A DNA stretch of 64,000 nt, from contig NC_060259.1 in assembly GCF_921293095.1 (NCBI RefSeq), positions 5,518,001 to 5,582,000 on the forward strand. Reading direction: 5' to 3'. Under the pieces are notes generated by a model. That model saw only the letters and a list, made by a program, of their open reading frames with translations. It made no database searches and was not told the origin of the DNA. The position numbers were made by a program, and so were the translations under genes. The DNA is from Ischnura elegans (Eukaryota > Arthropoda > Insecta > Odonata > Coenagrionidae). Shown in pieces: positions 1 to 64,000 of the stretch (positions within the stretch are counted from its first letter, which is position 1; each line of letters opens with the position of its first letter).

Positions 1-160
1 ATTTTGTATACAATTGTGTACAGGTGTATACAGGAAATCCTGTATAAAATTGTATACAAAATTTTCGTCACGCGAAGATTTTTTGAAATGTACACAATTG
101 TATGAAATGTATACAATTGTATAACATGTATACAATTGTATAAAATGGATATAATAAGGT
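1..160. repeat. TATAC-word repeat, probable left end of an element
   Basis: The word GTATACAATTGTATAC and close variants recur throughout. The first bases (ATTTTGTATACAATTG) match the reverse complement of the repeat end at 4790-4806, so the window may open just inside the left inverted end of an element whose right end is at about 4816. The outermost bases are outside the window, so this pairing is inferred. Confidence 0.55.
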
Positions 161-420
161 GATTTCCTAATATTTTTATCACCTGAATCAAAACATTATT
201 ACTTCTGGAGTACGTAGTTCACGCTTTTTGTTGATAACCATTTTTCGCGATTAAATGAAAAGGGAAAATTTTCAAGCGCTCGAAAGTGCGAGGGGTAAGT
301 GTGAATGCCAGGAAAAACTTCGCGTGACGTCGTTCTGCTTCCCGCTGCCGCAAGTTGTGAATTAGAATTATAATACAAGTTATTGTTGTGAACTTTACCT
401 TCCTGTGTGTGAACAATGTT
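151..420 (-). repeat. Diverged partial copy of the GGTGGTTTCC MITE family
   Basis: This stretch aligns, on the opposite strand, with 59395-59630, the right half of the MITE at 58972-59638. Shared landmarks in order are AAGGTGATTTCCTAATATTT, a CTGGAGTACGTA block, TTTTTCGCGATTAAATGAAA, AAAATTTTCAAGCGC and a CGCGTGACGT block. Divergence is visible throughout and the other end is not recognisable. Confidence 0.6.
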
Positions 421-601
421 AACTGATGGACTATTCAGTGAGCTGGCAAATAGATGACTCTTTTGAGTTCTTAATTTGTGTTCCCATTGATAATTGGTGC
501 TAACTTTACCTTCTTGTTGGTGGACAATATTAGTTCATCAACTCTTCAGTGATCTGGCAATTGAAATATTGTTCTGAGTTCTTTATGTGTGTTAAAATTG
601 A

Positions 602-840
602 TCCCAGATAGCATGCTAATCTTGCTGCAAGCTTGTCACGACAAAGTTGCAAGTTTGTACCAAGCTTGTCATGACAAGCCTGCAAGCTTGAATCAAACCT
701 CCTAGTTACGCTTTTTCAAACGTGCAGCAAACTTGTCACATCACACCTGCTGAAAATGTGTAGTGTCACACCTGCTAGATACTAGGAAAACTAGTTCCAC
801 ACCTACCATTTCTGTAGTGACACTTGCTGAGGAAAAACTG
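602..840 (+). repeat. CCC-type terminus with GCAAGCTTG word (G)
   Basis: It begins CCCAGATAGCATGC, close to the CCCACACAGCACA and CCCAGACAGCACA ends at 52897 and 29864. The next 200 bp consist of drifting copies of GCAAGCTTG / CTTGTCACGACAAG and of CACACCTGCT. The preceding dinucleotide is AT. No matching right end (GCTATCTGGG) was found, so this is a one-sided end. Confidence 0.45.
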
Positions 841-1571
841 GCTTAAAATTTCTGCTAAATAAAATGCTCTCCTAAATAATGATCAATTTACAACAACAAA
901 ATTGAAAATTTTCCACTCTATCAATTGTTAGTCATTTCACATGCACAGAATTTGGGAGCTAAATTTATTCAATAAAATGGGCAACAAATAAATGCTGAAG
1001 AATTTATTTTTCTCATTAATTATGTACATGCTGAGGCAGCGGTGGAGTCATCGATAGTTAATCATTATTAATGAAGTGAGTGAAATACTTACAAACTGAA
1101 TAGGAAACATCAAAGACAGAAACACTTTTAAAAATTTATGACCCCCTAGGCCACACATGGTAATAACTAAAATAAAAAAATCTTCGAAAGGTAAAAACAT
1201 ATTGCTCGAATTTTATCAAAACATTCACAAGTATGCTGATTGGCTTTGAGGATGTAAAATTAAAACTTCATTCTTTTGAATTCTTGTTTAGTTATGGGAG
1301 TACAAGGTGGTGCATGGAACTTACATGGTTACATACTTATAGATCGTTACTGATGAACTTATTAAGCAAAATTATTGTCCTCATCAGCCTGATCCTCGGT
1401 CTGTTTATTCTGCCAATCCCTGAAGAGAAAATAGTAATTACTCCTTGTGAAATGATATATCATGTATCATGGAACATTATAGTGTATACCTATTGTAAGA
1501 GGGAATGGAAAATATGAAGAAAATGTCTGGGATGATCGAATTAGTGTGGCAGAGAAATGAGAAGCGACTAC
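841..1571. other. No recognisable feature
   Basis: AT-rich sequence. A 94-codon open frame at 1233-1517 (+) has a hydrophobic stretch in its middle, but I recognise no family, splice support or neighbour relation and do not call it a gene. Confidence 0.3.
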
Positions 1572-2624
1572 TTACTTTCTTATTTTCCCGACCTCAGCCT
1601 GGTTGAGCCAATTACTCAGACACCCTTCCAGCTCCACATCTGATGCATCACGGTAGACCCTTCTGCATACACCTATGAAATTATACAAAACATAGTTAAT
1701 GTCACTTATTGTAATATGTTAGAAGTTCATTTCAATGATCAATTATTATAATAATCTTAGAATATCTTATTGGATGCACTCACGAAAAGTAACAGGACAC
1801 ACTGGAGTGCTATAAAATGATTTCTTAACCGAATTCTTCTTAAGTTTGCCTGTAAGGGCTTACAGCTCTGGTACATTGTCATCCTAAGACGACACAACAT
1901 ATTTTGTAGAAATTCATTCTCATTCATTTCTTCTACCAACTGCTACCAAACATTGCATCTAGAGATATAAAAAATACCAGATCAATGAAGAGTTAACAGC
2001 TAATACAAGAATAACAAAAATCATGTAGACAGCCAGAAGAAAAATTCACCAAAGAAATTAACACAATTGTCATGTTTAGTATGCACATGTAGTGTGAGTG
2101 CACAAGTGCATATGAAATAACAAAAATCCAATCATACCATAATTTTTTAATATTTCATTGGACATTAATCCATACGCACTTCAAAATTATGTTGTACTTG
2201 AGTATTTTTATAGCACATTGAATTCCAAGCACCTACGAATGTCTGGCGAGCTCAAGATATACTTCTGAAACTTTTTTACAAATGAAACTCTTATGAAACT
2301 TTCTTACAAAAACTTAATTGTTCTTTCATTTAAAAAATCATACATTGTTTGAATCAGGATGGCAGCACACAAATTATCATTATTCACTTACCACCTTTGG
2401 CTCAAATGAGGGATCTTCACTTATCCTACGGCAGAGTTTGATGAAATCCTCATCTGCTGTCAATGGCAATTGGCTGAAATTCATCTCCTCCACATCAGCA
2501 TCCTTTCGCTTTGGGTCACAAGCCAATAAAGCATCTAATTTCCTCTCCAAGTGAGAAAACCCAGGTGCCATTCCTCCCATCCACATGAGGAGCTGCCTAT
2601 TCTGTAGTTTTAATTTACTGCAGC
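1572..2624 (-). CDS. Three exon-like blocks resembling the C-terminal part of a DUF4806-type protein
   Basis: Three minus-strand blocks have splice-like borders. Block 2624-2392 follows TTTACAG, stays open, contains LPLTADEDFIKLCRRISED and ends at GTAAGT. Block 1942-1784 ends at GTGAGT. Block 1672-1572 follows TTTCATAG, encodes VCRRVYRDASDVELEG, then a W..QAE segment, and stops at 1574-1572. In arthropod proteins with DUF4806, an 'LPl....dF..l...l.d..f' segment is followed by a C-terminal '..W...A' segment, which is the resemblance I see. The function of that domain is unknown; it is common in transposon-associated genes. Blocks one and two join in phase 0, but the phase into the third does not fit, so an exon is missing, a site is misjudged, or the gene is dead. 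It lies between the TATAC repeats at 1-160 and 4440-4816. Confidence 0.4.
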
Positions 2625-3590
2625 CTGTAAATATAAAAATGTTATAAATACACTAATACCAATTGATTTGCTTACATTATACTTCCTTAGCAGACTTGAT
2701 ACTTAATCATCATAAATCCTGCCTACATGCTTATCAAACAAGTGAAAACCATAGATTTTAATATACCACTAATTTTTCTATCAACAAACACGAGTAATTG
2801 ATTACATAAAAAAAATTTTAAGGATTGCAATCTTATTGTACAGAAACAACTTAGAAACGTGTTACTTATGCCCTTGAGTGCAATATGTCTGATAAAATGT
2901 ACTAAAGCACAAATCAATGCCTAAATTATAATGATCGGAGAGAGTTCAACTGATGGCTATGTTTAGAACAGCTTATTAATTGCTATTATTCTTCGACATA
3001 TTCCCAATAGTTACTCATTTTCAAGAAAAATCATTCATAAACGAGTTAATTGAGGTTGAGACTAATGTTTTAATGTCATAAAGAACTGTTAACAAAGTGG
3101 ATTCTACTGTGAGAACCCTGATATTTCAACTTTAACCGCCTCAATGGATTCTTTTCACTATGCCAGCGAAAGTAAAGACCATGCTGAATTGTAATTACCC
3201 TGAGAATAAAATAATGAGTAATCTTAAATAATTATTGGATAGTAATTGGCGGTTCATTAATCATACATAAGTATCGAATGGAAAAAAATGTTCCATTTAC
3301 TTACATTCACACGCTCAGCACAGCAGAGATGGATTGATGCTGACAATGGCAACCTCTTAAATCTCTTCGTGACGCTAAAAGCCACTGTTTCCGGGAATTC
3401 AAAAACTTATTCAGGCGTTGATTCAATTGTGCATGAAACAGTATTCTTTCAATCCCTTTTTGTCAGTATTCACTACGAAGACGGATTATTTTCTTCTTCC
3501 ATAGCATACTTCAACGTAAATTTGCTAGTAAAACGAGATTTTTCATCACAGCTAAATTCGCAATCACAAAATAACGGTAACTAGAGATGG
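2625..3590. other. No recognisable gene
   Basis: This lies upstream of the minus-strand exon blocks and may hold their 5' exons or introns. I could not identify any. Open frames at 2723-2917 (-) and 3288-3584 (+) look like chance frames. Confidence 0.3.
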
Positions 3591-3710
3591 GCAAAAAAAT
3601 CGATTATACGTAATAATCGATTATTTGCTTTCGATTATTGCGATTATTGAATCGATTATGAACATCCGATTATTTTGCATAATCGATTATTTGAATATCA
3701 TCGGCGGGAA
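3585..3710. repeat. AATCGATTATT-type simple repeat
   Basis: After the block ACTAGAGATGGGCAAAAAAA, the palindromic word AATCGATTA and variants recur about six times (3598-3690). I see no inverted termini or target duplication to define an element. Confidence 0.6.
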
Positions 3711-3829
3711 TAAGAAGCGTGCTCACTTGCGAGATTTTTTGCGAGAAATTTTTTTTGCGAGAAATTTTCACCCCTTCTATAGTTTCAGAACAACAAATGA
3801 ATGCTATTTTGAAGTTTACTATTGTTTAT

Positions 3830-4345
3830 AACAATTAACTAAGTTTAAACAGAGTTAGCAACAATACTAAAAACATTTACCAGCATTAACGATTTCTACA
3901 TACCTTACGGGTTAAACAACAACAAATTAATGACTTGTTGTTACATCTGTCTACATTGTTCATAAGAAAATGTAAATTTTAAATAAAGTTAGCAACTTTT
4001 AAAAATTTAACAATTTCCGCATGTTGTACGGTTGAGAAGAGTTGGCTGAGCCTTATACCTTTACTCTTTGTTGATTATAACAATTACTAAAATGTAAACA
4101 AATTTAGCAACTTTTACAAAAATTAAGAATTCCCACATTTTATACGGTTGAGAAACGTGGAATGAATGATACTCTTATTCTATTATGTTTATAACGATTA
4201 CTAATGTTTAAACCAAGTTAGCAACAATTTTAGAAACATTTTCAAAATCTTAACCAACAGTAAAGGAATGGTTTATTGGAACTCTATAGTGTTTATAATA
4301 ATTTCTTAAGTTTAAAAATAATTAGCAACAATTTTAACACCATTT
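3830..4345 (+). repeat. Degenerate ~110-140 bp tandem repeat with GTTAGCAAC core
   Basis: At least four diverged units each contain, in order, a GTTTATAACAATTACTAA-like block, GTTTAAAC..AGTTAGCAAC, an A-rich AAAAATTTAACAATTTC block and TACGGTTGAGAA. The same unit reappears inverted at 56580-56900 inside element E, and a partial copy lies near 8580-8640. It is therefore a transposon-associated block, not a local satellite. Confidence 0.6.
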
Positions 4346-4439
4346 TTTAAAGTAAAAATGCGTTACGGTGTAAAGAATAGAAAAAGAGCATAGTTGTGGT
4401 GCTTTAACTCCCAAAGCCTGATATATACTCATTGATGTA

Positions 4440-4816
4440 AGCATACCTTTACATTGTATAAAATGTACAAATTTTATACAGCCTACACAACTGTATAAAT
4501 TTTCATAAAATGTATAAAATTTATACAATGTAAACATTTTATACAGCTTTATACAAATTCATACAAAATTTGCACATTGTACACATTCTGTATAAAATTG
4601 TATACATAGTATACAATTTACACGTTTTATGCATTCTATACAGCTGTATACAATTGTATACAAAATGTGCACACTGTACACATTCTGTATAAAATTGTAT
4701 ACATTGTGTACAATTTACACATTATATACATTCTATACAGCTGTATACAATTGCATACAAAATGTGTACATTGTATACATCCTGTATAGAAATTGTATAC
4801 AAAATTTTCACTGGGG
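4440..4816. repeat. TATAC-word repeat ending CACTGGGG (right element end)
   Basis: Dense drifting copies of TGTATACAATTGTATAC and CTATACAGCTGTATACAA end in AAAATTTTCACTGGGG at about 4816, after which the sequence changes character. A GGG end after a word-built stretch matches elements A, B, C and E. The partner end is probably at the window's left edge. Confidence 0.55.
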
Positions 4817-6584
4817 GAGGAACAGGGTGGGCAATATCTTGAATTCAGATCCTCCTAAATTGAGTGCTTAAGAATATTTTGGTACTGAATTTGGCCCTTA
4901 ATATTGTATGGACTAGTAGCTTTTTTATTTTCTAAGTGGATAGTCCTCTTACCAAGGTGTTCTGCAGTGCATATATTGTGCATTAAATTTAAATGCAAGT
5001 TATGTGGATACCAGTGGTGATTTGTTTTATTCTTATATGTTACTCAAGTTCACTCAGTTAATGTCACTAAGATTATTCCTTTGTTCCAGATTCAACGCTG
5101 CCTGTTGCATCATGTTTTTTTATGAATCGATGGCTATATAATGGAATGACTTCTACAACGATAAGATGCAATTATTGCATTTCATGTCCAAATAACCTAA
5201 GCAGGAGAAGCATGTGCAGCGTTATATTCACAGCAATCATCTTCTGCATTGGCTTTGTGATGTCACCATGTATTTTGCTTAATGAGAGAATATATCTGGA
5301 GTAGCAAAATGTATTTTTTCATAAATTTTCTAGCTTGTTGTCTGTTTTTTCTATATTCAAGTTCAAAGCTCTGACTGAATGATATTGAACTTCTATTTTG
5401 TTAAAACTGATTCCATAGGGTGTCATCCGTATTATTTATTTATGAGCAAGTGATTGATGTTGCTCCACATAGCTAGTTATAAGAGAGTAACCTCTGTCAG
5501 TGTTTACCTGGCCTTGTTGTATTTTATACTAGAGTAATTTTTTATATGATTACCTCTGAACTACCTATTCCATTGCTTTACTCTGGTAATTCACATAAGT
5601 GGTTACATTTTTGAGTTCTTTAGATCAAATTTGAAGATGAGTTGCCGATATGGAATTCTCAATCTATTCAATAGCATGGGAGCACCTTTATTCTAATGCT
5701 CTGACATAGGTATATTTGGCCTGGTTAACTAGTTTTTACCTCTTTGTTTGTTGTTTGTTGATACGATGACTAATCAGTTCTTATTGCATATATCCCTCTT
5801 TGGCATATACACATTTTATCATTACCAATATGTGTAATGTTTATACCATGAATACTTGGTTATCTACAAGTTGAGTCGTGGTTAATGTGGATTGTTGACG
5901 GCTTTACACATTCTAGTGAAACATATTTGCATTAAGTTATCTTATATAGAGATGTATAATCAAGTGTTATGTCAGATATTTCATTATTTTGGCATAAATA
6001 GAGTAAAGTTTATTGTAATTTACCACCTATTATCAGAGCTTTCTGGTTTACATATCCTTAGAAGTCCTTAATTTGCAGGAATGATTTCCAAGAACACTCC
6101 TTACCTAAGATTTTAATTAATTTTCAAGTAAGAGAAAGATTCTTACATCACTTCTGAAAGGTGCATGGTTCGGTCTTTAAAAATTTTATTTACCGTTGCT
6201 TAACACATTGTCAAGATTAAGAGCCATTTTTCACATTTATTACCATGCAGTACTGCTACTAGTCCACTTGTTTAGAGAGAACACATGAGATCACATCAAA
6301 GGGCTCATGAATAAACTTAAGGTGATTCATGTATGTTAAATTTTTGTAACTATTATGTAGACGTATGGAAGTCATTCAATAATTATGTTAATTACCCTAA
6401 GCATATGCCAGATAGCACAAGATTTGTAATATCACCACAATACGATCATATTACAAAATGGAACTCTTTGTATTCCCTTTGTATTCCAATAGGGAAATTG
6501 CATACTTTTTATAAACAGTATGCTGATATACTACAGTAAACACTTAGTACCGCAATATACTTCTTTCCGCTTAAAATTCAGTTT
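4817..6584. other. No recognisable feature
   Basis: AT-rich, low-complexity sequence of intron or intergenic appearance. Small open frames at 5122-5304 and 6333-6539 (+) show no family resemblance and no splice context. Confidence 0.35.
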
Positions 6585-6660
6585 ATACGCTAGAAAATGA
6601 CTCCCAAAAGTCTCCCGAGTTTCGCGGGCTAAAAAATACCGCCCCCACTAATCTTTGGCC

Positions 6661-6683
6661 GTGACGTCATAGTTCAGTAGGAG
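6661..6683 (+). promoter_or_regulatory. CRE-like TGACGTCA block, one arm of a distant inverted pair
   Basis: GTGACGTCATAGTTCAGTA followed by GGAG lies 62 bp upstream of the THAP start codon at 6745. It recurs inverted at 11566-11588 with about one mismatch. TGACGTCA is the palindromic site for CREB/ATF-type factors. Here it may be promoter, element end, or both. Confidence 0.5.
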
Positions 6684-6744
6684 TCCAAGATCCAAGCCCA
6701 GTAACTGCAGGCTTGGAAGAGCCACGTTGCGTTTAAAGGAGAAC

Positions 6745-6900
6745 ATGGGTGAAATAAGGAAAAATTACAAGTGGTGCATTGTTCCTCTGTGCAATAACAC
6801 CCCAGAAAAAATTTTCGTCTGCATTCCCACGGAGGAAATTAGAAGAAAAGCCTCGATGCATGCCGTCTGTCGGGATGAGCGTTACGGAAAATTAAGAGTA
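6745..6900 (+). pseudogene. THAP-domain N-terminus (remnant)
   Basis: From the ATG at 6745 the frame reads MGEIRKNYKWCIVPLCNNT, then IFVCIP and a basic stretch ending in CRDERYG. This is the start of a THAP zinc finger (C..x4..C, 'F..IP', then a basic helix), the DNA-binding domain of P-element and related transposases. The frame runs out before the second half (W, C..H, P) near 6900. Whether an exon border or decay cuts it is unclear, and no downstream partner was found. It lies at the start of an old element spanning roughly 6600-11700. Confidence 0.6.
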
Positions 6901-8291
6901 TAATAAACGAAATGATAAACCCGTGTGCTATGTGAGCGAAGATAACTTTAATATAAATAATATTTCCATATTTCATTGACTGAATAACTTGAAACTGAGA
7001 TTTTTCGATCATTCGGCCGTCGTAGAATAAAAACTCAACTTCACAACAAAAATCGAGATAGGTGTTTCTCGATGGTTACGATGGACTCAAATTATTTACG
7101 GCACTTGTTCAATTTCAGTTACGGAAGGACATAGAAAATTCCATGATGCTTAAAATCAAGGGAGGAAATATGAAAATATAGAACAACGTTGCTCTATATT
7201 TTAATATTTTGTACGTTGATCCTCATGCATTCGAGTGCCAGCCAAGAAGACAGCGTTTTCTTCTACTCTCGGCGTCAAAATGATGTGCCGCTGTACTTTG
7301 CAAATTTATATCCTGCCTTCACTGCATGCTATAATAATGAACTATACGTCATTTTAAAGGAAATTTTATCCTAAATTCTGATTTATTTTATTACAAAAAA
7401 ATTGAAAAATGTAGACACGGCCAGTGCAATAAATGACTCCGCGCACCGAAAAATTAGCCGTTTTGTCAACTTCATGAACTTTGCAACTCAACCTAAGGAA
7501 AACTACTACGTCTACAGCATTCATCTTCCACATTAATTTACACTCATTGGTGCGGATTAATAAAATGGCTTTTGGGTATATTTAGAACTTATATTTTGTT
7601 ATAAATTAATGATATTATTTAAACTCTTGTCCCATAGTTTACCCCGAAAGATAAAGGAAGTTGTAGATGGAAAAAGAATGGAATCCAGAGGTGGTCACAA
7701 AAAATTAATCGCAGCATTCTTTGATTTTATTTTACGCCGGCTTGCTATTCAGAAAATGTTGAGTCACAAGAGGAATGTTCCGCGGCCCTTGATTTGGAAA
7801 CTGTGGAGATAGAGGAAGACGTGTGGATCAGCAATTTCCATTTAGTTGGTTGTCAGGATAAACCAAGGATCCATTTAAAGGTTGTCAGGCTATAGTATAA
7901 AGATAGGACTGATGTGCACCACAGGGGAAATGGGGTGTTTGAGGGAAAGTCAAACCCAAAGTTGCCCAAAGAATGCGCAATTCTATGTTGCTCTTTCCCT
8001 AGTTAAAACCAAATAAATATTGGATTGGGATGATATTTTCACCTCGGGTTCCAGTGATAGTGAGAGTGCAGGTGATCATGGTCATCGTCGAAGATCATCC
8101 CTCTAGGATTTCCGATTCGGAATTTTTAAGTGACAACCGATCGCAATGACGATGAGCTCGCGTTTAGAGTTTCAGATATATTGTGAGAAAAACTCCCAAA
8201 ATGTATTAGACTCTGTTTGGAAAACATTCACATTTTAATGCTAAATGAGGAAGGATTTACATTTTACAAAAGTAACTTATTAACACCTTAA
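6901..8291. other. Probable interior of the old THAP element; no recognisable gene
   Basis: No motif recognised. An open frame at 7609-7812 (+) is basic and might be a decayed transposase piece, but I cannot align it to any family. The stretch at 8030-8160 reads like decayed coding sequence without a continuous frame. Confidence 0.3.
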
Positions 8292-10907
8292 CCTGGATCC
8301 GCCCAAAATATTTTTTTTGAGATTAATAATTCATATTCTAGGGGAATGGTAAGGGTCTCATTTTTACGACATTCTGAAAATATTTCGTTGATCGGTTGTA
8401 TAGTTTCCGAGATACAGGCTGTGACATAAATGTCACATTGGGCGGATCTGTTGTCTTTTGGTGCAAGGTAATATTTCCCCAGAAAAAGCAAATATTTTTC
8501 GCATTTGAGCTGCACTGTTCATTTAAATGATAAAAAAACACTAGAAAAACATATTATTAATTACGTACACTATTTTCAAGCTTTTGTTTAAATTTAAAGT
8601 AAATTGTTTAAAAATTTAGCAATAATTTTCAGAGTTCCATTGACCGCGATTCATAAATTTTTCGATGTAAATTGTGATTTTTTAAGATGTAGAAGTGTTT
8701 TGGATTTTTTCAATGCTATTTCACAAGTTTGGGGTATATTTAAATTTATAATGTTTATATTATAAACTTGTCAAATACACATCAAGAAAAATTATTTTAA
8801 ATTTATGTATAAATTTAAGTTTTCGGCAGTAGTGTTATGAAATTACAGAACCTTGAATTGACACAATAAATGGATTTGTTGAAGGTACATTTAAATAATA
8901 TTTTTACGTGGCTAATAAGTAAAATAGTTGAAAATGCATTTCCCAATTTTGGAAAATACATAGAATAAATATACATGTTTGAAAAATATTCTCACAACAT
9001 ATAAGGGTGTAATACCTTTTAAAATTGAATTAAAATTGAATCAATTCATTTCACATAAACTAAAGATTGCTTTAGAGTTCAATGCCGGTGTATACGTACC
9101 ATTTTGAGTGGTAAGTAGTAAAGCAATATTTGTCCATATTTCATGCATCGCATGCAGTGCATTTGACGGAAGCGCAATGTTCTCCAGCACGACGACGCAA
9201 TCTTTTGAGACTAATTGATCATTAGCATCGTAACATATTTCACTGTCTGCCTCTGTTGAAAATGAAGTAGTACGGCGGCTACGGCGGCCTTTGCATCGAT
9301 GTATGATCAGTAATGTTTGCATTATTACACGCCTGATCTCTAATTGTGACATGCAATGACCAGATTTCGCTCGTGAACAGATTGTGAACAGCTTCAGATT
9401 GTGAACAGCTACATCCAAAAGTCAAGGAAAATATTCCACCATTACCACCAAAACTGATTGTCCTCCGCCGAATGAATTACATGCAAGGATGGATACCAAA
9501 ATACTCCACAATCATACTCCTGCCAAAAGAGAGTTTTTTCAGTGGGAAAAATCCCTCTGAAACGTTCTTTCAATTTAGTGATCTACGGCGAAGCTACCAC
9601 AATTTGTCTATTATGTCGGGCATCGTATTAGTCTGCACAGTGAAGGTATCTACTCATCACAAAGAACCTATTCCTTCGCAAGGCTGCGGTAACCATTGAG
9701 TTATGAGCACCCCCAGAATCTTCCCAGGAGCATCGCTTGGATGGAAACCAGTTACAACCTCATAACAGTAAAATCCCAATGACAATTTTCATGTCCTCTT
9801 TACTGATGCTAGAAGATGAAAAAACAATAGAAATAGTATAATTATCTAATTCTGACATGAGAAAAAAGAATGTCATCCGAAAAAACTATTTTAAAATTTC
9901 TACACCTAATTTTTCCCTCTATTCAGGAAGATCTGTTTCGGGGAATAACGTATTTCTTACAAAATGACCTTCTTGTCGCAAATTGGCAGCTTCTCTTTTT
10001 ACTATTTTCTATTGGAGAAGTGATGTAAGCTTCGTTGACTTCGAATCCTTTTCCTTACATCTAACTGGTACCGAAATACTTCAGGACTTCTCTTGAAATT
10101 CATTAGTATTATCATTATCAAGCTGTAAAACAAGCTCCACTCTTGCCCGAAGTTGTCTTCCCGTTAAATTTTCCACAAGTCCACCAGCCTGGTCATCTGC
10201 AATGTCCTCATCAGTGACAATTGCTGCTTCTGGTAGCTCAAGGTATATTGTACTTCGTCAAAGTCTTCGCTTTCCGGAAGCTATTTGGCTTCACACAGTG
10301 TAATATCTCTGAGCTATCGATATCCCTAATATTAAAAAATTTAATTCAAAAGTAATTACCGGAATAAAAGTTAATAAATGCAAATTTATCGACTAATTGA
10401 TAAATAATAAGTCTTTTGGCGGGAATACGAAGGAAAAAACGTTGAAAATGGAATAAATTCTAACCAGAGCATAAAATTCGAAACTTTGAAGATTTGCATA
10501 GGGATCCGCCCAATGTGACATTTATGTCACAGTAACATTTATCAGAGTATATTACGGAAATGGAAAGCAATACCAAACATATTAATGTATTATTAATAAT
10601 TTTGTATCATTATGTTGATACATACCAAAAATTGTCGCTGTAGCGCATATAGTTAATGAAAAAATTAAATATTTACACAAAGCGAACCTCCATTTTTAGT
10701 GTCTAGGGAAGGCGCATAAGTACCAGGGGTACTCAAAGGATAGGTCTTCACTCTCACTTGACAATTCTTACCTTGAATTGAAGCACTTAGCTTCCTCTTT
10801 CTTATAAGGTATAAAACACAACAATATACCGTGCCCGAACGATGCAAGAGCCATTACAGTGGAGTGATACAGGGTGTGACATTTATGTTACATTGGGCGG
10901 ATCCAGG
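8292..10907 (-). mobile_element. piggyBac-like element, complete ends, decayed gene
   Basis: The 2,616-bp element has inverted ends CCTGGATCCGCCCAA and is flanked on both sides by TTAA (8288-8291 and 10908-10911), the target duplication typical of piggyBac. Each end has a second, inward inverted copy of the GGATCCGCCCAAT motif, at 8434-8453 and 10501-10532. Three of the four carry the palindrome GTGACATTTATGTCAC or a near match. The transposase is on the minus strand and full of stops. It sits inside the older THAP element, which it must post-date. Confidence 0.75.
9041..10220 (-). pseudogene. Decayed piggyBac-family transposase
   Basis: The upstream end (about 10220-10100, minus strand) reads DEDIADDQAGGLVENLTGRQ, the acidic leader common before piggyBac cores. 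Around 10000-9890 pieces such as REAANLRQEGH occur. The C-terminal part near 9460-9300 carries MVEYFP, a stop, LLDVAVHN, then SQLEIRRVIMQTLL, matching the family's 'lldvavvNa...LEFRReI...LL' segment. Stops and frameshifts interrupt it and the catalytic aspartate region between the ends is not readable. It fills the TTAA-flanked element at 8292-10907 and cannot encode an active enzyme as it stands. Confidence 0.6.
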
Positions 10908-10911
10908 TTAA

Positions 10912-11775
10912 GACGTTGTGTTTATTATATTGATCGAAGAGCGATTGACCGATTCTTTCTGCAGAATAGGAAGTGGCTTCGGGGTTTTGAGTCACAAGAT
11001 GGTAGATTGTGTTGGAAGTTCGTCTATATTATCGCTACTAAATAGAAACATTAATAGTCTGACTTCTTCAGAGCTTCCTGTCGCCCTCCAGGCAAGGTAT
11101 TTTTAAGTTGAAAGTATCATCGACAGCTTCGAGGTGGAAATAAGTTCACCATAAGACTACCGGACTGCCAAAAGAATACACATTTCACATGAGTATACGC
11201 TTTCGCCAATATTATACGCAAGTCTCACTTTGTTATGAACTATAAAACATTTCAGATGCACATCAGCTACCTTTCCATTTCTCGGCATCGACTTTCCGCG
11301 CCGACGAAGTCTACAGTTTCACTAAAATACCCTGTTATCATGATGGAATCAGTAACAGGAAGCTTGCTAGGATCAGCCTAAGAATAACCATATTCCTTCA
11401 TCTTTACGCAATCTATCGCTTTCAATGAAGAAAAAATAGATCAAATAATATCCCTGAAGTCACAATGAACAACTGCGATACGTCTGCACTTCAATAAATG
11501 AATCATAACCACGCCGTCGCATGTATAAGTATGCAACCTCTACTATGGCCGTGCCGCCGTCTCTCCTCGTACTGAACTATGACGTCACTTTTCTACCAGC
11601 CAATCATCGGGCGTTTTCGCTTCTCACTTGCATTTGAAAATTCTCGTGAACTTTGATGCATTAAATATCGCAAACCACGTCATAAAATAATAAAAAAAAC
11701 TTTCACCGAGGTATGCAAACATATATTTTTAAATAATTTTGGGGCTATTGATTATATCTGAAATATATGCAAGTT
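10912..11775. other. Right part of the old THAP element
   Basis: This holds the inverted partner (11566-11588) of the CRE-like block at 6661-6683. No gene was recognised. The open frame at 10842-11045 (+) straddles the piggyBac end and is spurious. Confidence 0.35.
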
Positions 11776-12060
11776 CCCTATTGTATTACAGTGTCAAATG
11801 TCCGTATTGTATTATATTCGTATTACAGGGAAAAATAAGAAACTTACAAATTGTATTTCTCGTGTAATACCATTGTATGTATTACAGACAATTGTATTTC
11901 CCTTGTAATACGCAGTTGCAAACACAGGATTCATCAGGTGTTATCTCCAGATCCATAGTTAACAGTCTTCCATGAATGGGAAACTGTTAACTATGGATCT
12001 GGAGATAACATCTGATGAATCATGTGTTTGCAACTGTATTACAAGCGAAATGCGAACAAG
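11776..12060. repeat. GTATTAC-word repeat with CCC start
   Basis: It starts CCCTATTGTATTACAG directly after TT, the CCC-plus-AA/TT pattern of elements A, B, C and E. Words such as TTGTATTACA / TTGTAATAC repeat to 11910, then the hairpin at 11902-12045 follows. No matching GGG end was found, so it is a one-sided candidate end. Confidence 0.45.
11902..12045. repeat. Long near-perfect hairpin (~63-bp arms, 16-nt loop)
   Basis: The left arm 11902-11966 (through TCTCCAGATCCATAGTTAAC) pairs with 11983-12045 with only two substitutions and one 2-nt indel. The loop is 11967-11982. This is a foldback structure of recent origin or under selection. Transcribed, it would form a dsRNA stem long enough for Dicer or ADAR. 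It may equally be the centre of a palindromic transposon. Confidence 0.8.
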
Positions 12061-12880
12061 GCATAAAAAATCAAAGGACAAGACAAATAATTTTTCCACT
12101 TAGGAGTATCCTCACTTAGGTACGCCTAACCTCAGGGTTATAGTATAATAGATTCGTTTAAAATAAATTTTTAGGGTAAAGGGGGTGTCTCCATTTCCTT
12201 GAAAAAAAAACTTGAGGAAAAAGCAAGAGGAAAATTGATTGAAAAATCAGAATAGTTGACCATACGCATAAAACATAAATAATATAAGCCAAAAATAACT
12301 AATCCAACACAAATGCAATGAAAAAAAATATTGTTGACAAATAACAGTAACACTCGCAATCAATGGTAGCCCATGACTAGCCGGCATTTTTCCTGGAAAG
12401 GGAGTCTCAGGGAACATACAACCTACCTGAAGAATGATTGAGGCTTTCCCAGCGTATAGAATCATGAAATTCCCAAGTAACCTTCCAGGATACCACATAC
12501 CTTGAGTTTCACTGAATTTAGTGCACTCCCAGCTCATTGATACCCTCTAGTGTTATCTAAGCAGTAAAATTAAACAGATTGAGGAGGATTTGAAAAGAGA
12601 AAATTGAAGTTCATAATTGCATTATGATTTATTCATGTTGAATTAAAACTTTTGGGCTATGTCGCCGCGTCAGATTTTGGGTGGCCCCAACGTCAAAACA
12701 CTTTCAAAATAAACATACTCCATTCTTGTAGCACTCTGGTACATTCAATTGATATTTCCCAGGCAAAAAATTTGAATCAATCAAACAATTTAGCTTAACT
12801 TCCCGGACAAACACTTAAAAATAATCATCCTGGCCCAGTGCAAATCGATTCAGGCAGAGAGGTTACCTTCATAGTCTCCG
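12061..12880. other. No recognisable feature
   Basis: AT-rich sequence. Overlapping minus-strand frames at 12171-12537 show no recognisable motif. Confidence 0.3.
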
Positions 12881-13806
12881 ATGTTATTTAACATGTGTCA
12901 AACTTCAGGAAAAAGTAAGTAATAAGCATTTTTTTAGTTTTATCCAAAATAATTTTTGGCCCAAGATATATTCCACCGAACATGGACCCATGGGTGCTAC
13001 TTTTCACATTAGATTTCGGACAAAATACTAAAATGCTCATATCTAAGCAAGAGTTCAAGATATTTTGCTAATTTCAGTTTTATTTTAAAGATAATAATTT
13101 TCTAACGATACCTTGGGACAAAAAAAGCAGTAACACACCAACATCTGAAGAAGATGCAACAAGAACACATTGCAGAAGAGTAGGGACGGATAGAAGCTGC
13201 ACGTTAAGTGCTTCACTTTGATTTTGCTGAGACCTGGTCAGTGATTCTACCACAAGAAGTTCAAGGATATCACTGGAGTAATGACCAAGTTTAAATTTTT
13301 ACAGGAGTGACATATTTTCAGAACAAGGCCACAAGTGTAGCAGTTATACGTGATGACAGAGGACATGAATCAGCACATGCATTGTTGGCAATTAACAAAA
13401 TTCTTCAACCACTGCAATCACAGGTAGAAAATATCATAATTATTTCTGATGGTGCCGCTAGTCACTTCAAAAACCTTACCAACTATTTTAACTGGAAATG
13501 TTTAGGGATTAGAATTTTTGAGAAAAAATGTTTTTATGAAAAAATTTCAGCGAGAGAATGTGGACAAAAATTTTCAATTTAAATTTAATCACAAAATTAT
13601 TACCTTTAAAAAAACAGAAATAAGTATATTATCTTGAACCGTTCCTGAGCATTTTAGTATTTTGTCCAAAATCACAAGTGAAAAATAGCACCCGCAGGTC
13701 CATGTTGGGTGGAATGTATCTCGGGCCACAAATGTTTTTGGACAAAACAAAAAATACTTACTACTTACTTTGTCTTGAAGTTCGACGTATGTTAAATTCA
13801 ATAACA
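12881..13806. repeat. Inverted duplication flanking a decayed transposon exon
   Basis: The left arm 12881-13040 and right arm 13646-13806 are inverted copies of about 160 bp with roughly 80% identity. Shared blocks include ACAAAATACTAAAATGCTCA, TTCCACC.AACATGGACC and an exon-like end before GTAAGTA. Each arm therefore holds the same splice-donor-like site, facing inward. Confidence 0.65.
13140..13540 (+). pseudogene. Decayed RNase-H-like transposon protein ('DFAE...HW...SDG.ASHFKN' family)
   Basis: The frame reads HFDFAETWSVILPQEVQGYH then W, and after one in-frame TAA continues with IFTGVTYF, SVAVIRDDRGHESAHAL and IIIISDGAASHFKN. I recognise the pattern D-F-A-E, H-W, D-D, S-D-G-x-x-S-x-F-K-N from a family of uncharacterised arthropod and cnidarian transposon-linked proteins, plausibly with an RNase-H-type core; I cannot name its superfamily. 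Stops at about 13172, 13196 and 13289 show it is dead here. It sits between the inverted arms at 12881-13040 and 13646-13806. Confidence 0.5.
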
Positions 13807-16800
13807 TACGAGGTATTAAGGTAAGATTTTTTCTTAGGCTGCCTGAATGGATATGGACTACTCCTCCTACATTCTAATTCAAAAAGTTAAAAACAAAGTA
13901 CATGTATAGGCCAAAAGTAGGGTTTTAATGAAGTATAAGGCTCAAACAATTTTAAAGGGACATTTTAAATTATGCGATAATTTTGCGTGTAAGTGCATGG
14001 AGGAACATAAGGTTCCCCCAATATTTTGAGAGACAATCTGACGAAAAGAAAGATGATGGCTGCTGGATTGAACCCTAAAGAAACTCGACAACTGAGGAAA
14101 AAAGGGAATCGTGGGAGAGCGTTGAGTCATTATCGTCAATTCTTGTACGGGAAAATAGTATCAAAAATATTCTTCATCAATTCATCCGAAGAAAATTAAA
14201 CTGGCGAGAAATTAGCCGATTTGTATCTCTACTTTCCTCATGAAATAAACATTATGGACTATAACCTCAAATTGGAACTTCTTCGGGGAAATGCGTCTGC
14301 CAACTGTGATAGTGGTATATGCAAGAACCAAGCAACAGCAATGATCGTTCCCGCAACTTTAGCTGACGCAAAAGTCATAACTTCGTAAGATATATCAAAG
14401 CTAGTGTACCAGAATTACTTACGTAGACAGAAAAAGATGCTAATTACTGTGAATAAGAAAAGATAGGTGTCATTAAAGGGCCTTTTTTATTGAAATGAAA
14501 GACTACTCTTGTCTGATGAAAAAAGGCAAGAGGACTTATCAATAAAAGTTTAGAAGGGAATGTGTGGTGTTAGTTGAAGAAACAGGGTCCCACTTTTAGA
14601 GGTTTGCCTCCCCCGTCGGAGGATTAGCAAAAGTCATAAAGTCTGCGATTATCGATTTCTTTCCAAGTGAAAAGTAGATACACAAAATTAAGAAGGATTT
14701 CATTATGATGGTACCAAGCGAATACCGCCCAAAAAGGAGGCATCATCCCTTTGCTATAAGCATAATTCCAACATCCCTTGCAGTGTTGGTAAACTCTTCT
14801 CGGGATTCCCACCGGGTTAATTTTTCCATAATGGCCAACATTTCAAGCTCCGACTCTGGGCTAATACCAAGGGATAAATAGTGTTGAACCCCGAAAAGAG
14901 TGTACCCACATCATTCGCCGGGAAAGCATCAAATCGTATTTCATCCCTTACAGTGCTCTATTTGCTAATTGCATTATGTTGACTTGGATTTGCGACATAA
15001 ACGTTGGGAGGGTAATCTAGGGACCCAATTTGCGTTTCTGCAAGGATGCGTTTGGCGACCAATCCGAGATTTTTTTAATTGCTGGATTTTAATATCGACA
15101 TATGGGCTGATGATATATTAGAGAGAGACTCCGGTTCCTTCGGCTATATCTGAGCTTAGCGCTGTGGAATTTAAAAATCTATTGATGAAAGTTCAAATTT
15201 AAATTTCAATATTCCTTTTATTATACACACGGGCGAGAGATTCGCGAAAAAATTTACCAAAACTTTGTTGACAGCAGCAAAAGTCGAGGAATGACACTAA
15301 CATAAGAAATACAGACTGGAAAGCAGGTAATTGAGTAATTCCTTCGTGATTGTTCCTCACTGGACGATGCTGATACATCAAATATAAGTAAGACTAACGA
15401 AGAAAGACGCACTTGGTGTGAATTTTGTTGCATCTGGGGCGTTCGAGGGGGGAGCGGGGAGGGTACGCCGGCGGCCTTCAACCTTATTCATCCATTTAGT
15501 CACAGCTGTCGCACAACACCGGAATAAAAGTGCATAACCTAAGTTCCCAAACCTTTATAGCCACTCCAGTGGCCTCTTCATAGACCGTAGGCTCCTTTCC
15601 TGCGTGCGTAGGTCTAAAATTATTTCATCACTTCTCTAGAAGTTGGTAACATCGATTTGTTTAACGCCGACGAGGCGCCAAATAAGGGACAAGTCGTCTC
15701 ACTACGCATCGCTTTTTACCTTCTACCATATTCTGATTTATATTATCAAAGATAAACGACCTCCTAGCAGCATGCGCGGGATGAATTTTGCTGTGTTAGA
15801 GGCGTGGGAGGGGGAGAAGCGAGCGTGGAGGGGAAGGGATCGGCCTGCGGCTCTGGTATCCGCGACGCTGCGTGGGCGTTGGAATATTATCTTCGCGGAC
15901 GCGGACTCAAATTAGGCATTTTGTGGCTAAACGGTGGTAGATACGTCAAAATGCACGAAATTTTTGCCCTATAAGGGCAGTAACTCGACAAAATCTATAG
16001 GGAATGACCATAAAATATTATATTTTTCGAATTTTGACCCTCCCCCCCTAAATTGCATTTGAGCGAGGGTCAGGGGTTCACGTACGGGTCTCAAATTTTT
16101 CAGGCCTTATTTTTGATCGGTCCCACAACTTTTTTTCATTGGGCCAGATGGATTTGAAAAAAATCGATTTTTGCGATCCGCCCTAGTGTTCAGCTTAGAT
16201 ATTTCGTATCTTTCCTAAACATAAGACGAATGTTAATCATAAATTAGATTACAATCACTGAGAAGCATAAATTAGCGTAACACATATCCGTAAATGGTAT
16301 CACAAGCTAAATACAGCGTGAGAGTTGCTTGTTGGTGACTACGGTCGCTTAAATTCCAAGTGATATCTAATAATCGTGCCCTCATAATCTACTCGGTTAG
16401 AACTATTTAGAAAACGTGACTAGGACAATCTGTTTGAACCACAGTTATCATTAATAAATATTCCTGATAACATTCCACGTTATTCATGTTCATTGAGTGT
16501 ATGTAATTAGCTATTTTTCCTAACACTGCCGAACTTACGATGGTTAGCGCTAGTGTGCCAAGAAAAAAGAGTTAGGAAACGAAGATCGATGCATATACGA
16601 TTCTTTCGCGCCGTTGCAATCTTGATACAATAACTGATATTTCATAAATAACTCTAATATATCTAAGATATATGGCAACGATTGAAGACACTATTCAGCA
16701 GGTAATGGAAGGACGTCGGGGAAAGTTTTTTCTGATGTTCTATTTACCAAATGATATCGGATATTCTGTACTATACCAGTTTTACGCATTATTTACAGGT

Positions 16801-16990
16801 TAACCCATAACCATGTATCCTTACATTATACTTCACAGATGATGGAAAATAACAAACATGCACAAAATGTTAACCAATTAAATCATTGTATACAGGATTT
16901 CACAATAAAATTCGCCAGAAATAACCATAACATTTAGATGAGGACATGGAGATATCAATACTTGTGCCGAATCAAGCCGAAATCTAAGCC
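13807..16990. other. No recognisable gene
   Basis: Mixed AT-rich sequence with a GC-richer island at about 15775-15910 (GTGGGAGGGGGAGAAGCG) and a C-run at 16040. Small open frames here show no motif. The tails of one or more unrecognised elements may lie here, but no inverted ends or target duplications were seen. Confidence 0.3.
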
Positions 16991-17009
16991 TTTTCTAGTT
17001 AAATTATTA

Positions 17010-17620
17010 CAGCAATATGTACTGCCTTTAATGCGTGAATATTCTTGAATGTTTTGACATATTCTCTCGAAGAATCTAGTTTCTTAAAGACATCACGAAC
17101 TGTTGTGACTAGTTTTAGTTTTATCTCATCATAGCTGGGAGTTGAAGACATAATTTGCTCTATGGTAATTAAAAACAAGCAGGTGATGATTTATATAGCT
17201 ATGACGGGATCCATTAAAAGTTACTAATAAAGGAGATAGGAACAATCTAAATATTAATTGATAATTTTGTAGAGGAATATGCCTTTGTTGGAGGATCCTT
17301 GGTCGTGCAAGAGTTATCAAATTAAAACTAGGGAAAGAATATATGAAGTGTTATAATCAGACAAAGAGATAAATAAATCGCAATTATTTAATTTGAAAAA
17401 TTTATTTTGGACACGTTCAATCCGGATTGAGTCGATATTATAATAAAGTGACCAGTTAGCAAAATATTCCAATTTGGAACGTAGCAAGGAGACATATCTA
17501 CTGTCTTTACCGCATGAATATTGCTAAACTTTGGACAGATTCCCATAAAGAAACCTAAATTCTTTAACGTTTTACCGACAGTTCGGTCTAGCTTCAGTTT
17601 TAGCACATGAAAACATTAAT
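17010..17620 (-). repeat. Two diverged copies of one ~110-bp block
   Basis: 17030-17130 and 17505-17610 align on the minus strand. Read as protein, both give a K-L-x(n)-T-V...K.L....F.NIHA.K.V pattern (second copy: FSNIHAVKTVDMSP). This suggests an old exon duplication in a gene or element I do not recognise. Confidence 0.35.
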
Positions 17621-17677
17621 ATTCTTTTGCTTCTTAATTAATTTCCAGGATTTCAATTTTCTCACGCAGTGTCGTCG

Positions 17678-18046
17678 TCAGTTGTTATCTGACACAATTC
17701 CACAACGAGGGCAGCACTGAGTTACGATGGTAACTTTTAGACGTGTAAACGTGCAGTAGTCGCGATCAACGTCGTTCCGATCGTGGTGTAAACGGGGCAT
17801 GAAGGGCTCCAGCTTGCTGCGATGAGTTAGCTCCGCCCCAAGTACGCAACGCCGAGCCACAGTCTGCTTACTTCCATAAAGCCTATGGGAAACGAGTCCC
17901 TGCATCAGCTGGCCAGCGAGCCTACTCCGAAGGGATGCTAGAGCAAGCAGGGGTACCAAATGTACGGTGTTCGCCGCCAAAGGTTGGCAGTACTGGTGAG
18001 CGGGATATTTAAAATACGAGTCTCGGCGGAATTGGGTTGCTCTCAC
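17678..18046 (-). other. Unrecognised 122-codon open frame
   Basis: A frame of this length without a stop is unusual for the local AT content because the stretch is locally GC-rich. The predicted product is basic with two Cys-x2-Cys-like spots near its C-terminus (QCCPRCGI). No family, splice site or neighbour relation supports a function, so it may be chance or a remnant of an element's leader. Confidence 0.2.
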
Positions 18047-18329
18047 TCCTGACCATAAGCGAGATATTCCGAGTAACAGGGATCATAAGCTTTACTTAGG
18101 ACCAGTATTTTGATTTCTATTCGGGAAAGTGAGACAATCAACAAGACTGATGATGCTGGCCCCTGAATTGTTTCCAAAATGCAACTTACTTTTGATTACC
18201 ATTTTATACTGCAGCACAACTGTAAGGATGACTGGGATGTAAAACGAAAATGAAACAACTTATATTTCATCCATCATTCTTTTATTCAGGGAAACAATAA
18301 CGTGACATTTCAAGTAGATGTAAGAAGTA

Positions 18330-19165
18330 TATTCATGAGAATTATAATCGATAATGCAGGAGACTTAAATCGACAGAACACACAACACAGGTAATATGGT
18401 ACACATACAATGGTAACATAGAATGACATGATACCATCAATGGAATGCCACGTAAAAGCAAGCATGCACACGACTCTTGACTGAACACAGGACAACACAT
18501 TGACACGAGAACAGCATGACAGGACACACAAATGTGTACTATTTGACAAAACGATGTGCCATTTAAAAACTATGATGATTTTTGTGCTAATAGTTGGAAC
18601 TCTACAACATAAATCATATTAAAATGAAAGAACACACAAAAACTGGCAATATGGTACACATGGAATGGCATGACAGTATCAATGGAATGCCAGGTAAAAG
18701 CAAACATGCATAAGACAACGACATAAAAAACTACCAAATACTAAATTTACGTAAGCCTAAAGACATGAAATATGAGGGCATGGTGAATGAGCTGCACAAT
18801 GATAGCAGTCCTTAATAACTGTATCAGTAAGGTGCAACAGTCATGAAAAAACACTAAGATATCTAATCACAGGTCTAACGGAACATACAACAGAGGAAAG
18901 ATGGTGGAGACATGGCACTAACTCATTCAGCATCAGTGGAAGGGCATTCAAAAACACATAGTCATTCAAAGCTCTTAATTTCAAACAACATAGACCACAG
19001 GCATACAATGACAACAAATGAACAACTAAACATGAGAGGACGTAGACATTATACCTTACCAAATATTAAATTAACATCAGCCTAAAGACATGAAATATAA
19101 CAGAATGGTTAATGGATGAACTGACCCCAGGATGGTAGCCCTTAAAAAGAGAAACAGTGAGGTAG
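18330..19165. repeat. Diverged tandem repeats of ~260-330 bp
   Basis: Three successive segments (about 18377, 18630 and 18880) share AATATGGTACACAT, TCAATGGAATGCCA.GTAAAAGCAA, a CTTA-rich block, CAGCCTAAAGACATGAAATA and CAGTGAGGTAGC-like sequence. It lies just downstream of the P-like transposase and could be its 3' subterminal region. Confidence 0.5.
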
Positions 19166-19168
19166 CTG

Positions 19169-19295
19169 TAGACAAATATCAATTTACAATAAACATAGAC
19201 AAATATCAATTTACAATAAACATAGACAAATATCAATTTACAATAAACATAGACTAATATCAATTTAAAATAAATATTGACAAATATCAATTTAT
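19169..19295. repeat. 27-bp minisatellite
   Basis: The unit ATAGACAAATATCAATTTAC plus AATAAAC (27 bp) is repeated about 4.5 times. The first three copies are nearly identical and the last two drift. Confidence 0.85.
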
Positions 19296-19366
19296 ATGGC
19301 ATAGTCGACATGTGAAGGAACACTTGAAGTAACCATGTCAGTAATACTAAGCTTATATCTACTACA

Positions 19367-19790
19367 TTATTTCTTTTCTCTATTGCTAAACTTAAGAGTA
19401 TAATACAACCTAATCCTAAAATAATAACTTAAAACTCTAACCAATGGTGCATCACTACATGTAGGAGAAGTTAATGTAGTAAGTGCTTCTTGAAGGGAAC
19501 TGGAAAGAATACCCATGCCCCCCACACTCTCCTTCTTGACACTTACAAAAAGAGTTTCACAAGCAAGGATATAGTCGAGGAAAACTGTAGAAGGCACAGC
19601 AAGACTCCCAAATGGAGAGGATTTATCAAAGGCTTTTGCATGGATGAACCTTTGATCCTCATTGATGTGTGACGTTACGTCGTAAAATCTGGTTGATTTT
19701 TCACGTAAGTCCAGACAAGGGAAATACTCCAACCGTCGGTCACATGCTGGATCAGGGAAAGACTCCACAAACAAGAAAAACAGCTCACAA
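19367..19790 (-). CDS. Likely C-terminal exon of the P-element-like transposase
   Basis: The frame contains FIHAKAFDKSSPFGSLAVPS, followed by a 'TVF..YI..CE' stretch. This is the order seen in the last segment of P-element/THAP9 transposases, after their '...C..C...' motif, where 'fi..Ka......fg.L.vPS..f...i...E' is usual. It lies downstream of the main transposase exon on the same strand. A candidate donor (CTGGAG then GTATCT, near 20676) sits just after the C..C motif of that exon, and a pyrimidine-rich acceptor (TTTTTCTTGTGAG) precedes this frame; the two join in phase 0. If used, the protein would reach about 900 residues, the size of vertebrate THAP9, instead of ending at 20637. The splice choice is inferred. 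Confidence 0.5.
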
Positions 19791-19795
19791 GAAAA

Positions 19796-20636
19796 AGGTA
19801 GCCAAAAACAATTTACGAGTTATTACCGTACGATATCTATTCAAAGTAGAGTATTCAAAAAATCAGAAGTATTACAGAAAACAATGATAGTAAATTCATG
19901 ATCCCAAAGGAAACATTACCAGCTAAATACCAGCAGAAAATTGCTCTAAATATCTCATGCCTCACAAGACATGTGACTCCCAGCAGGTCACGATCAGAAA
20001 GAGGGCTCTCCTATTCAGGAAAAGCCAGGATTTGAGGGGAGGGATTCTTCCAGGGAGTGGAGGGGTAGGCAGGCGAATTCAACTACGGCGCCACTCTGCA
20101 TAGAACGGCCGCTCCACAAAATCAGCCTTCCCTGGTTTTGAGACAACCGCACAGCACCCAGAATTTTCCCCTCAACTTCTGGGTTGGAGACATCAGAGGA
20201 ATCAGTTCATTGGAACACATGGAGGGGAGGGAGATACTGGGGTGAGGTGTTGGAGGGAGAGAGAGTTGTGATAGGACAATGGTAAAACTTCTCACTCCAA
20301 GTGCAATACTAAGGCCTTAGCACCGAGTTCCCCTTGCTTGCCAAGGAGTAAGTATTCCTCCGCAGTAGTCCTATATAAGTCTTGGATTGCAGGTAGGCTG
20401 GGTTCGGTGCTGGCTTTCGGATGCTGCTTTCCGGAGGCAGCATTTTCCGGAGACAGGATTTTGCGAGACAGGGTTTTGCTACAGGCGTTTTGCGCGAAAA
20501 ATCCTTTGCGCGAAAAAACCTTAGCGCGAAAAGTTCTTGGCGGGAGAAGTTCTGCGGATAAGTTCGGAGGAAGTTCGAGGAAGTTCGAAGAATTTCTGGG
20601 GGGAGGGGTACCAGAAATTTTTGGGGGGTGGGAACA
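19796..20636. other. Probable intron or inserted sequence between transposase exons
   Basis: At 20440-20600 the words GCGCGAAAA(A) recur three times, and GGAAGTTCGAGGAAGTTCGAA shows short tandem structure. G-rich runs (GGGGGGAGGGG) lie at 20595-20630. No inverted termini were found. Confidence 0.35.
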
Positions 20637-23600
20637 CTAAAAAATGCCACAGATGAGTCCATCATCAGATACCTCCAGCATTCTACAATGTGGACAGTGG
20701 TGCCACAGCAAGAGTTTCCGTAGAACAACTCCCACTACATATAGAAAAGCTTGCCGTTCACCAAGGTCCCATCGCATTAATTCAGCTACTTTGTCAGCAT
20801 CATCAGGTCCAACAACACTGATATTTGAGGAACACACAGATGAAGGCTGCTGACCCAGACCCACAATGTCCTTAAAAACTAGCATACAGTGGTCTGGGTC
20901 TAACTGACAGTTACCTGAGGGACTTGACATGATCATTGAGCGGTAACTCAGATGTTTGTATGCCTGTTGGAATTGGTATGCTGTTGGATCTTTGCAGCCA
21001 CCACCTCTTTGGCGAATTTGGCCAAAAATGTTTTCCAGGCAGTCTTGATTTAATCTTCTCAGACTAAGTTGAGTAACACCACAATTGCTGCGAAGATAAT
21101 TCCAAAGCATGATGGTTGCATTTATGGTCACCTTCCAACCTCTGAAGCACTTGATACGACCAGTCACATCATTATGCTCCTGGTCGTATGCTCTCAAGCT
21201 TTCAAAGAGAGCAAGAGAGCGTGCCAATACGTTGAGGTGGTTGGTGCCTTCAGCCATGGGTCTTCTCAACACTTTCGTTGAAGGCTTAACAGTGCTATTG
21301 AAACAGTCGAATAATTGGTCCATCTGGCCAACGAATTCGGCTGTCCCAATAACACTGTCATGCCCTTCACTAGCCACCTCCAACATGGAAGCTACAGTGT
21401 GTGAGAAGACCCTACAGCAGAATGAAACCTTCATCCTCTGGAAATTGTTGGGGTACACACAAGCAGGGGTAAGTTTAGGGGCCTGCCTAAACTTACGCTT
21501 AATATCTCGCTGGTACACCATCATAATATCCCTCCAGCTAGCTTTGAATTTTCCAAACTCAAAATTGTACTTGAGAAGGTTGTTCCGAGTAGCTTTTAGA
21601 AGGTGGCAGTAGTCATACAGGAAATAAATCTTTTGTCCCTCAACATAATAGAATGGTTTGTTAACAGTAACGCCCAGCTTCCTCTGAAGCTTGATGAAGT
21701 TGCTGCCTTGGTCACAAACTGAGGCAACAACAGAATAGCCAGCCTTTGCCATCTCTGTTATTGCCTCAGTTAAAATACCTTGGACAGCATTAACTTCACA
21801 AGCTCCAGAACCAAAGATGAAGCCAATGGGCTGTTTCCAATGCTTGCATAGTCCTCTAGCCATAAGAACCAAAGCACACTTAGCATTGACCTTCCCACAT
21901 GCACCATTACCACTATCTACGTACCCTGCTATTCTATCGCTACATCTATCATAAAATAAACCTTCCTTAATCATAACTTCATCTAAATTCAAGACACATA
22001 ATTTATCCTTATCATCTAACTTACTTGCTAATGTCCGCAGACCTTTCAAAATTGGATATGAAAGGCCTGCTGTTAGCTTGAACCCACTCAACCACCTACT
22101 CAGACTTGACACAGCAGGCAATGTGAAAATTTGCCTTAGGGCTTTGTAAGACTTCCGGCTGTGGAATGCTAAGGACAAAGCAGTTACTTTATCCAAATCA
22201 TTCCACCTCCGGCCGAACTTACTCCTACGACAAAGTTTCATATTACTTCTGAGCAATGAGAAGGCAGCTGGTGATAAAGCTTTCTCCATTTTACCCATGA
22301 CATCATCAGATGTGGTGTAACCTCGCAAATGGTGATACTTTTTACGAAGTTTACACACCATTTCACGGGATCGTTGCAATTTAGTTCTAAGGGCTACTCT
22401 CCTGGGTGTCAGTTCATCCTGCCTATACCTATAAGCCCGCCTGTTGCCTGAAAAAGATAAATAAGAAATGGTTAGTCATCATGGCAAATTTCAATTATTG
22501 TATAATTTTGTACATGTCACAAAGGAAATAATCCCCCAGGATAAGGCACAACTTAATAATACCATAACGGTATGTGATTCAAATGTTCATACTTAAATTT
22601 CAAGAACTAAGTCTTCATACAAGTTACATATCCAAAAGGAAACTCTACATGCCATAAGTACCAGAGGGAAACACTAGCAATAACACCAAAGAGCATATTT
22701 ACCTCTTTTGGGAGTAGATACCATGTCCCCATTAATTCCATTAAAAAAAGACTCTGGAAATGAGATAGGTATGATGTGAGAAAGTGTGAAATAACCTCAC
22801 TCCAGCAATTACGTATTTCTTAATATGAAATCAATAAAAATATCTGAAGACAGTACTAACCTGTGACCTGCTCGTCCACAGTACTTAAACCACCTCCTTC
22901 CTGGTCATTAAAACCAGAGGCGAATTCCTCCATTTCTGAAAAAAACAAGGGAGCATTCATATCTTGCACTAGTTACTGAAGAGCGGCCAGCAAAATTAAA
23001 ATAATATTTATTCAAGACAAGAAATACAAAGAATTGAAATGCAACAGACAACAAGAACAAAACGAAAAACTTATATAAATATAATATTTATAAAGTTTTT
23101 TTTTATTTTCTAATTAATATTAAAGGTCTCTTCAAAATAAAATAACAATATGCTAAATAACTCACTTATATCTTGTTCTTCACATAGTTTCCCTTATTTG
23201 GGATTCAGGAATATGAAAAGATAACCATTACATTCACCTTAAAAAACATTATGTACAAAATGAAGGGAAGAGTAATCAAAAGTATTCAATACACTGATGT
23301 CTGACAATACACCTAGGCATACTGCAACAATGAATTTCAGTCTTCAAAGAACAACTGACTCAGGCTTTGAGATGCAAAACTTACCAATCTCATTGGGCAC
23401 TTCAACTTCGATCTCCTGGGCAGGTGTCTCAGGGCTGTCCACTGCAGCCCCCTCTGAAGCAGGCACCACAGGTGGATCCTGCCTATCTTCATTATGAATG
23501 CTCTCTTGCCCTGCAATGAAATTATTACGTTTTTTAATGAAAAGCAATGAAACGGAGACTTACTGCATTTCCTCACTTAAAGCAAATGTTCACGGTTTCA

Positions 23601-24214
23601 CCTCGATTAAGTTAGCGACCTGGATTCATCTTGATTACAATTAGACACCAATTGAACTTACAGCCACAAATACAGAAAGAATGAGGAAGATGACTGCACA
23701 GAGTGCAGATGATATTTGCCATAGAAATGTTTGTCAAATCGCCGTGATTAAAATGCACATAAACAAACAATCTAGAAGCGTTTAACATATTAGTTCCTAT
23801 CACCAGTTTATTAGAGAGAATTACCTGAAGCTGCAGTAGCGGCATTTTCGTATCTCCGATCTGGAACAGAAATGGTTCTCCATTAATCCATACGGCGATA
23901 AGGGATATTACACAGCTTGAAGGAAAAAAATTCATTGATATCTCACCCGCAAAAATCGTCGGCTTCGCATTCCACACAAGGCGGCCGGACGCGAAAAACT
24001 GCGTCGATTCAAAATGATGCGCGCACAAACGGTAGTTGTGCACCTTGGCAGGGTCACGACCAAGAAGGTCATTCCTCCCAGCTCTCTGGAGCCATATCTT
24101 CCCCATTTCAGCATTCTTCGGGATCCTGAAGAAGCTTATCCCTGGGGAAGATAATGGGTTCCTGCACCCTACAGCGCAGCACAAATTGCCTCCGCGGCGA
24201 CCTTTGGTTGCCAT
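20637..24214 (-). CDS. P-element-like transposase with THAP domain, six joined exons
   Basis: Exons 24214-23947, 23860-23825, 23510-23385, 22935-22861, 22753-22703 and 22447-20637 join through GT-AG introns into 789 codons including stop, with no internal stop. Exon 1 encodes a complete THAP finger (MATKGRRGGNLCCAVGC, FFRIP, W, CAHHF, P). The large exon carries the RNase-H-like core: D in NLDEVMI (about residue 341), D in VCDQGSN (about 431), the DYCHLLKATRN motif, and E in DCLENIFGQIRQRGG (about 657). It ends at a YV.G...RKL.....C..C motif. Family members cut and rejoin DNA at short inverted ends, using GTP in the characterised Drosophila enzyme. The linker exons are acidic and Pro-rich. A CRE-like site lies 165 bp upstream. 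Inverted ends and a target duplication were not found, so active element versus domesticated gene is open. Confidence 0.85.
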
Positions 24215-24377
24215 ATTTAAAGCTATAGATATAAAGATATATCTCCACAATCTATTAATGATTGCAACTGTGCGCCGTACTGAAATCTCACCGCCAAAGA
24301 TTATAAAGTCTCTCACCGCCAAAGAATCGCTTGCGTACACTCGGAAAATCCAGGAAACACGCGGCTGTAGCGTCCTC

Positions 24378-24389
24378 CGTGACGTCACG
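24378..24389. promoter_or_regulatory. CRE-like palindrome upstream of the transposase gene
   Basis: GTGACGTCAC lies about 165 bp upstream of the minus-strand start codon at 24214. Comparable TGACGTCA sites precede the THAP frames at 6745 and 26776. Role as promoter element is inferred. Confidence 0.4.
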
Positions 24390-24575
24390 AAAACGAGTCA
24401 AAACATAATTGGTGTAGAATAAAATTTTAGACGAAAAAATATGCATATACGAGTGTTAATTAAAAATTATTATTAATTATTCACCCCGAAAATAACGTGA
24501 GGGACAACCACCGTTTACAGTAATATTGCTGATTTGATCAACCTTGACGGAGGAGTGCTGAAGTCCCTTGGCTTA

Positions 24576-25484
24576 AGCCCGTATGACACTTGCCAATTTA
24601 TTGGCCAATATATCGGCGCGCAATATTGGTTAAAATATTGGGCTTTAGGCATCGTATGACACGTACCAATATTTACACCAATATTGGCCGTTATAGTGTT
24701 CTAATACCCCACTGGAGAACGCCACATAACACAAAATGACAAAAGAGCATCTCAAGACGCAGATTGATTGCCAATGAGCTACAGAATGGGAGGTGGCATA
24801 ATAATTGTAAATTTAATAACTATTTCGAGGGGCTGCAAAGATATTCTCGAATTGCTCGAAATTTCATTCGGGTGAGTTCCTTGAATGATGAGAGATAGGA
24901 AATATTGTGATCTCATAGGTGAGCCAAGATAACGTAGCGGCTCGTTTTGGCTGGAATATGTTCATCGAATAAACAGAGATTGTGTCATCAATTGGGACTT
25001 TCACCCGAAACTTTAGCGCTCAAATCATGAAAAATAGTTTAATAATTGTAATTTAAACAAAATATAGACGCAATCGAGGAGAATCACGACGTTTTTATTC
25101 ATTAAATATCCGAAATGTTATTTCCGAATTACCCACTTTAGACAGTTGATGTTTGTGAATTTATGTTCTCTCAAAGTACATATTAATTATTTGAGCTATT
25201 CCATGGATTGCTATGCTTCTAAAGTTTTTATATATGATATTAAAATTCCGAGGTGAAATGTTTTGCAACGAGCTTCTAGATTTGGCCACTAGGAGTCGAC
25301 AAGACTGAGTTCTGATTGGAGATTGGCCTCGAGAAAATAGAACCCGTTCTAAAATCTAGATTGGCCAAGAAATTGTGCCCAATATTGTGAAACGGAGATT
25401 GGGCTAGAAATTGGTGTGTGTCAGTGGGTCCACAATCCAATATCCAATGGATTGGCCAATAAATTGGCAAGTGTCATACGGGCT
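24576..25484. mobile_element. Harbinger-like non-autonomous element (MITE), TTA duplication
   Basis: Inverted ends begin AGCCCGTATGACACTTGCCA and continue ATTTATTGGCCAAT, with TTA on both sides (24573-24575 and 25485-25487). A 3-bp TTA/TAA duplication is typical of PIF/Harbinger. The inner sequence repeats GCCAATATT/AATATTGG words near both ends and has no coding potential I can see. Confidence 0.7.
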
Positions 25485-25542
25485 TTACCCAGAAACCCGC
25501 CGAGTGGGAAGACTGTATGTTTAGACTGTGGCCGAGCTATGA

Positions 25543-25890
25543 ATGCACCCTAAGTTAAACAAGGTTGTCAAATCAGATGGTTTTCCAACGCCTTCTGTTG
25601 AACATGCATTCCAATATCTTGTTGATGCAAAATATTTCACTGTTCTTGATCTTAATTCTGCCTTTCATCAAATACCATTATCTGAGAGTTCTAAGAAATT
25701 AACTGCTTTTGTGACGCCGTTCGGAGTGTATCAGTATAATAGATTGCCATTTGGTTTTGCAAATTCTCCTCAAATATTCACTCGTCTCATCAATGAAGTA
25801 TTGGGCGATTTGAAATATTCCTGTGTCTATCCATATATTGAGGACTTGTGTATCTATTCCAAGTCTGCTGAAGACCATGTATCTCATGTT
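25543..25890 (+). pseudogene. Ty3/gypsy reverse transcriptase fragment
   Basis: The frame runs from PKLNKVVKSDGFPTPSVEHA through FTVLDLNSAFHQIPL, FVTPFGVYQYNRLPFGFAN and SPQIFTRLINEVLG to VYPYIEDLCIYSKSAEDH. These are the ordered RT blocks of gypsy-type pol ('fs.lDL.sgfhQIpl', 'yeFnrLPFGL.nAP..Fq', 'YlDDi..fS'). The active-site YLDD reads YIED, so one catalytic aspartate is Glu. The fragment starts abruptly at 25543 without protease and ends near 25890, where it abuts a piggyBac fragment in opposite orientation. No LTR was seen, so it is a dead scrap. Confidence 0.8.
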
Positions 25891-26520
25891 ACTATTCCAC
25901 CTGTTTTTATTCCTATTCTCACTGTTATTATTCCACCTACAAACAATATTGCCGTTTCCATCAATTCGGTAATCAAATGCGCCCCCATCTTTTTTTATTT
26001 AGGGTAACATCAGATATTAGAGGAGGTTTGTCTACGCAATCTTTTCTCGCTGTGCCTGTTGCTTGGTGGCCCATTGAATGAAGTTTGTCAAGGAGTGCAA
26101 TGCTTGTGAAAAGGTTGTCGAACACAAAATGGTATTTACTAAGATGCTGCGTTGAGAGTGCCTCAGTGAATTGCAAAACAACTGAGGCACCTACACCATA
26201 CTATTTGCATTGATTGTTCGGGTTTTTTCCTTGATAAGGCTGAAACCAGCATATGTAGCCTAGATGCGTAGGACCACACCAGAATGTATAACCAAAGTGA
26301 ATAGGCTTACCTCGAATGAACTGTTTGCACCTGTGACAACCGAAATAGGTAATCATGGCCTCATAAAAGCTGAAGTATATTTCATTTGATACGAATTTCA
26401 TACATCTGTCATTCAGACGCTCAATTAGAGGTCGCAGCTTGGAAAACTGGTCCATGTGGTTCAAGTTAGAATAGACCTCTGGACACCTATCAAGGTAAAG
26501 ACCTTTCTGAAAAGTACGTG
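25885..26520 (-). pseudogene. piggyBac transposase pseudogene, central part
   Basis: Minus-strand reading gives LYLDRCPEVYSNL, NHMDQFSKLRPLIERLN, then ITYFGCHRCKQFIRGKP, GYICWFQPYQGKN, a TAG stop at about 26198, YGVGASVVLQFTEAL and FDNLFTSIALLDKL. After a frameshift near 25975 it continues GAFDYRIDGNGNIVCRWNNN. These are the ordered blocks of the piggyBac core. The first catalytic Asp (in 'DE.M..fkGR') is replaced (SFYEAM), the second is kept (FDNLFTS), and the third region reads RWNNN. It continues the N-terminal piece at 28190-28545, from which it is separated by an inserted THAP element. Confidence 0.8.
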
Positions 26521-26645
26521 TAAATATTAATCTAAGTGGCGTAACACTTTGGCCGTATAATCTTGTATTTTTTTATTTCGAGCATTTTAAATAGCTGTCA
26601 CTTGCCATGCAAGAAGAACGTAATTCGCCCCACTGCCATCTTGAA

Positions 26646-26660
26646 TGACGTCAGCTCATG
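26646..26660 (+). promoter_or_regulatory. CRE-like site before THAP fragment
   Basis: TGACGTCAGCTCATG lies about 115 bp upstream of the THAP coding block and has an inverted partner at 27995-28009. Its position matches the TGACGTCA sites before the other THAP frames. Confidence 0.4.
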
Positions 26661-26775
26661 TGTTGTTCGCGTCCGTGCGCATTACTGTAGAGGAGGTAAA
26701 GAATTAGTGATTTTGTGGATATTACGCCGTTTCTGCTGTCGTACGTATTTCGTCGATTTGTCGAAGCGCAGCTAT

Positions 26776-26905
26776 AAGTACTGCATTGTGCCTATGTGCA
26801 GTAATACTAGTGGAAATGGCTCAAATAAGTATTTTCACACGGTCCCCCAAGACGGTGAACATCGAACTGTTCGGATGAAAAAGTGCCGACGAATTTCAGT
26901 CTCTT
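26776..26905 (+). pseudogene. THAP-domain fragment
   Basis: The frame reads YKYCIVPMCSNTSGNGSNKY followed by FHTVPQDGEHRTVRMKKCRR and stops at about 26905. It has the first Cys pair, the 'F..vP.d' step and the basic stretch of a THAP finger, but 'kW' reads VRM and the second half (C..HF, P) is absent. It resembles the THAP start at 6745 (CIVPLC/CIVPMC followed by N and T), so both come from related elements. No catalytic part follows in the 1.3 kb to the element's right end. Either an exon border or decay ends it here. Confidence 0.55.
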
Positions 26906-28189
26906 GATTTATTGGTACTTACTACGAAAACTCTAATATAATTAACTGAAGTAATTCTTTCTTGAAACTAGGGAAAGACTGGACAATGTTAGAGTAACTC
27001 GAATATATGCTTACAAAACCAAATGAATAAGTACCGTAGAACCCTACAGCTCATTGATAGGTAACAAAATGTAATAATAATAAGCGGATAGTTTTATCTC
27101 CTATATTTTTGCTGTGGGTAAAGAATGTAAGGAACAACAACAGAAAAAGGGGAATTTTTTTATCCCATTAAGTTACTTAAAAGTGAAATTTTGAGCAAGT
27201 GGGCTACTTCGAAGAAGTTCCATATTATATTTTCCACACATCAGGAAATACTAATTATTATGTCTATTAAATCGGAGATTTCACCACTTAAAAATTTCAT
27301 CAGGTTGTTCTACACGAATAAATAACGGGAAAATTTGTTTTCCTTAAAATGCCAAATAAAAAAGATACAATACCACTTAGAGTAAAGTCTTACGTACCCA
27401 AACTGGCTATGCAATCCTTACACGAAATAGTCACAACTTTGCTTTCGCCGCTCTCCTCCAAAAGACGGGCTTCAACAACATAGGCCTTCGATTGAACCTA
27501 CGAATACGATCACGGACGATGCATTCATTTTTATCACGCTTAACCACGTAACTTATAGCATCATCGCCGTATTCTTCTCGTCTGACTCTATGTGAATAAA
27601 AGGATTTAGAAACGTTAACATCAACTAATACCCTAAGAAAATCAATTTCCACTCGTGGTGATATACTCACCTAGCCATCTTCACTCCCCGGGTCTCAGAA
27701 TTTTTGCAGTTACTATTAATTCAGTAGTTACTATTTATACCTATGAATGTAAACATTGAGGCAGTTGAAAATTTAGGCAAGTTTCTCGCGTCTCCCTTAT
27801 CGAAACCAGGATCCATGATGCCCACGGAAGCAAAATAATATCCCCAGTAACTTTTTCACTCTTCGGAAAAGCACGTCACGGCGATATTATGTTCACTTCT
27901 CAAAGTGAAACGCTAACGAAGTGCCGATCCGTGCTGAAGATCTTGCAAATCTGCCGAACCCCCATGAATTTCATGGGACCGCCGCATGGTTGCATGAGCT
28001 GACGTCATATTTCCGTCAGCCAATGGAAATACGTATTGAGGTGGGAGTGTCTGCTGATGAGAAAAGCTTCCTTTTCTTGCCATTAAAAAACATTCCATGG
28101 AAAATTATTACATATAATAAACGTTTTACGTATATATTTATCCTTATTGATTTTTTAGAACATATTTGAAGGCAAATTAAAATTTTGTC

Positions 28190-28545
28190 CAGAGGTGTAT
28201 TGTCGGCAAAATGCAAATTTGAAAATATTGTTTCAAATCGGTCATGATTCATTGCACCACCAACTAGAGAATTATGCGAATCTGTTCTCTGCTCCAAAAA
28301 AAAATGCTTCACCTCGGAACAGAGACGTAACTATTCAGGAAAATTATTCCCAAAATACACCGACAGTCAGGTCAAGGTTCACTTCAATATCCAGAAAGAA
28401 TTCTAAATATTCTGTGGGGGTTTTCATTTTCATGAATTATTCTACTCAAACTCTGCCTCCTACTGGCTGGGCAGTCAGATCGGCTTTCTTCCACTTGCGC
28501 ACAACTTTGGTTACCTTTTTCCTTGGAGCAAGAAGAGGTTGAGAC
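28190..28545 (-). pseudogene. piggyBac transposase pseudogene, N-terminal part
   Basis: Minus-strand pieces in changing frames read ALTSASSQPLLAPRKKVTKV, VRKWKKADLTAQP, then TPTEYLEFFLDIEV, then SLVGGAMNHDRFETIFSNLH followed by FADNTPLDK. These are the N-terminal blocks of the piggyBac family ('W...d......f..f.d......M...RF..i...lhf.dN'). Stops and frameshifts separate them. The next expected block (KLRPLIE.LN) is found at 26470, beyond the inserted element. Confidence 0.75.
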
Positions 28546-28829
28546 GAAGCAGAAGTCAGTGCACCGTCATTTTCAGTACCTAGTATCACAATCCGATATC
28601 AGTAAAAGGTCAGTATGGTCAAAGTTCTCGTCAAAAGAACCATGAATGAGATGAGCAGGAGCTCGCAGCAATGAACCGGGAAGATTTATAATTGTTCCAT
28701 ATCTAATTGCTTACTTGATTTAAAATTAAAGTGAATATTTCAGTGCACCTGAATGCATGCTTTGGAATGGAAACCAAAAATGGAACACTTTCAAATAATA
28801 GCTTATAACTAAAACAAGATACATATGTT
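28546..28829. other. No recognisable feature
   Basis: This is presumably the 5' flank of the piggyBac remnant. No TTAA-flanked inverted end could be identified. Confidence 0.3.
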
Positions 28830-29863
28830 GGCTGCTATTCTGGATAAGCGTTGTAAAAAATAGCATATGCTATTCTGCGGGTCATTATTGCAACGACCCC
28901 GTATTCTGAATGACGTGTAGTAATAATTTTGTTCGGAATAGCATCATGCTATTTCTTGCGCGAGCTATTTGGAAGCTCCGCCCCTTCCCGTATGAAAAAC
29001 TTTCTGAACAGTTTGCGCAACCAATGAGGGAGAAGATATTTTATATATTTTTCTGTATTTTATGGAATATTGACTTGCAATTACAAATAATTGCTTCATT
29101 TGCATTTAAAAATTATATTAAACCGTGGATTTATATAATACGCTTTGAAAATCTCGTTTTGGAAATCAGCTGATTGTTGTTGTTTTGATATTATCACAAT
29201 GGCTTCAGGCAGGTGGGATTAGGCCATACTTTTACTGTTATAATGATGATTTATCGGGCATAAATATTGAATCATTTACCTATATCCAATCGGTCCTTTA
29301 TCGTGAGATATATGTTATGCTAAATAATCATTGAAAGCTAAATATGTTTGATTTTCTTCGTAATTGTCTTAGGCTTCGAAGTCTGTCTGTTCGTTGCATG
29401 TCAAAATAAATATTTACCAACTTTTATTGCTTTGGTCGTGACGATATAGCTTTACTGTATGGACTAGAAGCTTTCGTTTTTAATACTAACATTATTTTAT
29501 ATGACTCCCTAATTTCAGTATTCAATCTCTGTTTAGGAACTGAAGTAGGTGGCAACGTCACAGCTGTACTTTCATGTATTACGATGGAATAGTATCGATA
29601 TTTCAGCTGCAGATTTGGAAAAAGCAGAGGGAGGTGATGGTGAATTTGAGGATGATGGATCAGCTGTGAAAAAGTGAATCTAGCAATAGTGAATCGTGTG
29701 GAAGTGCTGTTGTGTCAGTTATCGTTTCGTATCAGCTGATTTTAATGTGCCCACTGAAATTTTTTATAGACCCTGAACTGTGCCGATATACTGAAAATTA
29801 ATTGTGTGAATAACTTGCTTGGCTATAGAGGAAACAATTTGTATTGAATGCCACATGATATAT
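28830..29863 (+). mobile_element. GGCTGCTATTC element, copy 1 (left half)
   Basis: It begins GGCTGCTATTCTGGATAAGC and matches copy 2 (30881) and copy 3 (51387) at high identity through the ATCAGCTGATTGTTGTTGTT block and the stretch before 29863. It breaks off where a CCCAGACAGCACA end begins, and its right half is not in the window. The short frame after GAATGA..CGTAGTAATAAT (about 80 codons in copies 2 and 3) is interrupted here because the start region reads GACGTG. Confidence 0.85.
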
Positions 29864-30100
29864 CCCAGACAGCACAATCATTTGTATACAAATGGTAAAT
29901 CTTTTGTACCCTTACAAATTGTACCGATTTTTGTAATACAACTGTATTACAGTTGTATTCAAACGTCTTGTATACAGACCCGCCCGGAAAACAAAAGAAC
30001 GATGGAATACGTATCGTCGAACTTGCTAAAACTCACTTTCCTGATACCTCGTTATGAGAAGTGCTGAGAAGGTAGATAGAGTTCTTCTTCATATTTTCTG
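29864..30100 (+). repeat. CCC-type terminus with TTTGTATACAAAT word (F)
   Basis: It starts CCCAGACAGCACAATC exactly where copy 1 of the GGCTGCTATTC element breaks off. Words such as TTTGTATACAAATGG, TTGTACC and TTGTATTACAG recur for about 100 bp. The preceding dinucleotide is AT. No matching right end was found. Confidence 0.5.
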
Positions 30101-30880
30101 GTTCGCTTTATTGATTGCTTTGACCCCTCGCCGTGTTGGATTCTTTTTATCTCGGTTTTGCCCCCTGCTTCATTTGGTTTGGACTATTCTCACGATTTTG
30201 ACCCCAGCTTCGTTGTGATTTTGGACTCTTCGTTGTTGTTAAACTACGGCTGCGACAGTGAAATACTGTATTATTTCCTACCATTCTGCGATATTTAGTG
30301 AGCCTTAATAGATTCTCAGGTCATCTGTGCTACAAGCTCCCGTGTCAACTCTAGAACCCACGGCTGTTATTTCAGGTAAGTGCTGGCATTCAATGATTTA
30401 ATCGATGCATGCATACAAATTTTAAGCTTGGAAAGTGGTTCTGCTGTAGAAATTTTAGGCATATTGATAATGCAGTTAATGTACTAGTGACGTGTTGCTG
30501 TCTCGTTTTATTCATTATTTATCGCTACGGATATAATAGTCAACCTAACATCAACACAACATAGACCAAGGGAAGCCAGCAAAAGTATAATTTTAATGAA
30601 TGGAATTAGTGAGGCAAGAGAGAATTTTGGGTGTGTACTACATTTTCGTGAAAGTCAAAGGTCACCCAATCTTGTGAAGACTTGAAGAAGTGCCAATTTA
30701 ATTTTTTTTAATTTTCTCCCGTATAAAACTCCTGATGCAGTTTTGTGGTACATCAGTAAATGTGATGATAGGGGAGGTTTGTTATTAAGGTAATTGGAAT
30801 GCAACGAAATTTTAGGTAATTTGTATTACCCCATGGAGTAATAACTTCATCTTTTGACTTATTTCTCTGGGGAAAACCAA
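30101..30880. other. Leader-like stretch with strong splice donor
   Basis: Pyrimidine-rich sequence leads to GGCTGTTATTTCAGGTAAGTG at about 30363-30383, a good donor context. This would fit the non-coding 5' exon of element F. No coding exon was found after it before 30881. Confidence 0.3.
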
Positions 30881-31132
30881 GGCTGCTATTCTGGATAAGC
30901 GTTGCAAAAAATAGCATATGCTATTCTGCGGGTCATTATTGCAACGACCCCGTATTCAGAATGAAGCGTAGTAATAATTTTGTTCGGAATAGCAGCATGC
31001 TATTTCTTGCGCGAGCTATTTGGAAGCTCCGCCCCTTCCCGTATGAAAAACTTTCTGAACAGTTTGCGCAACCAATGAGGGAGAAGATATTTTATATATT
31101 TTTCTGTATTTTATGGAATATTGACTTGCAAT

Positions 31133-31443
31133 TGTTGGATATATGTGTGGTACATCTATATTGCGCAAAACTGTTGATGCGCATACGCACGTTGGTGTGC
31201 GCACGTTGGTGTGCGCACGTTGGTGTGCGCACGTTGGTGTACGCACGTTAGTTGGCGGGAGAGCCAGTCGGTCAGTCTCTCGCAGTCACTCTGTATGTGT
31301 TGGTATGTGAGCCTGGTGTGTTACCATGGGCCCAGGGGGCCATGGTGTGTAGCAAGGGAATGTATTTTCTTTGTTGGCAATAAAGCCCAATTACTTAATC
31401 AATTAAGTTTTACTCAAATCTGTTAACCCGAGAAACCTGAACA
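31133..31443 (+). repeat. Copia 5' LTR
   Basis: TGTTGGATATATG...CCTGAACA, 311 bp. It contains four to five tandem units of GCGCACGTTGGTGT (14 bp) at 31187-31250, and CAATAAAGCCC, a polyadenylation-signal context, near 31376. Confidence 0.95.
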
Positions 31444-31454
31444 TGGTAGCAGAA
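31444..31454 (+). promoter_or_regulatory. Copia primer-binding site
   Basis: TGGTAGCAGA immediately follows the 5' LTR and is complementary to the 3' end of metazoan initiator tRNA-Met (..TCTGCTACCA). Confidence 0.7.
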
Positions 31455-31504
31455 GTCCGTGGTTCACGTGGTGGTTTCTTGGTTATTGTACGAGTGACGG
31501 TAAA

Positions 31505-33611
31505 ATGGCGAAGTACAGTGATTTGGTTATACCGGTGTTTGACGGAGAAGAATACGGTACGTGGAAGAAACGTGTGACATTATTTTTGAAACTTAAAAAG
31601 TGTGACAATGTCATAATGAGAGGAAAAGTTTCATCGGACAAAGAGGATTGGGATGAAAATGATTTAAAGGCAATGAACTATATATACGGCGCTATTTCAA
31701 ATAAGCAATTGGAATTTGTATGTGATAAAACGACGGCGTACGATATAATTAAGAAGTTCGATAGTTTATATCTGAAAGAGTCAACAGCACTGCAGATTGT
31801 GTGTAGAAATAAATTGGAAAGACTGAGACTTACAGATTACAGTGACTCGGCGAAATTTTTCAGTGACTTTGAAAAATTGGTAAATGAGTTGAAAACCGCT
31901 GGCGCGAGTGTTTCAGAGAAGGAAAAATTAAATTATATGTTGAACACGTTGCCTGACTCGTACAGTTACATTGGTGATTTAATTGACACGTTAAAAGAAG
32001 AGGATCAAACAGCTGACTATGTGAGGAATAAAATTCAAATGGCCGAGTTGAAAAATCAAAGATGCGAGACTTCGGCTAGGAAAAGCAACGCATTCGCGGC
32101 GGATAGAAATAGGCAAGAGCGAACATGCTTCCAATGTGGTGAAGTGGGACATATACGAAGAGATTGCAGAAGTAGTGGACAAGTGACAAGTAGCAGAGGC
32201 ACATGGCGTTCATCGCGATGCAGACAAGGATCCGGAAGAAGAGGCTTCGTAAGGGGGCGTGGCAGCTTTCATCGCGGGCAGCGCGGAGTATGGCACGGAG
32301 CATGCGCAGACCAAGAACAGAAGAATGAAGAATACAGCGCATGGCTTACAACGGTTGCTCATCGTGCGGTGCATAACACTGAGATAAGTAATGTAGATCG
32401 TAATGAAATAAAGTGGCTTCTTGATAGTGGCTGTACAGACCACATCATTAATGATGATAGATATTTTGATAAATGTATTGTTCTGAAGCAACCCATAAAT
32501 GTTCATTTGGGTAATAATGAAATTCTAAAAGCCACAAAAATCGGAAATGTGTTAAGTTATTTTGATGCATTTGGCAAGAAGAATTTAGTTAATATGAAGA
32601 ATGTATTGTATGTTAAAGATATGCAATCAAACCTGATTAGCTACAGCAAAATAACTGTGGGTAATACAATTGTTTCTAAAGGCAAAATGACCAAAATTAT
32701 TGATTTTAAAGGTAATGTTACAGCAGTAGCTTTGGAAGTGAATGGTTTATACATTATGAAAAGCAAAGTAAAATCAGGAACTTTGGTAAATGTTGCAAAT
32801 AAAAGTGTTGATTCTATGACTCTAAAGGAAAAATGGCATCGTTTATTGGGACATGTAAATTTTAAATATTTAAATACTTTGGTGAAAAATCAGCTGCTGG
32901 ACGGTATTCCGAGTGAACTTGAATCAGACTTTTTGAAATGTAAATTATGTATTGAAAACAAAATGAGTAATGTTCCATTTAAGAATAATAGGAACAGAGC
33001 AAAAGATATTTTAGAAATTGTTCATACTGATGTTTGTGGACCTTTCCAAACCACGGGTCTTAAAGGTGAAAAATATTTTGTTTCTTTCATTGATGATTAT
33101 AGTAAGATTGCTAAAGTTTATACGATGAAATCTAAAACTGAAGTGTTTGATTGTCTTGTTGAATTTGTGAATGAATGTGAAAATCTTACAGGTAAAAGGG
33201 TAAAATTTTTGAGATGTGATAATGGGAAGGAATATTTGAATGGTGACATTTATAATTTTACCAGAGAGAGAGGTATTGTAATTAACAATTGTCCATCATA
33301 TGTACATGAACTGAATGGAACAGCGGAACGGTTTAACAGGACCATAATGAATATGGCACGTTGTTTGTTAGCAGAAGCAAATGTGCACAAAAGGTATTGG
33401 CCAGAAATTATATTTACTGCAACGTATTTGAAAAATCGTACATTAGCCAATACTATTGAAAGAAAAACTCCCTATGAGATATTTTTCGGTAAGAAACCAG
33501 ATGTTTCCAATTTACGTTTGTACGGAAGTACTGTTTTTGTTAGAGTTCCAGAACAGAAAAGATCTTCAAAATGGGATAAAAAGGCAGATATGGGTATTTT
33601 AATTGGTTATA
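31505..33611 (+). pseudogene. Copia gag-protease-integrase part of the polyprotein
   Basis: One open frame from ATG 31505 encodes a gag-like region starting MAKYSDLVIPVFDGEEYGTW and a CCHC zinc knuckle CFQCGEVGHIRRDC (residues 208-221). The aspartic protease motif WLLDSGCTDHI is at residues 305-315 (DSG 307-309). The GAG-pre-integrase/HHCC zinc region has WHRLLGH (444-450) and C-x2-C (479-482). The integrase core has D509, D572 and E608. The frame is natural up to 33611 (..MGILIGY), where a TA-flanked MITE enters and appends a few foreign codons before a stop. The proteins of this order package RNA, cleave the polyprotein and integrate the cDNA. No decay beyond the insertion is visible. Confidence 0.95.
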
Positions 33612-33985
33612 TACCTTGTTCGCGAACTGAAGGCGGCTGGGTGGAAAATAGAAAGTAGCCAATGGGAAGCGCTGCCCCTTCCACCTCTCCGTTCCCCTCC
33701 ATCCCCTTCCCTTTTCCACTCCGCTCCCCTCCATCCGGCCGACCGGCGTTGCCAGCCTTGGGAGTAACGGTACTTACGGCAGGCTCTCGGGCGAAAGCTC
33801 GGCGATCTCCAAAGATTCCGCTTGGCAACACTGCCTGCTGGAGAGCGAAGTGGACGGAACGGAGTTCGGAGAGAGACTGCGGGCTCTTGCACACTTTCTC
33901 CTGTCGCTCTTCTGTGATTGGCTAGAAGAGTGGGTGGGTTGCGAGCACGCTCAAGGTCAGCCGCCTTCAGTTCGCGAACAAGGTA
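33612..33985. mobile_element. 374-bp MITE, TA duplication (Tc1/mariner-like)
   Basis: Inverted ends TACCTTGTTCGCGAACTGAA continue with GGCGGCTG and are perfect for at least 27 bp. TA lies on both sides (33610-33611 and 33986-33987), and removing the insert and one TA restores the copia reading frame (..GY|SNVGY..). The interior is GC-rich and pyrimidine-biased on the plus strand (CCCCTTCCACCTCTCC) and codes for nothing. The TA target suggests mobilisation by a Tc1/mariner-type enzyme. Confidence 0.9.
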
Positions 33986-34731
33986 TAGTAATGTTGGATA
34001 CAGGGTACTAATAAATGGTACAGTCATAGTAGCACGGCATGTAGATATTGTAGAAGAAAATGTTGTATGTATTGGATTAAATGAGAATGAATCTGATCAT
34101 GAGGACAATGAAAACAGTGATTTGAAAGATGAAATTAACGATAGTTCTGAAAATGAATCATTAGAGTCAGACACTAAGATGGAAGCTGAAATTCGTAGAT
34201 CTCAACGAGACAGGAATCCTCCTAAGAAACTTGATGATTATTATGTGTACAATAGCGGTATATTTGTAAATATGTGCAGAACGGATGTACCAAATACATT
34301 TGAGGAGGCGATTGAGTCCAACGAGAGTAAATTATGGAAAAAGGCAATGGATAAAGAGATTGATTGTTTAATTAAAAATAACACTTGGAAATTGGTCAAA
34401 AATATTAAAAATAAAGTTTTATATGTAAAATGGGTGTATACAAAAAAAACTGATGGTACTTATAAGGCCAGATTAGTTGTGAGAGGTTTCCAGCAAACCG
34501 ATGAAATTGATGATATTTATTCTCCCGTAGCAAAAATGCAGACTTTAAAAATTCTTTTGTCATATTGTTGTCAGATGGGTTTAGAAGTCGACCAAATGGA
34601 TGTGGAAACTGCTTTTTTAAATGGCAAGGTCACTTCTGAAGTTTATGTTAAACAACCAAAAGGCTATGAAGATGGTACAAAAAGAGTATGTAAATTGTTC
34701 AAAGCTTTATATGGTTTAAGAGAAAGTCCAA
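33986..34731 (+). pseudogene. Copia polyprotein, integrase end and RT start
   Basis: The frame resumes with SNVGYRVLINGTVIVARHVD, passes an acidic linker and the RRSQRDRNPP motif typical before copia RT. It then shows RT blocks: LWKKAMDKEIDCLIKNNTW, VKWVYTKKTDGTYKARLVVR, YSPVAKMQTLKILLS, VDQMDVETAFLNG and FKALYGLRESP. It is interrupted at 34731 by element A between SP and the next expected residues. No stops or frameshifts occur inside this part. Any open frame that extends upstream into 33918-33985 reads MITE sequence and is not a real start. Confidence 0.95.
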
Positions 34732-36788
34732 CCCTATTGGAAATTTCTTATAAGAAAATTTCTTATCAGAAATTGGACATATTTCTTATAAGAATTTTTC
34801 TTATAAGAATTTTTCTATAAGAAAATTTCTTATCAGAAATTGGGCATATTTCTTATAAGAATTTTTCTATAAGAAAATTTCTTATCAGAAATTGGGCATA
34901 TTTCTTATAAGAAAATTTCTTATAAGAATTTTTCTATAAGAAAATTTCTTATCAGAAATTGGGCATTTTTCTTATAAGAATTTTTCTTATAAGAATTTCT
35001 TATCAAAAGTATCAATTACAAAATGTTATTTATTAGAAATTTTCTCTTGGAAATATTTATTATAAATATCATATCATCATGCTTAAAACACTTGTGCAAA
35101 CTTCTATAAAAAGCTACATGAGATTTACATCCCTCCTGAGAGTACAAAGTTAGCATTATACCTAATTTTTTCCAAATGAAGGTGCCTATATCTGGTACAC
35201 AGCAAACCTAATGATTTCCCATGTACCAAATGTAATGTCTATCTTTAGTGTGCATCAAGCAAGGACATTCAAGTTCTGTAAAGTTCACCTGACTGGCCAG
35301 ACAATGCGAGATACCATAGAGGTCCTTCAGGTCATGGGTTCTGCATAGGGTTAACGCCCCCCACATTTTAAAACTAAAAAACTAAAAGCAATGAAACCAA
35401 CGATATCCTGGAATGATGGACTGATAATAGAATATGGCTTTGGCAATCACTACGCAATGAAATATAAAGGAATTGCAATATGGAATGATTTAACCTGGAA
35501 AATTGAAGAGGCAAATGAAATAAAATTCAAGTTCGACTTGGGATACTTCAAGAAATTATTTGGGAAGGAAAAGGAAAAATTGATAAATCGAATACATTTT
35601 TGTTTGTTTATTTAAGTTTTGTGTTTATTTAAGATACCAGAGAGAATGACCTCTACATGCAGATTTGGATAGATAATGAAAGAAATAAATAAAGTAAAAT
35701 GGAATTTGATGCCATTTGGAGAAAACGATAGGTAGAATATGGCTAACAATTGGTGCAAGATTTAGGGAAATTAATAGGAATCCCAGAAACACTGATTGAG
35801 AATAATAGTTGATGTATTTTCCATAAAATAATAATTGTGCAGAAGTTATTTAGGTTTACTCATACAAATTCATTCTCTCCAGAGACGACTAAATCACTCA
35901 CTTTGTCCATTGAAACACTGTTTTCATTAAAACTTCCACTTATATTAGATATGTCACAATCTGAAAAATATACAAGTCTATCTAAATTAATGATGAAAAG
36001 TTTAAAATTCCACGAAACTGTTTGTTTAAGGTGACATGATTTTAGGAATGCCAGTTTTGTAAGACTTACCAAATGAGGTCAATGCCTTATTTTTGTTAGA
36101 AGCACACGACTTATTTCATTAAACAGGTCACACAAAAACATGGTGAATGATTAACATATAAGAGCAATACCTAACAACCAAACAAGGTTTCCATGGCAAC
36201 CGTATCCTGCAACGTATGCAATCGTAGTATACATCGTGCTTATTCATGGCCCATATCAAACTTCCATCGGTTAAGTAATCTATAGACTCGAAACAGACAG
36301 ATTTTATAAGTGTACAATTTTTCGTGTGCTCTTAGGGATATATATTAACAAGTCTCATAAGAAGAAGCCTCAATTTCTTGGAACCATTTATGTCAAATAC
36401 CATGCTGAAAACGCCAATAAATTAGCAGAACATTACTTAAAAAGAGTTATACATTATTTCCAAAAAAATCTTATAAGAATTTCTTAAATAATTGTAAATT
36501 GCCAACATAAGTTATGGTGAGTTAAATGCATGCCGGATAAAAACCTGAAAGTTATGTGACCTGCGCAACATTCTTATAGAATGCTATAAGAAATGCAAAG
36601 TTCTTATAAGAATTTCTGTAAGACTTATAGAATCCTATAAGAATTTCTGTAAGACTTATAGAATCCTATAAGAATTCTGTAAGACTTATAGAATTCTATC
36701 AGAATTCTGTAAGACTTATAGATATCTATAAGTCTTACAGAATTCTTATAAGAATTTCTGTAAGACTTATAAGAAATTTCCAATAGGG
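34732..36788. mobile_element. CCC-type element A (word TTCTTATAAGAA), AA duplication
   Basis: Perfect inverted ends CCCTATTGGAAATTTCTTAT continue AAG, and AA is duplicated at 34730-34731 and 36789-36790. Removing the insert restores the copia frame. Left end 34732-35010 and right end 36555-36788 are built from TTCTTATAAGAA / CTTATAAGAATTT and relatives. The 1.5-kb interior has open frames at 35391-35615 (+) and 35860-36072 (-) that I do not recognise. Confidence 0.9.
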
Positions 36789-36844
36789 AAGAGCTTGGTA
36801 TGAATGCCTTGATGAATTTTTGGCAAATTTAGGTTTTAAAAGAA
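36789..36844 (+). pseudogene. Copia RT sliver between elements A and B
   Basis: It encodes RAWYECLDEFLANLGFKR, the RT step normally directly after '..YGLkQSP' in copia pol. Only these ~54 bases of host element remain between two independent insertions 56 bp apart. Confidence 0.95.
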
Positions 36845-37769
36845 CCCATACAAAAAAATCTGTGCTGCGACTGCACTAAATCTGCACTGTAACTGGACTA
36901 AACTCTGTGTTTAGCACAGTCACAGTACACTTTTCTGTACTAGACTGTACTATGGCAGCTATAATTTGAGAAGAACTGTACTGTAACAGTGCTGGATCAC
37001 TGTGCTTGAACTGTGCTAGAGCTCAGACTGCACTTTGACTGGGCTGGGTAACATGACTGGAGCTGTACTATGGCTCAAACTGGACTGTGACTGGGTTGGG
37101 TAACTGGACTGGAACTGTACTATAGCTCAGACTGGACTGTGACAGGGCTAGAAAACATGACTGGAAGTGTACTGTGGCTAAAAGTGGACTGTGACTGGGA
37201 TGGGTAACATGACTGGATCTGTACTATGGCTCAAACCGCTGCGACAGGGCTGGACTTAAACTAGTCATTGACAGGAGAAAGTATTTCCTATATTATTTCA
37301 TATCACGATCAACTATCATTTCCATGAGAATATGAATGCGTAAATTATATAAAAATTTATGTTGACATTACCGCGGCAATGCATAGCTCCAGCTTGCTTA
37401 TTATTTTGGTAAAGTATGGTCAAAAGAACAACTTCCGCCGATACTCAGCCATCTTTGTTGGTGTTGAACCGGTTGTAACATTCCTTGTTTACGTGCTCTC
37501 ATCCTTTTAATTCTACGCTGTACGATGGATGCGTCGATGTAAGATCGACGCTAAGAACATGAAGAAGTGAACTTTACTTCAATTACATCAAAATTAGCTA
37601 CTTAGCCGGGAATTTTTCTTGCGGGTGAAGTGATATCGTCGATTTTTGCTGAAATCCGTGTGGTTCGCGATGAATCAACTTTCCACGATTGATTTTGACG
37701 ACTCGCAATCTACTCCTTGCGAAGCACGAGAGAGTTGAAAAAAGACATATCTTTATTTATACTCTGCTG

Positions 37770-37990
37770 CTGGAGGTAAGTACTCAACTTATCTAAAATT
37801 AAATTCAGACAAACTTAAACAGTCAAATTTTGAAGTAACACTTGATTAGATATCAGTATGTAATGTGTTTTCCTTTTAATTTCAGGAAGGAAGCCAAAGA
37901 GGCAAATGAATTGAGCGGCCATGCCTTAACAAGACTTTCATTTTTATGTTTATAATCATGAGTACATGTATTTGTATTTAATAAATTTCT
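37770..37990 (+). other. Possible short spliced transcript of element B
   Basis: Donor CTGGAGGTAAGTAC at about 37773, acceptor TTTTAATTTCAG ending about 37886 and AATAAA at about 37980 form a minimal two-exon unit. The second exon reads through ..GGCAAATGAATTGA and has no meaningful frame. It is either a non-coding transcript or the outer shell of a gene whose coding exons were lost. Confidence 0.3.
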
Positions 37991-39152
37991 TTTATTTTCA
38001 TATCTTATTGTCATTTATTGTGCTCCACGGCGTTAGTACTGAAACTTCATCAACAAAAACTATCAAGGTGGGCATATTTGTGGCAACTAGACAAATAGCA
38101 CTGACGTAAATTTTGGTGGTTTTTATGTTGAGTGCCCGTTGATGTGCAGAATAGGATTTGTCAATTTTTCTCATAGAACCTAAGTGCTTCGATAGCAATA
38201 TTTTTAGTACCATAAACTTTGTTCATATTAACCCCTATGAAAAAATTGTATAAAACCTGTATAAAATTGTATAAAAATTTTGTATACATTCTGTATAGAA
38301 TTATATACAAGTTGTGTACAGTCTCTATACAGATTGTATAAAATCTCTATACAGATTTTATACAGTCTGTATACGTTATATACAAAAATGAGTGTATACA
38401 ATTTGTATAAAAATATACATTTTATACAAATTATATACAGGCTGTATAAGAATTGTATATGGGCTGTATACAATTGTATACGGGCTGAATAAGAATTGCA
38501 TACGGATTGTATGAAAGAAGACCTACCCTATGAAAAAATTGTATAAAACCTGTATAAAATTGTATAAAATCTCTATACAGATGTTATACAGTCTGTATAC
38601 AAGTTATATACAAAAATGAGTGTACATATACAATTTGTATAAAAATATGCATTTTTACACAAATTACATACACGCTGTATTAGAATTGTACACGGGCTGT
38701 ATAAGAATTAAACATGGACAGCATAAGAATTGTACATGGGCTGTATACGGGCTGAATAAGAATTGTATACAAACTGTATGAAAGAAGACCTAGGAATACC
38801 TCATCCAAAATAGGTGGAGTAATACTACACATTTTCTTCCTCATTTCATCTCAGGTCATAAAGAAACACTCATAAAAATTATTCCAACAGACCATTTCCC
38901 TTACCACACTTCCTCTAGGAACCCACATGCATACAAAGGCATAAATAAAAATGGAGTGAATGCTGTCCAAAATATAACATTATAATCCTTTAAACATTGT
39001 TAAACTGAAAACTAACCAACCATTCAATACCAGATTTTTAAATGATAAATAGGGGATTCTCAAGTTAAACAGTGGAAATTAAGAATAGCATGTAATTAAT
39101 TCTAAGTAAAACATCACTTACTCATAAAAAAATAAACGTCTACAAGGTACTT

Positions 39153-39775
39153 CCCACACAGCACACGGACACCTTTAACACACGTTTAGGTTAGGACTGA
39201 ATTTCGTTCGATAATAGTATCTAAATAATAGGTCCAGACAAGAATTTAAATAAATTAGGCTTCAATTCCATACACAATATTTATTGGGCTTCTTTGGTGA
39301 AATAATACAACACAAGAAACTACATAAGTATTATGTACTTAATTTTCTTCTCCCCCTGCAACCGTGTTGTTGCTGTCACTTGGCGTGCCTTAGTGAGTTT
39401 CTAATAGCCACCTCCACATCTTTTTCAGGGACTGACATGCTCTCCTGCACTGCTACTTTAGTAATGAAGTATATAAAAATTTCATTGTAGCAAGAAATTG
39501 TCTCTTGTAGGTAACAAGCAGATTACATAAGACAGGAAACTAAAGTCTTATTAGTCTCGTGTTTAACATTCTTAAGGTTTCAAAATTAGGAAACCTGTCC
39601 ATTTTAGGCCGTAAACATTTTAGAAACTTTTCTTTGGATTTTTCTTCTTCTTAAAAAAGAAAAGATTTTAAGTAAAAATATTAATACATTATATATTTAT
39701 AAATGAAAGTTATAAAATATACTAGTAATACATATATGTATTATAATTAAGAACATTTTTCCTAGAGCAATTGTT
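39153..39775 (-). mobile_element. Fragment of the E family (D)
   Basis: It starts CCCACACAGCACACGGACAC preceded by TT, as E does at 52897, and aligns with 52897-53608, lacking most of the GGACATCC word region. Minus strand near 39457-39376 encodes AVQESMSVPEKDVEVAI, then RNSLRHAK and a stop, the counterpart of the E exon at 53322-53213 with W replaced by S and a premature stop. Homology ends at about 39775 and no matching right end is present. Confidence 0.75.
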
Positions 39776-39950
39776 GCACGACAGATCCGAACGACAGAAT
39801 ACAACGAACACAAAACTAAAATGCAAGAATTTCCAAATGAATTGCTGCTACAATATTTTAAAACACCACTTTGTCCTGTACATCAACATCATGAAGCCAC
39901 TTTTAACTAGAAATTACGTCCAAAGAATTTCAGGGAGGAAGGGTACATAC

Positions 39951-40109
39951 CTTAATGTTTTCCGTAGGGGTGAAATTGTCTCTTCTTATCGCCAAAATAC
40001 ACTTCTTCTTCAATCCATGAAGATCTATAGGAAAGGTAAAAACTTGAACTTTGGGTCTAGTCCTGAAGGGGTTTCCTTCGCATACCGGCACCACACACGA
40101 GAAAGGCAT
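39951..40109 (-). CDS. First exon encoding the N-terminal half of a THAP domain
   Basis: From ATG 40109 the frame reads MPFSCVVPVCEGNPFRTRPK, VFTFPIDLHGLKKKC, then AIRRDNFTPTENIK and meets a splice donor (ATTAAGGTATGT, exon end 39951). This is a well-preserved first half of a THAP finger: the Cys pair, 'FTFP', a basic helix (Trp replaced by Cys), and the 'P...' turn just before the expected VC..HF on a next exon. The next exon was not found in good state. It lies in element C, next to the D fragment, and may be the start of C's own transposase. The DNA-binding role comes from the family. Confidence 0.55.
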
Positions 40110-40555
40110 ATTTAACAAAAATGCCTCACAAACAAGTTTCTGAAGCCCACCGAATGAAATTAAAGAATAACGGAAACTTCACTATTCACAAAAACTCTAA
40201 TTTTCACCAACTTAACCACAAAAATCTAAGGAATATGGTGAAACAACGTAAACCACGTAATCTCCAACGGCGATCCTGGACGATCCTTCCGCGGGCTCTC
40301 TTTCTCGGTGGCTATGGCCCCATCCGCAAAAGAAAATAGTCCCACACCGGATATGAATTTTTTTATCCAGAGTATCCAGAAACGAAATGACTACTGTGTC
40401 ATATATTAAATCACGAGTTTTTAGGAAATTTGGGCGTATGTGATACAACTTTATCGCTGCATATGAATTTGTCAGTGTACTGTTTAAAACCTTCGTACCG
40501 CTTCATACAAACGGGACACGGGGACACTATGGAGATATGGACGCCCGCTGGTGAC

Positions 40556-41367
40556 ATTGAATCTTCCAAGTGGCATTGAATGACTAGCGTTGATGGATCT
40601 CCAAGACTCTTGTTTAAAACGCGATTCATGATCTTTAGAAGCAATTGAACTCTCGAATGTGGAACATTATTTTTGTCCCCTACTAAGTTCATTTTTGGAC
40701 TTAAATTTTTGACGCCTCGGTTGAAAATTTTCCAAGTGGCATTGAATGACTAGCGTTGATGGATCTCCGAGAATCTTGTTTAAAACGCGATTCATGATCT
40801 TTAGAAGCAATTGAACTCTCGAATGTGGAACATTATTTTTGTCCCCTACTAAGTTCATTTTTGGACTTGGATTTTTGACGCCTCGGTTGAAAATTTTCCA
40901 AGTGGCATTGAATGGCTAACATTGATGGATCTCCGAGAATCTTGTTTAAAACGCGATTCATGATCTTTAGAAGCAATTGAACTCTCGAATGTGGAACATT
41001 ATTTTTGTCCCCTACTAAGTTCATTTTTGGACTTAAATTTTTGACGCCTCGGTTGAAAATTTTCCAAGTGGCATTGAATGACTAGCGTTGATGGATCTCC
41101 GAGAATCTTGTTTAAAACGCGATTCATGATCTTTAGAAGCAATTGAACTCTCGAATGTGGAACATTATTTTTGTCCCCTACTAAGTTCATTTTTGGACTT
41201 GGATTTTTGACGCCTCGGTTGAAAATTTTCCAAGTGGCATTGAATGGCTAACATTGATGGATCTCCGAGAATCTTGTTTAAAACGCGATTCATGATCTTT
41301 AGAAGCAATTGAACTCTCGAATGTGGAACATTATTTTTGTCCCCTACTAAGTTCATTTTTGGACTTC
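40556..41367. repeat. 166-bp tandem array with alternating variants (~4.9 copies)
   Basis: Unit length is 166 bp, with landmarks TTAAAACGCGATTCATGATC, TTGAACTCTCGAATGTGGAA and GACGCCTCGGTTGAAAAT. Units alternate between a type with GACTAGCGTTGATGG..TTAAATTTTTGAC and one with GCTAACATTGATGG..TTGGATTTTTGAC. The array therefore grew as 332-bp dimers. On the minus strand each unit has the same 63-codon open frame, probably a by-product. It lies inside element C. Confidence 0.9.
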
Positions 41368-42169
41368 AGTTTTTGAGGCCTACTTTGAATTGCTGTTATA
41401 CAAATTGTATACATTGTGTACAAATTGTATACATTGTATACAAATTGTATACATTGTATACAAATTGTATATGCTGTATACAGCTGGTGAATTAATACAG
41501 TTTATACAATTTGTATACAATGTATACAAATTGTATACAACCTGTATAAACTGTATAGAAATTTTATACGGTTTTATACAATTTTTTCATAGGGGAAGGA
41601 AGTGGAACGTAACAAATTCAGTGAGTGTCTGTTAGGAATATGGTTTATCTTTCCTTAATCTAGTCAACATTCGAATGAGTGTAGGTAGTCGTTTTGGCCA
41701 CTGTTATCTCTTTGCTGTTTTCTGATTGGATCAGGCAACCAATCTTCAAACACCCAAAAAGGGAACTATATATCTCTGCTAATTGTCCTATCTTGATTTA
41801 ATTCTGCTTCTTGTTTTCAATAAGATATACAGGGAATGCAATAGCCACATCAAGACTCAATTATTGATTCATGGAAAGAGTATTACAGTAAAAACTGTGC
41901 TATGGCAGCTGCACTGTGGCTGTGCTATGGCCACTGCACTATGACTGTGCTAAGGCAACTGTACTCTGACTGTGATATGACAACTCCACTGTGACTGTGC
42001 TATGGCAACTCCACTGTGACTGTGCTATGGCAACTGCACTCTGACCGTCCTATAACTGTACTGCGATGTTTCAATTCAAGTGCAGTTTAAGTAGAGTCAC
42101 AGTACAGCCCTTTCAGCACAGTTACAGTGCAGCTTTAGTACAGCCACAGCACAGATTTTTTTGTATGGG

Positions 42170-43178
42170 AAGTGATATTGATTCCTGCTTATATTCTCTT
42201 AGAAATGGAAAAGATTCTATTTATTTATTAATTTTTGTTGATGATTTATTAATTTGTGGTGCAAATAAGAAAGAAATACAGAAAGTTAAAGTCTTACTAT
42301 CTGAAAATTTTAAAATGAAAGATCTTGGGAAAGTTAAAGAGTATCTTGGGATTACCATTGAATATGAGTCCCACAAGCATGAATTGAAATTAAATCAAAC
42401 CAAGTATATTGATTCATTGGTTAAGAAATATAATTTAGAAAATAGTAAATTGTACAATACACCAATGGAAGTAAACTTAAAAATTGAGAAGGCGGATATC
42501 TGTGACAAAAACATTAAATTCAGAAATTTAATTGGTGCCTTATTATATATAAGTTCAGCTACAAGGCCTGACATAAGTTTCAGCGTTAATTACTTAAGTA
42601 GATATCAAAATTGTTATAATGAAACGCATTTTAAGTATGCTTTAAGAATTTTGAAATATTTAATTTTAACAAAGGATTTGAAATTATGTTACAAAATGAA
42701 TGATTGTGTAAATATTATTGATTGTTATGTTGATGCTGATTGGGCAGGTGATTATTTGGATAGGAAATCCACAACAGGTTATGTTATAAGATTATTTGGG
42801 AATGTTGTATATTGGAAATCGAAAAAGCAAAAGTCTGTGACGAAAGCTTCAACTTTTGCAGAGTATGTGGCTTTGTCAGAAGCAGTGAGTGAATTAAAAT
42901 TTATAAAAGAGTTATTGAGTACATTTGATGTACAATTAATAAAGCCAATGAAGGTTTATGAAGATAATTCAGGTGCAATTGATATTGCAAAGTATGGTAA
43001 TTTTACTAAAAATTCAAAGCATATTGAGGTACACTACCATTATGTGCATGAATGTGTTAGGGAAGGTATGATTGATATTGTCAAGGTAAATTCAGAGGAT
43101 AATGTTGCTGATGTATTTACTAAATCCTTGTGTCGTCAAAAGTTTGAAAGTTTTCGAAATGTGTTGGGTTTGAATTAG
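42170..43178 (+). pseudogene. Copia polyprotein, RT end and RNase H
   Basis: After element B the frame resumes SDIDSCLYS, then the RT active site LLIFVDDLLICG, KMKDLGKVKEYLGI, and GALLYISSATRPDISFSVNY. RNase H follows with DCYVDADWAGDYLDRKSTTG, the AEYVALSEA motif, EDNSGAIDIAKYG and KHIEVHYHYVHECV. It ends with the usual VADVFTKSL close and stops at 43178, 29 bp before the 3' LTR. Catalytic residues are intact. Any start upstream of 42170 belongs to element B. Confidence 0.95.
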
Positions 43179-43207
43179 TGTAAGTGCAATATAGATGTAA
43201 GGAGGTG

Positions 43208-43490
43208 TGTTGGATATATGTGTGGTACATCTATATTGCGCAAAACTGTTGATGCGCATGCGCACGTTGGTGTGCGCACGTTGGTGTACGCACGTTAGTT
43301 GGCGGGAGAGCCAGTCGGTCAGTCTCTCGCAGTCACTCTGTATGTGTTGGTATGTGAGCCTGGTGTGTTACCATGGGCCCAGGGGGCCATGGTGTGTAGC
43401 AAGGGAATGTATTTTCTTTGTTGGCAATAACGCCCAATTACTTAATCAATTAAGTTTTACTCAAATCTGTTAACCCGAGAAACCTGGACA
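43208..43490 (+). repeat. Copia 3' LTR
   Basis: 283 bp, preceded by the purine tract TAAGGAGGTG. It differs from the 5' LTR by two fewer 14-bp GCGCACGTTGGTGT units and about three substitutions. One of these turns the AATAAA of the 5' copy into AATAAC. Confidence 0.95.
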
Positions 43491-44156
43491 GCAATTACAA
43501 ATAATTGCTTCATTTGCATTTAAAAATTATATTAAACCGTGGATTTATATAATACGCTTTGAAAATCTCGTTTAGGAAATCAGCTGATTGTTGTTGTTTT
43601 GATATTATCACAATGGCTTCAGGCAGGTGGGATTAGGCCATACTTTTACTGTTATAATGATGATTTATCGGGCATAAATATTGAATCATTTACCTATATC
43701 CGATCGGTCCTTTATCGTGAGATATATGTTATGCGAAATAATCATTGAAACCTAAATATGTTTGATTTTCTTCGTAATTGTCTTAGGCTTCGAAGTCTGT
43801 CTGTTCGTTGCATGTCAAAATAAATATGTACCAACTTTTATTGCTTTGATCGTGACGATATAGCTTTACTGTATGAACTAGAAGCTTTCGTTTCTAATAC
43901 TAGCTTTATATTATATGACTCCGTAATTTCAGTATTCATTCTCTGTTTAGCTTTATTCAAGGTAGCAGACATGTTGGACTATGAGTTCTTGTTAGCACCG
44001 TGTGTGGCGCTCCGTGTCGCTGGATAAACACAAGGACAAGGACGCAAGATGCAACGATAAAACCTCAGGTACCACAACGCGCTAATATTGCAACCTCTGC
44101 CGTCTACTGCTCCTTGCTGCTTTCATAAAAAGGTGAGTTATCAATTTTTTATGCGA

Positions 44157-44720
44157 CTTACATTTGTTTGCCATACGTAATCTTATAAATGTGACCTCTA
44201 CCGTGAGGTTCGTGATGTCATGAAAATGGCCGAAGGACGCCATTAGGTAATAGCGCATTTGTAGTTCTATTATTCATATTCTATTCTGTTATCCTTGGGA
44301 TTTTTATTGGATCTAAATTTATAATTTCTCATCTGTGTGATATAAATACTTAATATACAGCTGGGATTCGGCGGTATTCGTCTTCGGTTCCACTTCGACG
44401 CTATCTTCGTCCGGTGATAGGTATATTTTTCATAAATCTTTGAGCGTCAAAATTCCAAGTACCCTTTAAGTAACTATGTTAAGGTTCTTGGCTGATTCTA
44501 TGGTTTCAATTTGCTTCGATTTCGATTCACATTTATTTATCATACGTAGTTAACTTTACAAATGTGTTGCTTTCCCTGAGGTCGTGGCGTCATGAAAATG
44601 GCCGAAGGTTCATTGTCAGCCTTCCTTTTTCTTAGCCATTGCTAAAATATAAAATATTCTACTGTTTCATCCACTGAGTTTTTATTGGCTCTTAATTCAT
44701 TATTGCTCATCCGTGTGGTT
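44157..44720 (+). repeat. Diverged ~370-bp tandem duplication
   Basis: 44157-44350 and 44525-44720 share CATACGTA, a TGAGGT..GTG.TGTCATG block, GTCATGAAAATGGCCGAAGG, TTTTTATTGG and CTCATC.GTGTG.T. About 75% identity indicates an old duplication. Confidence 0.6.
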
Positions 44721-45189
44721 TAATTACCACAAGTAGAGCCGTTATTCGACGCAATTCATATGTTTGCCGGGAGATTTATTTGTGTTATAATTTTGGGCGT
44801 CAATTGGTGACTTTATTGGGCTATTTGGTCCGGATTTTTCAATTGATATTTTGGAGAATCAAGTATATGAGTGCTAGTGTGTAGCATGTTGCCACGACGA
44901 TTTAACGTCGCTGTTAATATGCTCGTGAATGGTTAACAAATGAAAGCTTTTTTCGTTGCTGTTATTATCATTTGTTACGGTGATATTTGTTATAATATAA
45001 GCTAATTACATTTCGTTAATTTCGTAGTAACACTCGAAAGTAATCCTGATAGAAAGGTGTTAATTATTTTTTTATTTACAATCTCGTGCCAAGGTTTTAT
45101 GAATTTTTAACCCACATTTTCATACACACATATATACCCTTGAATGGATCCAAAATAAGTATTGTAAATTACTTGATTACAATATTGAG

Positions 45190-45441
45190 AAAATACTGCA
45201 GAAAGACCCAGGATGCTATAGATATGTGCATTTATTGAATTTGCAAGCTCCCTCAAATCGTAGAAGACAAATTGGAATGTTCAACTTAAATGGCATATTG
45301 TTGGATAAGATCAAATTCACTGATTTGTTTTCTTTTATAACTTTTAGAGTTCCAAACATCAATACAAAAATTTCGCCCCATTTTTGTGTCCATTATTACC
45401 TGCCATCGAACTACACCAAAACACTGCAATTTATGTTGTAA
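45190..45441 (+). pseudogene. LINE ORF2 C-terminal fragment
   Basis: The frame reads QKDPGCYRYVHLLNLQAPSN, RRRQIGMFNLNGILLDKI, then FSFITFRVPNINTK and stops at 45441, followed within 20 bp by AATAAATTTG. The order 'LnLp.l..RR...d...L..il...id...l...i.FrvP' is typical of the end of non-LTR retrotransposon ORF2 proteins of the jockey/CR1 type. Nothing of the RT domain precedes it, so it is a 5'-truncated scrap. Confidence 0.45.
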
Positions 45442-47074
45442 TAAATTTGATCTCTCTCATTCTTCTTCCTCAAGTTCTAAGAAATATAAATAAAATAATG
45501 TAACTGTGTGATATATCAAAATGTTGCTCTCTGTCAATATAAACTTTTTTTTGCATTTATCTTTTTCTTGAGTATAGATTTAGTAAAAATATCATCAAAT
45601 TAATTAAACACTCAAGTGTACTCATTTTAGAGAAGGGTGGGTGGAGATGGACTCACTACTTGTAGCTTAGTCTCATCCACATGAGAATACTATGAATAGG
45701 ATTGGAGGCAAGACTGAGGCTGGTATAATGAAAAAGTATTTTCTGAGGCATGCTCACTTATGAGCCAGCAAAGGTCACAGCATACTCTAGAGTCTTCTTC
45801 TCTGTTAAATATAGAAAGTTCACGGCAAGAGGATTGTTTCCTGATGATTAGGACATATTTCAGTTCATATATATTTAAGAGTTGGTTAGATTTCAATATT
45901 ATATGTAGGGTCATCAGCCTTGCTGCAAATGACTGTACTTTTTTAATTGGTGAGGTACTAGACGTGCTCCTCATATTTTTAATAAAAAAATATTCTGAGA
46001 TACTAAAATACCATTTCTTATATATATCACTGTGTCTCGTTTTCTCTTGTGAATATTGATCTAAGTGATGGCATGACATGGTGTAAAGAAATAATTTTGA
46101 GACCATATATGTAATCATAAAAATGTTTTAATGTGTCCTTTGCATTTATAAATCTAGGAAGCTCCATAGGAAACATTGGTTACGGTCGTTTGATGGAGGA
46201 GGATAAACATTCAAAGCTGGCTGATATAAGCTGGCCGTAGGAAGGAGTCTGGTGAAATGGGTATAGACCATACTCTGTGGCGTGATGTGGAATACAGGTA
46301 CCAAATACTTATTCAAAAGTTATATCTCAGGGAGGGAGTTGGCACTTAGTTTCACATGATGCCTAAATATTGTAATATAAAATTGTTTGTTAGACCAGTT
46401 TGCACCAGGTTCCATATTTTATAACTTTTTGTTGTGTTCATCATGGCATCTTTGTTGGAACGCTTACTAGTTGTAGGCTTTGCAATGTCATTCGTCATTG
46501 CATGTGAAAAAGATTGTTCATATGCTATAAGTATTGCTTCTGCATTAAAAGGTATTAGCACATAAATGAAGTGATTGATAGCTTTGCTACTTCAACAATA
46601 ATAATGATTTTTATTTTTTTTCAGGGATGAATTGGCATTGATGAGTGCTAGTACGAAGATAAAAACATGTTAGCATGGTATGGTAGACCAGAACAATTTT
46701 GACTCCTTAAGACATTTAAATTTATGATTTTTTACATATTTTGTTACATTTTTCATTTAAGTACTTGAAAATTAATTACAATTTTGTTTACCTGCATGTG
46801 TTCCTATATACTCTTTGATACTTTGACACTTTGATACCAATTTCATAGGAGTAGAAGTCCTAATTATTGAGTGTTGCTTTCTGTCCCTTCTTAGATTTTA
46901 TTTTCAGTCACCTTGTGGTTTTTGCGGAGGATATGTCAATTCTAGGGTTTCTTTGAAATGAGATGGGCTTGAGTAGGTTCCGGGAATGACTTGGGTGTTG
47001 AATTAGGTCGCGAAGTACCACCAACAGGATTTTCGTACAGCTCTGATAAATTTAAGCTGGCTGTTTTTTTGGAT
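45442..47074. other. No recognisable gene
   Basis: Open frames at 45690-46118 (-) and 45760-46059 (+) overlap one another and show no motif. 46561-46352 (-), with NAEAILIAYEQSF and KIWNLVQTG, could belong to the nearby pogo remnant, but this is weak. Confidence 0.3.
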
Positions 47075-47620
47075 TCAATTTTTTAAGCAATCCTTTGGGT
47101 TATACCCATAAAGATTCGAAGTTTCAACGCATGTCTTATTAAGATTTGCTGGCTGCTCATTGACAGCATCATAGTGTTCGTGATCAGTTTCGTCATTCAT
47201 TGATTCGTCAACATTCTCTGGGTCAATGATGATTTGTGTTTGAAAAGCTTTTTCAAAGATGAAGTCCACGTCATTGAACTCTTCCGGTATAAAGGGAAAG
47301 ATTTCTGCTACACTGAATCCTGAAACACCATTTTGCATTCTTGGGATCTTAATATACGCTTCATGAATGTCGCAACAAGGATGAAAGTTTTTTCAGGGTC
47401 AAAGTTATGTCGTTTACTGAAATCTTCTGGAGGTCATTAATCCATAAGGGCCTGTCCCACTGTAAATTAAACACTTTCTTGAGAGAATCATAAAAAAAAT
47501 CCAAAGGCTGTGATTATTCGGGGGTATAAAGACAACATGAACATGATTACCTCTATGGAATTCATAGCTATCAAGAGAGATTTGACTTTATGGTTGTCCA
47601 TAATCAATTACACATGAACT
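47075..47620 (-). pseudogene. pogo/Tigger-type transposase remnant
   Basis: Minus strand at about 47610-47500 reads SQISLDSYEFHRGNHVHVVF followed by IPPNNHSLWIFF, the 'DNH.SH.s........n...l..PPhtsh.lQPLD' step of the DDE_1 family. After frameshifts, 47338-47075 reads VSGFSVAEIFPFIPEEFNDV then DFIFEKAF, the family's C-terminal 'GFr.tGi.PfnpevF.d.DF'. The last catalytic Asp region is degenerate and stops intervene. Cut-and-paste TA-target transposase family; dead here. Confidence 0.6.
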
Positions 47621-48780
47621 TTCATAGTTGATTTTTTTTATCCATGAAATTTTTTAGCCTATCTGCGGAGAGTTCTTCATTTGCCTATCTGTTATCAGAG
47701 CATTAGTAGATTTAGTCTATCTGGGTTAGTAATCTTTTGTATCTTAAGGAGGCCAAATAACCGTGATGATGAAGGGTTAATATTGATAAAACTCTGTGGA
47801 ATGTTTGCACTATTTGATAAAATCATGTTTTTTTCTGCCTGTCAGTGGGAAGTAACAATTGTTGAGCTCTTGTTTCATTTGTCTCTAGTACATATATTAA
47901 AGATTCACAATCATTATCCTCATTGAATTGTTGACATTGTCATGGCACTCTTTTCACTCTTATATAACCAAACTGTTTCCTTTGTCTCTGCAGGTGATAG
48001 TATGGTCCTCGTGTTTACATAGAAGTATAATTCTTTTGATTGTTCTTTCTTTATTTGATGGTATGGGATCACGGGTATGGTTTTTCCTATTAATGAAGCC
48101 CTTTTTGTGATTGTAGATGCTACTGAGTATTTGATAGTGAGTGGTTCATTCCACAATGAAGTTTCACAGACCGACTGTAATTCACTAAGGATTTTAAGTC
48201 TCTTGATTGCTGGGGATGCGAATGAAATCTCATGTATGCTTCGTTTATTCTGTATTTCGTATGCTTTGTTTTGTATTCTGCCATTCACCTAATAGTGTCC
48301 AAATAAATTTTTCTTAAATTGAAGTGTCATTAAATTTTTAATCTGCATTTGAAAGGTTTTCCCATTTACTTGGTTGAAATAAGTCACCTAGCATTAGGTG
48401 GGCTTCTTCAGTGTTCACCATCATTAATGGGTGAGTTTTTCTGTGTAAGTCCTCATGCTTAGGATTGGTAAGCATTCCTCATCCATGAGATGTCGGACGC
48501 CAGTGGCAACCAAGGGGAGTTGGGTAAGTATGCATTGTTTGCCCCCTGGGGAGCAAAATCAACCACTTGGGATATTAATTTAATAGTTCGGGGGAAGTTA
48601 GTGTCTATAGGGTCTAGATCTATAGAAACTTATAGTTCCAGGATATTTTTAGTTGACCTCTTAATTGTAAGTTTAGGGGGTTGCATTGATTGTGAATTCT
48701 ACTACTTGCTTTCATTGTATTAAACACCATATCACATTAAATGGTGCATTTTGAGAGGATCACGTTTGTTTACAGGAATA
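47621..48780. other. No recognisable gene
   Basis: A 122-codon open frame at 48288-47920 (-) is basic and could be further decayed transposase, but I recognise no block. 48490-48723 (+) likewise shows nothing. Confidence 0.3.
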
Positions 48781-49023
48781 CTGAAGGACCTTCTTCCAAT
48801 GAAAAAACATAGCGGTACAGCCTTCGAAATGCACCACTTTAAATGTACTCACTGGTAAACTACAAGCTTCCGCTTTTTATGCATTCGGGGTCATAGGTGG
48901 TTTCTGGTGATAGTTCATTGAATTTACTAATCTTTTTGGGTGAAAAATTAAACTGTCATTCAACAGAATATATTATTAGGTTATATAGATCACCCTATAG
49001 ATACTTCATGGAATTTGCATTTT

Positions 49024-49146
49024 GGATGAAAAAATTGAACTTTGTTATTCCACAGATAAAAAATTAAACTTTGTAATTCCACAGAAATCAGTATAATTGC
49101 AAAGTTTAATTTTTTGATCTGTGGAATAGCAATGTTTATTTCATCC
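49024..49146. repeat. Hairpin with ~52-bp arms
   Basis: Left arm 49024-49078 (GAACTTTGTTATTCCACAGA inside) pairs with 49095-49146 (TCTGTGGAATAGCAATGTTT inside) with few mismatches. The loop is about 16 nt. Confidence 0.75.
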
Positions 49147-49170
49147 TAATCGTTCAGGTTCGAGTAATTG

Positions 49171-49226
49171 TCAAGAGCGACCTATCGATAAGTCAATATA
49201 TATCGCCAAGAGCGACCTATCGATAG
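49171..49226 (+). promoter_or_regulatory. Duplicated DRE-like TATCGATA promoter motif
   Basis: CAAGAGCGACCTATCGATA occurs twice, with the TATCGATA core at 49183-49190 and 49218-49225. The core matches the DRE, a core-promoter motif of Drosophila housekeeping genes bound by DREF. Further CGAT-rich words follow to 49250. It lies 60-100 bp before a GC-richer stretch and could drive transcription of element H or be a repeat end. Confidence 0.4.
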
Positions 49227-49329
49227 CTCGATATAATCGACCAATCGATTTGGCTGCAGCGATAGTACTGCCAACTAGCGGCCATATTTGAAAGTAACTC
49301 AATGTTGCGACGGTGGCGTCGCCCTCGGG

Positions 49330-49524
49330 AATCGTGGTACTACGTGGGACCTATGGAATAATATACGGATAATACTCGTGTATACACCAGAAATAGCGGA
49401 CATAGTACCGGAAATACACCGCAATTACACCAGTCCTACACGAGTAGAAACGGGATATACTCGAGTTTTTACCCGTGTTTTATCACGATTTTACACGGGT
49501 TTCGCACTGCTTGTGCTGTATGGG
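49330..49524. repeat. CCC-type right end with ACACGGGT/ACTCGTGTA word (H)
   Basis: The end reads ..TGCTTGTGCTGTATGGG, so its inverted start would be CCCATACAGCACAAGC, close to CCCAGACAGCACAA of F. About 190 bp inside are built from ACTCGTGTATACACC / TTTACACGGGTT words. AA follows (49525-49526), and copy 3 shows the empty site GCATTAATGATG. The left end is not present. Confidence 0.7.
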
Positions 49525-50486
49525 AATGATGTACATGGATATTCCATTAAACGTTTGTGGCGAATCATATTTGTTCGGAAACTTTATTGGTGTTCGGAGA
49601 AATCCTTTGTTTTCAAGCAAGTAATTCAAGTCGACTGCCCGTGTTATAAGTTTGTAAATTTTAAGTTTTAATTGTAGAAGGTAGCGAGTAGTGGGGAAAA
49701 TAATTTCGACTCGTTGCATGTATTTGTATATACTGTCCAATTGAGGAAATGAACGGCTGATCAAAGTATATGGTATTATTATGGTAATATATGGTTTTCA
49801 TTGAAAGCTATAACTATTATTACATTTGGCGAGTTAGTGTGTTCACACAAGCTTGAAAATTTTCAAGAATCGACCTGATAGCCTACATTGAGGATATTTT
49901 TAGTAGCAAGTCAAGTGATGAAATAAAATTATGAGTTGTAAATATGAATAAAACACGGAAAATTTGGGCTAATCGTAGTAATTCTTTGCATTAATTGTTA
50001 TTGTTTTCGTACTGTCGATGAAGCAAGCTTGAGCTTCATATATTAAGCTCGAATGTTAATTTCTAACCAATTCACTTAACTAGTTAAATATTCATCACTT
50101 ATGCTACTATTATTTAATTAAAATAAAGCAGATAACATTTTATTTTTGGCTATTATTCCATTTTTCAATGCTTGATTATGTTACTTTAACCTCAGAAAAA
50201 CAATTCGACATCGCAATGCGCACGTCTGGGTTGCAATACCGAATAGCTCGGCCTCGAAGACCGCGTAATATTATAGCAAGCCTACCGGTTGCAATTCGCC
50301 GTTCAGAATAGTGAATTGCTACGGGCCTATGCTATTCTGAGAATTACGTCTTCCGGTGTAGTAAAAACACGAATTGCAACCGTTCTGAATACCAAATAGC
50401 ATAGGCGTTGCAATACGCTATATTATAGCAACATCGGTTGCAATATCGGAGAATAGCATAATGCTATTCCATCCAGAATAGCAGCC

Positions 50487-51386
50487 TAAGAATACCCCTC
50501 AATTTGCACAATTTTCATGCTGAGAAAGGCATGATTTAAAAAGTGACAACTTGATTCTTGAAATACCATAGTATGTATTTTAATTTCTCTAGAAGTTCAG
50601 AGTGGAATAGGCAGTGTCAAAAGCCTAAGTAATATCATAAAGGGTTAATTTTTATTCTAATACTCATTAACAGGGCACGTATGAGTTGCCGACCATGCTT
50701 TTCAATTTTCTTAAAGTCATAAAACAACAAAAATATCTTGTGCTCAAGCAATTACTACAAAATTTGTCTTTGGGACCTACATTTATAGGTTTGTTCCTTC
50801 ATGTAATGGGCTGTCATATCAATACATAGAGAAGTTCATGAAAAAAACATTCCAAAGGGAGCAACCATTTTTCAAGCATCAAAAACTACCTATTTCAATA
50901 CAAAGCCAGATTAGATATTTTTCAATTCAAGGATGATTTTCTCATTATATTGAGGAAATGTATAAATAAATTTCCTTTCTTTTCCATTTAAACCAATCAA
51001 GTAGTTACAGAGACACTACAATTCAAATTTGGGCATGTTGACTTTCTGCAAGAACAGTAGAAGTCCATATGGAAAAGAGAAAATTCATCAGAATAATTAA
51101 AACTCGGGACAAAAAAATAGTAACTTGGAGATAAAACATTTTAATAAAATGAAGAAGGCACATATCAGTATTAAATTAATATTATATGAGCTACAAATAT
51201 ATTATTAAAATCATTAATCAAAATTATGAACAAATATATAAATTTTCATATTTTAATCACAGTTAATCTTGTGACAGTAATAATTTTTGGTGCACCAAGC
51301 TGTGATCATTGAACATCACTGCACATTCCCAAAACATTGTGCATTATCAATACTGTATCACAACAATCCTTCACATATGTTTCCAA
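50487..51386. other. No recognisable feature
   Basis: AT-rich spacer between copies 2 and 3 of the GGCTGCTATTC element. Confidence 0.35.
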
Positions 51387-53212
51387 GGCTGCTATTCTGG
51401 ATAAGCGTTGCAAAAAATAGCATATGCTATTCTTCGGGTCATTATTGCAACGACCCCGTATTCAGAATGAAGCGTAGTAATAATTTTGTTCGGAATAGCA
51501 GCATGCTATTTCTTGCGCGAGCTATTAGGAAGCTCCGCCCCTTCCCGTATGAAAAACTTCCTGAACAGTTTGCGCAACCAATGAGGGAGAAGATATTTTA
51601 TATATTTTTCTGTATTTTATGGAATATTGACTTGCAATTACAAATAATTGCTTCATTTGCATTTAAAAATTATATTAAACCGTGGATTCATATAATACGC
51701 TTTGAAAATCTCGTTTAGGAAATCAGCTGATTGTTGTTGTTTTGATAATATCACAATGGCTTCAGGCAGGTGGGTTAGGTCATAATTTTACTGTTATAAT
51801 GATGATTTATCGGGCATAAATATTGAATCATTTACCTATATCCGATCGGTCCTTTATCGTGAGATATATGTTATGCGAAATAATCATTGAAACATAAATA
51901 TGTTTGATTTTCTTCGTAATTGTCTTAGGCTTCGAAGTCTGGCTGTTAGTTGCATGTCAAAATATATATGTACCAACTATTATTGCTTTGATCGTGACGA
52001 TATAGCTTTACTGTATGAACTAGAAGCTTTCGTTTCTAATACTAGCTTTATATTATATGACTCCCTAATTTCAGTATTCATTCTCTGTTTAGGAAATGAA
52101 GTAGGTGGCAACGTCACCGCTGTGCTTTCATGTAATATGATGGAATAGTATCAATATTTCAGCTGCAGATTTGGAAAAAGCAGAGGGATGTGATGGTGAA
52201 TTTGAGGATGGATGGAACAACTGTGAAAAAGTGAATCGTGTGGAAAGTGCTGTTGTGTCACTTATTATTGTTTTCGTATCAGCTGATTTTAATATGCTCA
52301 CTGAAATTTTTGATAGACCCTGAACTGTGCCGATATACTGAAACTTGATTATGTGAATAACTTACTTGCCTATAGAGGAAACAATTTGTATTGAATTCCA
52401 CATGATATATATTGCATTAATGATGTACATGGATATTCCATTAAACGTTTGTGGCGAATCATATTTGTTCGGAAACTTTATTGGTGTTCGGAGAAATCCT
52501 TTGTTTTCAAGCAAGTAATTCAAGTCGACTGCCCGTGTTATAAGTTTGTAAATTTTAAGTTTTAATTGTAGAAGGTAGCGAATAGTGGGGAAAATAATTT
52601 CGACTCGTTGCATGTTTTTGTATATACTGTCCAACTGAGGAAATGAACGGCTGATCAAAGTATAAGGTATTATTATGGTAATATATGGTTTTCATTGAAA
52701 GCTATAACAATTATTATATTTGGCGAGTTAGTGTGTTAACACAAGCTTGAAATTTTTCAAGAATAGACCTCATAGCCTACATTGAGGATATTTTTAGTAG
52801 CAAGTCAAGTGATGAAATAAAATTATGAGTTGTAAATATGAATAAAACACGGAAAATTTGGGCTAATCGTAGTAATTCTTTGCATTAATTGTTATTCCCA
52901 CACAGCACACGGACACCTTTCGGACATCCGGTGATTGTCCGCCAAGTGGCCTATGGACATCCTACGGACAGCCGAATTCATACAAAATGATGTCCGCTGC
53001 AAGTCCGCATGTCAGTAAAAAAGGTGGCCTATGGACGACCTGAAATTGTCCGCTCTGGACACCTTCAGGACACGTTTAGGTTAGGATTGCATTTTGTTCG
53101 ATACTAATAAATAATAGGTCCAGACAAGAATTTAAATAAATAAGGCATCAATTTCATGCACAATATTTATTTGGCTTCTTAAAACAGTACAATGCCAGAA
53201 ACTACATACGAT

Positions 53213-53322
53213 TTATTTAACTTTCTTCTTCCCCTGTAACCTCTCCTTGGCGTGCCTTAGCCAGCTTTGGATGGCAACCTCCACATCCTTTTCAGGGGCT
53301 GTCTTGCTCTCCTGCACTGCTC
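53213..53322 (-). CDS. Terminal exon, C-terminal '..W..HAK.R' motif (E family)
   Basis: After an acceptor CATTATTACAG the exon reads AVQESKTAPEKDVEVAIQSW, then LRHAKERLQGKKKVK and stops at 53213. The short helix 'e.a.iqsWL.hAk.Rl.gkk' is, as I recall, the usual C-terminus of arthropod DUF4806 proteins, whose function is unknown. The decayed D copy at 39457-39376 and a second exon at 54787-54684 are homologous. Four of the flanking codons are lysine. I could not connect upstream exons with certainty. Confidence 0.5.
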
Positions 53323-53639
53323 CTGTAATAATGAAGTATATAAACATTTCATTGTAGCAAGAAATTGTATCTTGTACGTAACAAGCAGATTACATAAGAC
53401 AGGACGCTACAGTCTTATTAGTCACATGTTTAACATTCTTAAGGTTTCAAAATTAGGAAACCTGTCCATTACAGGCTGAATACATTTTACAAACTTTTCT
53501 TTGACTTTTTCTTGTTCTTAAATAAGAAAAGATTTTGAGTAAAATTATTAATGTGTTAGTAATGTATATATTATGATTAAGAACATTTTTCATAGAACAA
53601 TTGTTGAACTAGATTTTAATCCCAAATATGAGAAGACTG

Positions 53640-54680
53640 TTGCCTGTTAGACCCTGGTGCACCATCTAGAAAAAAATTCTTTGATCCATCCTTGCCAGAC
53701 AGCTTAGTAGAGGTCTCGAAAAAGATATTGGAAAAAGCATTCAAATGGAGGATAATATTTCTGAACAATTGGTCTCCCCTTGAAGATTATGACTACACTA
53801 GAGTGAATTGTGGAGGTGAAGAAAAGTGTTACATAAGCTGGAGCTAAGGAAGACTAATGCAGAAGAGCTGAATATGATATAGGAGTAAAGGAAACTAGAA
53901 AATTTAAAGGAGGAAGTTTAAGTGAACTAGATCTCTTGGGATTAGTGTGAAAACAGCCACACTGATTTGGCACACAAACCACTTAGCTGCATTGGCCGAG
54001 ATGCAACTTAAAAAAATAGAAACTTTGAAAAACTAGCAAAAACTTGCTGTAGTTAAGGCCATTCCATGATTTAGATCTCCAAATTCTTCCAATCTTAATA
54101 ATTAAAATAGATCTTCTAATGTAGTCTGGTATCAAGGCAAAAGTGACAACCTAGCTCACTGGCAATATTCACATTTCGACAGAGACATAACAGGGGAATA
54201 GCAGCTAAGGCCTGCTGTGAGCTACTGAAATTTCTATAGCTCCTACAAAAACACCTACTTCAAAACATCTTAGTTAGCTAGAGCTACTAGAAAATAGTAG
54301 CTTCTGTAGTACTGTGCAACTACTATCCCTGTTGAATAAGTTATCCCATTCTTAAGTTCTACAGGTGCTATACATCGAACTTTTATAGAGCATGAGATCC
54401 TTTTCAACCACGTTTTTGGTAATTATAACTCCCATATGCAGAACAAAAATTGTTTTCAAATGTTTGAATTACTTGGTAGTGGAATCTGCATCTGAAAATA
54501 ATACATAACAATACTATTTTCTCTACCTTTAGCATGGAAGGGTGAACCTTGTATTACAAGATGTTTAATAATTATTTAAATTTACTTTATATGAGCTCCC
54601 TTTACAGGAGCAACTTGCCAAAAAAGTATCCAGACCAAAATTATTCCTCCTTGCTCAAACCTATATAATAATCAAACGAA
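53640..54680. other. Interior of E between terminal exons
   Basis: Purine-rich sequence at 53780-53960 on the plus strand, with no frame I can support; probably intron. Confidence 0.3.
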
Positions 54681-54683
54681 TAC

Positions 54684-54787
54684 TTACACCTCTCTCACAT
54701 GCCTCGCTTTAGCATGTTCCAGCCAACTCTTCACTGTAACTTCCACACTAGAATTGGTGGCTGTATCGTCCTGGTTAAATGCAACAT
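54684..54787 (-). CDS. Second terminal exon with the same motif (E family)
   Basis: After an acceptor ATTCTTTACAG the exon reads DVAFNQDDTATNSSVEVTVK, then SWLEHAKARHVREV and a stop at 54686-54684. It aligns with the exon 1.4 kb further on (..DVEVAIQSWLRHAKER..), so element E carries two alternative ends for one protein, or one live and one fossil end. Substitutions keep W, L, H-A-K and R, suggesting both were once translated. Confidence 0.45.
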
Positions 54788-54849
54788 CTGTAAAGAATGA
54801 AGACAAATAAGTATACAGACAATTATAAGAAGAGAGACATACAAACTTA

Positions 54850-56570
54850 TAAATAGAGATAGGAAATAAATAAAAATACAGATGAACTATTTTTATTCAA
54901 CTCCACTACATGAAAGCTATAGTCAGTAAATGCCTCCAGGTAAATATATCAGGTTCACGATACTCTACACCAAAATGTGTACCGATGGCTGTACGAAAAG
55001 ATGCACAAGTTCTATTTTCTGGGTATAAGATTTCATGCAGCAGTTTGAGCAAATAAATGAACCATAAAACATAGCCTTAAGGTTTGTTTACACAATATAT
55101 CACTTACAATTAGACCTTGTTTAGATTCATCCCGAATTTCTTACAGTCGTCCTATAGTTTCCACTAAATTAAATGCATGGATGACTAATAGCACAGTTAC
55201 TTAGTTTGTAGTTAAATTAGTTTATATTTTATTAGGTTAGCAAAGTTTGGCAGAAAAAATATAATAAACGCTATAAAAGTTACGTCGGCATTGTAATTTT
55301 TCAATCCCTAAGCCTTATCTTTACTGACATAATAGATCATTTATTTATTTAGGACCTAAATTTTTTTATTATTAACCTAGTTCCATCAAACAGATAAAGA
55401 GTATAAAAACTTTTTGTAAAAAGGCTAAACATTGGTGGTTATCCTATCATAACATTATTGTTCTTTTTCGATGCGTGCGTAACTATACATATCGAAAGAA
55501 ATCACACGGTGTAGTCCGATTTCAAAGAATTAATAATTTACGTGAAACCTATTAATCATACATGCGTGTTGCAAAATCCCCCGGTTACACGTAAGTACAA
55601 TTCCTAGTTATATTTATTGCCAAGAACCCTACTTGATTTGATTTAGGAACGGAACCAAACGGACCGTTGGGACTTCCAACAAATTCAGCCGTAGCCTACG
55701 CTATCAAAACAACAGGTTCTATTTTATGCGCTAGCACTTACATTATTTCCTATACGTTCTCGCGTACAGAGACTATAGTACAAGAACTTCCACTTTAAAT
55801 TATATCATGTAAACAAGGAACAAAAGCGAAAATTTCACCATGAACAACGGAAAAAGACGCTACCTTTAGTTGCCAAGTAACGGTTTTACCAAGACGGTAA
55901 TGTTGTTCCAAGCAGAGCCATATTTTTCCTCGAGATGTTACAGGCTGAGTTATAAGAAATATAAGGAGCATGCGGAAACACTATACTGCCGCCAGTGAAC
56001 GCCAAGAAAAAATTATTTAGAAGTCACATCAAACTTACTTGCAGCAGCATCTTTGTAACCGCCAAACCACCATGCTGTCTCCGGTGTTCCGTTCCAGTTC
56101 CTCTGTTGGAAAGGAGGAACGGAGGAATGTGGAGAACCATGGTAGAACACCTTCCTGAATCGCGGAGTAGCGGTAGATTCAAAATTCGTTCGCCACCAAA
56201 AAAACTAGAATTTCGATATAAAGTAAAGGTACGGCAGTACTTACCTTCTATCTTCTACTACTTCTTCTACTTGCCTATCCTTAAATTGGACAATTACAAT
56301 TTCTAATCTGGGAATGAGGCCATCGATGCCGTGATAATTTTAGGAGAATTCTTACCATTAAAAATTAAAATGAATTTAAAGCGTTATGTTTCATTAAAAT
56401 ACTTTCCAATCAATCGCCTCTGAGATTTTTTAATCCCTAGAGAGTAAATATTAATTAATCAATAAGTTGAAAGAGTTCATTTAACCTGTAGGAATGGAAT
56501 GTCCCCGAGACGGCTACGCGACGTCCGCAGGACATTGGTACATAATATAAAATTTCAGTAAAAATCGATA
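54850..56570. other. Interior of E, possible upstream exons
   Basis: A minus-strand block at 56250-56030 has a donor (GCTGCTGCAAGTAAGT, at its lower end) and one open frame ending WWFGGYKDAAAS. It may be an upstream exon of the minus-strand gene. I recognise no domain in it. Confidence 0.25.
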
Positions 56571-56579
56571 AATTCCATT

Positions 56580-56905
56580 ATTCCTGTTGTTAATTTTTGT
56601 AAAAGTTGCTAAATTTGTTTAAATTTAAGTAATTTTTATAATCATGAAAAGTACGGGTTTATTGTTCATCCAACGCTTCTCAACCGTACAACATGCGGAA
56701 ATTTTTAATTTTTTGAAAGTTTCTAAAATTGTTGCTAAATTTATTTAAACTTTAAAAATTGTTATAAATAATGTAGAGAGTCATAAGTTCGTTCAATTGT
56801 TGTTGTTTAACCCGTGAGGTATGTAGAAATTTTTAACGCTCGTAAATGTTACTTAAATTGTTGCTAACTTTGTTTAAACTTAATTAATTGTTATAAACAA
56901 TATAA
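56580..56905 (-). repeat. Inverted copy of the GTTAGCAAC repeat (E 5' region)
   Basis: Three units contain AAAGTTGCTAAATTTGTTTA / TTGTTGCTAACTTTG, TTATAA.CAAT and TTCTCAACCGTACAACATGC. On the minus strand these match the units at 3830-4345. Here the block lies within E, close to its right end. Confidence 0.65.
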
Positions 56906-57907
56906 AACTTAAAAATAGCGTACATTTGTTGTTCTTAAACTATAGAAGCGGTAAAAATGTCAATTTTTTTTTCGTTAAATAGTTTATAATTTCCTCCGAG
57001 TCCACACTCCAACAAGAGGATTACATTTGGTTACCTAAAATAATCCTCAAAATATCTCTTCCTCCACGAAAAATTTCCTCTTCCTCGATCGGGAGGAAGT
57101 ATTCTGGCTTCAGAAACGAGAGAGAGTTTTTTTTCTTTCTCCCTTCTCCTATACTCCCTACTCGGAGGAGGATCACGAGACTTTCTCTCGGAGTTCCTCC
57201 TTGAGGAGGTGAGTGTTTTAAGAGGAAAACAAAACTCCCAAACCCTGCGTAATGGGACACTAGCTGGACGTCCGCTGGACATCCGAGATAGGACAGTGTG
57301 CGGACGGATGGCCAGGACAGCCGGCGGATGTCCTCTGGCTGTCCTGAAAATCCGCGGACACTGAGAGGACGCGACGGACGCGCAGCGGACGTCCTCTGGC
57401 AATGATGTGCTGTGTGGGTTGTTTTCGTACTGTCGATGAAGCAAGCTTGTGCTTCATATATTAAGCTCGAATGTTAATTTCTAACCAATTCACTTAACTA
57501 GTTAAATATTCATCACTTATGCTACTATTATTTAATTAAAATAAAGCAGATATCATTTTATTTTTGGCTATTATTCCATTTTTCAATACTTGATTATGTT
57601 ACTTTAACCTCAGAAAAACAATTCGACATCGCAATGCGCACGTTTTCAGGGTTGCAATACCGAATAGCTCGGCCTCGAAGACCGCGTAATATTATAGCAA
57701 GCCTACCGGTTGCAATTCGCCGTTCAGAATAGTGAATTGCAACGGGCCTATGCTATTCTGAGAATGACGTCTTCCGGTGTAGTAAAAACACGAATTGCAA
57801 CCGTTCTGAATACCAAATAGCATAGGCGTTGCAATACGCTATATTATAGCAACATCGGTTGCAATATCGAAGAATAGCATAATGCTATTCCATCCAGAAT
57901 AGCAGCC

Positions 57908-58971
57908 CAAGATTATAACAATGAAATATACATAAACCTTTATAAAAATATAGGAAATAAAACCTTTCATAGGTCATTATAGGTACCTACATGTGTGAAT
58001 AGCTTTCTATGACTAAACTGTTGATTTGACTCACAATGATACCATATTATGATAGACTTTAGTAAAGTAAAACCATGTTATTACTTCTGTTATTACCATT
58101 ATGTCATTGCTTCTGCTTTAATTAGCCCATAATGAGTTTTCTTCTGAAGTTTCTAACCATTAGACCATTTAAAAACTTCTTAACTATATACACAGCTTTT
58201 TCGCAATAGGATGGACAAGATTTGTGAACCATTTATTTAGTGCAGCTAAAGGATCTCAGTCCACATGTGAGGAAGAACAGGGACACAGATGAACCCAATC
58301 TTGACAGTGAAATTGCATGGATTCCATGATGTAAAAACTAATAACAAAATTAAACATTCAGCATAAAATTTCCTTATGTTGGTACATTGATTTTTCAGGT
58401 TTTAAATAAAATTTTGCCTGAATGATTGTTATTTTTAAATTTGCTTACTTGGAGTACAACTACGGTAATAAAACATGATTGCATCCCAAAATATGTTTGA
58501 TTTCGAACAATACTTTCTGGGATATTGATTTAATTTCAAACATAGCACAAGCATGCATTTTAGTTTCCTTGCATACGCATGGTCGGATTTGAATGCTCAT
58601 ATAATTACCGGAATAGCTGGGAGAAGTCTAAAAAAAGTTTCCATTTAAAACAGGTTGCGTACACAAAAGGAACTCTGAAGTATATGTTGAATCAACCTAT
58701 TCAGAAATTAATAGGCAAAAATATTTCAAGTGAAATAGAAAAATCAACTAATAAACACAGATTTTTTCTTATTGAAAAAAAGTAGGAACGTTTAATGAAA
58801 ATAAGTATCAATATTAATGAATTACTAAATAGCAACAAGTTTTTAATCCTATGGTTTTTTATAAAGTCTCATTACAGCTGTATGCAGTTCATGTGAAAAA
58901 GAGCAAAATAAAGGGATATTACCGAGAAAATACAGACATCTGTGAATTTTCAGGGAGGTTTATGGTTTTCA
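57908..58971. other. No recognisable gene; contains an exon-like block
   Basis: 58249-58330 reads DLSPHVRKNRDTDEPNLDSE then IAWIP and a stop, and has a homologue at 60261-60340. An open frame at 58579-58785 (+) is Lys-rich and unrecognised. Confidence 0.35.
58249..58330 (+). other. Terminal-exon-like block, copy 1
   Basis: The frame ends ..LDSEIAWIP-stop. Compared with 60261-60340 (..PDSEIVWIP-stop) about 14 of 25 residues agree, including N-R, D-E and D-S-E-I, with no frameshift. This looks like a duplicated final exon of an unknown gene. An AG lies at GTGCAG just upstream. Confidence 0.35.
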
Positions 58972-59638
58972 ATAGGGTGGTTTCCTTCATCAAAGAAAAC
59001 GAAAGGCATTGATTGCGATTCGTTACCCACCATTAGTGTATTCATAATATACAAATTATTTTGTTTTAGAAATACCGGGATAGACGAATGGCAATGGTCC
59101 ATTTTTATCCTCATTTGAAAAGGGCCAGATTGGCGCCCATGCGATGCCACTCCACGTGACGTCACAGGGACGTAGTTTCTATACGAGAAGATAGGAGTTA
59201 TACGTCGTCTGAGGTTACCATTGCATACATGAGGCGCAGAGCTCAGGGAAACATGTCTTAACAATCACTTATTAAAACTGGCTAAGGTCGGAAAGTTTTC
59301 CTCGTTTGATAAGTTATTAATAATCCTTATTTAAGCCAAGCGCTACCAGTCAGCAGGGTACTAGGCTATCCGCTAGCAGCCTGCGTCGTATCACAGCTAA
59401 GCCTCGCCTCAAGGTCACCTCGCAGGGCGGGAGGGGGAACCAGAAATACGTCACGCGGAGAGACTTCCCGACATTCATACTTAAGCGTCGCGTTTTCGCG
59501 CGCTTGAAAATTTTCACTTTTCATTTAATCGCGAAAAATAGATATCGTCATTTAAAAATCTAAAAGCGTGAAATACGTACTCCAGGAGTAATAATCTTTC
59601 GATTTAGGCAATAAAAAAATAATAGGAAACCACCCTAT
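58972..59638. mobile_element. 667-bp MITE, ends ATAGGGTGGTTTCCT, TCA duplication
   Basis: Inverted ends ATAGGGTGGTTTCCT / AGGAAACCACCCTAT are flanked by TCA at 58969-58971 and 59639-59641. The interior has a GTGACGTCAC site at 59156, a CGCG-rich stretch (59480-59510) and no convincing gene. A related half-copy lies at 151-420. A 3-bp duplication fits PIF/Harbinger-type mobilisation. Confidence 0.8.
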
Positions 59639-59731
59639 TCACCTCTGATTATTTCAAAGAGACTAAATTCATAGCATCATTAAATATGGAAAACATTTAC
59701 CTCAATGTTTTCTGCAGTTGCAACGTCTATA

Positions 59732-60051
59732 ACTTAAAGTTATAAGGCATTCAACATACTGCCAAGAGAGGTGAAACTAAAAGACACTAATAATTTAAAA
59801 AAAACGATCCAGAAATGGTTGCGTAGGAAACCCCTATATTCTTTTGAAGAATACATGTCTGGGGACTTCACAGGTCTTTGTGACTAATGGGCCAATTATT
59901 ATTTTAATATGTGATCTTTTTGTTTTTCATGTAGTGATCCTTTTCATTGTTTGTAAGTGTATATTGTATATATATGTATTATTTTTGACAATGTCTATTG
60001 TGATTTGTATCATTTAACGACTAATAAATTGATTGATTGATTGATTGATTG
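59732..60051 (+). pseudogene. LINE 3' end with TTGA tail
   Basis: The frame reads SYKAFNILPREVKLKDTNNL, KKTIQKWLRRKPLYSFEEYM, then a stop at 59887. This is the ORF2 C-terminus of non-LTR retrotransposons ('..lYn.lP.eik......FK..lk..L....fYs..Ey'). A 150-bp 3' UTR with TATATATGTATTATTT follows and ends in AATAAATTGATTGATTGATTGATTGATT, a simple-repeat tail typical of jockey/CR1-type LINEs. Heavily 5'-truncated. Confidence 0.75.
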
Positions 60052-60260
60052 GTTACTTTACAAAGTCAACAGAGAGGCAATTGTCACTTCTAGAATACAA
60101 AAAAGTGCAGGTTTTAATCTGAAAAATTATTGCATAGTCAAGGGATACCTTTCCAGAAAATTACCATTCCATTATGACTTATTCCAGTCTTTTTATGGAA
60201 TGAGACCAGCTGAAAATTCCAATGAGAGGGTCTCTTTATGTTTGTGTATTGTATTTTAAT

Positions 60261-60340
60261 AGATCTCAGTGTACAGGTGCAGAAGAACAGGGAGAAAGAT
60301 GAACACCATCCTGATAGTGAAATTGTATGGATTCCATGAA
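60261..60340 (+). other. Terminal-exon-like block, copy 2
   Basis: After an acceptor-like TTGTATTTTAATAG the frame reads DLSVQVQKNREKDEHHPDSE then IVWIP and stops. It is homologous to 58249-58330. The surrounding sequence shows weaker similarity (ATCTCAGT, AGAAGAACAGGGA.A.AGATGAAC), so the duplication spans only about 100 bp. Confidence 0.35.
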
Positions 60341-60359
60341 TGGCATTCATAATGTTATG

Positions 60360-63300
60360 GACGCAGTCACATCAAAAGAGGTATTTCCAATTCTAACCAC
60401 TAAAATTTTTCCACCTAGACCACTTTCCAGATGTTTTCTGGTTTAAGTTACACACATTTTATCAAACTTATTAGGTATATCTGGTGATCCCTGTCCATTT
60501 GTGGTACATATTGCCATACATGTACCTTCAAGTGGAATAATGGTTCCCGAGTTTACAAAAGTGTCCATTTCACTTTTGTGAATCTTGTTGAGTTGTGCTC
60601 ATGGATGCCGCATCAAAACAAAAGCAAATATGTTTGTCTCCTTCATGTCTTGAGTAAGAAAGCAAAGTGATGAAGTCTCAATGGTCACTATTCGCACATT
60701 CCTCTTTCCATTCCATTCCTGTCAATAAAATACCAATGAAGCTTAGCCAATCATTGCTTTCCAGTTGCATTGAACATGGAAACCACCCATTTTTCCTCTT
60801 TATTATGACAATCTGCGCATTCACAGAACACGTCAATGGAGAGGAATGGAACGGAAAAAGGAGCATATAAACACTGCCTTGGAGATAAATGAATTGGAAA
60901 ACAAAAAAATAAAGTGAAGAGAAAGACCGGCATATAAGCAGATAAGTAATTTGATTTGAAGTTCTAAATTAAATGATGAAGATAAAATTTGTGGGTAGGC
61001 ACATTGAGACCTCCAAAAACAGACATCTCTAAACAGTGAACATATCTATTAGCTGGCATTTTTTAGACCTTGGCAGTAGAGTCTTGCGGAACCAATGCCT
61101 CCACAAAGTACACACTCTTAATCCTTTCGCTGCAGCACTAATGACTCTAAGCAATACTCTGTGGAGGATAGCAAAATGAAAGAAGTCTCCTTCAACAAGT
61201 CACCACTCATATTAACTGACTTGTAAATTTTTTTAGGTTTTCTTCATACTGAAGGTCAGGCTATGCTATGTCCATTACCTTTTAAACTATTAGTGGAAAT
61301 ACCTAAAAGGACCAACAGCGCCAATTTGGCAAAGCCAAGATTACCATCAACTACTGCTCTTATTATCTCCATGATATAAATTAATATTTTAATTAGGTTC
61401 CATCATTCATAATTTGAGTAGATTTCAGTATTTTTATTGCTAAATACATTACTTAGTCCACGAATATTACAATTCTGAGATAGTAGTTTTTTGACATTGT
61501 GCTTGGATAGAATTTAGTGAATTGGTATTAGTGATGCCATCCATGTCAGTTGGAACCTTTTGTGCACATTGTTGCCACACTACACTTCTTAGATGCATCT
61601 GATCTCTCAATTAAGGTCTTATTGTTTCAGCGAGTTGCGCAATTTTTGAACACTAGCATTTGGGGAAGAGCTTGGATGTTGGGCTGACTGCGTGAATTAC
61701 GATGGCTGCATTTACAAACTTACTGGTGATAATGTTGCACCAATGTGCACTCAAATGGCAATATCCCATGTGAAATTCCTCTTAAATATTTGATATTTCC
61801 ATCCCAATGCTGAAAGTATCATCATGCATTAATGAAATGAGAAGAATACCAGCCTCTGTAAATGCTTGACTAGTGAAAACAATGAAATTTGTTATCTAGA
61901 CATTCTTACTTTCAGAAATTTATACATTTCCACAGTGAACACTCACTGGAAATAAATAAAAGTTAATTAAAGCCAATTTTTTAGTTTTTAGAAATTCATT
62001 TTATCTTAGACAATAGAAAGAAATGCGATTAGAGGTATTGATTATCTTAATGGAAACAGTCATGACCAACTGGTAGTTTGTGTTCATGGCAGTCTTTTAC
62101 ATACAAATCAAGAAGGTTAAAATGGTCCCGCTTCAGCAAAAGAGATAGAACAGGCCACAAAGATTGTTGTAACGTGTAAAGTTAATAGAGAGGAACTTTG
62201 CCTCACTTTTTATGTCAAAACAAACATTTCACTAAAACATGTATCTAGTTTATGGCTGATTTTCTTAGATAAAGATGTAAAAGTAGAAAACACACATTTT
62301 AGAGCCAAAGGTATTTATGGGGATTATCTATGTAGAGAATTTAGATGATGCAAAAAATATCCAAGTGAATGTAACATGGGAAAATTTTTGGTGAATTACA
62401 TTTCGTGGACACTTACATTAAGAAACCACTCTCTACAGATGATGTATTTATATCAATTTTGATGGTAAATATTCATTCCTCAAGACTTCTCCATTGGAAG
62501 TTTACCCTTCTGCAATAGCTTACAATAATTTGATCAAAAATTGTATTTTGTGCAATCAATAGTTGTAGATATAAACACCTATGTAGAAATTAATTATCAC
62601 AAAACACACTGCTCTTCCATGCAGCATATGTTTTCAAAACAGGACAATTTTGGTCAGGAGTACTGGCCGACGAGAAAATATCTGCATAGCAATTGAGCCT
62701 CATTGAGCTGAGACTAGGAAAACAGATAAATGTAAATACAATCTGGTAATTTCTCGTATTTAAAGCCAAAAACTTTACCTGAAACAGGAATACCTCTAGT
62801 TCACACAGAGAACAAGGAGTAAAAGAAATTCCTGCCACCATAAAATATTCTATTAACATAGCTAAGTTCATTGTTGACTTCATAATAGTGGCAGTTCTGG
62901 GAGTGAAAAATAACACTACCAAGCAAAGGTTGTCGTTGGTACCATCAAGTGAACGTTTTGGCAGGATTCAGAAATAGGATGGGGGTTGAGGTGCAGAGAA
63001 ATTATGTAATATCGTAATATCTTCAGTAATAAATAACTATCAAAGACATTTTTGTCTTCACTATAAAAGCATATTACATTTACTGAACTACCTGAGTTAC
63101 TAGCGGTCATAGAACAAACTATGAGCCGAAGTTAAACTTTCTAATAAATGCATAGACCTTAACCTTCATGAAAATGAGTTTTGAGGTGACTCCAAATGCG
63201 TGGAAATATTTCCTACCCCTTTTAAATAAAACATATTAATAATTTATAATAAACATTTCCATCATATTATCAATGAAAATAAGTGAATAATTCACAAAAG

Positions 63301-64000
63301 TTACAAAAAAATAGAAGAAATATACGATAAGCCAAAATGACATATCATTGGTAGTCCAAACATGCGGTCATTCTCGTATTAATGGTCAGAATTTTCACTA
63401 ACCCTTCCAGTACTGTAACCATGTTAATTCATGAATTCAATGTCAAACAGCCAATAAAAACAATAGCATTCTACATTTAACTCATCACTAATGCAGCAAT
63501 GGTGGTGGCTGGCAGCTGGCCATTAGGATTGGTTCCCATGCAATTAAGAATTTGTGAAAACAACTTCTATTTTGAAAACGAAGTGGGAGTATTAGAGGCC
63601 TCTGAAAGACAAACATTCATTTCCAGCAAAGAAAAACAGATCCCTGAATCAAGATTTGAGACTCTGACTGGGAATAACTGAACACTTCATCGAAACATTT
63701 TGTGGGCATAGACACACATGACCCCAACTTCTGACACAGAAAAGACTTCCCAACCAGAAAACAAGCATGGTAACAAAGGAAATTTAAACAAATTTCTTGG
63801 AAAGCTATGGCTGTCAAAGGAACTTGAGGATTAGCCCACAAAAGAAGCTTTTAAAAAAAAAAAACAAGAAAGGAGCTACAGCTGATTACGAGGTGGAATC
63901 GCAGACAGAGAAACATATGTAATTCACTGGTACCTCATGGCAGCAACTGACAACAGATGATAGATACATTTCCAAACTCAGGCATACACAAGCGGAACTT
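60360..64000. other. No recognisable feature
   Basis: AT-rich sequence. The longest open frame (62922-62590, minus, 110 codons) shows Cys-rich spots but no family resemblance and may be chance. No inverted ends, target duplications or strong splice pairs were seen. It may be host intron or old repeat DNA. Confidence 0.35.

Follow-up and report, generated by a model that had tools for sequence, protein, structure and literature searches.

The window analysed here, a stretch of 64,000 nucleotides from Ischnura elegans, contains four transposons in which both ends are preserved. Each of these elements is bounded by perfect terminal inverted repeats (TIRs) that start with CCC and have a GGG partner, as had been proposed in a sequence-only reading of the same DNA, the coordinates of which proved to be exact:

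34732–36788, no strand assigned: element A, 2057 bp, with a 23-bp perfect TIR (CCCTATTGG...) and an AA duplication, within the reverse transcriptase (RT) gene of a copia element
36845–42169, no strand assigned: element B, 5325 bp including the nested element C, with a 23-bp perfect TIR (CCCATACAAAA...) and an AA duplication
38232–41595, no strand assigned: element C, 3364 bp, nested in B, with a 26-bp perfect TIR (CCCCTATGAAAA...) and AA flanks
52897–57418, no strand assigned: element E, 4522 bp, with a 13-bp perfect TIR (CCCACACAGCACA) and a TT duplication

Copia and P/THAP genes are also carried in the window. The insertion of B was in the same copia gene as that of A, 56 bp past A. The nesting of C in B, of A and B in copia and of a decayed copy of E, designated E2, in C shows that insertion recurred through time.

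Identical dinucleotides flanked each element (AA/AA for A, B and C; TT/TT for E), and the 2-bp AA/TT duplication claimed in the sequence-only reading was borne out independently for three of the four. Thus, when A and B were each excised to leave one AA, one copia frame became open throughout the RT region (...LYGLRESPRAWYECLDEFLANLGFKRSDIDSCLYSLRN...), and stops interrupted both others. For E, the unduplicated target was present in a paralogous copy of the flanking DNA:

49525–50494, plus strand: paralogous empty site of E, with TT present once at 50001–50002 and identities of 97.9% and 97.6% to the two flanks of E

The duplication of C is deduced from its structure. Since AA and TT together account for 22.7% of dinucleotides in the window, the occurrence of AA or TT at four of four elements would be expected by chance with a probability of approximately 0.003. 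Extended left flanks read CCAA for A, AGAA for B, TATT for E and TTAA for C, and the right flank of C read AAGG. Kolobok elements target TTAA. A piggyBac-like or Kolobok-like identity with TTAA targets would account for the TTAA that precedes the CCCC tip of C, and the termini of piggyBac are of the form 5'-CC..GG-3' (PMC10045372), but the AAGG to the right of C, the left flanks of A, B and E and the 2-bp length of the duplication make this identity extremely improbable. Both piggyBac and Kolobok were rejected on the absence of a 4-bp TTAA duplication from the flanks.

Inside the TIRs, the outer part of each element was occupied by an array of short, repeated words. Arrays of the C type also occurred at the left margin of the window, where they appear to mark a further element, D, and E2 was located within C. 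In the following rows, expected word counts are from dinucleotide shuffles of each region and array boundaries, placed by eye, give spans of roughly 150–560 bp; no strand was assigned to any of these features:

34732–35010: left word array of A (TTCTTATAAGAA), 16 matches compared with 0.4 expected
36566–36788: right word array of A, 5 matches compared with 0.2 expected
36845–37260: left word array of B (CTGTACTGTGGCT-like, non-palindromic), 13 matches compared with a shuffle mean of 0.7
41890–42169: right word array of B, 13 matches compared with a shuffle mean of 0.5
38232–38795: left word array of C (TTGTATACAA), 16 matches compared with a shuffle mean of 0.2
41396–41595: right word array of C, 10 matches compared with 0.2 expected
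52897–53080: left word array of E (GGACATCC), 4 matches compared with 0.2 expected
57250–57418: right word array of E, 7 matches compared with 0.2 expected
1–4817: putative element D, with its left end beyond the window and C-type word arrays at 1–152 and 4450–4817
39153–39700: E2, decayed E-family copy in C, with left TIR CCCACACAGCACA and TT before the TIR

The word of C was found 5 times in the first and 11 times in the second array of D (0.1 and 0.3 expected, respectively), and we infer that both arrays are bounds of one element. The right end of D lies at about 4817 (...CACTGGGGG); its tip, read inward, is CCCCCAGTGAAAATTTTGTATAC and resembles by eye the CCCCTATGAAAAAATTGTATA of C, but is followed by AGG (or by GAGG, if one G fewer is assigned to the tip) rather than by AA or TT. 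Positions 39167–39685 of E2 were 84% identical to E across 519 aligned columns, and no right end of this copy was found.

The words were selected from the arrays themselves, which in part accounts for their enrichment there, and matches to the arrays of other families provide the fairer test. Such matches were absent for the word of A and, outside C and D, for the word of C, and were limited to single strays for the words of B (one in the right array of E) and E (one in the left array of D), in agreement with the earlier claim that the words are unrelated between families. The description of these words as mostly palindromic held for A and C, which are perfect palindromes, and nearly for E, but not for B. 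Instead, the words of B run mainly in one direction at both ends, being on the plus strand in 14 of 15 cases on the left and 12 of 16 on the right (with up to 4 mismatches in 14), while the outermost four words of the right array are on the minus strand. A further measure of repetitiveness was the number of distinct 7-mers, which for both arrays of A, B and C and for the right array of D fell below the lowest value among 300 random stretches drawn from the 5–34 kb region; values for the left array of D and both arrays of E were within the random range. Family specificity was weakest in E, the arrays of which are short (169–184 bp).

Satellite-like slippage without any role in transposition, an explanation compatible with any superfamily, might also generate word arrays. 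The arrays have a tandem structure, and the module at the left end of C is duplicated in tandem, its TIR recurring at 38526. Word spacings were near multiples of 10–11 bp in C, D and E and less clearly so in A and B; these spacings are not independent, and since regular spacing of 10–11 bp is expected trivially of tandem repeats, no conclusion on helical phasing was drawn. Slippage alone, however, would not be expected to place the same word at the two ends of an element. Each element nevertheless had its word on either side, and interior matches were few (2 for A compared with 0.2 expected, 1 for B compared with 0.1, none for C, and 2 for E compared with 0.9), so that slippage as the sole explanation is unlikely.

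Words near both ends were also noted in an element that does not belong to the group:

24576–25484, no strand assigned: element F, with ends AGCCCGTATGACAC..., a TTA duplication read from its flanks and ATTGGCC-type words near both ends

With two mismatches allowed, words of the AGATTGGCC type gave 5 and 7 matches at the two ends of F compared with 0.3 and 0.6 expected, some of them within the inverted repeat, while the CCAATATTGG form was enriched on the left (4 compared with 0.2 expected) and not clearly so on the right (1 compared with 0.2). PIF/Harbinger elements have a TWA duplication and A or G as first base (PMC4482050); F fits a PIF/Harbinger-like element because TTA conforms to TWA and its first base to A or G. 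Subterminal repeats are also known in the hAT element Buster1 (PMC4298943). From the words in F and the repeats in Buster1, it seems that such arrays are found in more than one superfamily and define none, and they are therefore no proof of CACTA.

The ends themselves were evaluated by searching the window for inverted exact 13-mers located 80–7000 bp apart. This search returned 326 rows, of which 68 had identical 2-bp flanks; by comparison, the average over 40 second-order Markov sequences was 22.8 inverted 13-mers, 1.6 of them with 2-bp flanks. Many of the 68 flanked rows represented word arrays and other repeats. A CCC start was present in 7 of the 326 rows. Four of these correspond to A, B, C and E themselves, and in each the 2-bp flanks were identical; two more are displaced or internal variants of the C row, and the last is that of F (24.6 kb), which lacked a 2-bp direct flank. 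None of the 25 flanked rows that lay outside word arrays started with CCC, nor did the combination of CCC and a 2-bp flank occur among the inverted 13-mers of any of the 40 Markov sequences. Looser end criteria, for which 30 first-order Markov sequences served as control, separated the window less well: exact ends of 9 bp gave 5 rows compared with a Markov mean of 0.63 (maximum 3), ends of 10 bp with 1 mismatch gave 7 rows compared with 4.1 (maximum 10) and ends of 13 bp with 3 mismatches gave 11 rows compared with 9.8 (maximum 16). Thus, the evidence resides in the length and exactness of the ends.

No Transposase_21 (PF02992) or other transposase domain was detected at curated Pfam cut-offs in 30 frame translations of A, the left part of B, C, the in-window part of D and E, a set that stops short of the 574-bp right part of B. 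The scan gave one sub-threshold match (ILCR1_N, E-value 0.1, in B) and neither a THAP nor a YqaJ domain, and the elements may be non-autonomous. Two ORFs inside C and E had no Pfam match at an E-value of 0.01. Comparison of the elements with each other by tblastn, performed with 225 ORF pieces of at least 30 aa after masking of the arrays, recovered the relation between E and E2, a repeat block common to E and D, and weak short matches such as those between A and D (14 aa, E-values 0.006–0.010) and between D and E (34 aa, E-value 0.003); no transposase common to the elements was recognisable among these pieces. The same comparison also revealed a duplication within E, on the minus strand of which two related exon-like segments share 40% identity over 45 aa. 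From their coding content, A, B, C, D and E look non-autonomous or decayed. Exact end patterns of A, B, C and E each gave no match in a scan of viral contigs.

The sequence-only reading had left the group without a certain superfamily and had named ISL2EU as the first comparison to be made. The features by which it united the elements, i.e., CCC ends, 2-bp duplications and family-specific arrays, were upheld, but the comparison with ISL2EU led elsewhere. ISL2EU elements share with the present elements a 2-bp duplication, and PIF/Harbinger, ISL2EU and Spy prefer AT-rich targets; the dinucleotide duplicated by ISL2EU, however, is AT in A|AT|T, and most autonomous ISL2EU candidates encode THAP and YqaJ proteins (PMC4482050), whereas AA or TT was duplicated by A, B and E and neither domain was found in the translations scanned. 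Likewise, a fungal PHISTA group with 2-bp duplications duplicates TA (PMC12730594). Membership in ISL2EU or another PHIS group is thus very unlikely, and ISL2EU itself was rejected on the sequence of the duplication.

In contrast with ISL2EU, the combination of CCC tips and 2-bp duplications matches that described for TRC, the animal CACTA lineage, which on this account is the best match. Thus, CCC forms the first TIR bases of TRC elements from Schistosoma, Aedes and Tribolium, which have 2-bp duplications; the Aedes end is CCCAGTCAAC, the 27-bp Tribolium TIR starts from CCCTAG, and in Schistosoma the duplication was reported for 7 of 14 copies, three of them verified by empty sites (PMC1636069). 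Spongebob of Hydra (CCCAGCCAACATTGAC) was placed in TRC on CCC and 2 bp, again with no intact transposase (PMC4298943). Further points of likeness to TRC (SmTRC1 of Schistosoma, the Aedes and Tribolium elements and Spongebob) are TIRs of 10–54 bp and the occurrence of several-kb elements together with truncated derivatives, and SmTRC1 is reported to have a tandem-repeat region and an internal repeat inside its TIR. Judged by their ends, A, B, C and E, together with D and E2, are probably members of several families of the TRC lineage within the CMC/EnSpm superfamily, non-autonomous or decayed. On this placement they are new families of a transposon kind already described and not a new system.

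Other properties of CACTA elements bear on this placement. Duplications of 2–4 bp are given for CMC elements (PMC4482050) and of 2–3 bp for CACTA MITEs (PMC7764229). CACTA subterminal repeats extend over several hundred nucleotides as close direct and inverted copies (PMC8978399), an arrangement that was also found here, in weak and short form for E; in plant CACTA these repeats vary by family and serve as binding sites for TNPA-like proteins, with which they may co-evolve (PMC2613891). The plant elements Spm/En, Tam1 and Tgm are similar in that short words, direct and inverted, form family-dependent arrays in subterminal position, but have CACTA tips and a 3-bp duplication. Similarly, CMC MITEs of polydnaviruses and wasps and ENS1 of Ciona have 2-bp duplications within the CACTA superfamily but tips of the form CAC...GTG (PMC6004678). 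One CACTA copy with 334-bp TIRs has a different tip (PMC8504770). Counting against the placement, tips in the wider CMCT group are mostly CA..TG (PMC12730594), and CCC is therefore an exception represented by TRC. Moreover, TRC is defined by a Transposase_21 gene, and none was found in the translations of the present elements. The bases that follow the right tip of D, which are neither AA nor TT, likewise weigh against the placement. Subterminal arrays of family words are likewise a point of difference from the TRC text examined, the terms "subterminal" and "sub-terminal" being absent from the main text of PMC1636069, and the literature searched, to which Repbase is external, yielded neither an account of word-array ends in animal TRC nor one of an AA/TT preference. 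Five papers (PMC9179366, PMC3706591, PMC3627910, PMC7764229 and PMC8504770) were not decisive.

A superfamily still to be described, in which arrays convergent on those of CACTA accompany CCC ends and 2-bp AA/TT duplications, would be consistent with the lack of a transposase in the translations scanned and with the bias toward AA/TT, a target preference that is not stated in the TRC text examined, apart from its figures; furthermore, 481 of 6012 insect MITE families were without a superfamily in one survey (PMC5199201). Such a superfamily is nevertheless improbable, as both end features that could be tested, the CCC tip and the 2-bp duplication, are those published for TRC.

In the mechanism that we infer for elements of the TRC lineage, as regards superfamily, transposase, binding protein and co-evolution alike, a DDE (Transposase_21) transposase encoded elsewhere would cut at the CCC...GGG tips and integrate the element at AA/TT through cuts staggered by 2 bp. 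The subterminal word array would be bound by a second DNA-binding protein, specific to each family and comparable to TNPA of Spm/En, which would join the ends. Constraint from the transposase would keep the tips constant, whereas the word and its binding protein would change jointly between families. It is plausible, as the sequence-only reading proposed, that each end changes in step with the DNA-binding domain, and joint change of subterminal word and binding protein has already been put forward for plant CACTA (PMC2613891). A stronger form, in which one TRC-type transposase is common to several end families and the word array with its cognate dimeric binder alone chooses the family that is moved, is doubtful; if true, families would arise when word and binder are exchanged behind an unchanging CCC tip, i.e., the transposon end would be modular. 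Given the end words of F, an element with a TTA footprint in the same window, word arrays alone cannot classify a transposon. The presence of four word classes on one architecture of CCC tips and 2-bp duplications within 64 kb makes the idea of co-change from plant CACTA testable outside plants.

An inverted block shared by D, the inferred element at the left edge of the window, and the CCC-ended element E was noted together with several other features.

3761-4129 (D) and 56587-56961 (E): inverted block common to D and E, 81% identity
20637-22475 and 23612-24397, minus strand: P-element-type transposase remnants
24576-25484: F, a non-autonomous, PIF/Harbinger-like element with a TTA duplication
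33612-33985: stretch of 374 bp whose inverted ends (TACCTTGTTCGCGAACTGAAGG...) are long, TA flanks
40560-41381: 166-bp tandem repeat within the CCC-ended element C, 5 copies, matches 96%
53203-53389 and 54690-54830, minus strand: a pair of exon-like pieces within E that are related to each other
58974-59636: possible element, ends inverted (GGGTGGTTTCCT), TA flanks

The block common to D and E, in part a tandem repeat with a unit of about 114 bp, may be either an inserted element or an interior common to both elements. In the possible element at 58974-59636, the right part (59427-59639) was a 78% match, inverted, to 153-351 within D.

The P-element-type remnants consist of a TNP-like ORF of 612 aa and, apart from it, a THAP-domain ORF. 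F has a perfect inverted stretch of 33 bp starting at 24577, with ATTGGCC-type words close to its ends, and the 374-bp stretch sits at a break in the copia retrotransposon gene.

Within C, the tandem repeat lies close to where the right part of E2, a decayed E-family copy, might be expected; E2 carries a stop at the site of the exon-like pieces of E. These pieces, with 40% identity across 45 aa, are possibly alternative last exons of a putative gene.
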